This document shows, piece by piece, positions 1 to 64,000 of a DNA stretch of 64,000 nt. Below the pieces are notes generated by a model. That model searched no databases and was not told the DNA's origin. It was given only the letters and a program-made list of their open reading frames with translations. Each line of letters opens with the position of its first letter. The first letter of the stretch is position 1. Origin of the DNA: Aegilops tauschii subsp. strangulata (Eukaryota; Streptophyta; Magnoliopsida; Poales; Poaceae); NCBI RefSeq assembly GCF_002575655.3, contig NC_053040.3, positions 358,916,267 through 358,980,266 of the forward strand, given 5' to 3'. The translations under genes and the position numbers were made by a program.

Positions 1-45
1 TCTTCTTGCCCTTGCCTTTCTTGAACTTAGTGGTTTTATTCACCA

Positions 46-663
46 TCAACACTTATGTTCCTTTTTGATCTCCACCTCCGCTGATTTCAGCATTGAATAT
101 ACCTCAGGAATGGTCTTTTCCATCCCCTGCATATTGAAGTTCATCACAAAGCTCTTGTAGCTTGGTGGAAGCGACTGAAGGATTCTGTCAATGACCGCGT
201 CATCCGGGAGATTAACTCCCAGCTGAGACAAGCGGTTGTGTAACCCAGACATTCTGAGTATGTGCTCACTGACAGAACTATTTTCCTCCATTTTACAACT
301 GAAGAACTTGTCGGAGACTTCATATCTCTTGACCCGGGCATGAGCTTGGAAAACCATTTTCAGCTCTTCGAACATCTCATATGCTCCATGTTTCTCAAAA
401 CGCTTTTGGAGCCCCGGTTCTAAGCTGTAAAGCATGCCGCACTGAACGAGGGAGTAATCATCAGCACGTGATTGCCAAGCGTTCATAACGTCTTGGTTCT
501 CTGGGATGGGTGCTTCACCTAGCGGTGGTTCTAGGACATAATCTTTCTTGGCAGCTATGAGGACGATCCTCAGGTTCCGGACCCAGTCCGTATAGTTGCT
601 GCCATCATCTTTCAGCTTGGTTTTCTCTAGGAACGCGTTGAAGTTGAGGGCAACGTGGGCCAT
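46..663 (-). pseudogene. Copia (Angela-type) gag, frameshifted near its 3' end
   Basis: This is the gag of a Ty1/Copia retrotransposon, which would form the virus-like particle that packages element RNA. The 205-residue frame has the plant Copia gag (UBN2-like) layout: an N-terminal segment with YTDWVRNLR (about residues 24-32), a helical middle with AHARVKRYEVSDKFFSCKM, and LPPSYKSFVMNF near residue 165. The frame stops after KKEHKC. Just beyond, in another frame (about bases 1-55), a Lys-rich tail (VNKTTKFKKGKGKK) resumes, so a small indel near position 52 has broken gag. The pol part lies outside the window. The orientation agrees with the PBS and 5' LTR at higher coordinates. Identity as gag is fairly sure; the family name rests on the LTR. 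Confidence 0.85.
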
Positions 664-1940
664 TTGATCTACAAGACATATTGTAAAGATTTTAGACTAA
701 GTTCATGATAATTAAGTTCATCTAATCAAATTATTCAATGAACTCCCACTCAGATAGACATCCCTCTAGTCATCTAAGTGAAACATGATCCGAGTTAACT
801 AGGCCGTGTCCGATCATCACGTGAGACGGACTAGTCAAGATCGGTGAACATCTCCATGTTGATCGTATCTTCTATACGACTCATGCTCGACCTTTCGGTC
901 TTCCGTGTTCCGAGGCCATGTATGTACATGCTAGGCTCGTCAAGTCAACCTAAGTGTATTGCGTGTGTTCCGGGGCCATGTCTGTACATGCTAGGCTCGT
1001 CAACACCCGTTGTATGCGAACGTTAGAATCTATCACACCTGATCATCACGTGGTGCTTCGAAACAACGAACCTTCGCAACGGTGCACAGTTAGGGGGAAC
1101 ACTTTCTTGAAATTATTATAAGGGATCATCTTACTTACTACCGTCGTTCTAAGCAAATAAGATGCAAAACATGATAAACATCACATGCAATCAAATAGTG
1201 ACATGATATGGCCAATATCATTCTGCTCCTTTGATCTCCATCTTTGGGGCGCCATGATCATCTTCGTCACCGGCATGACACCATGATCTCCATCATTGTG
1301 TCTTCATGAAGTTGTCACGCCAATGATTACTTCTACTTCTATGGCTAACGCGTTTAGCAATAAATTAAAGTAATTTACATGGCATTATTCAATGACACGC
1401 AGGTCATGCAAAAAATAAAGACAACTCCTATGGCTCCTGCCGGTTGTCATACTCATCGACATGCAAGTCGTGATTCCTATTACAAGAATATGATCAATCT
1501 CATACATCACATATATCATTCATCACATCTTCTGGCCATATCACATCACAAGGCACATGCTGCAAAAACAAGTTAGACGTCCTCTAATTGTTGTTGCAAG
1601 TTTTTACGTGGCTTCTATAGGTTTCTAGCAAGAACGTTTCTTATCTACGTAAAATCACAACGTGATATGCCAATTTCTATTTACCCTTCATAAGGACCCT
1701 TTTCATCGAATCCGTTCCGACTAAAGTGGGAGAGACAGACACCCGCTAGCCACCTTATGCAACTAGTGCATGTCAGTCAGTGGAACCTGTCTCACGTAAG
1801 CGTATGTGTAAGGTCGGTCCGGGCCGCTTCATCCCACAATACCGCTGAAACAAGATAAGACTAGTAGTGGCAAGAAAAATTGACAACATCTACGCCCACA
1901 ACTGCTTTGTGTTCTACTCGTGCATAGTAACTATGAATAG
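664..1940 (-). other. Untranslated leader between Copia PBS and gag
   Basis: This 1.3-kb stretch lies between the primer binding site and the gag start of the minus-strand Copia element. No long open frame is seen. It contains two similar ~60-base segments (about 897-940 and 965-1003, each with CATGTNTGTACATGCTAGGC) that look like a small local duplication. Long leaders are usual for BARE1/Angela-type elements and would hold packaging signals, which I cannot pinpoint. Confidence 0.6.
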
Positions 1941-1957
1941 ACCTGGATCTGATACCA
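1941..1957 (-). other. Retrotransposon primer binding site (initiator Met tRNA type)
   Basis: On the minus strand this reads TGGTATCAGATCCAGGT, the usual plant Copia primer site complementary to the 3' end of initiator methionine tRNA. It is one base inside the LTR boundary at 1959, which fixes the LTR edge and the element's orientation. Confidence 0.85.
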
Positions 1958-1958
1958 C

Positions 1959-3670
1959 TGTTGGGGATCGTTGTAGAATTTTAAAATTTTCTACGCATCA
2001 CCAAGATCCATCTATGGAGTTTACTAGCAACGAGGGGAAAGGAGTGCATCTACATACCCTTGTAGATCGCGAGCGGAAGCGTTCAAGTGAACGGGGTTGA
2101 TGGAATCGTACTCGTCGTGATCCAAATCACCGATGACCGAGTGCCGAATGGATGGCATCTCCGCCTTCAACACACGTAAGGAGCAGCGACGTCTCCTCCT
2201 TCTTGATCCAGCAAGGGGGAAGGAGAGGTTGATGGAGATCCAGCAGCACGACGGCGTGGTGGTGGAAGTAGCGGGGATCCCGGCAGGGCTTCGCCAAGCG
2301 CAAGCGGGCGGGACAGGTGTCACGGGAGGGAGAGGGAGGCGCCAGGGGCTAGGGTACAGCAGCCCTCCCTCCCCCCTTTATATAGGCCCCCTGGGGGGGC
2401 GCCGTCTCCTGGGATCCCATCTACAGGGGGCGGCGGCCAAGGGGGGGGGGACTCCCCCCCCCCCCAAGTCAGGTGGGGCGCCCCCACCCCCAGGGTTTCC
2501 AACCCTAGGCGCAGGGGGAGGCCCATGGGGGGCGCACCTGCCCACTAGGGGCTGGTTCCCCTCCCACTTCAGCCCATGGGGCCCTTCGGGATAGGTGGCC
2601 CCACCCGATGGACCCCCGGGACCCTTCCGGTGGTCCCGGTACAATACCGATAACCCCCAAAATTTTCCCGGTGGGCGAAACTGGACTTCCTATATATAAT
2701 TCTTCACCTCCGGACCATTCCGGAACTCCTCGTGACGTTCGGGATCTCATCCGGGACTCCGAACAACTTTCGGGTTTCCGCATACTAATATCTCTATAAC
2801 CCTAGCGTCACCGAACCTTAAGTGTGTAGACCCTACGGGTTCGGGAGACATGCAGACATGACCGAGACGCCTCTCCGGTCAATAACCAACAGCGGGATCT
2901 GGATACCCATGTTGGCTCCCACATGTTCCACGATGATCTCATTGGATGAACCACAATGTCGAGGATTCAATCAATCCCGTATACAATTCCCTTTGTCAAC
3001 CGGTACGTTACTTGCCCGAGATTCGATCATCGGTATCCCAATACCTTGTTCAATCTCGTTACCGGCAAGTCACTTTACTCGTACCGTAATGCATGATCCC
3101 ATGACTAACTCCTTAGTCACATTGAGCTCATTATGATGATGCATTACCGAGTGGGCCCAGAGATACCTCTCCGTCATGCGGAGAGACAAATCCCAGTCTC
3201 GATCCGTGCCAACCCAACAGACACTTTCGGAGATACCCGTAGTGCACCTTTATAGTCACCTAGTTACGTTGTGACGTTTGGCACACCCAAAGAACTCCTA
3301 CGGCATCCGGGAGTTGCACGATCTCATGGTCTAAGGAAATGATACTTGACATTGAAAAAGCTCTAGCAAACGAACTACACGATCTTTGTGCTATGCTTAG
3401 GATTGGGTCTTGTCCATCACATCATTCTCCTAATGATGTGATCCCGTTACCAATGACATCCAATGTCCATAGTCAGGAAACCATGACTATCCGTTGATCA
3501 ACGAGCTAGTCAACTAGAGGCTCACTAGGGACATGTTGTGGTCTATGTATTCACACATGTATTACGATTTCCGGATAACACAATTATAGCATGAATAATA
3601 GACAATTATCATGAACAAGGAAATATAATAATAACCATTTTATTATTGCCTCTAGGGCATATTTCCAACA
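1959..3670 (-). mobile_element. Angela/BARE1-type Copia 5' LTR, 1712 bp
   Basis: The segment starts TGTTGGGG and ends CCAACA, so the ends form the short inverted repeat TGTTGG/CCAACA. On the minus strand it begins TGTTGGAAATATGCCCTAG, which I recognise as the start of the Angela/BARE1/WIS LTR, and the 1.7-kb length fits. It has one PBS-bearing flank at 1941-1957 and abuts a Gypsy LTR tail at 3671. The bases after the end are CACGG, the expected half of a 5-bp target duplication; the other half is beyond the window. Open frames inside it (for example 2133-2594) are GC-rich by-products. Confidence 0.9.
2377..2386 (-). promoter_or_regulatory. TATA box of the Copia LTR
   Basis: The minus strand reads CCTATATAAAGGG between GC-rich segments inside the LTR, the expected place for the U3/R promoter of an Angela-type element. 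Confidence 0.6.
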
Positions 3671-4016
3671 CACGGGGGGCCCACAAGGGTGGGGGCGTGC
3701 CCTACCCCCCTGGGCGCGCCGTCCGTCCTTGTGGACGCCTTGTGGCTCCTCTGACTTCGTCTCCAAGTCTCCTGGTTTGCTTCTAGTCCAAGAAAAATCA
3801 TCGCGAACGTTTGATTCCGTTTGGACTCCGTTTGGTATTCCTTTTCTGCGAAACTCTAAAACAGGGAAAAAAACAGGAACTGGCACTGGGCTCTAGGTTA
3901 ATAGGTTAGTCCCAAAAATAATATAAAATAGCATATTAATGCATATAAAACATCCAAAATAGATAATATAATAGCATGGAACAATAAAAAATTATAGATA
4001 CGTTGGAGACGTATCA
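3671..4016. mobile_element. 3' tail of a Triticeae Gypsy LTR
   Basis: The segment ends ATACGTTGGAGACGTATCA, the conserved end of a very common group of Triticeae Gypsy LTRs (Sabrina/WHAM-like, name uncertain). Preceding text such as AATAGGTTAGTCCCAAAAAT also belongs to that group. Only about 350 bp remain; the rest was presumably displaced by the Copia insertion at 3670 and lies outside the window. Confidence 0.7.
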
Positions 4017-4172
4017 GGCGCCAGTGAGAGGTCGCCTCCGCTCTGGCCGGGCATTAATGCGGCACTGACGCTCCGGGGCGACATTGAGCGTTTCTGGCAG
4101 GAAGCGCGCGCCGGCAAGGGAGGGGGTTTGGGTCGGCCAGGGCGGTCAAACGCGGGCGTGGTGGTGCTATTG
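4017..4172. other. Unclassified GC-rich segment
   Basis: A 156-bp GC-rich piece between the Gypsy LTR end and the left segmental repeat. It has a minus-strand open frame (3992-4189) without a recognisable domain. It is absent from the corresponding edge of the right repeat copy, so it marks a breakpoint. Confidence 0.3.
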
Positions 4173-4683
4173 ATTTTGTACCGTTTCACGTGTAGGACTG
4201 GTAGTTTGCAAAACTACTCAATTATTGCACTCAGTTTCCTAAACAATTGTGGTAAAAAACGTTACTTGCAATCCATGCATGCGTGACCAATATAAATGAC
4301 CAATAAACAACTACTACATGCACACAACAATTTAATGCACGTTGTAATCTCAACATGTGATGGGGAGCTCTAAATTTGAATTTGAAACTTATAAAACGAA
4401 AAAAATTCAAAACAAATAAACTGGAAGAGAGGGAATATACCGTTGGATGTGTCCCATACGAAACAAGTCCCCTAGTTTGTCACCGCGAAGATGCGGTTAG
4501 AAAGGAGCACAACGTCTTCTTACTCATACGGCAACAAATCGGCCGCAGACAGCATGGTCCACCTTTGACCGCCATGTGTAGGGTTCGTGAAAGCAATCGC
4601 GATGTCGAACACCACGATGAGAGTGTAATTTTGGTTGGCGGACGACCTTATCGGGGCTTCCGGGATTGCTATCTTCTTCCATC

Positions 4684-5256
4684 TCACCGTGGTTCCACCG
4701 TAGTACCAATTAGGCGATGGCCCATTGTGTGGTTGATCCCAATGTTGGACAAAGGTTCTACGGGAATGGTGTCTCCATTGTATATGTTGTGCAAATTGGT
4801 GTTGCTACCCTCCCGTACATATGCAAGCCTATCTGCACTGGCACCAAGCCTAACCTGCGAAATAGTGGGCAGCGGGGGAATTAGGAAATGGACACGGAAG
4901 TAGTCTTTATAATGCATTTACTACGTGATCAAACTCATCACTTACCTGCTCATCGGACAAAATCCGAGTGCCCCTCAACGTCGGCATCTCAAGGGGCGTC
5001 AACTTGCAACTACAGCCACGCCGCGCTGGAGAGACCCCCAAGAAAACATCCTCGTCCTCGAGGACGCATGGCAGACCAACTAGCATGGCCTTCGCCCACG
5101 CATATTTACGCACCCTCTTAAAATATTTGGTGCAAGTACCGCTGAGTCTTGCGGATGTGAGGAGTCGGAGCGACTTACGATTTGTACCAAAGGATCATCG
5201 TCCAAGGTCTCCCAACCTCTATGAGGACGAGAAACACCAACGCCTTGCGAATCCAT
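4684..5256 (-). pseudogene. Unrecognised two-exon gene, frameshifted copy in repeat A
   Basis: This is the broken sister of the gene at 24562-25135. The likely start is the ATG at 5256-5254. The splice donor (CAG|GTAAGT, near 4945) and acceptor (CGCAG, near 4856) are conserved, and the second exon stays open to the stop at 4684. A single base is missing near 5160 (GAGGAGTCGG here against GAGGAAGTCGG in copy B), so the first exon runs into a different frame ending MRGRRPC instead of the KYAWAKAM reading. I recognise no domain in either copy. Confidence 0.5.
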
Positions 5257-5956
5257 GGCAATGGCGACCAACTGCCTTGTCCCTTGTGGAGCTGGTTTAC
5301 ACGAGAGGAGATGGTAACTGCAGGGCTTTGTCCCTTCGGAAAGGATGTTCTGCGGGGGCGCACTAGTGCAGTTTATATTTGAGACTAGCAAGAGGCCCAT
5401 GCGTTGCATGGAACATCAAGATGCATTTATATGAGCTGTTTATCTCATGGGAGACGAAGATGAACGAGGGAAGGCCTTATCTGCAAATTTGGAGAGGAGT
5501 GCGGGTATCTTTTTGCAAAATTGCCATAGTTTGCTTGCTATCCATCAGATATAGATCGGACGATCTTTATTGCAGGATGGAAGGCACACCATCATCACCA
5601 ACTCTGTTTTTCATAAGAGTACTACCAAGATGCCCGTGCATTGTCTAGAACATCAAGATGCATTTTTTTACAAAACACCTGTTGTGATTGACCCATGCGG
5701 GAGTAATCCCATGTGTAGAAACTAATGATATCTTGAGAAAAAGGAGAGATAAGGTGGGGAGGAGTGGGACGTGGTGGTGATTGGTGGTCGGATTGAGCGG
5801 AGGCATGGGGATGGACGATAGCAGCAGCGGCCACCATGCCAGATTGTTCTAGAGGCTTCCTTTTTTAATTGCTCAACAATGAGGTTGTGGGAGATAAGGA
5901 TGAACAAGGGAAGGCCTTATCTGCAAATGTGGAGAGAGGTGCAGGTATCTTTTTGC

Positions 5957-5961
5957 AAAAT
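5957..5961. repeat. Left target-site duplication AAAAT of the solo LTR
   Basis: AAAAT directly precedes the TGTAGCAACC start of the solo LTR and is repeated at 8704-8708 after its end. The empty site in copy B has a single AAAAT, which proves the insertion. Confidence 0.95.
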
Positions 5962-8703
5962 TGTAGCAACCAGACCTCAAACAGTCTGTGCTGCTGTGCA
6001 CCAGTGTCATCCCTGGATCAGTAATGCTGACACGCACAGTACAAATGGAGGATTTATAACAGAGTAGCAATCACACACTTATTACAACGAATATCTCAAA
6101 AGAGAATAAGTATGATAAATATGGCTTAAGGCCATCTAATACGATAACAACGGAAGACTTGGAAGATAAGTGAGTCCATCAACTCCAACGGCATCGCTGA
6201 GTATAAGACCACGACCTAAGGCACCTTACTCGTCGTCTGAAAAGTCTGCAACATGAAACGTTGCAGCCCGAAAACGGGTCAGCACATGGAATATGCGGGC
6301 AATGTAACACATAAGAGTAATGAACATAATAATACTATACTACATGCATATATGGCTGGTAGAAAGCTCTATGGTTACAGTTTTGCGAAAAGCCAGTTTT
6401 TCCCTACTACAAAGGAATAAATTTTATTTAACTATCATGGTGGTTGTTAAACATTGAGATGGTTGACAGCATCTCAATCCCAATTAAGTATCATCATTAA
6501 CCCAACAATATTAATTAAAATAACATGGTGATGAGATTCACATGATAATCCAAGTACTAGATACTCAAGATGTCCATAACCGGGGACACGGCTAACCATG
6601 ATTAGTTTATACACTCTGCAGAGGTTTATGCACTTTTCCCACAAGACTCGATCGCCTCCGGTGGATTCTCGCACTACATGATGTTTGAGAAACGGATGAC
6701 CGAGACATAGTCTTTCAGAAGCGTTTGCACCTTACGATGTGATAGACCGTACCACCTACATCCCCTACATCTGCTAGTCTACCACTGTAAGAGTTCACAC
6801 AAGTTAATCAACTATGCTAGAGCCCATAATAGCTTGCGGCTGCACACGGAAGTTTCTAGCATGAAAAATCTCATGATCCCTTTGAACCTGGGTGGCGGTC
6901 CAAAAGAAAAACAGGCAATCCTGGAATACCCAGGTACCTCAATCCACCCAGATGTGAGTTTTAGTTGCCACCTTAAGTAAACCATTAATTAACAATCTCA
7001 CAACTGTAGTGAATATCTCTCAAACCCAATCCACGTCTACAAGCATAGCATAGCAATATAGGCAAACGTAGAAGTAACTCCCAAGGGTTTGATAATGGAA
7101 CATGTGATAGGTACTACCTCATCTACTTCCCAATTCCCACAGTTAATTAGATCCTAGCCATGCAATGTTTGAGGGTTGATCTAATGCAATAAAACTAGGT
7201 AGTAAAAGAGGTATGATCAAAGTGTTACTTGCCTTGCTGATGATCCGTGAAACCTAGAGATTCGAAGTAGCAAGCGGCGCACTCCGGGTACTCTATCGCA
7301 AACAAACAAGCAAACAATAAGCACTCATCTAATGCACAAGTAAAACTCAAATAAAGATATAACCAGAAAGTTCAACTTAAGAACTCCGGTTTGCAAAAAG
7401 AATCAAATCAAACGAAGCAACGAAAGTCAAACGGCGAAAGAAACAAGCTTCGTTTACTAATCTGGATCTAAGTCAAATTTTACAGTAGAAAAAACTTGTT
7501 TGAGTAGGTTAAACGGAAAGAGAATTTCGAGACAAAACTCTAGGCGCTTGAATCGCCTGATTCCGATAAACAAGCGAAAAGTTAAACCAGAACGAAAATC
7601 TGATCAGAAATCACGATCTGGAATAATCGTAGAAAATCCAACGAAAAAGAAAACTGACGAACAGTTAAACGAACGGACGTTCGTTAACAGCGTCAAACCG
7701 ACGAACACGTTCGTTAAAACGAACGGAACGGTGAACGTTCACTAGATAATTAACCGAAAAAATAAAAAAAATAAACCGAACTAAAAAAATAAACATAACG
7801 GTTTAAAACAAACCGAACGGCGGCTGCGGCTACCTCGTCGGGGCAACTCCGACGGGGCTCGGGACGGGCTCCGGCGGGTCGGTGAGGGCGGTGAGGTGCG
7901 GGAGTCGGCGGGGGCGACGAACGGGGCGGCGGCGTAGGCGGCTCCGGCGGCTCCTCCTTCGGCTGCGGGGCGGGCGGCTCCGGGGGGCTCCTCGGTGGCG
8001 GCGGCTTCGGGGACGGGGTGAGGGAGAGGCGGCGGGGTAGGGGGTATATAAGGAGGGGGGCCTGCCTTGGGGAGGGGGCGACGGGCGGCGGCGGGTCTTG
8101 TCCCCGATCGGGACTCGGCGGCGGCGGTCTCTAGGAGGGAGACGGCTCGCGGGCGGGCTGGGCCGCGCGGCTGGGCTTCGGCCCAGTCGGCGCTCGGCGC
8201 GTTTTTTTAAAAATAGTTTCGCCGAATAAAAAAAATCGCAGAAAAATAAATAAAAATCCAAAAATTCTAAAACAAAATTTTCCCGTCTAATTAAAATAAT
8301 TAGAACAAGATGAACATTTTCTTGGCCCAAAAATGCAGTTTTGAAAACGTGTAAATTTTTTTAATGCAATTAAAATTGCCAATAAAATTCGAATAAAATC
8401 CAATATTTGATTTTAATATTTTTCCTCCAATATTCAATTATTTTGGAGAAGTCATATTTTCTCCTCTCATTTATTTTAATACGAAATATTTTTCGGAGAG
8501 AAAACTAATTAAAAACAAAAAAAGAATCCTTGTTTCATTATTTGATAAAAATCAAATATGAAAATCGAGAAAATCCCCAACTCTCTCCGAGGGTCCTTGA
8601 GTTGCTTAGGATTTTTCGAGGATTTGCCGAAAATGCAAATAAATATGCTATGCAATGATGATCTAATGTATAACATTCCAAATTGAAAATTTGGGATGTT
8701 ACA
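5962..8703. mobile_element. Solo LTR, 2742 bp, with intact target duplication
   Basis: The segment starts TGTAGCAACC, ends GATGTTACA and is flanked by AAAAT on both sides. There is no internal domain, PBS or coding region, so it is a solo LTR left by recombination between the two LTRs of a full element. The reverse-complement start TGTAACATCCC is familiar from large Triticeae Gypsy LTRs, but I cannot name the family with certainty. A TATA-like TATATAAGG lies at about 8045 before a GC-rich part. Open frames such as 7830-8330 (Arg/Pro-rich) are compositional artefacts. Confidence 0.92.
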
Positions 8704-8708
8704 AAAAT
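8704..8708. repeat. Right target-site duplication AAAAT of the solo LTR
   Basis: Second copy of AAAAT after the LTR end; copy A then resumes with TGCCGTAG exactly as in copy B. Confidence 0.95.
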
Positions 8709-8812
8709 TGCCGTAGTTTGCTTTTTATCCGTCAGATATAGATCGGACGGTCTATATTGCAAGATGGCAGGCATACCATCATCACCAACTCAGTTTTTAT
8801 AAGAGTAGAAGT

Positions 8813-8832
8813 AGATAGATAGATAGATAGAT
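8813..8832. repeat. (GATA)n microsatellite in repeat A
   Basis: A run of five GATA units. Copy B has a shorter run at the matching place (about 25947-25962), so this locus is length-variable between the two copies. Confidence 0.9.
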
Positions 8833-9666
8833 TATTCTTATTATAAGAGTAGAGATAGAGATTAGGGAGCCGGCGGGTGGTTCGTTGTACGTCACGTTCG
8901 CATCCATCCACTTGCCCGGAATTAAAGCACGCCCGACATTTATAGCGACTGGGATTAGTTGTTTTCCGGGCGCATGGACCAACACGGACTAGCAGACCTG
9001 GTCGCCCTTTTTCGAGCACGCCTTCGACAAGTATGTGCGTGACATGGGTGCATGCAAATCTTGCGTGACCAAACCGTGCGAAGCGGAGCGGTAGGCTGTC
9101 GAACTGCAGCCTGCATGTTGCAGCCATGTCATCCACACGCAACCTAAATGCCAATTCATACTCCGCTGGACTATACTATACTAGTACTATGCATTGTTTG
9201 GCACAAAGAACATTCCTAGGAGCTTGTGCTGCAACTGGCATACTCTACAACCCGCTTCCCTTCTCCTTCCTCTTCCACCGCCCACACACATCCGCGGGAA
9301 GCGACCGGCCAACCCTTATACACTAGTGCAGAACCGGCCTTTATCACCGGTTCGTAAGGGCCTTTAGTGCCGGTTCTGCAACCGGCACTATGGAGTGGAG
9401 ACTAAAGGCCCCCCCTTTAGTACCGGTTTGGCACTAACCGACACTAACGTGCCTCCTTGTGGCACGAGCCAGGCCCGGGTGCGTGTAGGACATTAGTACC
9501 GGTTGGTGTTACCAACCGGTACTAAATGTTTGGGTGCGTTTTGGTTTTAATTTTTATTTTTCCTTTAGTTTTGTGTTTTCAATTTAATTTAGTGATTGTT
9601 TTACATTATATGAGTTGTTAAATCATTAGGTGAAAGTACCGCAGATTAGTTTCGACTGGATGCATG

Positions 9667-9814
9667 TGGATCCTAGCTAAGTGATCAAGTATATGCCATA
9701 TCCATATTACTTGATCACAATGATCTAAGTAATATGGATATGGCATATACTTGATCACTTAGTGATCTAAGTAATATGGATATGGCATATACTTGATCAC
9801 TTAGCTAGGATCCA
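9667..9814. repeat. Perfect 44-bp inverted repeat with an extra internal arm
   Basis: Arm 9667-9710 is the exact reverse complement of arm 9771-9814, and a third copy of the right arm lies at about 9726-9763. The transcript of this stretch could fold into a long stem in two alternative pairings. It lies about 190 bp beyond the stop codon of the B3-like gene, possibly within its 3' untranslated or flanking region. Confidence 0.9.
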
Positions 9815-9861
9815 TCCATTTGAAACTAATATGCGGTTTCTTTCATAAATGATATAATAAC

Positions 9862-9889
9862 TCATCATCATCATCATCATCATCATCAT
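9862..9889. repeat. (CAT)n microsatellite
   Basis: About nine CAT trinucleotides in a row between the inverted repeat and the B3-like gene. Confidence 0.9.
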
Positions 9890-10006
9890 ATTATAAGCGT
9901 TCATAACACCACAAAAGCAAATCACTCTTTGAGATTAAGTTCAGGACGAAGAACACGGACACGCATGAGAGGACAACAAGTACTAAGAGCATGATAACTA
10001 GCTAAA

Positions 10007-11242
10007 TCACTCCTGCTGCTCTCTCTCAGGTAAAATAGCATAGAACATGTATAGCTCTCCTGATTCATCATATTGGAGCATGCAGATGAACCTGTCACCT
10101 AATCGTGGGCTGCGCTTCTGATTGCTGCCCCCTAGTACTTCTCTGCGATCGCTAACAGTTTTGCTCCAATCTTTCACTATTAAGCATTCATCGCTTTCAG
10201 AAGTCATGAATGCACTCATGTGCACTGTAGGATATCTTGGCCGTAAGCTAACAATTGACATGCGACCTTTAGTCTCGATCCACTGAGGCACAACTGTCAT
10301 CGGGAGTCCCTGTTGAAGAACATCGTATAGTAATTAATATACTTAGCAATGAAAGTTTAGCTTGAAAAATAATGTATGCAAAAGATGCACTAAGGACTAA
10401 TAGTAAAAATCTTACCATCTTTCCTAAATACATGTGACCGTAGTTCAATACGATCACTATTGGTCGCACGTTTTGAGTACTAAGATTTTCAAATTCAGGA
10501 AAATGATTTCTCTTAACAGCATCAAGATCCTCAAGCCATGAAACATAATGACTTATCTCCTCGCAGTTTAGTTCAGCTCCGGGACAGTAGTAGGTCCTGT
10601 CTACCAAGCGCCGGACATGTTTGCTTGAATGGAAATAAGCTGTCAATAGAAATTAGTTGTGAACTATTTTTGAATAAACAATATCAAAGACATAAATATG
10701 GTTGAGAAACTCACATAATGGTAGAACTGGAGGCGTCTGCACATCGACCCAGATGTCTCTATTACCTTCAATATCATCTTCCGGACGAATATCAAAGGTG
10801 ATAGCCATATCAGGCTCAAATGCATAAGCCTTGCATAGTGCTTGCCCAGTTTTGCATTCAAAATAGGTGTACGTGTCTGCATTGTATAATTTGACGTTGA
10901 AAGTATAACCATGCTCGGTCTTCAGGTAAACTCTCTTTACCTCCATAGTTTCCATAGCACTGAAACCTATCTTATCCAAGACAAAAATTCTTGCATGGTA
11001 GGGGATGCGCTAGTAGAATAGTGAAAATTTAAAAGTATAAGTTGAAGCAAATGAAGCATATATAAGTCATGCTTAATTACGAAAAAAGACTTGTCGTTGT
11101 GACTTACTGTATCCACTTCGAAGGTCTCATCTAGCTTGAGGCTGAAGCGCCTATCATCAACAAGGAAATTTCTGTCGCACAGGCCGCGCTGGTCTTCACA
11201 GAATTCGCACTTAATGAAATCTTTTTCGTCGTCAGACGGCAT
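10007..11242 (-). CDS. Four-exon B3-like protein, 318 aa, CACTA-borne
   Basis: The exons on the minus strand are 11242-11108, 11009-10715, 10639-10416 and 10309-10007. All three introns have GT donors (GTAAGT, GTGAG, GTAAGA) and AG acceptors (CTAG, ACAG, ACAG), and the joined frame stays open for 318 codons to TGA at 10007, so the model is well supported. The N-terminus has a Cys cluster (C12, C15, C22 in IKCEFCEDQRGLC). Exon 2 (YLKTEHGYTFNVKLYN ... AFEPDMAITFDI) and exon 4 (MSIVSLRPRYPTVHMSAF ... RLGDRFICML) each look like a diverged B3 DNA-binding fold, where a basic first strand and a GD-type turn are typical. The role is unknown; by position it could be an element-encoded DNA-binding protein. 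The B3 assignment is an inference from pattern only; the gene structure is seen directly. A TATATATA lies 1.1 kb upstream at 12364, so a non-coding first exon is possible. Confidence 0.75.
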
Positions 11243-11980
11243 TTCCTATGTTCATATAGGTGAAACATTAAACACTTACTAGTTCTATTAATTCAACTAA
11301 TTCAACTACTTCTATTAGTTCAACTAGTTCTATTAATTCAACTAATTCAACTAAGCATTTAATAAAAATAAACGTGTTCTATTAATTTTCTTACTAAAAT
11401 AAAGTAGCTAGTTCCATATAGTAATATTTTAATTAGATCATCAAATCTCAGATATCTAAATTTTCTTACTAAAAATAAACTAGTTCTATTAATTCAACTA
11501 ATTCAACTAAGAATTTACTAAAAATAAACTAGTTCAATTAATTTTCTTACTAAAATATATAAAGTAGCTATATATATAGTAATATTTTAATTAGATCATC
11601 AAATCTCATATACCTAAATTTTCTTACTAAAAATAAACTAGTTCTACTAATTCAACTAGTTCAACTAAGCATTTACTAAAAATAAACTAGTTATATTAAT
11701 TCAACTAGTTTAAATAAACTCACATACCTAAATTTTCTTACTAAAAATATACTTGTTCTATTAATTTTCATACTAAAAATAAACTAGTTATATTAATTCA
11801 ACTAGTTCAAATCTCATATATATAACTAATTAATATCTAGCTAATTCATCTAAAATTGACATTAAAATTTAACATCTTTTCCATATAATTCATCTAACAT
11901 TAACATTCTAACATTCTTATTACGTAATTTATCTAACATTAACCTAAACAACAGAAAACAGAAAATAAGTAAAAACAATA
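11243..11980. repeat. AT-rich degenerate tandem repeat upstream of the B3-like gene
   Basis: The motifs CTAGTTCTATTAATTCAACT and TTTTCTTACTAAAAATAAAC recur many times with variable spacing. No coding frame is seen. It would form the upstream region or a 5' intron of the minus-strand B3-like gene. Confidence 0.7.
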
Positions 11981-12019
11981 TGTGTGTGTGTGTCTGTGTG
12001 TGTGTATGTGTGTGTGTGT
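11981..12019. repeat. (TG)n microsatellite
   Basis: An imperfect TG run of about 39 bases with two interruptions (TCTG, TATG). It separates the AT-rich repeat from the GC-rich repeat. Confidence 0.9.
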
Positions 12020-12320
12020 ACGAGCGGGGGGCGGCGGCATACGGGCGACGGCGCGAGACGGCGATGCGACGGGGACGGCGCGACGACGAGCGGCAGGCCG
12101 GGGGCGACGGCGCGATCGAGACGGCGACGTGGTACGGGGCGGCGGCGACGGGCGGCGGGGGCGACGGCGGTGACGGCGACGACGGGCGGTGAGGGCGACG
12201 GCGGTGAGGGCGACGACGGGTGGTGAGGGCGACGGCGGTGTCGGCGACAACGGGCGGCAGGGGCGACGGCGCGCTGCGGGGGCGGCGAGGGCGGCGGCGA
12301 TGTCGCGCGAAGTAGTTGGA
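12020..12320. repeat. GC-rich GGCGAC/GGTGAGGGCGAC minisatellite
   Basis: Short units such as GGCGACGGCGGTGAGGGCGA are repeated irregularly. All six frames are open for long stretches (Arg/Gly or Ala/Pro/Thr-rich), which reflects composition; I do not call a gene. It may be transcribed as 5' leader of the B3-like gene. Confidence 0.7.
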
Positions 12321-12363
12321 GAAGAAGTGGTGGTCGATGAAACTGAATTTTTCCTAAGTGCCA

Positions 12364-12371
12364 TATATATA
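12364..12371 (-). promoter_or_regulatory. Possible TATA box for the B3-like gene
   Basis: TATATATA in the minus-strand context CTCCTATATATATGGCAC, just inside the subterminal motif cluster. It is the nearest good TATA upstream of the four-exon gene; the long distance to the ATG would need a non-coding exon and intron. Confidence 0.35.
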
Positions 12372-12377
12372 GGAGGG

Positions 12378-12535
12378 GCCTTTAGTACCGGTTGGAGCCA
12401 CCAACCGGTACTAAAGGCCAATTTTCGCTAGGCCAAGGGGCGGGAAACTGCCCTTTAGTACCGGTTCGTGGCTCCAACCGGTACTAAAGGCCCCCCTTTA
12501 GTACCGGTTGGAGCCACGACCCGGTACTAAAGGTG
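12378..12535. repeat. CACTA subterminal inverted motifs (TTAGTACCGGTT / AACCGGTACTAA)
   Basis: Three inverted pairs of TTTAGTACCGGTT and AACCGGTACTAAAGG lie in 158 bp. Such short motifs near CACTA ends are generally where the TnpA-type protein binds. The same motifs occur at 9490-9525 and 23830-23970. Confidence 0.8.
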
Positions 12536-12880
12536 TGCGCTGGCGCAGGAGCGGTGCGGGAAAGTTTAGTCCCACCTCGCTAGCCGAGGGGCGCCCGCAC
12601 CAGTTTAAAAGCCCCGGTGCGGCTGCTGTCTCGAACTCCTCTCTATAGCAGGCTTCTGGGCCTAACTCGGGCGCGCTGCCCGTTGACCCTGCTCGCCCTT
12701 CTGGGCCTGTATTTGCAAACCCTAGGGTTGGCAAGCCCAGCGGGCAGTGCCCCAACAATTTTTTATATAATTTTTTTCTATTTATTTCTGAGTAATTTTT
12801 TTGCTGTATTTAGTTTCTTTGTGAATATAAAAAAAATTATATAGTTTTTTTCTTTTCAGCATTATTTATTTTCTGCTATT
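12536..12880. other. Internal CACTA-associated sequence before the satellite
   Basis: A GC-rich part (to about 12757) is followed by a T-rich part. No gene is seen. It carries the common Triticeae transposon text GGAAAGTTTAGTCCCACCTC. The satellite array starts at 12881. Confidence 0.5.
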
Positions 12881-13539
12881 CATTTTGTAGTGATTTTCAA
12901 TTTCACCGTCATTTAGCTCTCTAAAAAAATCGGTAAATGACTAAAAAACAGCAAATGATGTCAGAACGTGTTGGAAATTGATGACGTCGCTTTGAATGAT
13001 GCATACTGAACGCAAAAATAGGCTGGAGTTCAAATAAGTTTAAAAAACATTGAAGTGCCCGTGTAACAGATAAGTTCTCGTCCGAAACCCTGATACTCCG
13101 AAAGAGATTGTCCAGTTTGTACACGAGGTGCGTCCAGTTTTCGCCGTGACCCTCTCTACTCTTTTGCACATGCTATGCGGGCGAAATGATGATACCATGC
13201 CAAGTTCCAACATTTTCAGAGTTCATTTTGTAGTGATTTTCAATTTCACCGTCATTTAGCTCTCTAAACAAATCGGTAAATGACTGAAAAACAGCAAATG
13301 ATGTCAGAACGTGTTGGAAATTGATGACGTTGCTTTGAAAGATGCATACTGAACGCAAAAATAGGCTGGAGTTCAAATAAGTTTAAAAAACATTGAAGTG
13401 CCCGTGTAATAGATGAGTTCTCGTCCGAAACCCTGATACTCCGAAAGAGATTGTCCAGTTTGTACACGAGGTGCGTCCAGTTTTCGCCATGACCCTCTCT
13501 ACTCTTTTGCACATGCTATGCGGGTGAAATGATGATACC

Positions 13540-16500
13540 ATGCCAAGTTCCAACATTTTCAGAGTTCATTTTGTAGTGATTTTCAATTTCACCGTCATTT
13601 AGCTCTCTAAACAAATCGGTAAATGACTGAAAAACAGCAAGTGATGTCAGAACATGTTGGAAATTGATGATGTCGCTTTGAAAGATGCATATTGAACGCA
13701 AAAATAGGCTGGAGTTCAAATAAGTTTAAAAAACATTGAAGTGCCTGTGTAACAGATGAGTTCTCATCCGAAACCCTGATACTCCGAAAGAGATTGTCCA
13801 GTTTGTACATGAGGTGCGTCCAGTTTTCGCCGTGACCCTCTCTACTCTTTTGCAGATGCTATGCGGGTGAAATGATGATACCATGCCAAGTTCCAACATT
13901 TTCACAGTTCATTTTGTAGTGATTTTCAATTTCACCGTCATTTAGCTCTCTAAACAAATCGGTAAATGACTGAAAAACAGCAAATGATGTCAGAACGTGT
14001 TGGAAATTGATGACGTCGCTTTGAATGATGCATACTGAACGCAAAAATAGGCTGGAGTTCAAATAAGTTTAAAAAACATTGAAGTGCTCGTGTAACAGAT
14101 GAGTTCTCGTCCGAAACCCTGATACTCCGAAAGAGATTGTCCAGTTTGTACACGAGGTGCGTCCAGTTTTCGCCGTGACCCTCTCTAATCTTTTGCACAT
14201 GCTATGCGGGCAAAATGATGATACCATGCCAAGTTCCAACATTTTCAGAGTTCATTTTGTAGTGATTTTCAATTTCACCGTCATTTAGCTCTCTAAACAA
14301 ATCGGTAAATGACTGAAAAACAGCAAATGATGTCAGAACGTGTTGGAAATTGATGACGTCGCTTTGAAAGATGCATACTGAACGCAAAAATTGGCTGGAG
14401 TTCAAATAAGTTTAAAAAACAGTGAAGTGCCCATGTAACAGATGAGTTCTCGTCCGAAACCCTGATACTCCGAAAGAGATTGTCCAGTTTGTACACGAGG
14501 TGCGTCCAGTTTTCGCCGTGACCCTCTCTACTCTTCTGCACATGCTATGGGGGCGAAATGATGATAGCATGCCAAGTTCCAACATTTTCAGAGTTCATTT
14601 TGTAGTGACTTTCAATTTCATCGTCATTTAGCTCTCTAAACAAATCGGTAAATGACTGAAAAATAGCAAATGATGTCAGAACGTGTTGGAAATTGATGAC
14701 GTCGCTTTGAATGATGCATACTGAATGCAAAAATAGGCTGGAGTTCAAATGACTAAAAAACAGCAAATAATGTGAGAACGTGTTGGAAATGGATGTCGTC
14801 GCTTTGAATGGTGTGTATGCAACGTAAAAAAGTCTGGAGTTGTAATAAGTTTAGAAAATGAAGTGCCCATGTAATAGATGAGTTCTCGTCAGAAACCGTG
14901 ATACTTCGAAAGAGATTGTCCAGTTTGTACACGAGGTGCGTCCAGTTTTCGCCGTGACACTCTCTACTCTTTTGCACATGCTATGCGGGCGAAATGATGA
15001 TACCATGCCAAGTTCCAACATTTTCAGAGTTCATTTTGTAGTGATTTTCAATTTCACCGTCATTTAGCTCTCTAAACAAATCGGTAAATGACTGAAAAAC
15101 AGCAAATGATGTCAGAACATGTTGGAAATTGATGACGTCGCTTTGAATGATGCATACTGAACGCAAAAATAGGCTGGAGTTCAAATAATTTTAAAAAACA
15201 TTGAACTGCCCGTGTAACAGATGAGTTCTCGTCCGAAACCCTGATATTCCGAAAGAGATTGTCCAGTTTGTACACGAGGTGCGTCCAGTTTTCGCCGTGA
15301 CCCTCTCTACTCTTTTACACATGCTATGCGGGCGAAATGATGATACCATGCCAAGTTCCAACATTTTCAGAGTTCATTTTGTAGTGATTTTCAATTTCAC
15401 CGTCATTTACCTCTCCAAACAAATCGGTAAATGACTGAAAAACAGCAAATGATGTCAGAACGTGTTGGAAATTGATGACGTTGCTTTGAAAGATGCATAC
15501 TGAACGCAAAAAGAGGCTGGAGTGCAAATAAGTTTAAAAAACATTGAAGTGCCCGTGTAACAGATGAGTTCTCGTCCGAAACCCTGATACTCCGAAAGAG
15601 ATTGTCCAGTTTGTACACGAGGTGCGTCCAGTTTTCGCCATGACCCTCTCTACTCTTTTGCACATGCTATGCAGGCGAAATGATGATACCATGCCAAGTT
15701 CCAACATTTTCAGAGTTCATTTTGTAGTGATTTTCAATTTCACCGTCATTTAGCTCTCTAAACAAATCGGTAAATGACTGAAAAACAGCAAGTGATGTCA
15801 GAACATGTTGGAAATTGATGACGTCGCTTTGAAAGATGCATATTGAACGCAAAAATAGGCTGGAGTTCAAATAAGTTTAAAAAACATTGAAGTGCCTGTG
15901 TAACAGATGAGTTCTCATCCGAAACCCTGATACTCCGAAAGAGATTGTCCAGTTTGTACATGAGGTGCGTCCAGTTTTCGCCGTGACCCTCTCTACTCTT
16001 TTGCAGATGCTATGCGGGTGAAATGATGATACCATGCCAAGTTCCAACATTTTCACAGTTCATTTTGTAGTGATTTTCAATTTCACCGTCATTTAGCTCT
16101 CTAAACAAATCGGTAAATGACTGAAAAACAGCAAATGATGTCAGAACGTGTTGGAAATTGATGACGTCGCTTTGAATGATGCATACTGAACGCAAAAATA
16201 GGCTGGAGTTCAAATAAGTTTAAAAAACATTGAAGTGCTCGTGTAACAGATGAGTTCTCGTCCGAAACCCTGATACTCCGAAAGAGATTGTCCAGTTTGT
16301 ACACGAGGTGCGTCCAGTTTTCGCCGTGACCCTCTCTAATCTTTTGCACATGCTATGCGGGCAAAATGATGATACCATGCCAAGTTCCAACATTTTCAGA
16401 GTTCATTTTGTAGTGATTTTCAATTTCACCGTCATTTAGCTCTCTAAACAAATCGGTAAATGACTGAAAAACAGCAAATGATGTCAGAACGTGTTGGAAA

Positions 16501-17930
16501 TTGATGACGTCGCTTTGAAAGATGCATACTGAACGCAAAAATTGGCTGGAGTTCAAATAAGTTTAAAAAACAGTGAAGTGCCCATGTAACAGATGAGTTC
16601 TCGTCCGAAACCCTGATACTCCGAAAGAGATTGTCCAGTTTGTACACGAGGTGCGTCCAGTTTTCGCCGTGACCCTCTCTACTCTTCTGCACATGCTATG
16701 GGGGCGAAATGATGATAGCATGCCAAGTTCCAACATTTTCAGAGTTCATTTTGTAGTGACTTTCAATTTCATCGTCATTTAGCTCTCTAAACAAATCGGT
16801 AAATGACTGAAAAATAGCAAATGATGTCAGAACGTGTTGGAAATTGATGACGTCGCTTTGAATGATGCATACTGAATGCAAAAATAGGCTGGAGTTCAAA
16901 TGACTAAAAAACAGCAAATAATGTGAGAACGTGTTGGAAATGGATGTCGTCGCTTTGAATGGTGTGTATGCAACGTAAAAAAGTCTGGAGTTGTAATAAG
17001 TTTAGAAAATGAAGTGCCCATGTAATAGATGAGTTCTCGTCAGAAACCGTGATACTTCGAAAGAGATTGTCCATTTTGTACACGAGGTGCGTCCAGTTTT
17101 CGCCGTGACACTCTCTACTCTTTTGCACATGCTATGCGGGCGAAATGATGATACCATGCCAAGTTCCAACATTTTCAGAGTTCATTTTGTAGTGATTTTC
17201 AATTTCACCGTCATTTAGCTCTCTAAACAAATCGGTAAATGACTGAAAAACAGCAAATGATGTCAGAACATGTTGGAAATTGATGACGTCGCTTTGAATG
17301 ATGCATACTGAACGCAAAAATAGGCTGGAGTTCAAATAATTTTAAAAAACATTGAACTGCCCGTGTAACAGATGAGTTCTCGTCCGAAACCCTGATATTC
17401 CGAAAGAGATTGTCCAGTTTGTACACGAGGTGCGTCCAGTTTTCGCCGTGACCCTCTCTACTCTTTTGCACATGCTATGCGGGCGAAATGATGATACCAT
17501 GCCAAGTTCCAACATTTTCAGAGTTCATTTTGTAGTGATTTTCAATTTCACCGTCATTTACCTCTCCAAACAAATCGGTAAATGACTGAAAAACAGCAAA
17601 TGATGTCAGAACGTGTTGGAAATTGATGACGTTGCTTTGAAAGATGCATACTGAACGCAAAAAGAGGCTGGAGTGCAAATAAGTTTAAAAAACATTGAAG
17701 TGCCCGTGTAACAGATGAGTTCTCGTCCGAAACCCTGATACTCCGAAAGAGATTGTCCAGTTTGTACACGAGGTGCGTCCAGTTTTCGCCATGACCCTCT
17801 CTACTCTTTTGCACATGCTATGCAGGCGAAATGATGATACCATGCCAAGTTCCAACATTTTCAGAGTTCATTTTGTAGTGATTTTCAATTTCACCGTCAT
17901 TTAGCTCTCTAAACAAATCGGTAAATGACT
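13540..17930. repeat. Higher-order repeat 1: two 2151-bp copies
   Basis: About 13540-15780 matches 15691-17931 at an offset of exactly 2151 bp (six monomers plus the 93-bp partial unit). I found only about three substitutions (13671, 14924/17075, 15317), while monomers within a copy differ at many more sites. This is a recent segmental duplication inside the array. Confidence 0.85.
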
Positions 17931-20900
17931 GAAAAATAGCAAATGATGTCAGAACATGTTGGAAATTGATGACGTCGCTTTGAAAGATGCATACTGAACG
18001 CAAAAATAGGCTGGAGTTCAAATAAGTTTAAAAACATTGAAGTGCCCGTGTAACAGATGAGTTCTCGTCCGAAACCCTGATACTCCGAAAGAGATTGTCC
18101 AGTTTGTACCCGAGGTGCGTCCAGTTTTCGCCGTGACCCTCTCTACTCTTTTGCACATGCTATGCGGTCGAAATGATGATACCATGCCAAGTTCCAACAT
18201 TTTCAGAGTTCATTTTGTAGTGATTTTCAATTTCACCGTCATTTAGCTCTCTAATCAAATCGGTAAATGACTGAAAAACAGCAAATGATGTCAGAACATG
18301 TTGGAAATTGATGACGTCGCCTTGAAAGATGCATACTAAACGCAAAAATAGGCTGGAGTCCAAATAAGTTTAAAAAACATTGAAGTGCCCATGTAACAGA
18401 TGAGTTCTCGTCCGAAACCCTGATACTCCGAAAGAGATTGTCCAGTTTGTACACGAGGGGCGTCCAGTTCTCGCCGTGACCCTCTCTAATCTTTTGCACA
18501 TGCTATGGGGGCGAAATGATGATACCATGCCAAGTTCCAACATTTTCAGAGTTCATTTTGTAGTGATTTTCAATTTCATCGTCATTTAGCTCTCTAAACA
18601 AATCGGTAAATGACTGGAAAACAGCAAATGATGTCAGAACGTGTTGGAAATTGATGACGTCGCTTTGAATGATGCATACTGAATGCAAAAATAGGCTAGA
18701 GTTCAAATGACTGAAAAACAGCAAATAATGTCAGAACGTGTTGGAAATTGATGTCGTCGCTTTGAATGGTGTATACGGAACGCAAAAAAGTCTGGAGTTG
18801 TAATAAGTTTAAAAAATGAAGTGCCCATGTAACAGATGAGTTCTCGTCAGAAACCCTGATACTTCGAAAGAGATTGTCCAGTTTGTACACGAGATGCGTC
18901 CAGTTTTCGCCGTGACACTCTCTACTCTTTTGCACATGCTATGCGGGCGAAATGATGATACCATGCCAAGTTCCAACATTTTCAAAGTTCATTTTGTAGT
19001 GATTTTCAATTTCACCGTCATTTAGCTTTCTAAACAAATCGGTAAATGACTGAAAAACAGCAAATGATGTCAAAACGTGTTGGAAATTGATGACGTCGCT
19101 TTGAATGATGCATACTGAACGCAAAAATAGGCTGGAGTTCAAATAAGTTTAAAAAACATTGAAGTGCCCGTGTAACAGATGAGTTCTCGTCCCAAACCCT
19201 GATACTCCGAAAGAGATTGTCCAGTTTGTACACGAGATGCGTCCAGTTTTCGCCGTGACACTCTCTACTCTTTTGCACATGCTATGCGGGCGAAATGATG
19301 ATACCATGCCAAGTTCCAACATTTTCAGAGTTCATTTTGTAGTGATTTTCAATTTCACCGTCATTTAGCTCTCTAAACAAATCGGTAAATGACTGAAAAA
19401 CAGCAAATGATGTCAGAACATGTTGGAAATTGATGACGTCGCTTTGAATGATGCATACTGAACGCAAAAATAGGCTGGAGTTCAAATAATTTTAAAAAAC
19501 ATTGAACTGCCCGTGTAACAGATGAGTTCTCGTCCGAAACCCTGATATTCCGAAAGAGATTGTCCAGTTTGTACACGAGGTGCGTCCAGTTTTCGCCGTG
19601 ACCCTCTCTACTCTTTTGCACATGCTATGCGGGCGAAATGATGATACCATGCCAAGTTCCAACATTTTCAGAGTTCATTTTGTAGTGATTTTCAATTTCA
19701 CCGTCATTTACCTCTCCAAACAAATCGGTAAATGACTGAAAAACAGCAAATGATGTCAGAACGTGTTGGAAATTGATGACGTTGCTTTGAAAGATGCATA
19801 CTGAACGCAAAAAGAGGCTGGAGTGCAAATAAGTTTAAAAAACATTGAAGTGCCCGTGTAACAGATGAGTTCTCGTCCGAAACCCTGATACTCCGAAAGA
19901 GATTGTCCAGTTTGTACACGAGGTGCGTCCAGTTTTCGCCATGACCCTCTCTACTCTTTTGCACATGCTATGCAGGCGAAATGATGATACCATGCCAAGT
20001 TCCAACATTTTCAGAGTTCATTTTGTAGTGATTTTCAATTTCACCGTCATTTAGCTCTCTAAACAAATCGGTAAATGACTGAAAAATAGCAAATGATGTC
20101 AGAACATGTTGGAAATTGATGACGTCGCTTTGAAAGATGCATACTGAACGCAAAAATAGGCTGGAGTTCAAATAAGTTTAAAAACATTGAAGTGCCCGTG
20201 TAACAGATGAGTTCTCGTCCGAAACCCTGATACTCCGAAAGAGATTGTCCAGTTTGTACCCGAGGTGCGTCCAGTTTTCGCCGTGACCCTCTCTACTCTT
20301 TTGCACATGCTATGCGGTCGAAATGATGATACCATGCCAAGTTCCAACATTTTCAGAGTTCATTTTGTAGTGATTTTCAATTTCACCGTCATTTAGCTCT
20401 CTAATCAAATCGGTAAATGACTGAAAAACAGCAAATGATGTCAGAACATGTTGGAAATTGATGACGTCGCCTTGAAAGATGCATACTAAACGCAAAAATA
20501 GGCTGGAGTCCAAATAAGTTTAAAAAACATTGAAGTGCCCATGTAACAGATGAGTTCTCGTCCGAAACCCTGATACTCCGAAAGAGATTGTCCAGTTTGT
20601 ACACGAGGGGCGTCCAGTTCTCGCCGTGACCCTCTCTAATCTTTTGCACATGCTATGGGGGCGAAATGATGATACCATGCCAAGTTCCAACATTTTCAGA
20701 GTTCATTTTGTAGTGATTTTCAATTTCATCGTCATTTAGCTCTCTAAACAAATCGGTAAATGACTGGAAAACAGCAAATGATGTCAGAACGTGTTGGAAA
20801 TTGATGACGTCGCTTTGAATGATGCATACTGAATGCAAAAATAGGCTAGAGTTCAAATGACTGAAAAACAGCAAATAATGTCAGAACGTGTTGGAAATTG

Positions 20901-21409
20901 ATGTCGTCGCTTTGAATGGTGTATACGGAACGCAAAAAAGTCTGGAGTTGTAATAAGTTTAAAAAATGAAGTGCCCATGTAACAGATGAGTTCTCGTCAG
21001 AAACCCTGATACTTCGAAAGAGATTGTCCAGTTTGTACACGAGATGCGTCCAGTTTTCGCCGTGACACTCTCTACTCTTTTGCACATGCTATGCGGGCGA
21101 AATGATGATACCATGCCAAGTTCCAACATTTTCAAAGTTCATTTTGTAGTGATTTTCAATTTCACCGTCATTTAGCTCTCTAAACAAATCGGTAAATGAC
21201 TGAAAAACAGCAAATGATGTCAAAACGTGTTGGAAATTGATGACGTCGCTTTGAATGATGCATACTGAACGCAAAAATAGGCTGGAGTTCAAATAAGTTT
21301 AAAAAACATTGAAGTGCCCGTGTAACAGATGAGTTCTCGTCCCAAACCCTGATACTCCGAAAGAGATTGTCCAGTTTGTACACGAGATGCGTCCAGTTTT
21401 CGCCGTGAC
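17096..21409. repeat. Higher-order repeat 2: two 2150-bp copies
   Basis: About 17096-19259 matches 19246-21409 at an offset of 2150 bp; I saw one clear substitution (19028 against 21178). The first copy overlaps the right half of higher-order repeat 1, so the two events happened in succession with almost the same step size. Confidence 0.85.
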
Positions 21410-23565
21410 CCTCTCTACTCTTTTGCACATGCTATGCGGGCGAAATGATGATACCATACCAAGTTCCAACATTTTCAGAGTTCATGTTGTAGTGATTTTC
21501 ATTTTCATCGTCATTTAGCTCTCTAAACAAATCGGTGAATGACTGAAAAACAACAAATGATGTCAGAACGTGTTGGAAATTGATGACGTTGCTTTGAAAG
21601 ATGCATACTGAACGCAAAAATAGGCTGGAGTTCAAATAAGTTTTAAAAAACATTGAAGTGCCCGTGTAACAGATGAGTTCTCGTCCGATACCCTGATACT
21701 CCGAAATAGATTGTCCAGTTTGTACACGAGGTGCGTCCAGTTTTCGCCATGACCCTCTCTACTCTTTTGCACATGCTATGTGGGCGAAATGATGATACCA
21801 TGCCAAGTTCCAACATTTTCAGAGTTCATTTTGTAGTGATTTTCAATTTCACCGTCATTTAGCTCTCTAAACAAATCGGTAAATGACTGAAAAACAGCAA
21901 ATGATGTCAGAACATGTTGGAAATTGATGACGTCACTTTGAAAGATGCATACTGAACGCAAAAATAGGCTCGAGTTCAAATAAGTTTAAAAAACATTGAA
22001 TTGCCCGTGTAACAGATGAGTCCTCGTCCGAAACCCTGATACTCCGAAAGAGATTGTCCAGTTTGTACACGAGGTGCGTCCAGTTTTCGCCGTGACCCTC
22101 TCTACTCTTTTGCACATGCTATGCGGGCGAAATGATGATACCATGCCAAGTTCCAACATTTTCAGAGTTCATTTTGTAGTGATTTTCAATTTCACCGTCA
22201 TTTAGCTCTCCAAACAAATCGGTAAATGACTGAAAAACAGCAAATGATGTCAGAACGTGTTGGAAATTGATGACGTCGCTTTGAATGATGCATACTGAAC
22301 GCAAAAATAGGCTGGGGTTCAAATAAGTTTAAAAAACATTGAAGTGCCCGTGTAACAGATGAGTTCTCGTCCGAAACCCTGATACTCCGAAAGAGATTGT
22401 CCAGTTTGTACACGAGGTGCGTCCAGTTTTCGCTGTGACCCTCTCTACTCTTTTGCACATGTTATGCGGGCGAAATGATGATACCATGCCAAGTTCCAAC
22501 ATTTTCAGAGTTCATTTTGTAGTGATTTTCAATTTCACCGTCATTTAGCTCTCTAAACAAATCGGTAAATGACTGAAAAACAGCAAATGATGTCAGAACG
22601 TGTTGGAAATTGATGACGTTGCTTTGAAAGATGCATACTGAACGCAAAAATAGGCTGGAGTGCAAATAAGTTTAAAAAACATTGAAGTGCCCGTGTAACA
22701 GATGAGTTCTCGTCCGAAACCATGATACTCCGAAAGAGATTGTCCAGTTTGTACACGAGGTGCGTCCAGTTTTCGCCATGACCTTCTCTACTCTTTTGCA
22801 CATGCTATGCGGGCGAAATGATGATACCATGCCAAGTTCCAACATTTTGAGAGTTCATTTTGTAGTGATTTTCAATTTCACCATCATTTAGCTCTCTAAA
22901 CAAATCGGTAAATGACTGAAAAACAGCAAATGATGTTAGAACGTGTTGGAAATTGATGACGTCGCTTTGAATGATGCATACTGAACGCAAAAATAGGCTG
23001 CAGTTCAAATAAGTTTAAAAAACATTGAAGTGCCAGTGTAACAGATGAGTTCTCGTCTGAAACCCTGATACTCCGAAAGAGATTGTCCAGTTTGTACACG
23101 AGGTGCGTCCAGTTTTCGCCGTGACCCTCTCTACTCTTTTGCACATGCTATGGGGGCGAAATGATGATACCATGCCAAGTTCCAACATTTTTAGATTTCA
23201 TTTTGTAGTGATTTTCAATTTCATCGTCATTTAGCTCTCTAAACAAATCGGTAAATGACTGAAAAACAGCAAATGATGTCAGAACGTGTTGGAAATTGAT
23301 GACGTCGCTTTGAATGATGCATACTGAATGCAAAAATAGGCTGGAGTTCAAATGACTGAAAAACAGCAAGTAATGTCAGAACGTGTTGGAAATTGATGTC
23401 GTCGCTTTGAATGGTGTGTACGGAACGCAAAAAAGTCTGGAGTTGTAATATGTTTAAAAAAATGAAGTGCCCATGTAACAGATGAGTTCTCGTCAGAAAC
23501 CCTGATACTTCGAAAGAGATTGTCCAGTTTGTACACGAAGTGCGTCCAGTTTTTGCCGTAACACA

Positions 23566-24050
23566 AGAAGTCCGGAGTTGTAATAAGTTATTAAAGATAA
23601 AAAAGAGGCACAATTCTCGTTAATTAGCTTCGAGCCTTTCGGAATAGTGCAAACTGCACTGCACATAGCTCCGTGCAGTCTACACTATTCCTCAAGGCTT
23701 AAAGCTAAGCAACGTGCAAATGAGCATCGCGCCTCTCCTTCATTGTCTCTGCACTCAGGGCATATAAACCGCTCCTAGTGCCTCTCTCTTCGCGAGGTGG
23801 GACTAAAAAACAGCTTACTAAGAAACTATAGTACCGGTTAATGGCACGAACCGGTACTAAAGGTGCCCGTGGGGCCCCAGCCTGACCATAGCCTAACGCA
23901 GCATCATTAGTACCGGTTCATGACACGAACCGGTACAAAAGGTTGCTCACGAACCGGTACTAATGATCTCCGCCCGCCTAGCCGTTGGAACCGGCACTAA
24001 TGGACACATTAGTGCCGGCTCGAAATCAAACCGGCACTAATGTGCTTCAC
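23566..24050. other. Right flank of the array and degenerate CACTA subterminal region
   Basis: The array decays at about 23565-23590. An inverted pair (TAGTGCAAACTGCACTGCAC against GTGCAGTCTACACTA) follows near 23645-23691. Between 23830 and 24040 there are four pairs of the ACCGGTACTAA-type motif and a variant AACCGGCACTAATG. No gene. Confidence 0.6.
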
Positions 24051-26449
24051 ATTTTGTACCGTTTCACGTGTAGGACTGGTAGTTTGCAAAAACTACTCAA
24101 TTATTGCACTCAGTTTCCTAAAAAATTGTGGTAAAAAACGTGACTTGCAATGCATGCATGCGTGACCAATATAAATGACCAATAAACAACTACTACATGC
24201 ACACAACAATTTAATGCACATTGTAATCTCAACATGTGATGGGGAGCTCTAAATTTGAATTTGAAACTTATAAAACGAAAAAAATTCAAAACAAATAAAC
24301 TGGAAGAGAGGGAATATACCGTACGATGTGTCCCATACGAAACAAGTCCCCTGGTTTGTCACCGCGAAGTGCGGTTAGAAAGGAGCACAACGTCTTCTTA
24401 CTCGTACGGCAACAAATCGGCCGCAGACAGCATGGTTCACCTTTGACCGCCATGTGTAGGGTTCGTGAAAGCAATCGCGATGTCGAACACCACGATGAGA
24501 GTGTAATTTTGGTTGGCGGACGACCTTATCGGGGCTTCCGGGATTGCTATCTTCTTCCATCTCACCGTGGTTCCACCGTAGTACCAATTAGGCGATGGCC
24601 CATTGTGTGGTTGATCCCAATGTTGGACAAAGGTTCTACGGGAACGGTGTCTCCGTTGTATATGTTGTGCAAATTGGTGTTGCTACCCTCCCGTACATAT
24701 GCAAGCCTATCTGCACTAGCACCAAGCCTAACCTGCGAAATAGTGGGCAGCGGGGGAATTAGGAAATGGACACGGAAGTAGTCTTTATAATGCATTTACT
24801 ACGTGATCAAACTCATCACTTACCTGCTCATCGGACAAAATCCGGGTGCCCCTCAACGTCGGCATCTCAAGGGGCGTCAACTTGCAACTACAGCCACGTC
24901 GCGCTGGAGAGACCCCCAAGAAAACATCCTCGTCCTCGAGGACGCATGGCAGACCAACTAGCATGGCCTTCGCCCACGCATATTTACGCACCCTCTTAAA
25001 ATATATGGTGCAAGTACCGCTGAGTCTTGCGGATGTGAGGAAGTCGGAGCGACTTACGATTTGTACCAAAGGATCATCGTCCAAGGTCTCCCAACCTTGA
25101 TGAGGACGAGAAACACCAACGCCTTGCGAATCCATGGCAATGGCGACCAACTGCCTTGTCCCTTGTGGAGCTGGTTTACACGAGAGGAGATGGTAACTGC
25201 AGGGCTTCGTCCCTTCGGAAAGGATGTTCTGCGGGAGCGCACTAGTGCAGTTTATATTTGAGACTAGCAAGAGGCCCATGCGTTGCACGGAACATCAAGA
25301 TGCATTTATATGAGCTGTTTATCTCATGGGAGACGAAGATGAACGAGGGAAGGCCTTATCTGCAAATGTGGAGAGGAGTGCGGGTATCTTTTTGCAAAAT
25401 TGCCATAGTTTGCTTGCTATCCGTCAGATATAGATCGGACGGTCTTTTTTGCAGGATGGAAGGCACACCATCATCACCAACTCTGTTTTTCATAAGAGTA
25501 CTAGCAAGATGCCCGTGCATTGCCTGGAACATCAAGATGCATTTTTTACAAAACACCTGTTGTGATTGACCCATGCGGGAGTAATCCCATGTGTAGAAAC
25601 TAATGATATCTTGAGAAAAAGGAGAGATAAGGTGGGGAGGAGTGGGACGTGGTGGTGATTGGTGGTCAGATTGAGCGGAGGCATGGGGATGGACGATAGC
25701 AGCAGCGGCCACCATGCCAGATTGTTCTAGAGGCTTCCTTTTTTAATTGCTCAACAATGAGGTTGTGGGAGATAAGGATGAACAAGGGAAGGCCTTATCT
25801 GCAAATGTGGAGAGAGGTGCGGGTATATTTTTGCAAAATTGCCGTAGTTTGCTTTTTATCCGTCAGATATAGATCGGACGGTCTATATTGCAAGATGGTA
25901 GGAATACCATCATCACCAACTCAGTTTTTTTATAAGAGTAGAAGTAGATAGATAGATAGATTATTCTTATTATAAGAGTAGAGATAGAGATTAGGGAGCC
26001 GGCGGGTGGTTCTTTGTACGTCACGTTCGCATCCATCCACTTGCCCGGAATTAAAGCACGCACGACATTTACAGCGACTGGGATTAGTTGTTTTCTGGGC
26101 GCATGGACCAACGCGGACTAGCAGACCTGGTCGCCCTTTTTTGAGCACGCCTTCGACAAGTACGTGCGTGACATGGGTGCATGCAAATCTTGCGTGACCA
26201 AACCGTGCGAAGCAGAGCGATAGGCTGTCGAACTGCAGCCTGCATGTTGCAGCCATGTCATCCACACGCAACATAAAGGCCAATTCATACTCCGCTGGAC
26301 TATACTATACTAGTACTATGCATTGTTTGGCACGAAGAACATTCCTTGGAGCTTGTGCTGCAACTGGCATACTCTACAACCCGCTTCCCTTCTCCTTCCT
26401 CTTCCATCGCCCACACACATCCGCGGGAAGCGACCGGTCAACCCTTATA
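24051..26449 (-). repeat. Segmental direct repeat, copy B (uninterrupted)
   Basis: Uninterrupted 2399-bp counterpart of copy A (4173-5961 and 8709-9320). It starts where the CACTA-like block ends and continues at the right into unrelated sequence (TAGGAGTGCTAGG) where copy A meets CACTAGTGCAG. It preserves the empty target site for the solo LTR. The strand given is that of the gene within it. Confidence 0.9.
24562..25135 (-). CDS. Unrecognised two-exon gene, open reading frame intact
   Basis: Exon 1 is 25135-24824 (104 codons from MDSQGVGVSR) and exon 2 is 24732-24562 (VRLGASADRL ... to TGA). The 91-bp intron has CAG|GTAAGT and a CGCAG acceptor, and the phase is 0, giving about 160 residues. 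No domain, signal peptide or membrane helix is recognised. Beyond the stop, another frame reads WYYGGTTVRWKKIAIPEAP and LIVVFDIAIAFTNPTHGG up to a stop near 24409; this looks protein-like, so the real gene may once have been longer and lost its frame near 24570. Expression is not shown. It could equally be a captured gene fragment amplified with the repeat. Confidence 0.5.
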
Positions 26450-26508
26450 TAGGAGTGCTAGGACAAAAAGATGCATGCATGACCACTACAATTTCCCTTA
26501 TCTTATCT

Positions 26509-26777
26509 CTATGAAATAAATGTGGCGTGAAACTCAAAGCCCTTTTGAGTATGAGTATAATGGAAATCATCGTCCTCCTCCGGCTCTGCTTCCTCCGCGT
26601 CATCGTCCTCCTGTTCTGGCTCCGCGTGCTACTCCGTCTCCAACGCCTCCTCGTCCGGCTCTGGCTAGTCCGGACTCCGAAGGCAGGGCGGCTGTGATCC
26701 GGGCTTCGCGCCGCCTCCAGATCAAAGCGCCGCTCTGGCGGGACCATGGCGTATGTCGTTACCTTCGGCTGGGCCAT
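26509..26777 (-). pseudogene. Possible decayed small gene with an acidic C-terminal frame
   Basis: A minus-strand ATG at 26777 in good context (AGCCATGGCC) opens MAQPKVTTYAMVPPERRFDL, downstream of a TATTTAAG at about 26860. The open frame then becomes Arg/Ser-rich, but another frame from about 26660 to 26509 reads as a strongly acidic tail (EPEQEDDDAEEAEPEDDD) with two stops. This suggests a short gene that lost its frame. I do not recognise a family. The evidence is weak. Confidence 0.25.
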
Positions 26778-27179
26778 GGCTATCGGGCGACGACGACTAG
26801 AGAAGAGGCGGCGGGAGGGGAATGAATGCAGCTACTGTTTGGGTTCGCTGTCCGGCTTAAATAAATGCGCACCATCACGTGTACCCGCGGGTGCACAAAT
26901 TGTAACATACGGGTCTGCTTTGGGGGCGTCACGTAACTGGTATGTGTGTGAGATTCTGAGAGATAGAGTACGTGTGTGTGACTCTACTCTTCGCCTCTTC
27001 GGACATGTACTCCACCTTTTGCATCGGGATATAAGTATAATGGTATTACACTTTAGCTTGTGGTTTATGTGGCCATGCTAACGTGGTTGTGTAAAAAAAT
27101 GTCACTTCCTGCTCGTGATTTGCGTTATATAATTATGAGAACTTTGCTAACTACTAAAATAAAGTGGAATTTGTCCATG

Positions 27180-27291
27180 TTATATAAGTAAATTAAGGTA
27201 ATTGTTTATCATACGGGTAAGGTTGGACGAAGGGTGGTAGGAACAAATGCTCCACCTAGAGCATGTTTGTGTGTGAGATGGAGTCTTAATG

Positions 27292-27324
<33 letters not shown>

Positions 27325-29060
27325 AGCAGAGTCTTCGGTGGCGAAAGTAATTTAAGTCTGTGTGGCTTCATCGTAGAGAGGTGATGTGTATGGTAGAGGC
27401 CACCAACAAGGGGGGCGCGAGAGAGAAGAGGCTTGTAAAGAGGGAAGAGAAGGCGTGTGCGCGTGAGAGGAGTCGACATCGAGATAACGTGTTTGTTCGA
27501 GAGACACCGAGGAAGACTAATATACATCGATGGTGCATGTAAGCGGGAATTAAATGAAGGGATGGTCTTATTGGTTTCGGGGATATAGGGGAAGAGTGAG
27601 ATGGGGGTAGCTAGAAGGAGATTGTTAAGTGTGAGTGTGTGTTTTAGAGAAGAGACCCATCCAGGCGGAAGTCATGTGCACACAAGAAGAGAACGATTCA
27701 GTGTGGGGTTAGGGCTGAGGGTAATTAACTATGTATGGAGACATAGGAGACCTTGAACGTGCATGTGCGAGAGGTATACATGTATACGTGGGATGTGTGT
27801 TTGTGCGCGCGCGCATGGTCGAGATAAAAGAAAGAAGACATAAGTCATAAAATCAACGACATGGGAGAGACGGATCGTATGACAATATGCATGCATGTGA
27901 GAGTAGAGGTAAGAAGGCCCGATAATTGAGCATGTGTTTTTGTCTTTAAGAGATAGTGGCGTGGGCTGGAGCATGCATCTGTGGCGAGCTGAGAGAGCGA
28001 GGCACAATGATTGTGCAAAAGAGATCAACCTATAGATGCATGTATAGAGAGACAAATATAGTGTGCATGATAGGAAGCAAGAGTGCGTGCGAGAAAGAAA
28101 GGTTGACGGAGAAACTGAAAATAGATAGAGAGATAGAGATGCTAGCTAGAGGGACATCGGCTAGTTTGTGTGTTAGAGATGACCACCGAGTGGTTCAGAG
28201 GGGTGAAGTTATGTGTGCGTGAGAGAAAGATAAAAAGAGGGCGCATGACTGCATGTAGAGAGAAACATATATAGTGTGCGTGATAGGAAGCAAGAGTGAG
28301 GGCGAGAAAGAAGGTTGATGGAGAAACAGATAAATAGAAAGATAAAGATGAGGGAGATCAGCTAGCTAGTGTGGGTGTTAGAGATAAGAGTCGAGTGGAT
28401 CAGAAGGCTGAGTTATGTGTGTGGGTGTGAGAGAGATAGAGAGAGAGGGTGCATGTGAGTCACATACAAACAAATATTAGAGAGAAATGAGATCCCGAGA
28501 GACGGAGTTTTGTGTTTGCAAGAGAGAAAGATATTTCACAAGGAGAGTGATAGATAGAGAGACATATCAGGAAACACGAGATATCTCTAGTGAGAGAGTG
28601 TGTGTGAGCGACACACAAGGGAATGGTGGAGAGATATGAGACCCTGGGAGACAGAGTTTGCATTTGTGTGTGAGAAATAGATATTTAAGAGGGAGCGTCG
28701 TAGCTTCTCATACCTAAGGAGCGCAAGACTCTGTGTGAGAGGGGGTGTGCGAGTGGCACACAGGGGAATAGTAGAGAGAAATGAGACCCCGGGAGACGAA
28801 GTTTGTGTTTGTGTGAGAGAAAGAGACTTCACAGGGAGAATCATAGTAAGAGACACATAGAAGTGAGCGAGATATACTTAGAGAGAGCTAGAGTGAAGGT
28901 CGAGGGAGAGAGTACCGTCAGTGTGTTACGAAGATAAAAGATCATTGTCGACATGCAAGTAGCACGAGAGATACCCGAGAGATGATGAAGGCGTATAGGT
29001 CTAGACAGAGATATAAGCATGAGTGATAGCTATATGAGACGAATATCTGGATTAAAGGGG
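27180..29060. repeat. Purine-rich low-complexity tract with diverged tandem units
   Basis: Nearly 1.9 kb are dominated by GAGAGA, GTGTGT and AGATAGAG on the plus strand, including a CTCTCT/TGTGTG run at 27293-27322. Two diverged tandem repeats are visible: a ~210-bp unit (about 28044 and 28255, sharing GTGATAGGAAGCAAGAG-type text) and a ~147-bp unit (about 28481, 28631 and 28776, sharing GAGAAATGAGANCCC). No gene is supported. Confidence 0.75.
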
Positions 29061-29640
29061 ATTCAAATATTTAAACTAGAGATCACGACATCGATAATAT
29101 CATAACGAAAATTGGTCTATCAAACATGCATATTCATTTGAATTTGGGGACACGTGTAATGTTATATAGTTTATCAATATTAGTGATCCATATATTCTTT
29201 AATTAGAGACAATGCATGGTTTATATGCAATTAATGTCTAAACGGGATTACACTATATGTTGCGTGTGTCAAACACATTATATGTGTTTGAGAAGTAAAA
29301 AAATCCCGCATGAAACACACATTAATAGACAGTTAGCGAGGAATGCATACATTGGATTTCAACATAAAGTGGTTTCAAATATTTGAAAATCCAAATTAAG
29401 ATGGATCCAGCCTTATGAATCAGAGATCATGCCATCTGTAAACCATAGTTATGTATAAAGGGTGTTGTGCCTTTCAAAGTATATATAAAAATGATGTATA
29501 TAGATTTGTATTCGAATACAAAATGGATCTTGCCCGGAAAAAATACAAACTGGATTCGAATTGAGTTGGCACGGTAAACGTGCACTCTTTCTCTGCAAAA
29601 AATTGAACGAAGCTGGGAAACTCACAGTAAACGCCCGGAA
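29060..29640. other. AT-rich intergenic sequence
   Basis: I see no gene, repeat or known element in this stretch. Confidence 0.4.
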
Positions 29641-30480
29641 CCAAAATCTGCGAGATGGAAATTACTGCCTATCCCTGACACGCAAAGCCTATCGGCTCAA
29701 TTTCTATAGGTTTCGATAGGGGTAGGCTTGTAATTTCACTCAAACATGACATAACCGCCTCCGCCTCTCCACTCCCCGGATTCATACACGGTGGGCGCCA
29801 AAACACAGTTTCTCCTCGGCCGAAATAGCCTCTCACCTCCCTCCCTGATTCATACACGGTGGGTGCCAAAACAAACTCTCCTCGGCCGAAATCTCCGTAG
29901 GCAAATATTCGGTGTATGCGAGATTACCGGCCTATCCCCAACCGACTAATATTGTTGTGATGTAGGCAATTTTAAATGGGGGCTAAGTTTGTAAATTTCC
30001 TCGCATTTGAGACAAGCGCACCCTGAAGACATGGTTCCCCCCTTCCTCTCTCCCTCCCCATTCGTACTCCATGGGTGCCAAAACACCCTCTCCACCGCAG
30101 TCTCCTCCGTCCGCCACCCCATCCACCGCCGTCCTCCTCCACCATGTCGGAGCTGACACCCCGACGCCATCGTCCATTACAAGAGATCAACCTCTCTCAT
30201 CCATGGCTTCGGACCAGGATCCCTGCATCCCGTCCTCTCGCTTCATCCCCACCATCATCCACCTTGCCGGCACCGCTCCTACGACCCTCTCGTCCACCGC
30301 ACCAAGATATTTCCCCCGCCGCCACCATCTACCCTCCTAGATTTTCTTTCACGCTGCCAATAGCCATCGCTACCGCAGCACCATCAAATTCTCAGCAGAT
30401 GCATACATGGCACCGCACCAGAGGCGGTACTCTTTCATATCTGCTCATCTTATTTATGGCAGCAAGAAAATAGATCGCCA
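29640..30480. other. Promoter-like segments in three diverged copies, with an open frame
   Basis: Segments with CATACACGGTGGGNGCCAAAA and CTCCTCGGCCGAAAT recur at about 29780-29823 and 29850-29893; a related CCATGGGTGCCAAAACACCC is at about 30069. Text about a flattened GGTAGGCTTGTAATTTC or GGGGCTAAGTTTGTAAATTT precedes copies 1 and 3. Downstream, a pyrimidine-rich plus-strand frame (30075-30473, Pro/Ser-rich) is open for 132 codons but has no recognisable domain. It may be the first exon of an unknown gene or a relic. Confidence 0.35.
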
Positions 30481-31060
30481 CTGCTTTACTATGATTTCTT
30501 GTCCATCACTTATGATCTTACTTATTAGTTGAAAGCAAACATTGGTTGTGAAGTTGCCTTTGTCCGGTTTGCACCTTCAGAGCCGCCATGGCACGCTCAA
30601 CACTATACTCGCAATGCTTATGGTTTTCCCCTTTTATATTCCACACTAGTTAAATGATAGTAGACTAAATTTCAAAATTGGGTCAGTAGATTTTTTAGAG
30701 CTCACCCGAGTTCGCCGAAGGGAAGGAAGGGGCTCGGGTGGGGATGGTGGTTGTGGGGGCGGTGGCCTGGTGGTGGTGGGGCCTCGCCAAAGGAAAAAAA
30801 CTCAACGCGGGTGGGGGCGGGGTGGGGGTGGGGGTGGCGGAGGAACACAGGCAGTGGGGGGCGGTTCGGCCGGCGGCCCGTGCGATGTTCTGTAGGGGAA
30901 GAATGAGAGACGAGGAAGAAGAAGGGTTAGGAGACGTAGGATCTTCATCCAACTGCCTGAAATGGTCGACTGACCCAAATGATGAAAGTCACGCGACTTG
31001 CATGCAGACATTCCTTTATATTCACTACCAGCATCATAGCTGCTTAGCACTGCTCCTCAA
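30480..31060. other. Intergenic sequence with a G-rich tract
   Basis: No gene is recognised. The G-rich part is listed separately. Open frames here follow base composition. Confidence 0.4.
30809..30837 (+). other. Potential G-quadruplex
   Basis: Five consecutive G-runs of three to five bases separated by single bases (GGG T GGGGG C GGGG T GGGGG T GGGGG) on the plus strand satisfy the usual G-quadruplex pattern with minimal loops. Confidence 0.7.
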
Positions 31061-31066
31061 TCCATC

Positions 31067-32105
31067 AAGCTAAACAACGTGCCACTCATAATTCCAAACT
31101 TGTTGCTTAAATACGAATCTGATATGATGCTGATATTACTAAAACAGATAACGTTTAATTGGTCAGCTAATGTTCTTACTTTACTTTCGAAAATCACATG
31201 TGCCACATATCGAGGGACAGCAGGGAGTTGCATTCCTTATGCGCTCTGGTTCATCATGTGTGGCCAACCAACATTTTATTATCCAAAATCTGCTTGCTCT
31301 TCTTTAGCATGCTCCTCTTATGTTCTTCTTTTGTAAGTACTCTCTCCATACCTAAATATAAGTCTTTGTAGATTTTCCTCCATGGACTACATACGGAGAA
31401 AAATGAGTGAATCTACACTCTAAAATGTATCTATATACATATGTATGTGATCCATTGTGGAATCTCTACAAAGACTTGTATTTAGGAACAGAGGGAGTAT
31501 AATAGTTGTACAATATGTTCTTTGTAGTGAAGAGGAGCAGGGACATTTGCAGTGTACAGGTCTATTCGGTTGCTTGTCATGGACGCTTTCAACTCTTCGT
31601 GTTGGTCTTCATGTCGATTGTCATGGACGCTTTCAACTCTTCATATTCAGTCGTATGTGTCGCCTTTGAGAGTTAGACTGATAGTAATAGTACTGCGCCT
31701 TTAGTTGTAGAGAGCTGGCAATACTAGCACATATATTCCAGCAAGTTCCACTTTCCTGATTTTACTCCTGATGCTTAGGGTTTTCTCATTGTATCTACTC
31801 TATGATCTGCGTAGGTGCTTTGTGTCCTACTAGCAGTTGTCCACCCTTTGAAGCAAAATAACACACCAATCATACGTCCTAAGGTTCTTCAAATATGAAT
31901 GTGATATGATACTAACATTAGCTAATAGAAACACATTTAATTGGTTAGCTAATGCTCCCACTTGAGTTTCCAAATGCATGTGGCCACATATAGAGAGACA
32001 TCATCGAATGGCATTTCTTTGGGCGCTTCTGTTCTTCTTTAGTAAGTACAGTATGTTCCTTGCCAGGAAGGGGATCAGGGACATCTACAGTCGACAGCTC
32101 TATTG
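31067..32105. repeat. Diverged tandem duplication
   Basis: About 31067-31580 and 31848-32105 share order and wording (for example GATATGATNCTNA, TTTAATTGGTNAGCTAATG, TGTTCTTCTTT, CAGGGACAT). Copy 1 contains the Stowaway MITE. A short repeat GTCATGGACGCTTTCAACTC lies between them at 31577 and 31619. No gene is recognised. Confidence 0.5.
31340..31497. mobile_element. Stowaway-type MITE, 158 bp
   Basis: TA target duplications at 31338-31339 and 31498-31499 flank imperfect inverted ends CTCTCTCCATACCTAAATA and the complement of TATTTAGGAACAGAGGGAG. The inside (AAGTCTTTGTAGA ... TCTACAAAGACTT) is also inverted. This is the Tc1/Mariner-derived Stowaway structure; size and text fit the Thalos/Athos group. 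It is non-coding and depends on transposase supplied elsewhere. Confidence 0.88.
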
Positions 32106-32176
32106 GGCCGGTTCTGCTACATGATATCACACTTCGAGCTGGTCTGCCATAATATTCCAGAAATGGTGGGAGCCGC

Positions 32177-32650
32177 TGATGTCTACTACGCAACTTTATT
32201 ATTGTAGACTCGTGTTGGGCCTCCAAGCGCAGAGTTTTGTAGGACAGTAGCAATTTTCCCTCAAGTGGATGACCTAAGGTTTATCAATCCATGGGAGGTG
32301 TAGGATGACGATGGTCTCTCTCAAACAAACCTGCAACCAAATACAAGAAATCTCTTGTGTCCCCAACACACCCAATACAATGGCAAATTATATAGGTGCA
32401 CTAGTTCGGCGAAGAGATGGTGATAAAAGTGTAATATTGATGGTAGAAATATATTTTTATAATCTGAATAAATAAAAACAGCAAGGTAGCAAATAGTAAA
32501 TGGGCACAAAAATGGTATTGCAATGCTTGAAAATGAGGCCTAGGGTCCGTACTTTCGCTAGTGCAATCTCCCAACAATGCTAACATAGTTGGATCATATG
32601 ATTATCCCTCAAAGTGCAATAAAGAATCACTCCCGAGTTCCTATTAGCGG
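32177..32650 (+). mobile_element. 5' part of a Gypsy LTR
   Basis: It starts TGATGTCTACTACGCAAC, a well-known Triticeae Gypsy LTR start, and continues with TTTCCCTCAAGTGGATGACC and CCCAACACACCCAATACAAT. About 470 bp remain before the sequence passes into CACTA subterminal DNA. The LTR tail at 35400-36590 may be the other half. Confidence 0.75.
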
Positions 32651-32659
32651 AGGCCTGCT

Positions 32660-35399
32660 TCCCGCCCATCGTGTAATTGGGTAAGCCAAGGCCCAAAAAC
32701 ATTTCAGCCTATTACTGGCCCGTCAAACAAATGGGCCAATAATGGGCCAATGTATATTACAGCATGCTGTCAGCCCATGATTTGTTCGCCACAATTAAGG
32801 CTCAATCTAGTTCTCAACCTGTTAAAAGTCTATTTAATTTTCCGGCCCAATTAAGGCAAGCAGTTTACTCAGCCTTTTAAAGGCCTGAAACTAATAGTGG
32901 GCCCGATTAAGACTAGACCTAACTAATGTCCCAAGATGGTTGTAGGCCCATGGCTCGACCCGTACTAGCGATTGGTGATTGGCCAGTTTTAGTACCGAAA
33001 TTATTTTTTTATAAACCTAACCTATTGGCTCATTGCACTCTGATCGAAGATTACGACCGTTTCTCAAAGCAACGACATCATAAATAGCAATTAAATTACA
33101 GCATCATGATGAACAATAAACCTAGACTACACAACAAAGAAATTACAGCATATTACATCGCCTCGGCATCAAAGTTCGCCGTCAGTGATAATAAAGGGCA
33201 ACCAGACAGTAGATTCCATAAACTGGGCAGGTCGCCACCAGTGGAAGTAAACAGGCCGACAAAATAATAGATAGAACCGATAGCACTTCAACATAGTTCA
33301 AGAAAGGTTAGCCCAGCCCAGGAGCTGCAGCGCAAGCAGCTTAGCAACCTGATGAGACTACGCTTGTTTGACGCTTACATCCACCAACTTAAGCTGCATA
33401 GCATCAATAGACGTCCTGTACTTATGGTTATCTTGCATAGAGATTGGAGTTCCAGTCGGATTTGAGCGGAAGCTTGTCTTTCTACTTGAATTTCAGACTG
33501 AAGAAGTCGAACAGATTCAGGCGGCGACTTCATCGAGCTTGTGTCACTGAGTAAGTTCGACACTACATCAAGACATGACTTTGTGGTTGTATCCCTACCC
33601 TCAAGATGTGTTGCCTTCTTCTCTGGAATATATGTTAGAGGGGCAAACAATGGGTTCGTCTCACCACTATTGTGGTAGTACTTCCTAGCATTAGTGTTGT
33701 CACCCTGAAACAGAAACAAGTAGGTAGATAATAGGTTTTGCACGTATAAGCATCAGCGCTGTCAATTCATATCATTTCTTTGTCAGAAATAAAGAGACAC
33801 GATTTAAAATAGCATTAACATAATAGGCATTGTTCATAGTTAATACAACAGGAAATGGCATTGTGCAGGAGCGGCCAGCTTCACCATAGCATTGGATTAC
33901 AGATCAAGAACACAAGCATACATGTAGTGCTAAACAACGTATAAGCATGAATGGTGAGTGTATTGACAATTTATACCATTTCAGATTGGTAAATAAAGAG
34001 ACATGATTTAAATAACATTAATATAACATAGCATTGTTCATAGTTGAGACATAGAAGGATATGACATTGTGCTGGAGTTGGTATTTTCACCACACCACTG
34101 GATTACAGATCAAGAACACAAGCATACTCACAGTTCTAAAGAAGATAACTTGCTATGTTTAGTTTAATTTACATGGTATGAATAAGGAACTAGGTTGTAC
34201 AACTAAAGACTGAAATTGAGAAGGACAAACTTATGTTTATGTACTTCTTTGTTATAAGCTTTGAACAAGCAATTTGATACAGACGATAAAATGAACATCA
34301 TTTGCACTCATGGCTTTCCAAATATACACAACAAAGTTTGAAGGCTCGAGGAGGACAAACTTACATTAGGAGTGAAGACCGGCTCTATAAAGCCCTTGTC
34401 CATATTGATGGGGGGGGGGCAATTCAAGAAGTTTACTGTTTGAGCTAGAATGTATACACGAAGACTACGGGCCGTTAAGAGGCCAAAAGTAACTACGGAA
34501 CATAATTAGGTCCAGGTGCAACTCGGGCCTTTAAATGGCCGAAAGTGAAACCGGGGCGAAAGATGCCCATATGTAGACAGGGCCGCTGACAGGCCGAAAC
34601 TAATATCGGGTCAAACTGTTAAACGATCCATTAAGAGGCCGAAGAGCAAATCAGGCCCCCAATGGGCCCGATGGCACAATGGCTCTTAAAGGGCCATATC
34701 TGTTATGGGCCTTAATTTGGCCCAAGAAATGAAAGTCAGTTAACGGGCCGAATCATGTATGGACCGTAATTTGGCCCAAACTATTGTAGGCTGTTAACGG
34801 GCCGGATGTGATATGGACCGTAAACTAGCCCAGAATATTGCAGTCCTTTAACGGCCCGTATCTCATGTGGGCCATAATTTGGTCTAGAAAATGTTAGGCT
34901 GTTAACGGCATTAGATCTGACGAAATCTTGTGGGCCTGTTCCTGGGCCAGCTTTTAAACCTATATGGGCCTCTATTGGGCCGTCCCACGTGTCAACATTT
35001 CATTGGTGATTCTTGTCCAATGGATGTTTGACATCTGTCCCAACGCTGAGCTGACACGTGGATCGTCGGCGAATGAGAATTTTACACGTGGAAAATCACC
35101 ATTGGTCCTGGCTGTTAACGGGTTATTGGATCCAAACCGAAACCCGATAGCTTAACGGTGACCCATTACGGTGGATGCCGCGTGTCGGTTACCCTTGACG
35201 AAAGCACTTCCATGACGCGCCATTTATCTTCATGGAAGTGGACACTTCCGTGATGATAATTTTGGTAATGTCATGGAACACTTCTATGACAGCACAGTTC
35301 ATTCTGTCATAAAATCGTCATGGATATACATGCATGACAGAAAACGCGACCTACTGTGACAAACACGTATCATCACGGAAGTTTATTTTTTTTGTAGTG
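32660..35399 (-). mobile_element. Truncated CACTA element with right terminus at 35399
   Basis: The right end reads TTTTTTTTGTAGTG, the complement of a CACTACAAAAAAAA terminus, and the last ~250 bp are the reverse complement of the left end of the large CACTA at 38922. Both flanks (32660-33000 and 34440-34960) are full of GGCCCATT/TTAACGGGCC motifs. A TnpA-like gene relic lies between. The left terminus is missing, so the element is truncated there. Confidence 0.7.
33360..33704 (-). pseudogene. TnpA-like coiled-coil exon of the truncated CACTA
   Basis: Reading leftwards from an acceptor (TTTCAG) at 33705, the frame gives GDNTNARKYYHNSGETNPLF and then the heptad-like ESVRLLQSEIQVERQASAQI. Near 33430 the better continuation (MQDNHKYRTSIDAMQLKLVD) is in another frame, so a small indel breaks it. 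The layout (C-terminal coiled coil followed by a 3' flank like that at 40280-40550) parallels the gene at 40555-41760. CACTA elements usually encode such a DNA-binding TnpA-like partner of the TnpD-type transposase; the assignment is by analogy. Confidence 0.5.
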
Positions 35400-36590
35400 G
35401 GTAACAGTGATAGCAATGATTTTGTAGCAGTTGTAACAGTAACAACAGCGGTAGTAACTTAGCAATAACAATATGTAGGAAATTCGTAGGCTTTGGATCG
35501 GTAGATTCGTTGGATGATATTCATCATATAATAGTCATAACCTATGGCGATACAAAACTAGCTCCAGTTCATAAATAAAATGTAGGCATGTATTCCGTAA
35601 ATAGTCATACGTTCTTATGGAAAGAACTTGTATGACATCTTTTGTCCTACCCTCCCGTGGCAGCGGGGTCCATAAGGAAACTAAGGGATATTAAGGCCTC
35701 CTTTTAATAGAGAACTGGAACAAAGCATTAACACATAGTGAATACATGAACTCCTCAAACTACTGTCATCACCGGAAAGTATACCGATTATTGTCACCCC
35801 GGGGTTTACGGATCATAACACGTAATAGGTGAATATGACTTGCAAAATCGGATCTAGAACATAGACATAATGGTGAAAACATAAACGGTTCAGATCTGAA
35901 ATCATGGCACTCGGGCCCAAAGTGACAAGCATTAAGCATGGCAAAGTCATAACAACATCAATCTCAGAACATAATGGATACTAGGGATCAAGCCCTAACA
36001 AAACTAACTCGATTACATGATGAATCTCATCCAACTCCTCACCGACCAGCGAGCCTATGAAGGAATTACTCACTCCCGATGGGGAGCATCATGGAATTGG
36101 CAATGGACAAGGGTTGGTGATGACGAAGATCGAAGATCCCCCTCTCTGGAGCCCAAAACGGACTCCAGATCTGGCCTCCCGATGAAGAACAGGAGGTGGC
36201 GGCGGCCCGTATCGTGAAACGCGATGAAACTTTCTCCCTGATTTTTCTCCAAATATAGGTATTTATAGAGTTGGAATGAGGGTCTGCAGGGCCAACAAGT
36301 GGGCACAACCCACCTGGGCGCGCCTGGAGGGGGGCGCCCTGGTGGGTTGTGCTCACCTAGGCCCCCTCCGGTGATTCTTGGCTCCAGTATTTTTTTAAAT
36401 ATATTTTGAAATAATTCTCCAAAAAGTTTCGTTCCATTTCGAGAACTTTTATTTCTGCACAAAAACAACACCATGGTAGTTCTGCTGAAAACAACGTCAG
36501 TCCGGGTTAGTTTCATTCAAATCATACAAATTAGAGTCCAAAACGAGAGGAAAAGCATTAGGAAAAGTAGATACGACGGAGACGTATCAA
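35400..36590 (+). mobile_element. 3' part of a Gypsy LTR
   Basis: It ends GATACGACGGAGACGTATCA and holds Gypsy LTR text such as CTCCCGTGGCAGCGGGGTCC and CATGGCACTCGGGCCC. It begins abruptly at the CACTA terminus (35399). No PBS or coding region is attached, so it is a fragment. Confidence 0.75.
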
Positions 36591-37020
36591 CAACTGGCAA
36601 CTAGATAATCTCCAGGGGGGTTGTACGCGCGTTTGACTGACTAGCTTCAACACCAAATTACAAAAGATTCATCCTAAGGCATGGTGGGTCCACTAAGTAA
36701 ATTGAGATCCTACAAATGATTGAGAGCCTAATCAAGTGTATAGTAAATTGTTTGTCTCGCCTATTATTGTTTGATAATCTACCACAATGCTTGATTGCAT
36801 GGCAAGAACCCTGAGCAGACAACATGGTTTGACGCTGTTTTGGGCTCGGGGCCTTGGCCTGGTCCTGTGTTCACTACTACTGCCAGACACATACCATGTT
36901 AAGGTTTAAAAAATGATCAAAAGAGGGGGCTCCCTCCGATTTTATTAATGAAACCATCAAGGACACACAAAACATCCACCACTGCTAGCCAGGTTCTCAA
37001 TGTAAAAGTAATTGAAAGGT
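36591..37020. other. Unclassified intergenic sequence
   Basis: A 430-bp stretch between an LTR end and a CACTA terminus. I see no gene or recognisable element. Confidence 0.4.
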
Positions 37021-38057
37021 CACTACTAGGGAAAACCCTAGTAGTAGCGCTTGAAATATACATAGCAGTAGCGCTGGGTCCAGCGCTACTGCTACCGCGC
37101 TACAGCTAAGTTGTAGCAGTAGCGCTGGTATGGGCCGCGCTACTGGTAAGTATTGTTAGCAGTAGCGCTTCCCTGACAAGTGCTAATGATAACTATCTAT
37201 AGCGCTTGTGCAAACGAAGCGCTGCTGCTAATCAAGCGCTGCTAGTAGATGCTTTCAAGAGCTACTGCTAGTATTCCTGCTTTCACAGATTTACACCCCC
37301 TCTATGTATTTGTGATGTATTTATACAGGCTCTATACAGTAGTTTCATCAGATCATACTAAACATACACTATTCTCATCATATCATAGACATACAGTACT
37401 CTCGTCATACCTTGATCTTCATCGTTCAACACAAATAGCGTCACATCTCGAAAATAGCGATACACAAGAGTGATCATGTCATGTCTCAAATAAGTGCAAA
37501 TGCATGGTCATGGCACACACACAAGTTGTATCATATCTATCTAAACCATGATGTAGAAGAGAAGAGCAATCGGCATGAGCAAGAGCGCGACTATGTAGTA
37601 CTTGAGGCACCGGCAGTCTCGCCCCAGCTTATGCAGGAGTGTCCACCTCAAGTAACTACTTTCCGCTTCAGCTCTGCTGTCGAACCCTCGGTGGCTGGCA
37701 CCCGGGTACATGTCCACCTGGGCCTAAGCGTCTGGCCAGTGGTCGTAGACTCCTGGAACCCTACCAATGAACACGACATAGCAATCCCTCGCCATCTCTG
37801 ATCTATGTACCTGCATCGTCAGTTGATGAATTCAATGATAATATGCAACATAATGTACTTAAGAAAACAAAGAGGAATAATTAGCAAAATACAAGCAACC
37901 AATAGTAAACATAAATGATGAAGTTCCTCATACCCAAAACAAAGAGCGATCTACGCTAGTTTAGGACCATGTGGTTTAATTACATCACATAGTTTCAGTG
38001 TGCATAAATTCAAAGTTTTGCGATAGAAAGACAGTAGTGCCACATTGTCATCGACAA
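37021..38057. mobile_element. Left end of an older CACTA element
   Basis: The terminus CACTACTAGGGAAAACCCTA is followed by repeated subterminal motifs around AGCAGTAGCGC and GCGCTACTGCT (37040-37250). The gene it carries reads leftwards and stops at 38058, so this is the 3' end of the element. Its right end is not reached: the element is split at 38921/61718 and its remaining right part is cut off at about 62963. Confidence 0.8.
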
Positions 38058-38921
38058 TCAGTCCTCCATGTCGACGGTCCAATCTTCATAGTGAGGGAGG
38101 AAGCACCCGAGCTTCTTGAAAGGCTTCAGGTCCAGACGCTGACCGAGTAGGAGTGCTCGGACATTAGCCTGCTTGATTGGCCCATGGTAGAACATCCCCG
38201 TTGGTTTGAGGACCTGCTTCGTGATCACTTGGGCAAGTTCACACTGTACGTGATAAAACTCAGCTCGAATTCGATGATCCGGTGTCTTTCCTATGCTTGT
38301 GGCCAAGCTGACAATCTCAACATCTTCGGTAGTAGGTGACATGCAAAGGCGTTGATTATCCCTTTTGTACTCGAGTAGGTGATGCATGAGGTAGAATCCA
38401 TCAGCCTTAATAGTGTGCGGTTGCTGGATGTAGCAGAAGTCGGTCTTATGGCGGAAACCCAGCCCGTTCTTCATGTGCCTTTTCACCTTGATATATCCAC
38501 CAGACAGGCTGAAGGTTAACAGGGCACTATCAAGAACACTCTTTACGTGCGTGTAATCCTTTTTCTTGAGGTTCTTCGATGAGTCCAAGTACATAGCATG
38601 GGAGTATTCCGGGGACAGAACGATGAGCACGGCGCCGCCCCCGCTGCATAAATTAAGTACACCTCAAATTAGCCTCCATGCTTGCAAAGGAATGATTAAC
38701 ACTTACGAAAGGATATGTGCGGATGACTTACGTGGGATGATAAGGCAGTAGAATCACTTCCTTGTCCTTATTAGCGATCATGAATTTGCCGAGGTACTTG
38801 CTCGCATAGTCACGGTGCTCCTTGCAAACTGCCAAGAAGCTCTCGTGCATATAGTACGGGTCCGCGACACAGATATATTTTATGTTCTCGATCCTGATGA
38901 AGTAGTTGAGATACAACGCAT
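38058..38921 (-). pseudogene. Ulp1-like C-terminal part of a CACTA-encoded gene, left half
   Basis: Two exons (38921-38733 and 38643-38058) joined by a GTAAGT/GCAG intron give ICVADPYYMHESFLAV ... KDKEVILLPYHP and then AVLIVLSPEYSHAMYLDS ... to the stop after WTVDMED. The arrangement follows the Ulp1-like cysteine protease domain found in many plant CACTA/Mutator ORFs. The His expected after the LLPYHP segment is replaced by Gly (GGGAVLIV), and the Cys expected before GFY in the C-terminal segment is not there (IKADGFY), so protease activity is doubtful. The 5' half lies beyond the 22.8-kb insertion, at 61718 and above. Confidence 0.75.
38919..38921. repeat. Left CAT target-site duplication of the 22.8-kb CACTA
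   Basis: CAT immediately before CACTACAAAAAAA; the same CAT follows the right terminus at 61718-61720. Three-base duplications are the hallmark of CACTA insertion. Confidence 0.85.
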
Positions 38922-39974
38922 CACTACAAAAAAATACACTTCCGTGATGATACGTGTTTGTCACAGTAGGTCACGTTTTCTGTCATGCATGTACATCCAT
39001 GACAAATTTATGACAGAATCAAGATAGTCATACCTGTGCTGTCTTAGAAGTGTTCCATGACATTACCAAAATTATCATCATGGAAGTGTCCACTTCCATG
39101 ACGATAAATCGCGCGTCACAGAAGTGCTTTCGTCAAGGGTGACCGACACATGGCATCCACCGTAACGGAACGCCGTTAAGCTATCGGGTCCGGTTTTCGA
39201 TCCGATAACCCGTTAACAGCCCCGACCAATGGGGATTTTCCACGTGTAAAATCATCATTGGCTGGAGGAAACACGTGTTGGCTCACCGTTGGGACAGATG
39301 TCATCCACTCATTGGACCCAAAGCGCCAATGATACGTCGACATGTGGCACGGCCCAACAGAGGCCCATTCCTGTGAAAAGGCCGGCCTGTTTGACTTGGT
39401 CAAAAGGTGGCGGGCTGGCCCACGGCAAGCCTGTTAACGGCCTGTTCGCATATAGCCCATTTACAGCCCGCTAACCCAGGGCCCGTTTACGGCCTATCCG
39501 AATTAGGCCCAGTAGCGTCATCTGGGCCGTCCAATATAATTCCAGCCCGTTTTAACCTCCGGCCCATGTATGGCCCATGACGTATTTCGACCCATATGAG
39601 TCCCTTTGTAACTCTTGGCCCATTAATGGATCGTGATGAAACCGGCCGTAATGAACAATGTATCGCTTTATACCCATTAGCGGCCCATTATTCCATTGGG
39701 TCGTTTCCAGCCCGTGTTACCTTTCGGCCTTTTGAGGGCCCATTTATTCTTGGGCTCATTTCCAGCATTCGGTTACTTACGGCCCGTTACTGGCCTTTTC
39801 TGTTTGTGTGCCAAATTCAGCCCGTGGATACAGTCGGCCCGTTTGTGGCCCGTTAATCTGTTGGGCCATTTTCATAGCATCATCAAATACGGCCTATTAA
39901 AGGCCCGTTATGGTCAGCCCATAAAACCTACGATTTCCACTCTAGCCCATTTACGGCCCCTTATATGGCCCGTA
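38922..39974. repeat. Left subterminal region of the large CACTA
   Basis: The first ~400 bp are shared, inverted, with the truncated CACTA ending at 35399. Then GGCCC-containing motifs such as TTACGGCCCGTT and CGGCCCATTA recur every 15-30 bp up to 39974. These direct and inverted copies are likely binding sites of the element's TnpA-like protein. Confidence 0.7.
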
Positions 39975-40205
39975 CAAGGCCCATAGATGAGATGGTCCGT
40001 AGAAGGCCCATGGACCCGACGGCCCATAGAAGGCCCATCGATCCGACGGCCCATAGAAGCCCATGGATCCGCTGGCCCATAGAAGGCCCATGGATCCAAC
40101 AGCCGATAGAAGGCCCACGGATCCGACAGCCCATAGAAGGCCCACGAATCCGACGGCATAGAAGGCCATGGATCGTCCGTCCCGTAGATGGCCCATGGAT
40201 CGTAT
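39975..40205. repeat. ~27-bp minisatellite (CCATAGAAGGCCCATGGATC type)
   Basis: About eight imperfect units of 24-27 bp. Because the unit is near 27 bases it encodes a nine-residue periodic peptide on the minus strand (DPWAFYG-like), which I regard as accidental. Confidence 0.85.
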
Positions 40206-40554
40206 GTCCTGTGGAGGGCCATGGTCACTAGAACGTTTGGGCGAGTTGGCCCCCGTTTGAACGATATAGCATATTCAAAGAATTATCCTACTCTATACTA
40301 TCACCTCTAAAAAACATACACTATACAATAAAGAGACTAAGGCATAGAAACGTAGAATAATCCTACACTATACAATAAAGAAATTACAGCCGATTATACC
40401 CACTGGGCATTATGGTTCGGCACCAGTGATAATAAAGCATACACAAACAACAAATTACATACACTGGGCAAATACAACTCATACATCATGGACGCGCATC
40501 AACATAGCTTACCATTTGAACTATAATATCTTCAGAAAATAGGATTGGCCGGAT

Positions 40555-41760
40555 TTAGATAGCATAAATTTCAGTCTGCAAAATCTCCAATTCCTTCGTT
40601 GTTACCTCAGTGTCTTGTTTCATTTTTTTGACTCCTGCATCTAATACCTGCATGTCCAGTCTCAACTTGTTGATTGTACGTTCATAATCATGTACACGTT
40701 GTCTTGCCACCTCTAGTTGATGCTCGAGAACATCAGCACATTCCAATTCCAATCCATAATCATTCGGTAATGGCCATGCCACACTGCTTGCAGATCTTTT
40801 TGTTGATGTCACTTCATCCTGAAATGTTTCTGTAAGTACATATGACTAGGGCAAAAATATAGTTACAACAATGAAGCGAGCAAGACAGACTATTTTGTAC
40901 ATGGCAAAACAGGACTAACAATAATGTTACACGTCATGAAGCATAAGCAGGTGATATTTTAAAAATTATAAAAAAGGTAGTCTATGCAGCCTGCATACAG
41001 AAATCTCTCTTAGCTCACCAGAGGAGCATGATGTTGGGGCCCAATCCAAAACACAGACACGTTACAAATTTAGACAACACGTTGTGTAGAAGTAAGCAAG
41101 CAGTTGGCTATTCTGTAGCTCAATTAAAGTCTTAGGGAGCATAATGAACAGCAGAGGATTTCATACAAACATACTACATCAAGCAAAACTATGCAATCAT
41201 TAGCCTAGTATAAACTAGATTGTGAGCCTCATTCAATAATAGTTGGTTAATAGACTTCAAAGCTTCAGGCACACTTCGGCAGAGTAATTAAATGATAAGG
41301 CCTTGAATTATGTCAACTAATAGTTATACAAGTACTCAACATCAGGCATCATTCTTTGGGCATCTCATTAACTGAGGACAAATAAAGCAATTGAAAAGAG
41401 CAAATTAACTATGCCTGAAACAAACAAGGAATTGAACTGTTGATTTGGATACAGCGACTTACCTTAACAGGTTGAAGAGGCTCAGCGCAGCTCCTACTTC
41501 TCTTGCAAGGCTCCTTCCTAACATCTTGTACTTGGAAATTCTCAATCTTATCTTCATTGCACCCCCTTTGCAAGGTGACACAAACTAGTTACTCGTCTCC
41601 TTGGAAGATAAATATGCATACTTTCCAGTCTGTGAACACAAAAGGATGAGATTATAACAAAACAACACCACATAATGAAACATGCTGCATCTCTTGCGCT
41701 TGCACACAATGAAATGAGCATTTACTATCTCTGCACTATGTAAAAACTAGGCATACCTTC
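40555..41760 (-). CDS. TnpA-like coiled-coil protein of the large CACTA, 3' exons
   Basis: The last exon is about 40819-40555 (after a TTTCAG acceptor: DEVTSTKRSASSVAW ... ILQTEIYAI, stop), with long heptad-like stretches (VLEHQLEVARQRVHDYERTI). The exon before it ends CAEPLQPVK at a GTAAGT donor near 41463 and has a basic CKRSRSC segment. Further upstream a piece near 41810-41757 (DIKVWLYTKVGSPRVP) ends at a GTATGC donor. The 5' end is not identified. CACTA elements commonly encode such a coiled-coil DNA-binding protein beside the transposase; this is inference from layout and from its relative at 33360-33704. Confidence 0.5.
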
Positions 41761-42305
41761 GAACTGGATCTCTAGGTACTCTTGGAGAGCCTACTTTAGT
41801 GTACAACCAAACCTTTATGTCACCTATGAGTTAGAAAAGGCCCCACTACAGCAGCCCTTAGTGTTTAAATCGTTGACAAGCTCTGTTAGAGTGTTAGGTC
41901 AAGAATAGCAGTAAGCAAAGCAAACAGTCCTAGTATGGCCGACTGATGCAAACAAGCAATTGAACAGATGTGTGAGCAAATCTTACATATCAAGAAAAGA
42001 AGCAAAGAAGGAGACTTAAAGACCATCAATTGACTGACCGGATTTAAGGGGCATTTAAACATCATGTGCAACGTATGAACTAACATAAACATTGCATATT
42101 CCAGATTCTACAATGGAATGCACATGTATTAGGTTATGCCATGTATGATGATGCCTAAATGTACACTATAGCAGGCAGGAGTGATTCATCATTGCACGCA
42201 CAATTGAATTGCAAGTTAAGGGCCAGTTCTATTCCGCCTTTTCAGGGCTTATTGTCAAAATAAGCCATAAAAGATGTAAAGAAGTCATTTTTGAGTTATG
42301 GGCTT
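41760..42305. other. Upstream part of the TnpA-like locus, no clear coding region
   Basis: AT-rich sequence between the recognisable exons and the Gypsy LTR. Possible further exons on the minus strand could not be established. Confidence 0.3.
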
Positions 42306-43209
42306 TGTCGGCGTTCTGGGAATGAAGGTCCCCAGACTTGCCTGCCTGCGGCCCACGGCGTGACTTTGCTAGCAGGCCTGTACGACCCATCTTCATCTAC
42401 AAGGCATTCAAGACCCTCGCGAGGGGCCAAGCCTCGCGAGGCGGACGACGCAAGACCTCCTCAGGAGCGGCCTCACCAGGCTGCCTCGCGAGGAGCAAAG
42501 ATATCAAGGTGGGGCAAACCTCGCGAGGCTCTCGTGACGTGAGCCATGACGATCAACACCAGGCGGGCGCCAGCGTGCGCAGCGTCCTTGTTTCCTCTTT
42601 GGTGCTAAGGAGGCCAGCGCAGGCGCGGAGTACCGAGGCGTCAGGCAAAGGTTTCCATATCGGTGCAACGAGACCAAGACCAGCAGGACGGCAAGACGGA
42701 GGTCACCATGGAGCCCAAGACGGTGTCACCACCAGAGCCTTTTGCAGGCGAAGACCGCTTTTGTCAGGATAGCTTGTACTAGCTTTCCCCTTTCAAATTG
42801 GCCGCCGTTGTTGGCTTCCTTCCCGCTCAATATTTGGGGAGAGGACCAGGGCCTATATAAGTAGAACTAGCCACCACGGTAGCGAGGGGAGCTTGATCTC
42901 ATCTGATCGAGTCCTCACCCCCACAAGTTCGACAAACACAAGAACACCTCAACCTCAGGAGGCTGTTCTTCCCCTTGTACTGTTCATCATCAGCCCAAGA
43001 GGCAATCCACCACCACCACACTGGAGTAGGGTATTACACCACAACGGTGGCCCGAACCAGTATAAATCTTGTGTCTTTGTGTTGCTAGTTCGTCGAGTTT
43101 GTCCGCGAGATCTTAGCGAGCTAGGGCGTAGATCGGTAGGAGGGAAAGAACTTTGCATGCACCCTAGAGTTCGAATCTTAAGGGTTTTGCCAGAACCCCA
43201 GATCCGACA
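42306..43209 (+). mobile_element. Gypsy 5' LTR, 904 bp
   Basis: The ends are TGTCGGCG and GATCCGACA, giving the inverted terminal TGTCGG/CCGACA. A PBS follows directly. A TATATAA promoter box lies at 42854-42860. Several CCTCGCGAGG palindromes occur in the first 250 bp (about 42415-42535). Confidence 0.88.
42854..42860 (+). promoter_or_regulatory. TATA box of the Gypsy LTR
   Basis: CCTATATAAGTAG in the second half of the LTR, about 350 bp before its end, the normal place for the element promoter. Confidence 0.65.
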
Positions 43210-43229
43210 TTTGGCGCGCCAGGTAGGGG
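43210..43229 (+). other. Gypsy primer binding site
   Basis: TTTGGCGCGCCAGGTAGGGG immediately follows the LTR. This is the usual junction text of several large plant Gypsy families, and it fixes the LTR end and the orientation. Confidence 0.8.
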
Positions 43230-43281
43230 TGCGCCGTAGCTTCCCTTCCGTCGATCGGCGCTCCGTCGCTCCGTCGTCTCC

Positions 43282-44549
43282 ATGGCGGACGCTCGCCGCG
43301 CTCGAGCTGAGCGACGAGCCGCCCTCACCACCCGCGTTGCTCAGACGGCTCCCGTCGGCGGGCCAACTCGTTGTTCCCCGTCGCCCGCCGCCAACGCCGC
43401 AACCGGCCCGGCGGGGAACGAGCGGCAAGCGTCCTTGCTGCACCCATCGGTGCGGCAGGACGGCCGCACCGCCACTCCGTCGTTGACCCCGGCCGGTTCC
43501 TCGTCCCACGCACGTCGCGCTCGCATGGACGTGCAGGCCGCGCTCCTCATGGCGAACGAACTCCTGTGCTACCTCCCGGTCGACGACCTCTACGAGGACT
43601 GGCTTGACCGCGTCGCCGAGCTCATCCGCGCCGCAGGGGGCTCCCCGGCGCTGTGCCTCTCTCTGCCTCGCCCTCCGCCAGCCACGGGCGACGTGGCTCA
43701 TGGAGCGCCTCCACCACCTCTGCCCCAAGACGGTGCCTTGGCGCCAAGGCGCGTGGCCCCATGGCACGATCCACCACGCCCGGTGCCCGCGCGTGAAGAG
43801 GGAAGCTGCCAAGAAATTCCTCGGCCGCGAGAAGCTGCACCTGCGCTCCCCGCGCCACCTCGTCAAGACCGCGCGCCACCCGCGGTGGCGGCACGCGGGC
43901 CTCATCAAGACCAAGCTCCACCTCCGAGACGGGCCCCGGCGACCACGGCCGGCTGCCGCGCCTTCACCCCCAAGCTTCGTAGCGTCGCCTGGCCGGGCAA
44001 GTTCAAGCCGGATCTGCCTCCTCGCTACAACGGCACCCTTGACCCCGCGGAGTTCCTGCAGCTCTACGAGCTGAGCATCGAAGCGGCCAACAGTGACGAG
44101 AAAGTCATGGCGAACTGGTTTCCTATGGCTCTCAAGGATGGTGCCCGCTCCTGGCTCCTGAACCTGCCGCATGGCTCGATCTCCTCCTGGGACGAGATGC
44201 GCGACCGCTTCGTTGCCAACTTCCAGGGCACTCGCGACCGCCCGCCGGCCGCGGGTGACCTGCGCCGCATCAAGCAACAACCAGGAGAGACTCTCCAGAA
44301 GTACATCTAGCGCTTCAACAACACCCCCCTCAAGATCCCCAAGGTGACGGATGAGGCCATCATCTCCGCATTGTCCGACGGCGTCCGCGACGTTAAAATG
44401 AAGGAAGAGCTCGCTATCCACGAGGAGCTATGCACATCTCAGGAGTTGTTCAACCTGGCAACGAAGTGCGCAAGGGCTGAGGAGGGGTGCCTTTCCCTCC
44501 TTGAGCTGCTAGCTGTGGGTGCAGAGGAGAAGAAGGCAAGGCCAAGGAC
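43282..44549 (+). pseudogene. Gypsy gag, with in-frame stop and frameshift
   Basis: The frame starts MADARRARAERRAALTTR. The retrotransposon gag core is clear at about residues 235-342 (WPGKFKPDLPPRYNG ... KDGARSWLLNLP ... WDEMRDRFVANFQGT ... GETLQKYI). A TAG at 44308-44310 interrupts it (usual text continues QRFNNT), after which RFNNTPLKIPKVTDEAIISA goes on in the same frame. A second disruption near 44520-44550 shifts to the frame of the next feature. No functional gag can be made without readthrough. Confidence 0.85.
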
Positions 44550-45899
44550 GTGAAGCGCAAGGAAGCAGCAGTGCTCGCAGCGGAGCCGGACACCAAGCGA
44601 GGCAGGGACCAGCCCGAGTCGTCCAAGAACAGCCGACCATTCTACGCCTTCCACAACCTGAACACCCACAACACCAGTGACTGTCAAGAGCTCAGAGCCA
44701 TTCGCGAAGGACGCTTCGGTCGACACCCCGAGCGCAGTGACCGGGGCTACGGCCGAGGAGGAGGACGTGGTGGCGGACGCTGGGACGACCGTGGCCCGTG
44801 CCAGGAGTGGCGCGACCGTCCTCGTGAGGACCGCTGGCAGGATCATCCTCGTGAGGGCGCCTGGAGAGACCAGCCTCGCGAGGACCGTCCTCAGGGCAAC
44901 GCCGGTCTTCCCCCGCTGCCGCCACCACCAAGAAGGAACAACGACCGCCATCAGGACGAGGGGGCTGGGGGCTTCCAGGAGCCGCACGCTATCGCCTGCA
45001 TCTTGGGCGGAGCCCAGGCCCCAGCCTCGCAGCGCATCTACAAACAGTTTGCTCGTGAAGTGAATGCAGTCCTCCCCAAGCTCGAGGCCACGCGCCCGCT
45101 CAGGTGGTCCCAGTGCGCCATCACCTTCAACTCGGCAGACCAACTCAAGTGCGCAGCCACCGCTGGCGCCCTCCCGATGCTTTGCTCACCAGCCATCAGC
45201 AACGTACAAGTCACCAAGACCCTCATAGATGGCGGCGCAGGGCTCAACGTCCTGTCCGTTGACACGTTCGACAACCTTCAAGTGCCCTATGACCAGCTTC
45301 AGCCTACCAAGCCTTTCTCAGGAGTGACCGACGGCTCCACCACACCGATAGGGCAGGTCCGCCTCCCTGTCACCTTCGGAGAACGCAAGAACTACTGCAC
45401 CGAGCTCATCAACTTCGACGTCGCGCACATCCGCCTCCCATACAACGCCATCCTTGGGTATCCAGCCCTGGCCAAGTTCATGGTTGTCACGCACCACGGC
45501 TACAACGTCCTCAAGATGCCGGGAAGCGGTGGTATCATCACGGTCCCATGTGAAGAGAGAGATGCGGTGTGCTCCCTCGAGCGCGCCTTCCAAGCTGCGG
45601 CAATCGATGACCCCGACAACAAAGGCGAGGGCCCTCCTGAGGCCTTCCTCAAGAAGAAGAAGCAGCTGCGCCGCGCAGGATCTCAGGAGGATGGCGTCGT
45701 AACTGGAACCTCGACAGGATCAGCGCCCGCTCCAGGGGCGCCTCCCTCCATCGCAGAGGAAGGCGCGCCCGGCGCCCTCCTCGGGCAGGGCTCGGGGGCT
45801 CTCTTCTGGAGAGCCTTAGACCTTGCTAAAAAACGAGGGAGGCGATTGGGCACCACTTGGAGGCGTGCTTTGCAGCACGTTTCCCTCAGGAGAATATAG
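44550..45899 (+). pseudogene. Gypsy gag C-terminus and aspartic protease, truncated before RT
   Basis: The frame is open for 449 residues. It starts with a basic segment (FYAFHNLNTHNTSDCQELRA, the zinc-knuckle-like His/Cys stretch; Arg/Asp-rich repeats follow). The protease has LIDGGAGLNVLS at about residue 225, where DGG stands in the D-(S/T)-G position, then IPLVTFGE-like and YNAILGYPALAKF segments. The frame ends (SLRRI) where the reverse transcriptase should begin. Confidence 0.8.
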
Positions 45900-46310
45900 G
45901 GCAAGGAGTGCCCACCACTCAGGAATTCATCACCAAGACCACTCAGGAACTGCAAGACGCAAGGGCCATGCGCGGCGACCGCCGCTCACGAGAAGCAGCT
46001 CCCCATCCAGGCGAGGATGCCGGGCTGCGCATCTGCATCGACGTTCTAGGGCTCAACAGGGCCACATCTCAGGAGCTTTTCTGGCCTTCGTGCGTGGGCC
46101 GTTGCGAGGGTCCGCCACACATCTATGGTTCGCATGCCCTTCGGCTTGCCGAGCATGTCATCAGCCTATCAGCACAACATGCGGCATGTCCTGGCGGCTC
46201 AGGAGGCCAGGCACCACGCCATCCTGGCAGAGATGGAGATGGTCCACAGGGAACCACCTGAGCCCCCAGAGCCTCCCGAGGCTCAGGGCCCCGGTGGCTC
46301 GTGAGGAGCC
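45900..46310 (+). pseudogene. Reverse-transcriptase remnants of the Gypsy element
   Basis: Short pieces in different frames resemble RT: GLRICIDVLGLNRAT (the R-x-C-x-D-x-x-x-L-N region) near 46020, and a segment reading MPFGLPSM near 46132. The catalytic YxDD motif and everything after it are missing, so most of pol was deleted internally. Confidence 0.65.
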
Positions 46311-46662
46311 ATTCCTTCGCCGCGTACCTTCAGCTGCCCCAACTCTCCTTCGTCAACAAACCAGGTGACATTTTCCAAGTTTGTTTAGCTGGGAGCGCCC
46401 CTCGGGCTGCATTATTCCCAGGCAAAGTGGGTCCGTCCCTGTGGCATGTATCCCTTTTGCATATGTCTTTAGCTTACCTTGTTGGGGGCGCCCCTCGGGC
46501 TGCATCATCCCCAAGCCGCTTGGGCCTGACCTTGTGGCATGTATCTTTCTGCATTTACCCAAGCTGATTTGCCTTCCATGCTTAATCTGCCTATGATTAT
46601 CACCTGCTCGATAGCCACCCGCCACGGGTACATCCCTTCATCATGCAATTCGCTTGCGCGTT

Positions 46663-46672
46663 AAAAGGGGGG
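46663..46672 (+). other. Possible polypurine tract
   Basis: AAAAGGGGGG upstream of the Gypsy 3' region would serve as plus-strand primer site. In this group a further stretch lies between it and the 3' LTR; the LTR itself is absent. Confidence 0.4.
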
Positions 46673-46793
46673 CTCCTGAGCATCGTGACTCAGGAGCTCT
46701 TACTGGCTCTCCAGCCCTCACCCCCTGGCCTTGACCACGGCATCACGACCTGGCATACCAGCGGCGGCTGAGCTCGCTCGAGGGCCGGCGGGT

Positions 46794-47325
46794 ACTACCT
46801 GTAGTACAGAAGTACTCCAACTGAGGATTGATGCCCGGGACAAAATGTGTCACAGCCGCTGGATGAAAATTTGATGGTGCGGGGCGTGTGGTGTCATGGG
46901 TTCGTGCGGCGTCGTGGGAATCGCGTGTGGCTGTGGTAGAAACTTGATGCTCGCCCCATTTAAGGTGGCCCACATGTCATGCACACAAAGGCAGAGGGGC
47001 GGTGCGGCCGAGAGGGGTGAGGTGCACGTCGGGGGACGTGGTGCCGTGGGTTGGAGTGGCGTCGTGGGAATCGCGAGTGGCAGTGGATGAAACGTGATGG
47101 TTGCTGTAGTTGAACATCCACGGGCAAGCTGTCATGTCTACGGACACATGCATTGCATACCGATCACTGTAAGGAGTAGTAGAGAAAGCTAGGCGGATAA
47201 ATAGTTCCTTATAGTCAAGCGGACCCACGCTACTACTTGTTCCAAAGACATGCACACCATCGAAATAGTCCATCTATATCAATATACATAGAGAGGGAAT
47301 ATTTTTTTACAAGAGAGGAAATAGT
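46794..47325. other. Intergenic sequence with a short diverged duplication
   Basis: Two related segments share GGCGTCGTGGGAATCGCG and GTGGTNNCNTGGGTT (about 46880-46950 and 47030-47100). No gene is seen. It forms the 3' flank of the exonuclease gene. Confidence 0.45.
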
Positions 47326-48030
47326 TCATCCATCCATAATGCCCTGCTGCTGGTGCAGCATCTTCTTCTTCTTGTTGTTGTTCTCATTTTCTGTGGGAGA
47401 CGGCTTCACAACAAGCTCTCTGGACCTTGCAGCTATCTCGAAACTCACACGGGCATCGAGGGCAGCATATTTTATCCGCTCGTACGTCAAGGGATAATTC
47501 TCCCATCCAGACGACCTTAATGCCAGCGTCTCGTCACCCTTTTGAAGATTTGTTCCTAGCACAAAATTTGCTACGTCGAATTGGGATGGTGTCGGTTTAT
47601 CACAATCTTCTACAGGAATTTTTATTCTGGTTTGTAGGTCAGCGATGCTTTTCAAATCAAGGTTGTACGGCTCCAACTTCTGTTTGTCCCCTGCGATGGC
47701 TGCCCCACAGAAGTATATGTCCTCCTGAGACAAGAAATTGTGAAGCTCACCTGGTATGGTGGGCGTGTGCATGATGTGGTACACCAAAACATCATCTTCG
47801 AGGCACAGCTGAAGGACAACAGCGCATTGGATCTTCCTAGTGGCATGCCCCGTGTACTCTGCGTCGAGACCGCTGACATTCATCTCCACCTTTTGGAGGG
47901 AGTTGGATAGATTGTTGATCCACTTCCGAACAACCCTTGGGTGGTCGGTGACTGTGGCAACTATGCTCAACGAGCCTTCGACGAGGACATGTTGGACGCT
48001 AAAAACCTGCATCTCGATCTCTTTCGCCAT
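47326..48030 (-). CDS. Werner-type 3'-5' exonuclease domain protein, 234 aa, intact
   Basis: This single-exon gene encodes a DnaQ-like (DEDDy) exonuclease domain of the Werner/RNase D type, expected to remove nucleotides from 3' ends of DNA or RNA. Visible motifs: Exo I GLDAEY with D56 and E58; Exo II around GAAIAGD with D115; Exo III YAALD with Y188 and D192, so all five catalytic residues are present. The family in grasses is usually a 200-230-residue protein without a helicase, which fits. The tail (about 211-234) is Asn/Lys/Gln-rich and may hold a nuclear signal. A minus-strand TATAAATA at 48104-48112 lies about 75 bp before the ATG. It is divergent from the F-box gene and lies inside the large CACTA, so it is probably captured. 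The substrate is unknown. Confidence 0.85.
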   Translation of the reverse strand: MAKEIEMQVFSVQHVLVEGSLSIVATVTDHPRVVRKWINNLSNSLQKVEMNVSGLDAEYTGHATRKIQCAVVLQLCLEDDVLVYHIMHTPTIPGELHNFLSQEDIYFCGAAIAGDKQKLEPYNLDLKSIADLQTRIKIPVEDCDKPTPSQFDVANFVLGTNLQKGDETLALRSSGWENYPLTYERIKYAALDARVSFEIAARSRELVVKPSPTENENNNKKKKMLHQQQGIMDG

Positions 48031-49115
48031 TTGGAACTGCTGGACTGGAGGGCTATGGTTTGGAGAATTAGGATTAGATGGCTAGTCTAACTAAAGAAGA
48101 TGATTATTTATAGGGGCTTCGGAATTACTCCAGGAGGATGTGAAGAGGTTAAAACAATGTGAATGCAGTGTGGTTTGGATGCAAATGAAGACCGAGGAGT
48201 AGTGAAAAAGCCGAGGAAAATCGGTTCCCGATGGAGAAGTAAATGGGAGAAGTTATGCGCATGCATGAGGAGAGGTGCGGTGGTTTGACTGCTGCATGCA
48301 ATGGATTGGACGGGCTCTTCGGTTGCCTTTTCTCTCTCCCACGCGCACAGAGTGGCCCACTTGCATGCTGCAGTTTATTGGCTGGAGTCTGGCTGCAGCT
48401 GCTCATGCATACGCTAATTAATGCTGTGAATGCGGGGCATGGAGGGAAATGTGCGTATGCAAAAGGGTATATACGCAGACTAATTAGAGAAATACTGAAA
48501 AAAGTTATGCACAGACAAAAGAGGACCGGAGGGATTACTACTCATGTTCCTTCTACGGTTAAGGAATATGTGGTTATCCTCAAAAAAGAAAAGTCCTTCG
48601 CGCTTCCGCATGCACGAGAATTTGGTTCTGCCCGCAATATGGATGATAGCTGGAGGATGAAGTGAACCCAGAGGCATGCTAGCACGAGAGTGTACTCATG
48701 TTCCTACTACTCCTACTAGTAGTAGTAGTACAACTGTGGTACACTTGATGGTCAAAATACTATTATTCATCCGGTCCTCATAGTGAAGTGACAAGACCCT
48801 GCGCCCGAGGTGACACCAGTCCAGGTAGCGTGTCCGGGTTACCAAAGTCAGCCTCACCTTGTGCACTGTGCAGTCACTGTCACCGCCGCTGTATAGCATG
48901 CCTCGCCTCGTTTCCCTCTCCCTAGCACCACTCCATCTCCATATCCATCTCGCTGGAGATCCTGAGGTCACTCTTCATTGTCTCACTGTGCCCCCTCATA
49001 CCCTCGCCTCGCTCGCCTCCTCGAGTACCACTATTCCCTCGCTAGCCGCTCCAGCACCGACAGCCTTCTCCCCCGTAAATCAAGCCCCCCAAAACCCCAC
49101 CTTCCAAACTCCACC
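48031..49115. other. Divergent intergenic region between exonuclease and F-box genes
   Basis: About 1.1 kb between two start codons facing away from each other. It has the exonuclease TATA box at 48104-48112 and an AGT-repeat (TAGTAGTAGTAGTAC, about 48717-48731). No coding sequence is recognised. Confidence 0.5.
48104..48112 (-). promoter_or_regulatory. TATA box of the exonuclease gene
   Basis: The minus strand reads CCCTATAAATAATC, 74-82 bp upstream of the start codon at 48030, a normal distance for a plant gene with a short leader. Confidence 0.6.
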
Positions 49116-51234
49116 ATGGCCGAACGCGAACCGCGCAAGATCCATATGAGCCGCGATTGGAGCAATCTCCCCAGTGATGTCCTCGACCTCTGTTGTTCGT
49201 GTATGGATATGTTGAGCGCCCTGCGGCTGGCTGCATGCTCGAGGGGCATGCACACGGCCATCATCGAAGCGAGGCCAAAGCTTTTCAAGACACTCTGCTT
49301 GCTGCTATCTAGTCTTGCGAGATTGGCTCACCATGATACGGAGGCGTACATGATGCCCCTCGACTTCAATCCGATCTCCATTAGCCAAAACTTCTTTGCA
49401 GGTATGTAGTGGGTCGTCGTACATCATTTCCCTCGACTTCGATCCGATCACCATCGCCCGAAACTTCTTGGCAAGTATGTACTGGGTCGGCATGAACTCC
49501 CACTGGATGGCTGCCTTCAGAGAAGACGGTAAAAAGTTGGTGCTCGTGAACTTCCAGACCTCCCATGAGATTATCCTTCCTCCATTGGATTATATAGAGT
49601 TTTACCATCGCGGTCCTAGTCATCTAGATTACCATGTTAGTTGGACGGACCTTGTTTTGCAGAAGATTGTAATCCGGCAAGTGCCCACACGACATGCGAA
49701 TTACGCAGACTTCAAGCTAATTGCCTTGTTCGGCCGCGGACTCGCCTATCTTTACGCCGGTGCCTTCCTTAGCTGGAGACAACTCAGCTCGCAGTGGATC
49801 ATCGTCGAATCTGATACACACTTCTGTGATGCTATTGAACACAATGGCATCATCTACGTGATCGACAAAGCAGATGGCACCACGTATTACTGGGACGGCG
49901 CGTGTAAGTTGTTTCCGCCTCATATTAATGATGACGCCATGACACTGTTTGAACTTTTTGTGATGATTGGCATATCCCTGTTTGAGCAGAATTTGAGTAG
50001 AACTATGGCAATGTATTAGAGACGCCGAAAATCAGCTATATTTGGAATGAGTTAATTCATGCGATTGTGATCATGTCATTACAGCCAATTTGTACCCCTG
50101 AATAATCAAACGGTTAGGAATATATGGATATTCTCCCTATTTTACAGTAATCTGTATACTACTACTAAATATGAGTGTGTATCAATGGCCATGTTAGTTT
50201 CCTCATTTTCATGATGTAGAAACATGCACCACACTGTTGGTTTCATCTAACCATACATTAGGGAAGTAAATGTGCATATGGAGAACTCTATATTTGGAAG
50301 TAGTGAAATCCTGTAATGCTTACCATGTGTACATACCTATATTCGCCCTTCAGCAATCAATGGCTAGAATAATATCCTCACAAAAATTTTTCCCATAGAA
50401 CACGAGTATATAACAATGCATGCTCTGTTAGTTACCTTGAAGAATTTGTTTGTGAGGACAGAACATGAGTCAATAACATGCATGACATGGTAGTTTCCTG
50501 TGAAGAATCGATTGCGAGATAACATGAGTATAAACATGCATGGCACTTCTATATTTTCGAACCCAGTATACATTTCCCTGTATTTTCCTCCCAGTTCCAA
50601 CAGGGACATATCAATGCTGTTTCTTGCATTATCCTACTCATACTCTGAACAATGCTGATCTTACATTAACAATGCCTGTCCTTTTTGATATGATGCAGTG
50701 TCCCTACAGTTACTGCCCTTTGTAATCACACCACCTTTGCCAAAAACATGGAAGCACAACTGGTTCCACGCTCGATCAGACGACGGCAAAAGACTGATGA
50801 TCATTCGGACACATGAGCCAGAAAAGCTATATTGCAAAAACCCCACTGTATACAAGCACCGTGAAATACGTGAGTATCCGGACAGTGGCTGTTACGTCTA
50901 TGAGCAGGATACCAGCTTGTTGGGGCCTTCAGGATTTTTTAGTTGGAGGCGGGTAAACAGCCTTGGTTCACACTCTCTGTTTCTCGGACTCAATTATCCG
51001 ATTAACCAGGAGATCACCGTTGGCAAGGACCTTGATGGCAGAGAGACTCTGTTTGCTATGGAAAACTGTGTCTACACGGCGAGCCCTAGGAGTTCGGGAG
51101 CAAACTCCCCTGATTGTCAACGATACAGCCTGCAGCCAAAAGAAGGTGAGAATGACAAAGGCATCCAGATTAACTTTGATCCTTGGATGTCTCAATTACG
51201 ACAGGCAGTGATGTGGTTCAAGCCTTCAGGTTGA
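49116..51234 (+). pseudogene. F-box/DUF295 gene, probably disrupted by a 73-bp duplication
   Basis: Grass F-box proteins with a DUF295/KIB-type beta-propeller usually act as substrate adaptors of SCF ubiquitin ligases. The start is ATG 49116 in a good context (CCACCATGG). The first exon has an F-box near residues 14-50 (DWSNLPSDVLDLCCSC). The DUF295 part runs from about 49424 (YIISLDFDPITIARNF, WMAAFREDGKK) to a donor GTAAGT at 49904; exon 3 is 50699-51234 with YPINQEITVG and ETLFAMENCVYTA typical of the C-terminus, and the splice phase fits. Between the F-box and DUF295 parts a 73-bp tandem duplication (49346-49491) puts a TAG and a frame change into exon 1. Splicing between the GTATGT and AG inside the repeat would not restore frame. 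Otherwise the gene looks well preserved. Confidence 0.75.
49346..49491 (+). repeat. 73-bp tandem duplication inside the F-box gene
   Basis: Units 49346-49418 and 49419-49491 match at about 60 of 73 positions. Each in its own frame encodes the same motif (LDFNPISISQNFFAGM and LDFDPITIARNFLASM). Since 73 is not a multiple of three, the downstream frame is displaced by one base. Confidence 0.85.
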
Positions 51235-52043
51235 TAGGTAATTGGGCTGTTGCGTCGAAAGGGTGGAGTACTAGTGTCTCCGGATCATTGGTCGCTGAAG
51301 CGGGGCTGCAAATTATGATGGTGTTGGATCATCTCTTCGAATGACTTTGTTGTATTTGCTGCTTGTTCTGGATGGGTAGTTCTTTCTTTTGTTATGCATA
51401 GTCCTTGTCATTTGGTCATCCTCATCTATGTCACTCTTACTATGTAATAGTTGGCTCTGTTTAGAATGTCATTCTTGTCTGGATCACGAGAGTCTGAGCG
51501 CTGCAGATGGGTGCGTTTTGGTGGTGTAGCAAGACTTCTTATGAACTATCATGTCTTGCTGTTTATGTCAGTAGTAGTCACTAGTCAGTGTTTGAATGTT
51601 GTATATATCGTTGTTTCGAACTGTTTATTGTCTCGAACTACTGGTGGGCTAAATGAAGGCATCACCATTCTCCAGTGTTCAGAGTGTATCTCCTTTTTCA
51701 GGTTATATAATTTGAGCTCAGTGTCTTTTCGATGTTGTACACTTTTTTGGGCCAGTGAGGTGTCATTGAATATGGGCCGAGTAGTAACGCAATGCCAAAC
51801 AGGTCAATTATGACTCTCGGGCCGAGCTCTCCAAAAAAGAAAGAATAAGGACTCTTAAGCTGACATGTGGACGCCACCGGTGTTTTCGTGCGCTTGCGCG
51901 CCGAGAGCATATTGGCGCGTGTTTGAAATTCAAGCTACCTTTTCATCCCCAATCTCTTGCCCTCCCCCACCTCTGGAATCTCGATTCCTACTGCGGTTCC
52001 CCCAAATCCCCCTCCTGTACTCCCTGTACTCAAGCTCACTATC
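51235..52043. other. 3' flank of the F-box gene and upstream region of the DUF4283-like gene
   Basis: No gene is recognised. Plus-strand open frames (for example 51451-51813) lack any family pattern. The 3' end of the F-box transcript and the promoter of the next gene should lie here. Confidence 0.4.
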
Positions 52044-52912
52044 ATGTCGCCGGTCAACGCGGATCTCCGAGACGGAGATCTTGAGGTCCATCCTGCCATC
52101 GGTCGCTGCGTGTTGTCGCTCAACAGTGGCATGTCGGCGCTTGACGACCAGTTTGCCGGCAAAGTGCTGATGGTAACCATCAACGGCGACAGGCCTCCCG
52201 TCCCGCCGGACGACCTTGTCAAAGCTCTTGGCATTGCGCACGGCATCCAAATAAGTGACTTGCTCATCGAAGTCTGTCTGCCACCGGCTGATTTCTTCGT
52301 CAGGTTCCGAACAACTTTCGACTGGAGTTGTGTGTTTGAATCTTCCCGGCGTTTGTTCTGCGATGGCGCGCTGGTGAGCTTTGATCGGTGGCACCCAGGA
52401 TGGGGGTCGGTGCCCTCTGAGCTTGAGTTTTTAACAAAGCATACCTTCCACGGCATGCCTCGACGTGCTTGGTACGGCGAGTCCATGAATGAGCTTATCA
52501 ACGACCTTGGAGGTGAGCTCGTAAGTATGTTTGTTCCTCCAGACAACTGGGCTCTGACGGTTATGGCATGGATGAAGAAGCGTCCACCATGCCGAAGGTG
52601 ATTGGTGTTGAGATACCGGTGCAGGAACCGGGGTTGTACTATTCATCGCCATCAAGTCCGCCGCGGACCACGTTAGGGATGTACCTGTATCGAGTGTTCG
52701 TGCATGTCGAAGAAGTGGTCAATCCATCAATTGAAGTCCTGCCGCCGCCGCTGGTGCCAGGGTCCGTCGACGACGTCCATTACAGGAGTCAACATCAGAC
52801 TTTCCCCGTGTTGCTCAGAATGATGGATGGCACAGGGCCTACTACATCACGCGGCAGAGGCCACTGCTTCTTTGGGACAAGAGGCAGGGCTGGCTGCCTG
52901 GATGTGCTCTAG
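52044..52912 (+). pseudogene. DUF4283-like gene with a 1-base frameshift
   Basis: The likely start is ATG 52044 (MSPVNADLRDGDLEVHPAIG). The first 178 codons are open (FFVRFRTTFDWSCVFESSRR, ALVSFDRWHPGWGSVPSELE). At about 52577 the copy at 56895 has one more C (AAGCCGTCC against AAGCGTCC here), so this copy lost a base and stops soon after. The following frame (from about 52580, PKVIGVEIPVQEPGLYYSS ... to TAG 52912) is the original C-terminal part. The family resembles grass DUF4283 proteins, whose function is unknown. The assignment is from pattern memory. Confidence 0.6.
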
Positions 52913-53340
52913 TTTGAGGTAACAACTGAATCTTGTCAGATACTAGTTAAATCCGAGCTATGGGTGTGAAGCATTGATGTGCCAGTACATTTGATTGTGA
53001 CCTATTCTAATTTTGTACCTGAACTTTTTTTAGAAAGGGATGTACGTCAACTTAATGTGCTAGCACAACTTATTGTGTTGTCTGTCTGTTTTCACGTTCA
53101 AGATATTTCCCTGTCATTGATAAAGACGATGAACCGTTATGTACGAGTTCGTTGGTTTCAACATAGTCCTACCCGTGGCGATCCACTGCTTCCATCCTGA
53201 TTGTGCCGCCTGCGTGAAATTTTTGTATGCAAGTTCAGTGTGCTATGATGTTCTATATGATTGTGTTAACTATATAAGTTTTTACTGAGCATCAGCAATG
53301 CATATGGCTGAAAGATGTATTTACGAGCATCGACTGATGG

Positions 53341-53370
53341 GTCTCTCTCTCTCTCACACACACACGCACA
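53341..53370. repeat. (CT)n(CA)n microsatellite, unit C
   Basis: CTCTCTCTCTCTCACACACACACG; the counterpart in unit D (57719-57766) is longer and has a GATA interruption. Confidence 0.85.
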
Positions 53371-55859
53371 AGTGGGACCCGCTGAATTATTTCTTTGCTC
53401 GTGACAGCTTTTAATTAGGTTCCACTCTAATCTAACTTTTTTCTTAAGTTATAAATTGAGCTCAGTGACTTCAAAAAGTTGTATAGAAGCCTTGTTTGGG
53501 ACTTTTCGGCGTCGCTGAATGTGGGCTGAGTAGCCACCTTACGTTGTACTGTACTACACAGGCCTTTTTTTCAACATCAGCAATGCAACTGGGCCGATAG
53601 TTGTACACAATATCCAGGTCAACTTGTTATTGTCCGCCCCGCTGGGCTGCATACTTTCCTAGGAGGTATGCATTAGGCTTAACAAGAAAATGGAGTTTAA
53701 GAAATAATAAATGGGATGTAATTATAATAACTGGGCAGTAACTATAAAAAAATGCACCAAACGCGTAATTAGTTTAAAAAATATATTAATTTTTGGAATT
53801 TGAAAAGTTTAATTTCATTACTTGTTGCGCACGCAATATTTCGTTGGATTTTAACGTAATACAACTTTATTTTGAAATTATATTTAATCTGACTAGAAAT
53901 TTCGGATAAAAATATTTCGGATCCCATAAAAATGTGGGATTTTTTTGAATTCTGTTTTGAGCGGTTGGTTGAAATTATTAATCGTTGTCCTAGCTAGAAA
54001 ATGGGTTGTACTTTTAAAAAACTGTAAATGGGCTGTAGTAAATTCCATTAGAATTAAAAAATGGGCTGTACATTCTTACAAATCACAAATGGGCTATATG
54101 TTCTCTGCCACACACTTGTGGGCCTTCTAAGTTGACGCGTATGCAAGGCTGTGATGCCGCGGAGGCCTCACTGCCCCCTACTACTCCCACCGTTGGCCAG
54201 GCCATCCCTCTACTCACCCACACCCCCTGTTATTCCGCGGCGACGGCAGCCTCACACCGCAGCCGAACCAGTGAACCCTTGTACTCCTCTCCGCGCGGGC
54301 TTCCACTCCCGCGTCTTCCCCGGCTCCGCGTCGTCCCCTTCCTAGGCCTCGCCGTCGTCCACTGCCCTCGTGCTCTCGGTGTGGCGTGGTCAACATGGTC
54401 AAGGAACGGCTTCCATCGGACGTGGACTGTACATGGAGAGGCTGACAGCTAGGTCCACAACGGCAGCAAGGAAGTGCCTCCTTATTACGTGGAAAATAAT
54501 GATTCCTCCACCTGACAGCAGGGACCCACCGGACGGGCCACCGTATTTCACGAAAAAAACATTTCCCCCTGACTGCTGGGACCCACCGGAGGGGCCACCG
54601 TATTGCGTGAAAAAAACATTCCCCCCGCTATCAGCTCGGACCCACCGGAAGTGCCTCCTTATTACGCACAAAAAAAATGAATACTCCCCCTACTGGTTGG
54701 GACCCAACTTGGTGGGAGGCTGACTTGTGGGCCTACTAAGTTGACGGGGACAGAGTGCTTTGTCAACTTAGTCAATATGAACGATTCTAGCTCCAGTGAC
54801 CGTACAATGTCCATCCAACGGCCGTAGTGCTTCTTCAACCTCTGTTCTTGTTGCTCCAGCCGCCCAAAGCACCACCGGTCGTGCCGCATGCTCCTGCCTC
54901 CCGTGGCCGGCTGTACTGCCGCGGAGGCCTCACCGCCCCCTACTATTCCCACCGCTGGCCAGCCCATCCCTCTACTCACCCACACCCCCTGTTATTCTGC
55001 AGCGACGTCAGCTTCACACCGCAACGAACTAGTGAACCCTCGTACTCCTCTATGCGTGGGCGTCCACTGCCGCGTCTTCCCCGGCCCCGCGTCGTCCCCT
55101 TCCAAGGCCTCTCCATCATCCACCGCCCTGGTGCTCGCGGCCCGGCGTGGTCAACGTGGTCAAGGAGCGGCTTCCATCGGACATGGACTGTACGTGGAGA
55201 GGCTGGCAGCTGGGTCCACGGCCACAGCAAGGAAGTGCCTCCTTATTACGCACAAAATAATTATTCCTGCACCTGACAGCGGGGACCCAACGGATGGGCC
55301 ACCGTATTTCATGAAAAAAACGTTTCCCCCTGACTGCTGGGACCCACCAGCTACATATTCGCACGCAAGGAAGTGCGTCCGAAAAAAAATTGATTCGCCC
55401 CCCTACTGCTGGGACCCACCAGCTACATCTTCGCACCCAAGGAAGTGCCTGACAGTCGGGACCCACTTGGTCGAAGCATACGTAGCGTTGTCATTCTGGT
55501 CGCGAACGTGTACGTACATATTGGTCGATGTAGAGGCGCGCACGTGTCGTAGCAGAGGCGCACGTAGCATCTACACATACGTACAACGGCCAGGGTGCAA
55601 GAAAGTAAATACGCCCACGTACGTACATATGGGCGGGGTCTCGAACGCCTACTCGCGCGTACGTACGTCCAGGGCTCGTGTACATGGTTGGGTCGGAATG
55701 GAGAAACAACGTCGTCGTCCTGTTCATGGGGAGCCAACCGACTGGGTCGGAACGGAATGCGTCATCGTGTTCATCGGGAGGGCTTGGACGGAACAGCCGA
55801 TGGAAACGAGGCCTGGTGTACCGCACAACGAAGGAAACAGCCTTGTGTTCTACCGGCCA

Positions 55860-56460
55860 CGTTCGAAATGGGATCCTGTTCATCGAGAGGGGTCTAGCGT
55901 ACCACAAAACAGAGGAAACGGACCTCCTACGGTCAAAACGGGGGTCCTGTGGATCGGGAGGGGTGTGGCGTACTGCAAAACAGAGGAAACGGACTTGTGT
56001 TGGAGCGCTATGGTCGAAACGGGGGTCCTGTTCATCAGGAGGGGTGTGGCGTACCGCAAAACGGGACTCCACGGGATACTGTTCATCTCCACCGTCGACC
56101 CCCTCCAGCCTCCACGGGCTACTATTCATCCACCGTCGACCTCCTCCAGCTTCCACCTGCGACTGTTCATCCACGGGCTCCTGTTCATCCAGCCTCCACC
56201 GCGCGCTACTCCACCGGCTACTATTCAACCAGCCCTCTCCACGGGCTCCTATTCAACCACCCCTCCACAGGCTACTGTTCATCCAGCCCTCCACGGGGTC
56301 CTGTTCATCCAGCCCCAACCGGCTCGATCGATCGGGGGTCCTGTTCATCCAGAGGCAACACCACGGGGTCCTGTTCATCCACCCCCACCAGGAACTGTTC
56401 ATCCAACCCCCCCAAGCAGCGCTCACTGTTCATCCAGAGGAAGCATCGATCGACTTCAGT
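55860..56460 (+). repeat. CTGTTCATCC motif cluster, unit C
   Basis: Fourteen or so CTGTTCATCC or CTATTCANCC motifs, all on the plus strand, with irregular spacing of 20-100 bp. They lie in the subterminal zone of the CACTA element, where transposase-accessory binding sites are expected. Confidence 0.75.
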
Positions 56461-56894
56461 TAGCAGCAGTAGCGAAGGAATCGCTCGATCGGGTTCAGTT
56501 AACAGCCATCGATCGATCGCTCGGGTTCAGTAACGCGTAGCCTGCAGTGCAATCGCTCGGGTTCAGTTAGAGCCCAACGCCTCGCTCGGGTTCAGTTAGA
56601 GCCCCACGCCTCGCACCCACGCGCGTGCGTGTACGAGAGAAACGCGCATCGCTCGGCCCCGACCACCCACCGTAACCGGGAACACCCCGATATTTTCCTC
56701 GCCCTTGCTTCTACCACGGTTTTTTCCGTCATGGACGGCCCAAAGAATGTCATGCAGCTGCGTCTCCGGCCCGCCCAGGACGAAAAGCCCATTTTCTGTC
56801 ATGATTTTTTGTCATAGAAGTACGACCCCACCACATCTATGATGATACCAGGTTTGGTCACAATTATCGTCATAGAAGTGTCATAGAAGTGTCG

Positions 56895-57282
56895 TAAGTA
56901 TGTTTGTTCCTCCAGACAGCTGGGCTCTGACGGTTGCATGGATGAAGAAGCCGTCCACCATACCGAAGGTGATTGCTGTTGAGATACCGGTGCAGGAACC
57001 GGGGTTGTACTATTCGTCGCCACCAAGGCCGCCACGGACCACGTTAGGGATGTACCTGTATCGAGTGTTCGTGCATGTCGAAGAAGTGTCAATCCATCAA
57101 TCGAAGTCCTGCCACCGCCGCTGGTGCTAGGGTTCGTCGACGACGTCCATTACAGGAGTCAACGTCAGACTTTCCCCATGTTGCTCGGAACTATGGATGG
57201 CACATGGCCTACTCCATCGCGCGGCGGAGGCCACTGCTTCTTTGGGAGAATAGGCAGGGCTGGCTGCCTGGATGTGCTCTAA
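56895..57282 (+). pseudogene. DUF4283-like gene, duplicated 3' fragment
   Basis: Copy of 52522-52912 without the first 160 codons. It keeps the C lost in the upstream copy (AAGCCGTCC) but has lost a G later (GAAGAAGTGTCAATCC against GAAGAAGTGGTCAATCC), so each copy carries its own disruption. The stop corresponding to TAG 52912 is TAA here. Confidence 0.75.
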
Positions 57283-60200
57283 TTTGAGGTAACAACTGAA
57301 TCTTGTCAGATACTAGTTAAGTCCGACCTATGGGTGTGAAGCACTGATGTGCCAGTACATTTGATTGTGACCTGTTCTAATTTTGTACCTAAACTTTTTT
57401 TAGAAAGGGTTGTACGTCAACTTAATGTGCTAGCAGAACTTATTGTGTTGTCTGTCTATTTTCGTTGCACAACATTCAAGATATTTCCCTGTCATTCGTA
57501 AAGATGATGAACCGTTATGTACGAGTTCGTTGGTTTCAACATAGCCCTACCCGTGGCGATCAACTGCTTCCATCCTGATTGTGCCGCCTGCGTGAAATTT
57601 TTGTATGCAAGTTCAGTGTGCTATGATGTTCTATATGATAGTGTCAACTATATAAGTTTTTACTGAGCATCAGCAATGCATATGGCTGAAAGATGTATTT
57701 ACGAGCATCGACCGATGGGTCTCTCTCTCTCTCTCTCTCTGATACACACACACGCACACACGCACAAGTGGGACCCGTTCAATTATTTCTTTGCTCGTGA
57801 CAGCTTTTAATTAGGTTCCACTATAATCTAATTTTTTTCTTAAGTTATTAATTGAGCTCAATGACTTCAAAAAGTTGTATAGAAGCCTTGTTTGGGCCTT
57901 TCCGGCGTCGCTGAATGTGGGCTGAGTAGCCATGTTAGGTTGTATTGTACTACACAGGCCTTTTTTTCAACATCAGCAATGCAACTGGGCCGACAGTTGT
58001 ACACAATATCCGGGTCAACTTGTTATTCTCCGCCCCGGTGGGCTGCAAACTTTCCTAGGAGGTATGCATTCGGCTTAACAAGAAAATGGACTTTAAGAAA
58101 TAATAAATGGGATGTAATTATAATAACTGGGCAGTAACTATAAAAAAATGCACCAAACGCGTAATTAGTTTAAAAAATATATTATTTTTGGAATTTGAAA
58201 ATTTTAATTTCATTACTTGTTGCGCGCGCAATATTTCGCTGGATTTTAACGTAATACAAATTATTTTGAAATTATATTTAATCTGACTAGAAATTTCGGA
58301 TCCCATAAAAATGTGGGAATTTTTTTTTGAATTCTGTTTTGAGCGGTTGGTTGAAATTATTAATCATTGTCCTAGCTAGAAAATGGGCTGTACTTTTAAC
58401 AAACTGTAAATGGGCTGTAGTAAATTCCATTAGAATTAAAAAATGGGTTGTACATTCTTACAAATCACAAATGGGCTATATGTTCTCTGCCACACACTTG
58501 TGTGCCTTCTAAGTTGACGCGTCCCCTGAAAAAAACTAAGTTGACGCGTATGCAAGGCTTTGTCAACAACACACGGTTCTGGCAGATGTGGCCATTGGAT
58601 GTCCATCCAACAGATGTCCTGCTTCTTCTTCAATCTCGGATACTCTTGCTTCAGCCGCCCAAAAAATGATTCCTCCCACTGACATCTGGGGTGCACCGTT
58701 TCGGAGGCTGACTTGTGGGCCTACTAAGTTGACGCGTACCAAGGGCTTTGTCAACTTAGTCAATATAAGCGATTCTAGCTGTAGTGACCGTACGATGTCC
58801 ATCCAACGGCCGTAGTGCTTCTTCAACCTCTGGTTTTCTTGCTCCAGCCGCCCAAAGCAGCGCCGGTCGTGCCGCGTGCTCCTGCTTCCCGTGGCCGGCT
58901 GTGATGTCGCGGAGGCCTCACCGGCCCCTACTACTCACACCGCTAGCCAGGTCATCCCTCTACTCACCCACACCCCCTGTTATTCCGCGGCGACGGCAGC
59001 CTCACACCGCAGCCGAACCAGTGAACACTCGTACTCCTCTCCGCGCGGGCTTCCACTGCCGCGTCTTCCCTGGCTCCGCGTCGTCCCCTTCCTAGGCCAC
59101 GCCATCGTCCACTGCCCTGGTGCTCTCGGCGCAGCGTGGTCAACATGGTCAAGGAACGGCTTCCATCGGACGTGGACTGTACGTGGAGAAGCTGACAGCT
59201 GGGTCCACGACGGCAGCAAGGAATTGCCTCCTTATTACGCGGAAAATAATGATTCCTCCACCTGACAGCAGTGACCCACCAGACGTGCCACCGTATTTCA
59301 AGAAAAAAAATGTTTCCCCCTGACTGCTGGGACCCACCAGACGGGCCACCGCATTGCGTGGAAAAAACGTTCCCCCCGCTGTCAGCTCGGACCCATCGGA
59401 AGTGCGTCCTTATTACGCACAAAAAAATGAATACTCCCCCTGCTGGTTGGGACCCACCTTGGTGGCAGGCTAACTTGTGGGCCTACTAAGTTGACGGGGA
59501 TGGAGTGCTTTGTCAACTTAGTCAATATGAACGATTCTAGCTCCAGTGACCGTACGATGTCCATCCAACGGCCATAGTGCTTCTTCAACCTCTGGTCTTG
59601 TTGCTCCAGCCGCCCAAAGCAGCGCCGGTCGTGTCGCATGCTCCTGCCTCCCGTGGCCGGCTATGCTGCCGCGGAGGCCTCACCACCCCCTACTACTCCC
59701 ACCGCTGGCCAGGCCATCCCTCTACTCACCCACACCCCCTGTTATTCCGTGGGGACGGCAGCCTCACACCGCAGCCGAACCAGTGAACCCTCGTACTCCT
59801 CTCCGCGCGGGCTTCCACTCCCGCGTCTTCCCCGGCTCCATGTCGTCCCCTTCCTAGGCCTCGCCATCGTCCACCGCCCTGGTGCTCTCGGCACGGCGTG
59901 GTCAACGTGGTCAAGGAATGGCTTCCATCGGACGTGGACTGTACGTGGAGAGGCTGACAGCTGGGTCCACGGCCGCAGCAAGGAAGTGCCTCCTTATTAC
60001 GCGCAAAATAATGATTCCTCCACCTGACAGCGGGGACCCACCGGACGGGCCACCGTGTTTCACGAAAAAAACGTTTCCCCTGACTACTGGGACCCACCAG
60101 CTACATCTTCGCACGCAAGGAAGTGCGCCCGGGGAAAAAATGATTCGCCCCCTCACTACTGGGACCCACCAGCAACATCTTCACACGCAAGGAAGTGCCT

Positions 60201-60594
60201 GACAGTCGGGACCCACCTGGTCAAAGCGTACGTAGCGTTGTCATTCTAGTCGCGAATATGTACATACATACTGGTCGATGTAGAGGCGCGCACGTGTCGT
60301 AGCAGAGGCGCGCACGTAGCATGTACACGTACGTACAGCGGCCAGGGTGCAAGAAAGTAAATACGGCCACGTACGTACATAAGGGCGGGGGCTCGTGTAC
60401 ATGGCTGGGTCGCAATGGAGAAACCTCGTCGTTGTCGTGTTCATGGGGAGCCAACCGGCTGGGTCGGAACGGAATGCGTCGTCGTGTTCATCGGGAGGGC
60501 TTGGACGGAACAGCCGATGGAAACGAGGCCTGGCGTACCGCAGAACCAAGGAAACGGCCTTGTGTTCGACCGGCCACGTTCAAAACAGGATCTT

Positions 60595-61215
60595 GTTCAG
60601 TGGGAGGGGTCTAGCGTACCGCAAAACGGAGGAAACGGTCCTCCTACGATCAAAACGGGAGTCCTGTTGATCGGGAGGGGTGTGGCGTACAGCAAAACGG
60701 AGGAAACAGACTTGTGTTGGAGCGCTACGGTCGAAACAGGGGTCCTGTTCATCGGGAGGGGTGTGGCGTAGCGCAAAACGGGACTCCACGGGATACTGTT
60801 CATCTCCACCGTCGACCCCCTCCAGCCTCCACGTGCTACTGTTCATCCACCGTCAAACTCACCCAGCCTCCACCTTGCGACTGTTCATCCACGGGCTCCT
60901 GTTCATCCAGCCTCCACCGCGCGCTACTCCACCGACTACTGTTCAACCAGCCCTCTCCACGGGCTCCTGATCAACCAACCCTCCACGGGCTACTGTTCAT
61001 CCAGCCCTCCACTGTCTACTATTCATCCTGCCCTCCACGGGGTGGTCCTGTTCATCCAGCCCTCCACGGGGTCCTGTTCATCCAGCCCCAACCGGCTCGA
61101 TCGATCGGGGTCCTGTTCATCCAAAGGCAACACCATGGGGTCCTGTTCATCCACCCCCACCGGGAACTATTCATCCAAACCCCCCAGCAACGCTCACTGT
61201 TCATCCAGAGGCAGC
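60595..61215 (+). repeat. CTGTTCATCC motif cluster, unit D
   Basis: Counterpart of the cluster at 55860-56460 with the same order of motifs and a few extra copies around 60985-61085. Confidence 0.75.
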
Positions 61216-61654
61216 ATCGATCGGCTTCAGTTAGCAGCAGTAGCGAAGGAATCGCTCGATCGGGTTCACTTAACAGCCATCGATCGATCGCTCGGGTTCA
61301 GTAATGCGTAGCCTGCAGTGCAATCGCTCGGGTTCAGTTAGAGCCCAACGCCTCGCTCGGGTTCAGTTAGAGCCCAACGCCTCGCACCCACGCACGTGCG
61401 TGTACGAGAGAAACGCGCATCGCTCGGCCCCGACCACCCACCATAACCGGGAACACCCCGATATTTTCCTCGCCCTCGCTTCTACCACGGTTTTTTTCGT
61501 CATGGACGACCCAAAGAATGTCATGCAGTTGCGTCTCCGGCCCGCCCAGGATGAAAAGCCCATTTTCTGTCATGATTTTTTGGCATAGAAGTAGGACCCC
61601 ACCATATCTATGACGATACCGGGTTTTGTCACAATTATCATCATAGAAGTGTCA

Positions 61655-61717
61655 TAAGTATGACAGAAAAAATTTCGTTCGGCCCAAAATGTCACGGATG
61701 TGTCTTTTTTTGTAGTG
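61655..61717. mobile_element. Right terminus of the 22.8-kb CACTA
   Basis: The sequence ends GTGTCTTTTTTTGTAGTG. Apart from the short terminal repeat, it differs from the left terminus (38922-39300), so the two ends of the element are asymmetric. Confidence 0.85.
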
Positions 61718-62963
61718 CATACATGAAGATGAACTAGAAATTCAGCTTGGTCATGTGGAACATGTCGTAGATGTAGTCAAATCGCAGGATGAACTGATTC
61801 GCAGGCCAGGTCTTGACGTACAACTTCCCACCCGGCACCTGAGCCGCGTAAAGTGGGTATCCTTGTTTTTCCGCAATCAGAAGGCTTTTCTCTCTGGCCA
61901 GCACATCTTCATGGAGTCACTTTAGATCATTGTTCAGTATGTGCTCTAGCACTTTGGCAGGTAGGATCGGGTCGCCGGCGACATGGAAACACTTCGCACC
62001 TTCGATAGGTATTATGTCTACCACCCGGGGCTTGAGAGGCGGCTGGCTGCTTGAAGCAGCTCTAGCACCTTTAGGGCCTTTCCTGTCAGGTCTCCTCATT
62101 TGCTTCTTGGCGGGTGGCGGTAGTGAGCCCACCATACCTTCCCTAACCACCCGCAAGTGTCGTCGGGCTAATCAGTGGACGGGCCTTGGGGGTTGCTGGG
62201 TAGAGGCGGCATCTGGAGGCATCTCCTACAAGGATCGCTTGAAGAGAGACTTTTTGCATTCCGCCTTAGGATGTTCCGGCTCCGGCATATCAGGCAGCAT
62301 CAAGTCATCCATCTCCATGCTCATACCCTGAGTCTTCGTCGTCCTGAGACATCAATCTTCCATCATCATAGGCGTATTGAAATACTTGTCTGGGTCATCA
62401 TCCTCCTCCTCCATGTCATCATCAACATTTGCTTCTTCGACAGCGACGGCGACATGATCTGGCACTAATGGAGGCTCTCCCTCGCGTCGTCCGCTATCAC
62501 CCGCCATGACAGGTGCAAGTAATTTGGTAGGTGGGTGGTGTTCATACCTTCTTGAGAAGGTGGCGCTCGTGTGATACTGGGCGCCTCGAGATGAAGAAGA
62601 GACTTCGGCCAAGGCAAGAACCAGCTCTTGCATGCGCCAATCTTGGGGGAGGGGGGGTCTTGTCATCATCGACTGGTACTCGGAGGAGGCAAATCCTCGA
62701 AGCCCGCTAAGACACTGGCCACGTTAACCTTGAAGACGCCATCGGGCATCTCTCGGTTGTGGAACATGCGGTCCTTCGGCTTCACGATCGTTGCCTTTCC
62801 CACGGCCTCCTTATCACGGTACTTCTTTGCGATGCTTTCTTTGTGTCATGCCACATAATCATCTACCGCATCTAGGTGTTGTAGCACTACTAAGTTAGCC
62901 CTATCAAAGTCGTTCCGTCGATCTGAGTAGTCCACGTGCAATTCCCTCCGGTCGTTGTTGTGA
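61718..62963 (-). pseudogene. Right (5') half of the split CACTA-1 gene
   Basis: Reading leftwards: DRRNDFDRANLVVLQHLDAV, MFHNREMPDGVFKVNVASVL, PPLPQDWRMQELVLALAEV, an acidic stretch (VDDDMEEEDDDPDKYF), VVDIIPIEGAKCFHVAGDPI, then HEDVLAREKSLLIAEKQGYP and FDYIYDMFHMTKLNF, reaching the insertion point at 61718. There are in-frame stops (near 62843, at 61917-61919 and after KLNF near 61737) and frame changes near 62670 and 62340. It continues in frame into 38921. It resembles the long ORF of Triticeae CACTA elements that ends in the Ulp1-like domain. It is cut off at about 62963. Confidence 0.7.
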
Positions 62964-63464
62964 CCACACTACTGCAGGATGCTGCTAATGAGACACTACG
63001 ATCAGAGACCCTTCGACTAAACTGTGTGCGATGCCATAATCGCAAACGGTGGTGTGAAAAAACCGTCAAAAAGTTGCAAAACGTTTGCGATGACGGATGC
63101 ATCAAACACGGTTCAGATTTTGGTTGCATGTGCGATTCAGGGCATATGATTCAGTTAAATTAACTATTTGCGATGAGGAGAAACAAAAGAAACGGGCAGC
63201 CAGATGAAGGTGTGTGCGATATGCAGCATACGCTTCACTCGGATGAACTGTTTGCGTTGAGACAAGAGAACAGAAATGGTTCAATATAACAAGATGTGTG
63301 TGATACGCGTCAAACATGTATGTAATCAGAAATGTGTGCGAAGACCAATAATAACGCAGATGATTGCTTCTAATAAGACGTATGTGATATGCTCTATCTA
63401 CACAACATCTATTGGCCATTGGGGGATGGGGGTCATCCGGATACGCCATAACGATGCGAAGATG
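62964..63464. mobile_element. Subterminal region of another CACTA-like element
   Basis: Motifs of the type GTGTGCGAT, TTTGCGATGA and GTGTGNGATANGC recur about ten times. A CACTAC occurs at 62983. Such TGTGTGCGAT clusters are known from grass CACTA ends. I cannot define either boundary with certainty. It appears to interrupt the older CACTA gene. Confidence 0.45.
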
Positions 63465-63550
63465 CATCCTATATCAGCAAGGACTAGCTATTCCACCAGT
63501 AGCTCATGTAAGAGAACTCTCAAGTTAAGTGTGCTTTGGCTGGAGCTGCT
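63465..63550 (+). other. 5S-rRNA-like fragment (possibly Cassandra-type TE relic)
   Basis: AGAACTCTCAAGTTAAGTGT and GCTTTGGCTGGAG (63513-63547) align with the 5S rRNA internal-promoter region AGAACTCCGAAGTTAAGCGT / GCTTGGGCGAGAG, and the upstream part (TATATCAGCA, TTCCACCAG) also follows 5S order loosely. It is too diverged and too short for a 5S gene. Cassandra retroelements and some SINEs carry 5S-derived sequence; the source here is not decided. Confidence 0.5.
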
Positions 63551-64000
63551 ACCTCTTGAGCATGCGTTGGTTTTCCCTTGAAGAGGAAAGGGTCATGCAG
63601 CAAAGTAGCGTAAGTATTTCCCTCAGTTTTTGAGAACCAAGGTATCAATCCAGTAGGAGGCTACATGCAAGTCCCTTGTACCTACACAAACAAATAAGAA
63701 CCTTGCAACCAACGCGATAAAGGGGTTGTCAATCCCTTCACGGGCACTTGCAAAAGTGAGATCTGATAGAGATGATAAGATAATATTTTTGGTATATTTA
63801 TGATAAAGATTGAAAGTAAAGATTGCAAAGTAAAATAGATTGGAAACGTATATGATGGAAAATAGACCCGGGGGCCATACGTTTCACTAGATGCTTCTCT
63901 CAAGATAGCATAAGTATTACGGTGGGTGAACGAATTACTGTCGAGCAATTGATAGAAAAGTGCATAGTTATGAGAATATCTAGGCATGATCATGTATATA
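63543..64000 (+). mobile_element. Gypsy LTR, running off the right edge
   Basis: Familiar Triticeae Gypsy LTR text: CTCTTGAGCATGCGTTGG, TTCCCTTGAAGAGGAAAGGG, CGCGATAAAGGGGTTGTCAA and ATAGACCCGGGGGCCATACG. The exact start is uncertain (63543-63556). It is related to the LTR group represented at 3671, 32177 and 35400. Confidence 0.75.

What the first reader, a model, noticed from the sequence alone, without database searches (positions are those of the whole stretch)
38922..61717. A 22.8-kb CACTA transposon carrying an exonuclease, an F-box/DUF295 and a DUF4283-like gene
Matching terminal repeats (24 of 26 bases) and a CAT duplication delimit one element that encloses three gene-like sequences of host type plus a TnpA-like gene and a Gypsy insertion. 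Gene capture by plant CACTA elements is known, but three unrelated genes including an intact DEDDy exonuclease in one element would be unusual. The exonuclease keeps all five catalytic residues, suggesting recent capture or selection.
Basis: partly seen in the sequence, partly recalled or inferred. Interest (0 to 1): 0.9.

Follow-up and report, generated by a model that had tools for sequence, protein, structure and literature searches.

The report
Gene-carrying CACTA transposon, high-copy family
A 22.8-kb jumping DNA element in a wheat-relative genome does carry three gene-like passengers, but the same three-gene package sits at many other places in that genome, two of the three genes are broken here and the best-looking one shows no sign of selection in the copies compared, so this is a slightly damaged member of a large family rather than a rare capture.

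Summary
In detail: 38922-61717 is one CACTA insertion (24/26 matching ends, CAT duplication). Joining its flanks gives back a coding sequence of another mobile element, gapless in all 23 database proteins whose alignment spans the junction. The reading as an unusual, recent multi-gene capture fails. The whole cargo block (exonuclease, F-box/KIB1-4 = DUF295, DUF4283-like) recurs contiguously at 94-95% in 20 of 24 other scored places of the same genome (3600 first-look candidates). The exonuclease gave 1303 candidates; the 39 scored others are 95-97% identical over its length. Left arm, cargo and right arm are linked in the same order elsewhere (12 links, 0 in wrong order or strand); the right terminus lay where predicted in 3 of 3 cargo copies. 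The F-box gene is broken by a 73-bp duplication shared with the one other copy read there; the DUF4283-like gene is frameshifted. Thirteen exonuclease copies show changes at neutral proportions. Peculiar to this copy: a tandem duplication of the right arm, and a short interior with a truncated Gypsy remnant. CACTA-borne 3'-5' exonuclease in wheat was already published (Daron 2014, PMC4290129).

The parts
38919..38921 (.). target-site duplication CAT, left
38922..38947 (+). left terminal inverted repeat (24 of 26 bases match the right one)
38922..42305 (+). left arm; 39 other scored copies in the genome at 93-96%, 11 of them matching from base 1 or 2 to 3384; in the sister copy L019 the match ends exactly where the Gypsy LTR begins here
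40558..40845 (-).
42306..46784 (+). truncated Gypsy remnant: one LTR about 42306-43209, gag frames 43240-44307 and 44505-45896, no second LTR in the window; right border placed by the C1 copy of the cargo
46785..52910 (.). cargo module found contiguously elsewhere in the genome (46861-52910 was the query; left border 46785 from the C1 copy)
47326..48030 (-). DEDDy (WRN-like) 3'-5' exonuclease ORF, 234 aa, all five catalytic residues, TATA-like CTATAAATA in the 90-bp leader
49116..49409 (+). F-box exon ending in a stop after 97 codons, within a 73-bp tandem duplication (49345-49489)
49396..51234 (+). KIB1-4 (DUF295) propeller in two exons with an inferred intron 49904-50698; in another frame than the F-box exon
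51865..52909 (+). DUF4283-like gene, broken by two frame changes relative to P0048
52519..56891 (+). first copy of the tandemly duplicated right arm, lacking the terminus
56892..61717 (+). second copy of the right arm with the real terminus
61692..61717 (-). right terminal inverted repeat
61718..61720 (.). target-site duplication CAT, right
61713..62150 (-). matched first part of the interrupted gene of another mobile element (P0096 alignment); continues at 38919-38731

Best explanation
This is one copy of a high-copy Triticeae CACTA transposon family that acquired a block of host-type genes (exonuclease, F-box/DUF295, DUF4283-like) before this copy arose, and spread with it. The cargo moved passively because it lay between the two ends. 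Shown: a single insertion with a CAT duplication into another element's gene; the same cargo block at many other places; left arm to cargo and cargo to right arm linked in the same order elsewhere; the break in the F-box gene shared with another copy. Inferred: the order of events and the mechanism. A longer element lost most of its interior in this copy, where a truncated Gypsy remnant now lies; the right arm was tandemly duplicated by a join at 8 bp of shared sequence (TAAGTATG); cut-and-paste at the outer ends was done by a transposase supplied from elsewhere.
For: Borders and empty site. Cargo block: 20 of 24 other scored places match contiguously at 94-95% (19 starting at query base 1-21, one at 141, all to 6050) and 4 match in part, over all seven large contigs, with 3600 first-look candidates. 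Exonuclease: 39 of 39 other scored places at 95-97% over 793-795 of 795 bp, 1303 candidates. Linkage by coordinates: 7 left arms have exonuclease or cargo downstream and 5 exonuclease or cargo copies have a right arm downstream, 0 in wrong strand or order. Right terminus within about 115 bp of the predicted place in 3 of 3 cargo copies, each with different outer sequence. The C1 copy shares 46785-49988, has the 73-bp duplication without a gap (137 of 145 columns identical) and the same stop after 97 codons of the F-box exon. Interior: gaps from left arm to exonuclease or cargo of 12.1, 12.3, 12.7, 12.7, 19.1, 20.9 and 22.6 kb in linked copies against 5.0 kb here.
Against: No other element was read from terminus to terminus; the left and right linkages come from different copies and no left arm was linked directly to a right arm within 26 kb (0). 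The copy number is unknown: first-look candidates are not copies, and only 25-40 places per query were scored. The interior of the longer copies was not read, and none of the 150 scored Transposase_21 hits (of 19434 candidates) lies within 30 kb of any of 99 listed exonuclease, cargo or left-arm places, so a transposase inside this family is not shown. Parent genes were not identified, so capture from host genes is inferred from the domains and the inferred intron.
Confidence: 0.9

Rival explanations
1. A unique or recent capture of three unrelated host genes by this one element, with the exonuclease kept by selection.
For: Intact 234-aa exonuclease frame with all five catalytic residues and a TATA-like box; 9 of 13 exonuclease copies have a complete frame and 12 of 13 all five catalytic codons; mean pairwise dN/dS over 78 pairs by Nei-Gojobori without transition bias is 0.68; Daron 2014 reports most captured genes under purifying selection and 19 expressed.
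Against: The block recurs genome-wide. With the transition bias counted, private changes are 59 nonsynonymous to 27 synonymous and shared ones 16 to 6, against a neutral 72% nonsynonymous (p 0.47 and 1.0), with 5 private stops. Pairs with the window copy average dN/dS 1.13 and its private changes are 5 nonsynonymous to 0 synonymous. 3 of 13 copies have premature stops and one lost its stop codon. The two other genes are broken.
Confidence: 0.04
2. The exonuclease is a working accessory gene of the transposon family (helping excision or repair), kept under selection in a few active copies while most copies decay.
For: Many copies and many complete frames; Daron 2014 found the exonuclease in two CACTA families.
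Against: Shared changes among 13 copies are at the neutral proportion (16 to 6, a small sample). Among database relatives D192 is lost in 4 of 21, and the five catalytic columns are no more conserved than random sets of five columns (3411 of 10000 reach them).
Confidence: 0.06
3. A composite: two neighbouring CACTA elements whose outer ends moved the DNA between them in one step.
For: The right arm is duplicated and its two copies differ about as much as separate elements do (K2P 0.061); a second left-type end lies at 35399.
Against: Cargo with a single right arm and the same order exists at other places; no row of the 32 other scored right-arm places runs across both tandem copies; the first right-arm copy lacks a terminus.
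Confidence: 0.05

Closest known systems
CACTA-captured 3'-5' exonuclease in wheat families DTC_famc5 (Vincent) and DTC_famc6 (TAT), Daron et al. 2014, PMC4290129
   Same: Triticeae CACTA elements carrying a putative 3'-5' exonuclease in several copies; passages read and section 8.
   Different: The section gives 10 exonuclease copies on chromosome 3B, and 145 genes in 140 events, so mostly one gene each (my inference); here exonuclease, F-box and DUF4283-like genes form one block found at many places. No family reference sequence was at hand, so I cannot say whether this element is Vincent, TAT or another family, nor whether the two exonucleases are the same gene.
Caspar clade CACTA elements of wheat (PMC6097303, passages read)
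   Same: Large, high-copy Triticeae CACTA transposons.
   Different: Membership not tested; no Caspar sequence was compared.
CACTA elements with captured gene fragments in Chenopodium (PMC8978399, passages read)
   Same: CACTA elements with host-gene pieces and a 3-bp target duplication.
   Different: There short gene fragments beside a transposase gene; here a three-gene block with no transposase found in the frames scanned.

Membership tests
CACTA superfamily | terminal inverted repeats beginning CACTA | tested here: met
   24 of 26 bases
CACTA superfamily | 3-bp target-site duplication | tested here: met
   CAT on both sides; the empty site is gapless in 23 of 23 spanning relatives
CACTA superfamily | subterminal short repeats | tested here: inconclusive
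   27-bp repeats at 39967-40201 and repeats in the right arm, but no transposase-binding motif was tested
CACTA superfamily | Transposase_21 (PF02992) gene, needed only for an autonomous copy | tested here: inconclusive
   no match in 35 of 102 open frames of 70 aa or more from 38922-56900 (list) nor in the 8 frames; the other frames and the second right-arm copy were not scanned
Gene-carrying CACTA (criterion of Daron 2014: gene between two elements of one family, with a target duplication) | genes between two ends of the same family with a target duplication | tested here: met
DEDDy 3'-5' exonuclease, WRN-like | PF01612 domain above the curated score | tested here: not met
   19.5 bits against 23.6; the annotated relative P0043 (Werner Syndrome-like exonuclease, T. 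dicoccoides) passes with 37.4 bits
DEDDy 3'-5' exonuclease, WRN-like | sequence match to solved WRN exonucleases with the five catalytic residues | tested here: met
   E=1.6e-9 to 2e6l_A, residues aligned (which residues are catalytic is recalled); activity untested, so this is a resemblance claim
F-box/DUF295 (KIB1-4) gene | F-box and propeller in one reading frame | tested here: not met
   both domains found, but separated by a 73-bp tandem duplication and a stop
DUF4283 | PF14111 above cut-off | tested here: not met
   no hit in the window ORF; 14.7 of 27.2 bits in P0048
Vincent, TAT or Caspar families | sequence identity to the family reference | not testable with these tools
   no such reference library held

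The most novel reading that the evidence does not exclude
A multi-gene cargo block (exonuclease, F-box, DUF4283-like) became a fixed part of a CACTA family and spread to hundreds or more places in one diploid genome, the exonuclease perhaps serving the transposon in the few copies that are still active.
Probability: 0.07. Interest if true: 0.65.

Novelty: new member of a known kind. Interest (0 to 1): 0.28.

Why it matters
It shows how apparent genes are spread by CACTA elements in Triticeae genomes: an exonuclease ORF that looks intact and selected is one of many near-identical copies that, in the sample compared, drift neutrally. That warns against counting such ORFs as genes. The block (46785-52910) also gives a marker for tracing when and how gene cargo became fixed in a transposon family.

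Tried and rejected
Structure prediction of the exonuclease gave mean pLDDT 39 and was not used. The exonuclease protein found no relative in viral contigs or genome contigs, and the left arm DNA none in plasmids. Rfam found nothing above its cut-offs. Pairing the end at 35399 with 61717 was rejected: it has the other orientation and about 84-86% identity to the left end. Looking for cargo 10 kb inward of 20 other left ends and about 14-20 kb inward of 3 more found none, but this is a weak negative: in linked copies the gap from left arm to cargo is 12-23 kb, so the 10-kb looks could not have reached it. Transposase_21: none of the 150 scored hits lies within 30 kb of 99 listed places of this family; the nearest is 112 kb away. 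The flank gene looked Ulp1-like to me from memory; Pfam gave no match for its frame or for two relatives. The date of about 2.4 Myr for the right-arm duplication uses a substitution rate recalled from memory, and would be wrong if the two arms came from different elements.
Full report
What was checked. The finding claims one CACTA element at 38922-61717 with three captured genes. The ends match at 24 of 26 bases, and only these two places in the window reach that level. CAT lies on both sides. The strongest evidence is the empty site: with the element and one CAT removed, one minus-strand frame reads on through the junction. Of 42 relatives of that joined protein, 23 have an alignment spanning the junction and all 23 are gapless there, and the relative P0096 aligns to 62150-61713 and then 38919-38731. 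So the 22.8 kb lies as one precise insertion in a gene of another element. That gene carries two in-frame stops in the 182 residues used; neither its frame 38058-38630 nor two relatives had a Pfam match.

Anatomy. A left arm (38922-42305) is followed by a Gypsy remnant with one LTR and gag and no second LTR in the window. In the sister copy L019 the match to the window runs from the left end to 42305 at 94% and stops exactly where the LTR starts; what follows in L019 was not found after the remnant in the window, so this is not a simple insertion. The cargo comes next. The exonuclease frame (47326-48030, minus) resembles WRN exonucleases (E 1.6e-9) and has D56, E58, D115, Y188 and D192. The F-box exon (49116-49409) and the KIB1-4 exons (49396-51234, with an inferred intron) are in different frames because of a 73-bp tandem duplication. 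The DUF4283-like gene has two frame changes relative to P0048, and its domain label is below cut-off. The right arm is present twice in tandem, 52519-56891 and 56892-61717, with K2P 0.061 between copies; only the second has the terminus.

The same genome. The window lies in a 4.10-Gb assembly of 692 contigs, seven of them 497-654 Mb long. Size and number fit a diploid Triticeae genome, and Aegilops tauschii from memory, not from a call. The exonuclease with its leader gave 1303 first-look candidates; 40 were scored, the window and 39 others, the others at 95-97% over the whole query or all but its first one or two bases. The 6050-bp cargo block gave 3600 candidates; 25 places were scored, the window and 24 others. 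Of these 24, 20 match contiguously (19 from query base 1-21 and one from 141, all to 6050) at 94-95%, and 4 match in part. The C1 copy matches 46785-49988 at 95-96%; it has the 73-bp duplication without a gap and the same stop after 97 codons of the F-box exon, so that break is older than the split of these two copies. Left arms gave 8291 candidates, 39 others scored at 93-96%, 11 of them from base 1 or 2 to 3384. Right arms gave 29876 candidates; of 32 other scored places the best row of 25 begins at the base equal to 56892, and no row other than the window's own runs across both tandem copies.

Linkage. With these coordinates, 7 left arms have an exonuclease or cargo copy downstream in the right orientation (gaps 12.1-22.6 kb) and 5 exonuclease or cargo copies have a right arm downstream. 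The wrong-strand or wrong-order control gave 0 for every pair; left arm to right arm directly also gave 0 within 26 kb. At the place predicted for the right terminus, 3 of 3 cargo copies have it, with 0, 6 and 6 mismatches in 28 as scored without gaps, and different outer sequence. The window copy has 5.0 kb between left arm and exonuclease, mostly Gypsy remnant. I infer an internal deletion in this copy. What the longer interiors hold was not read; none of 150 scored Transposase_21 hits (of 19434 candidates) lies within 30 kb of 99 listed places of the family.

Selection. Among 13 exonuclease copies (the window and 12 of the 39 others, taken from the top of the list), 9 have a complete frame, 1 lost its stop codon and 3 have premature stops, one of these also lacking the ATG; 12 of 13 keep all five catalytic codons. 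Mean pairwise dN/dS is 0.68 over 78 pairs without correction for transition bias, and 1.13 for pairs with the window. With the bias counted, private changes are 59 nonsynonymous, 27 synonymous and 5 stops, shared ones 16, 6 and 0, against a neutral 72% nonsynonymous (p 0.47 and 1.0), and variable codon positions are 35, 33 and 41 of 234. These 12 are among the copies most like the window, so the sample is not random. In database proteins the five catalytic columns are not more conserved than random sets of five (3411 of 10000 reach them), and D192 is lost in 4 of 21. Neutral simulation to 22 amino-acid changes keeps all five residues in 1736, no stop in 1099 and both in 637 of 3000 runs. Intactness here is therefore no sign of selection.

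What is known. Daron et al. 2014 (PMC4290129; [quoted passage not shown] Searches for CACTA and exonuclease with gene capture and wheat, or with captured and Triticeae, returned only this paper. The searches with F-box or DUF295 listed 20 and 8 papers; I read passages of one of the 8 (PMC8002965) and of three of the 20 (PMC4290129, section 8 included; PMC13398682, none on this combination; the third is only the listing of PMC10004981, whose abstract start I saw), so absence of this combination from print is not claimed. DUF295 F-box genes number 234 in wheat in a table of PMC8002965.

Verdict. It is a member of a high-copy gene-carrying CACTA family with two features of its own, a short interior with a Gypsy remnant and a duplicated right arm.

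Noticed in passing
12879-23444: A tandem array with a 343-bp unit, about 10.5 kb long, with some 436-bp units.
   Followed up: partly
4173-9320 and 24051-26449: A 2.4-kb sequence present twice at 96-98%, the first copy split by a 2.7-kb insertion; the 343-bp array lies between the two. I did not recognise LTR ends.
   Followed up: partly
34964-35399: A second left-type CACTA end of the same family in the opposite orientation (84-86%); no partner right end found in the window.
   Followed up: partly
33112-33290 and 40354-40470: A short shared repeat (about 76-80%), also matched by left-end relatives such as L005 and L006.
   Followed up: no
56885-56900: The breakpoint of the tandem right-arm duplication shows the 8-mer TAAGTATG shared by both parent sequences, as expected of a microhomology join.
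   Followed up: partly
37021-37100: A CACTA-like start (CACTACTAGGGAAAACCCTAGTAGTAGCGC) that may be the end of the element interrupted by the 22.8-kb insertion.
   Followed up: no
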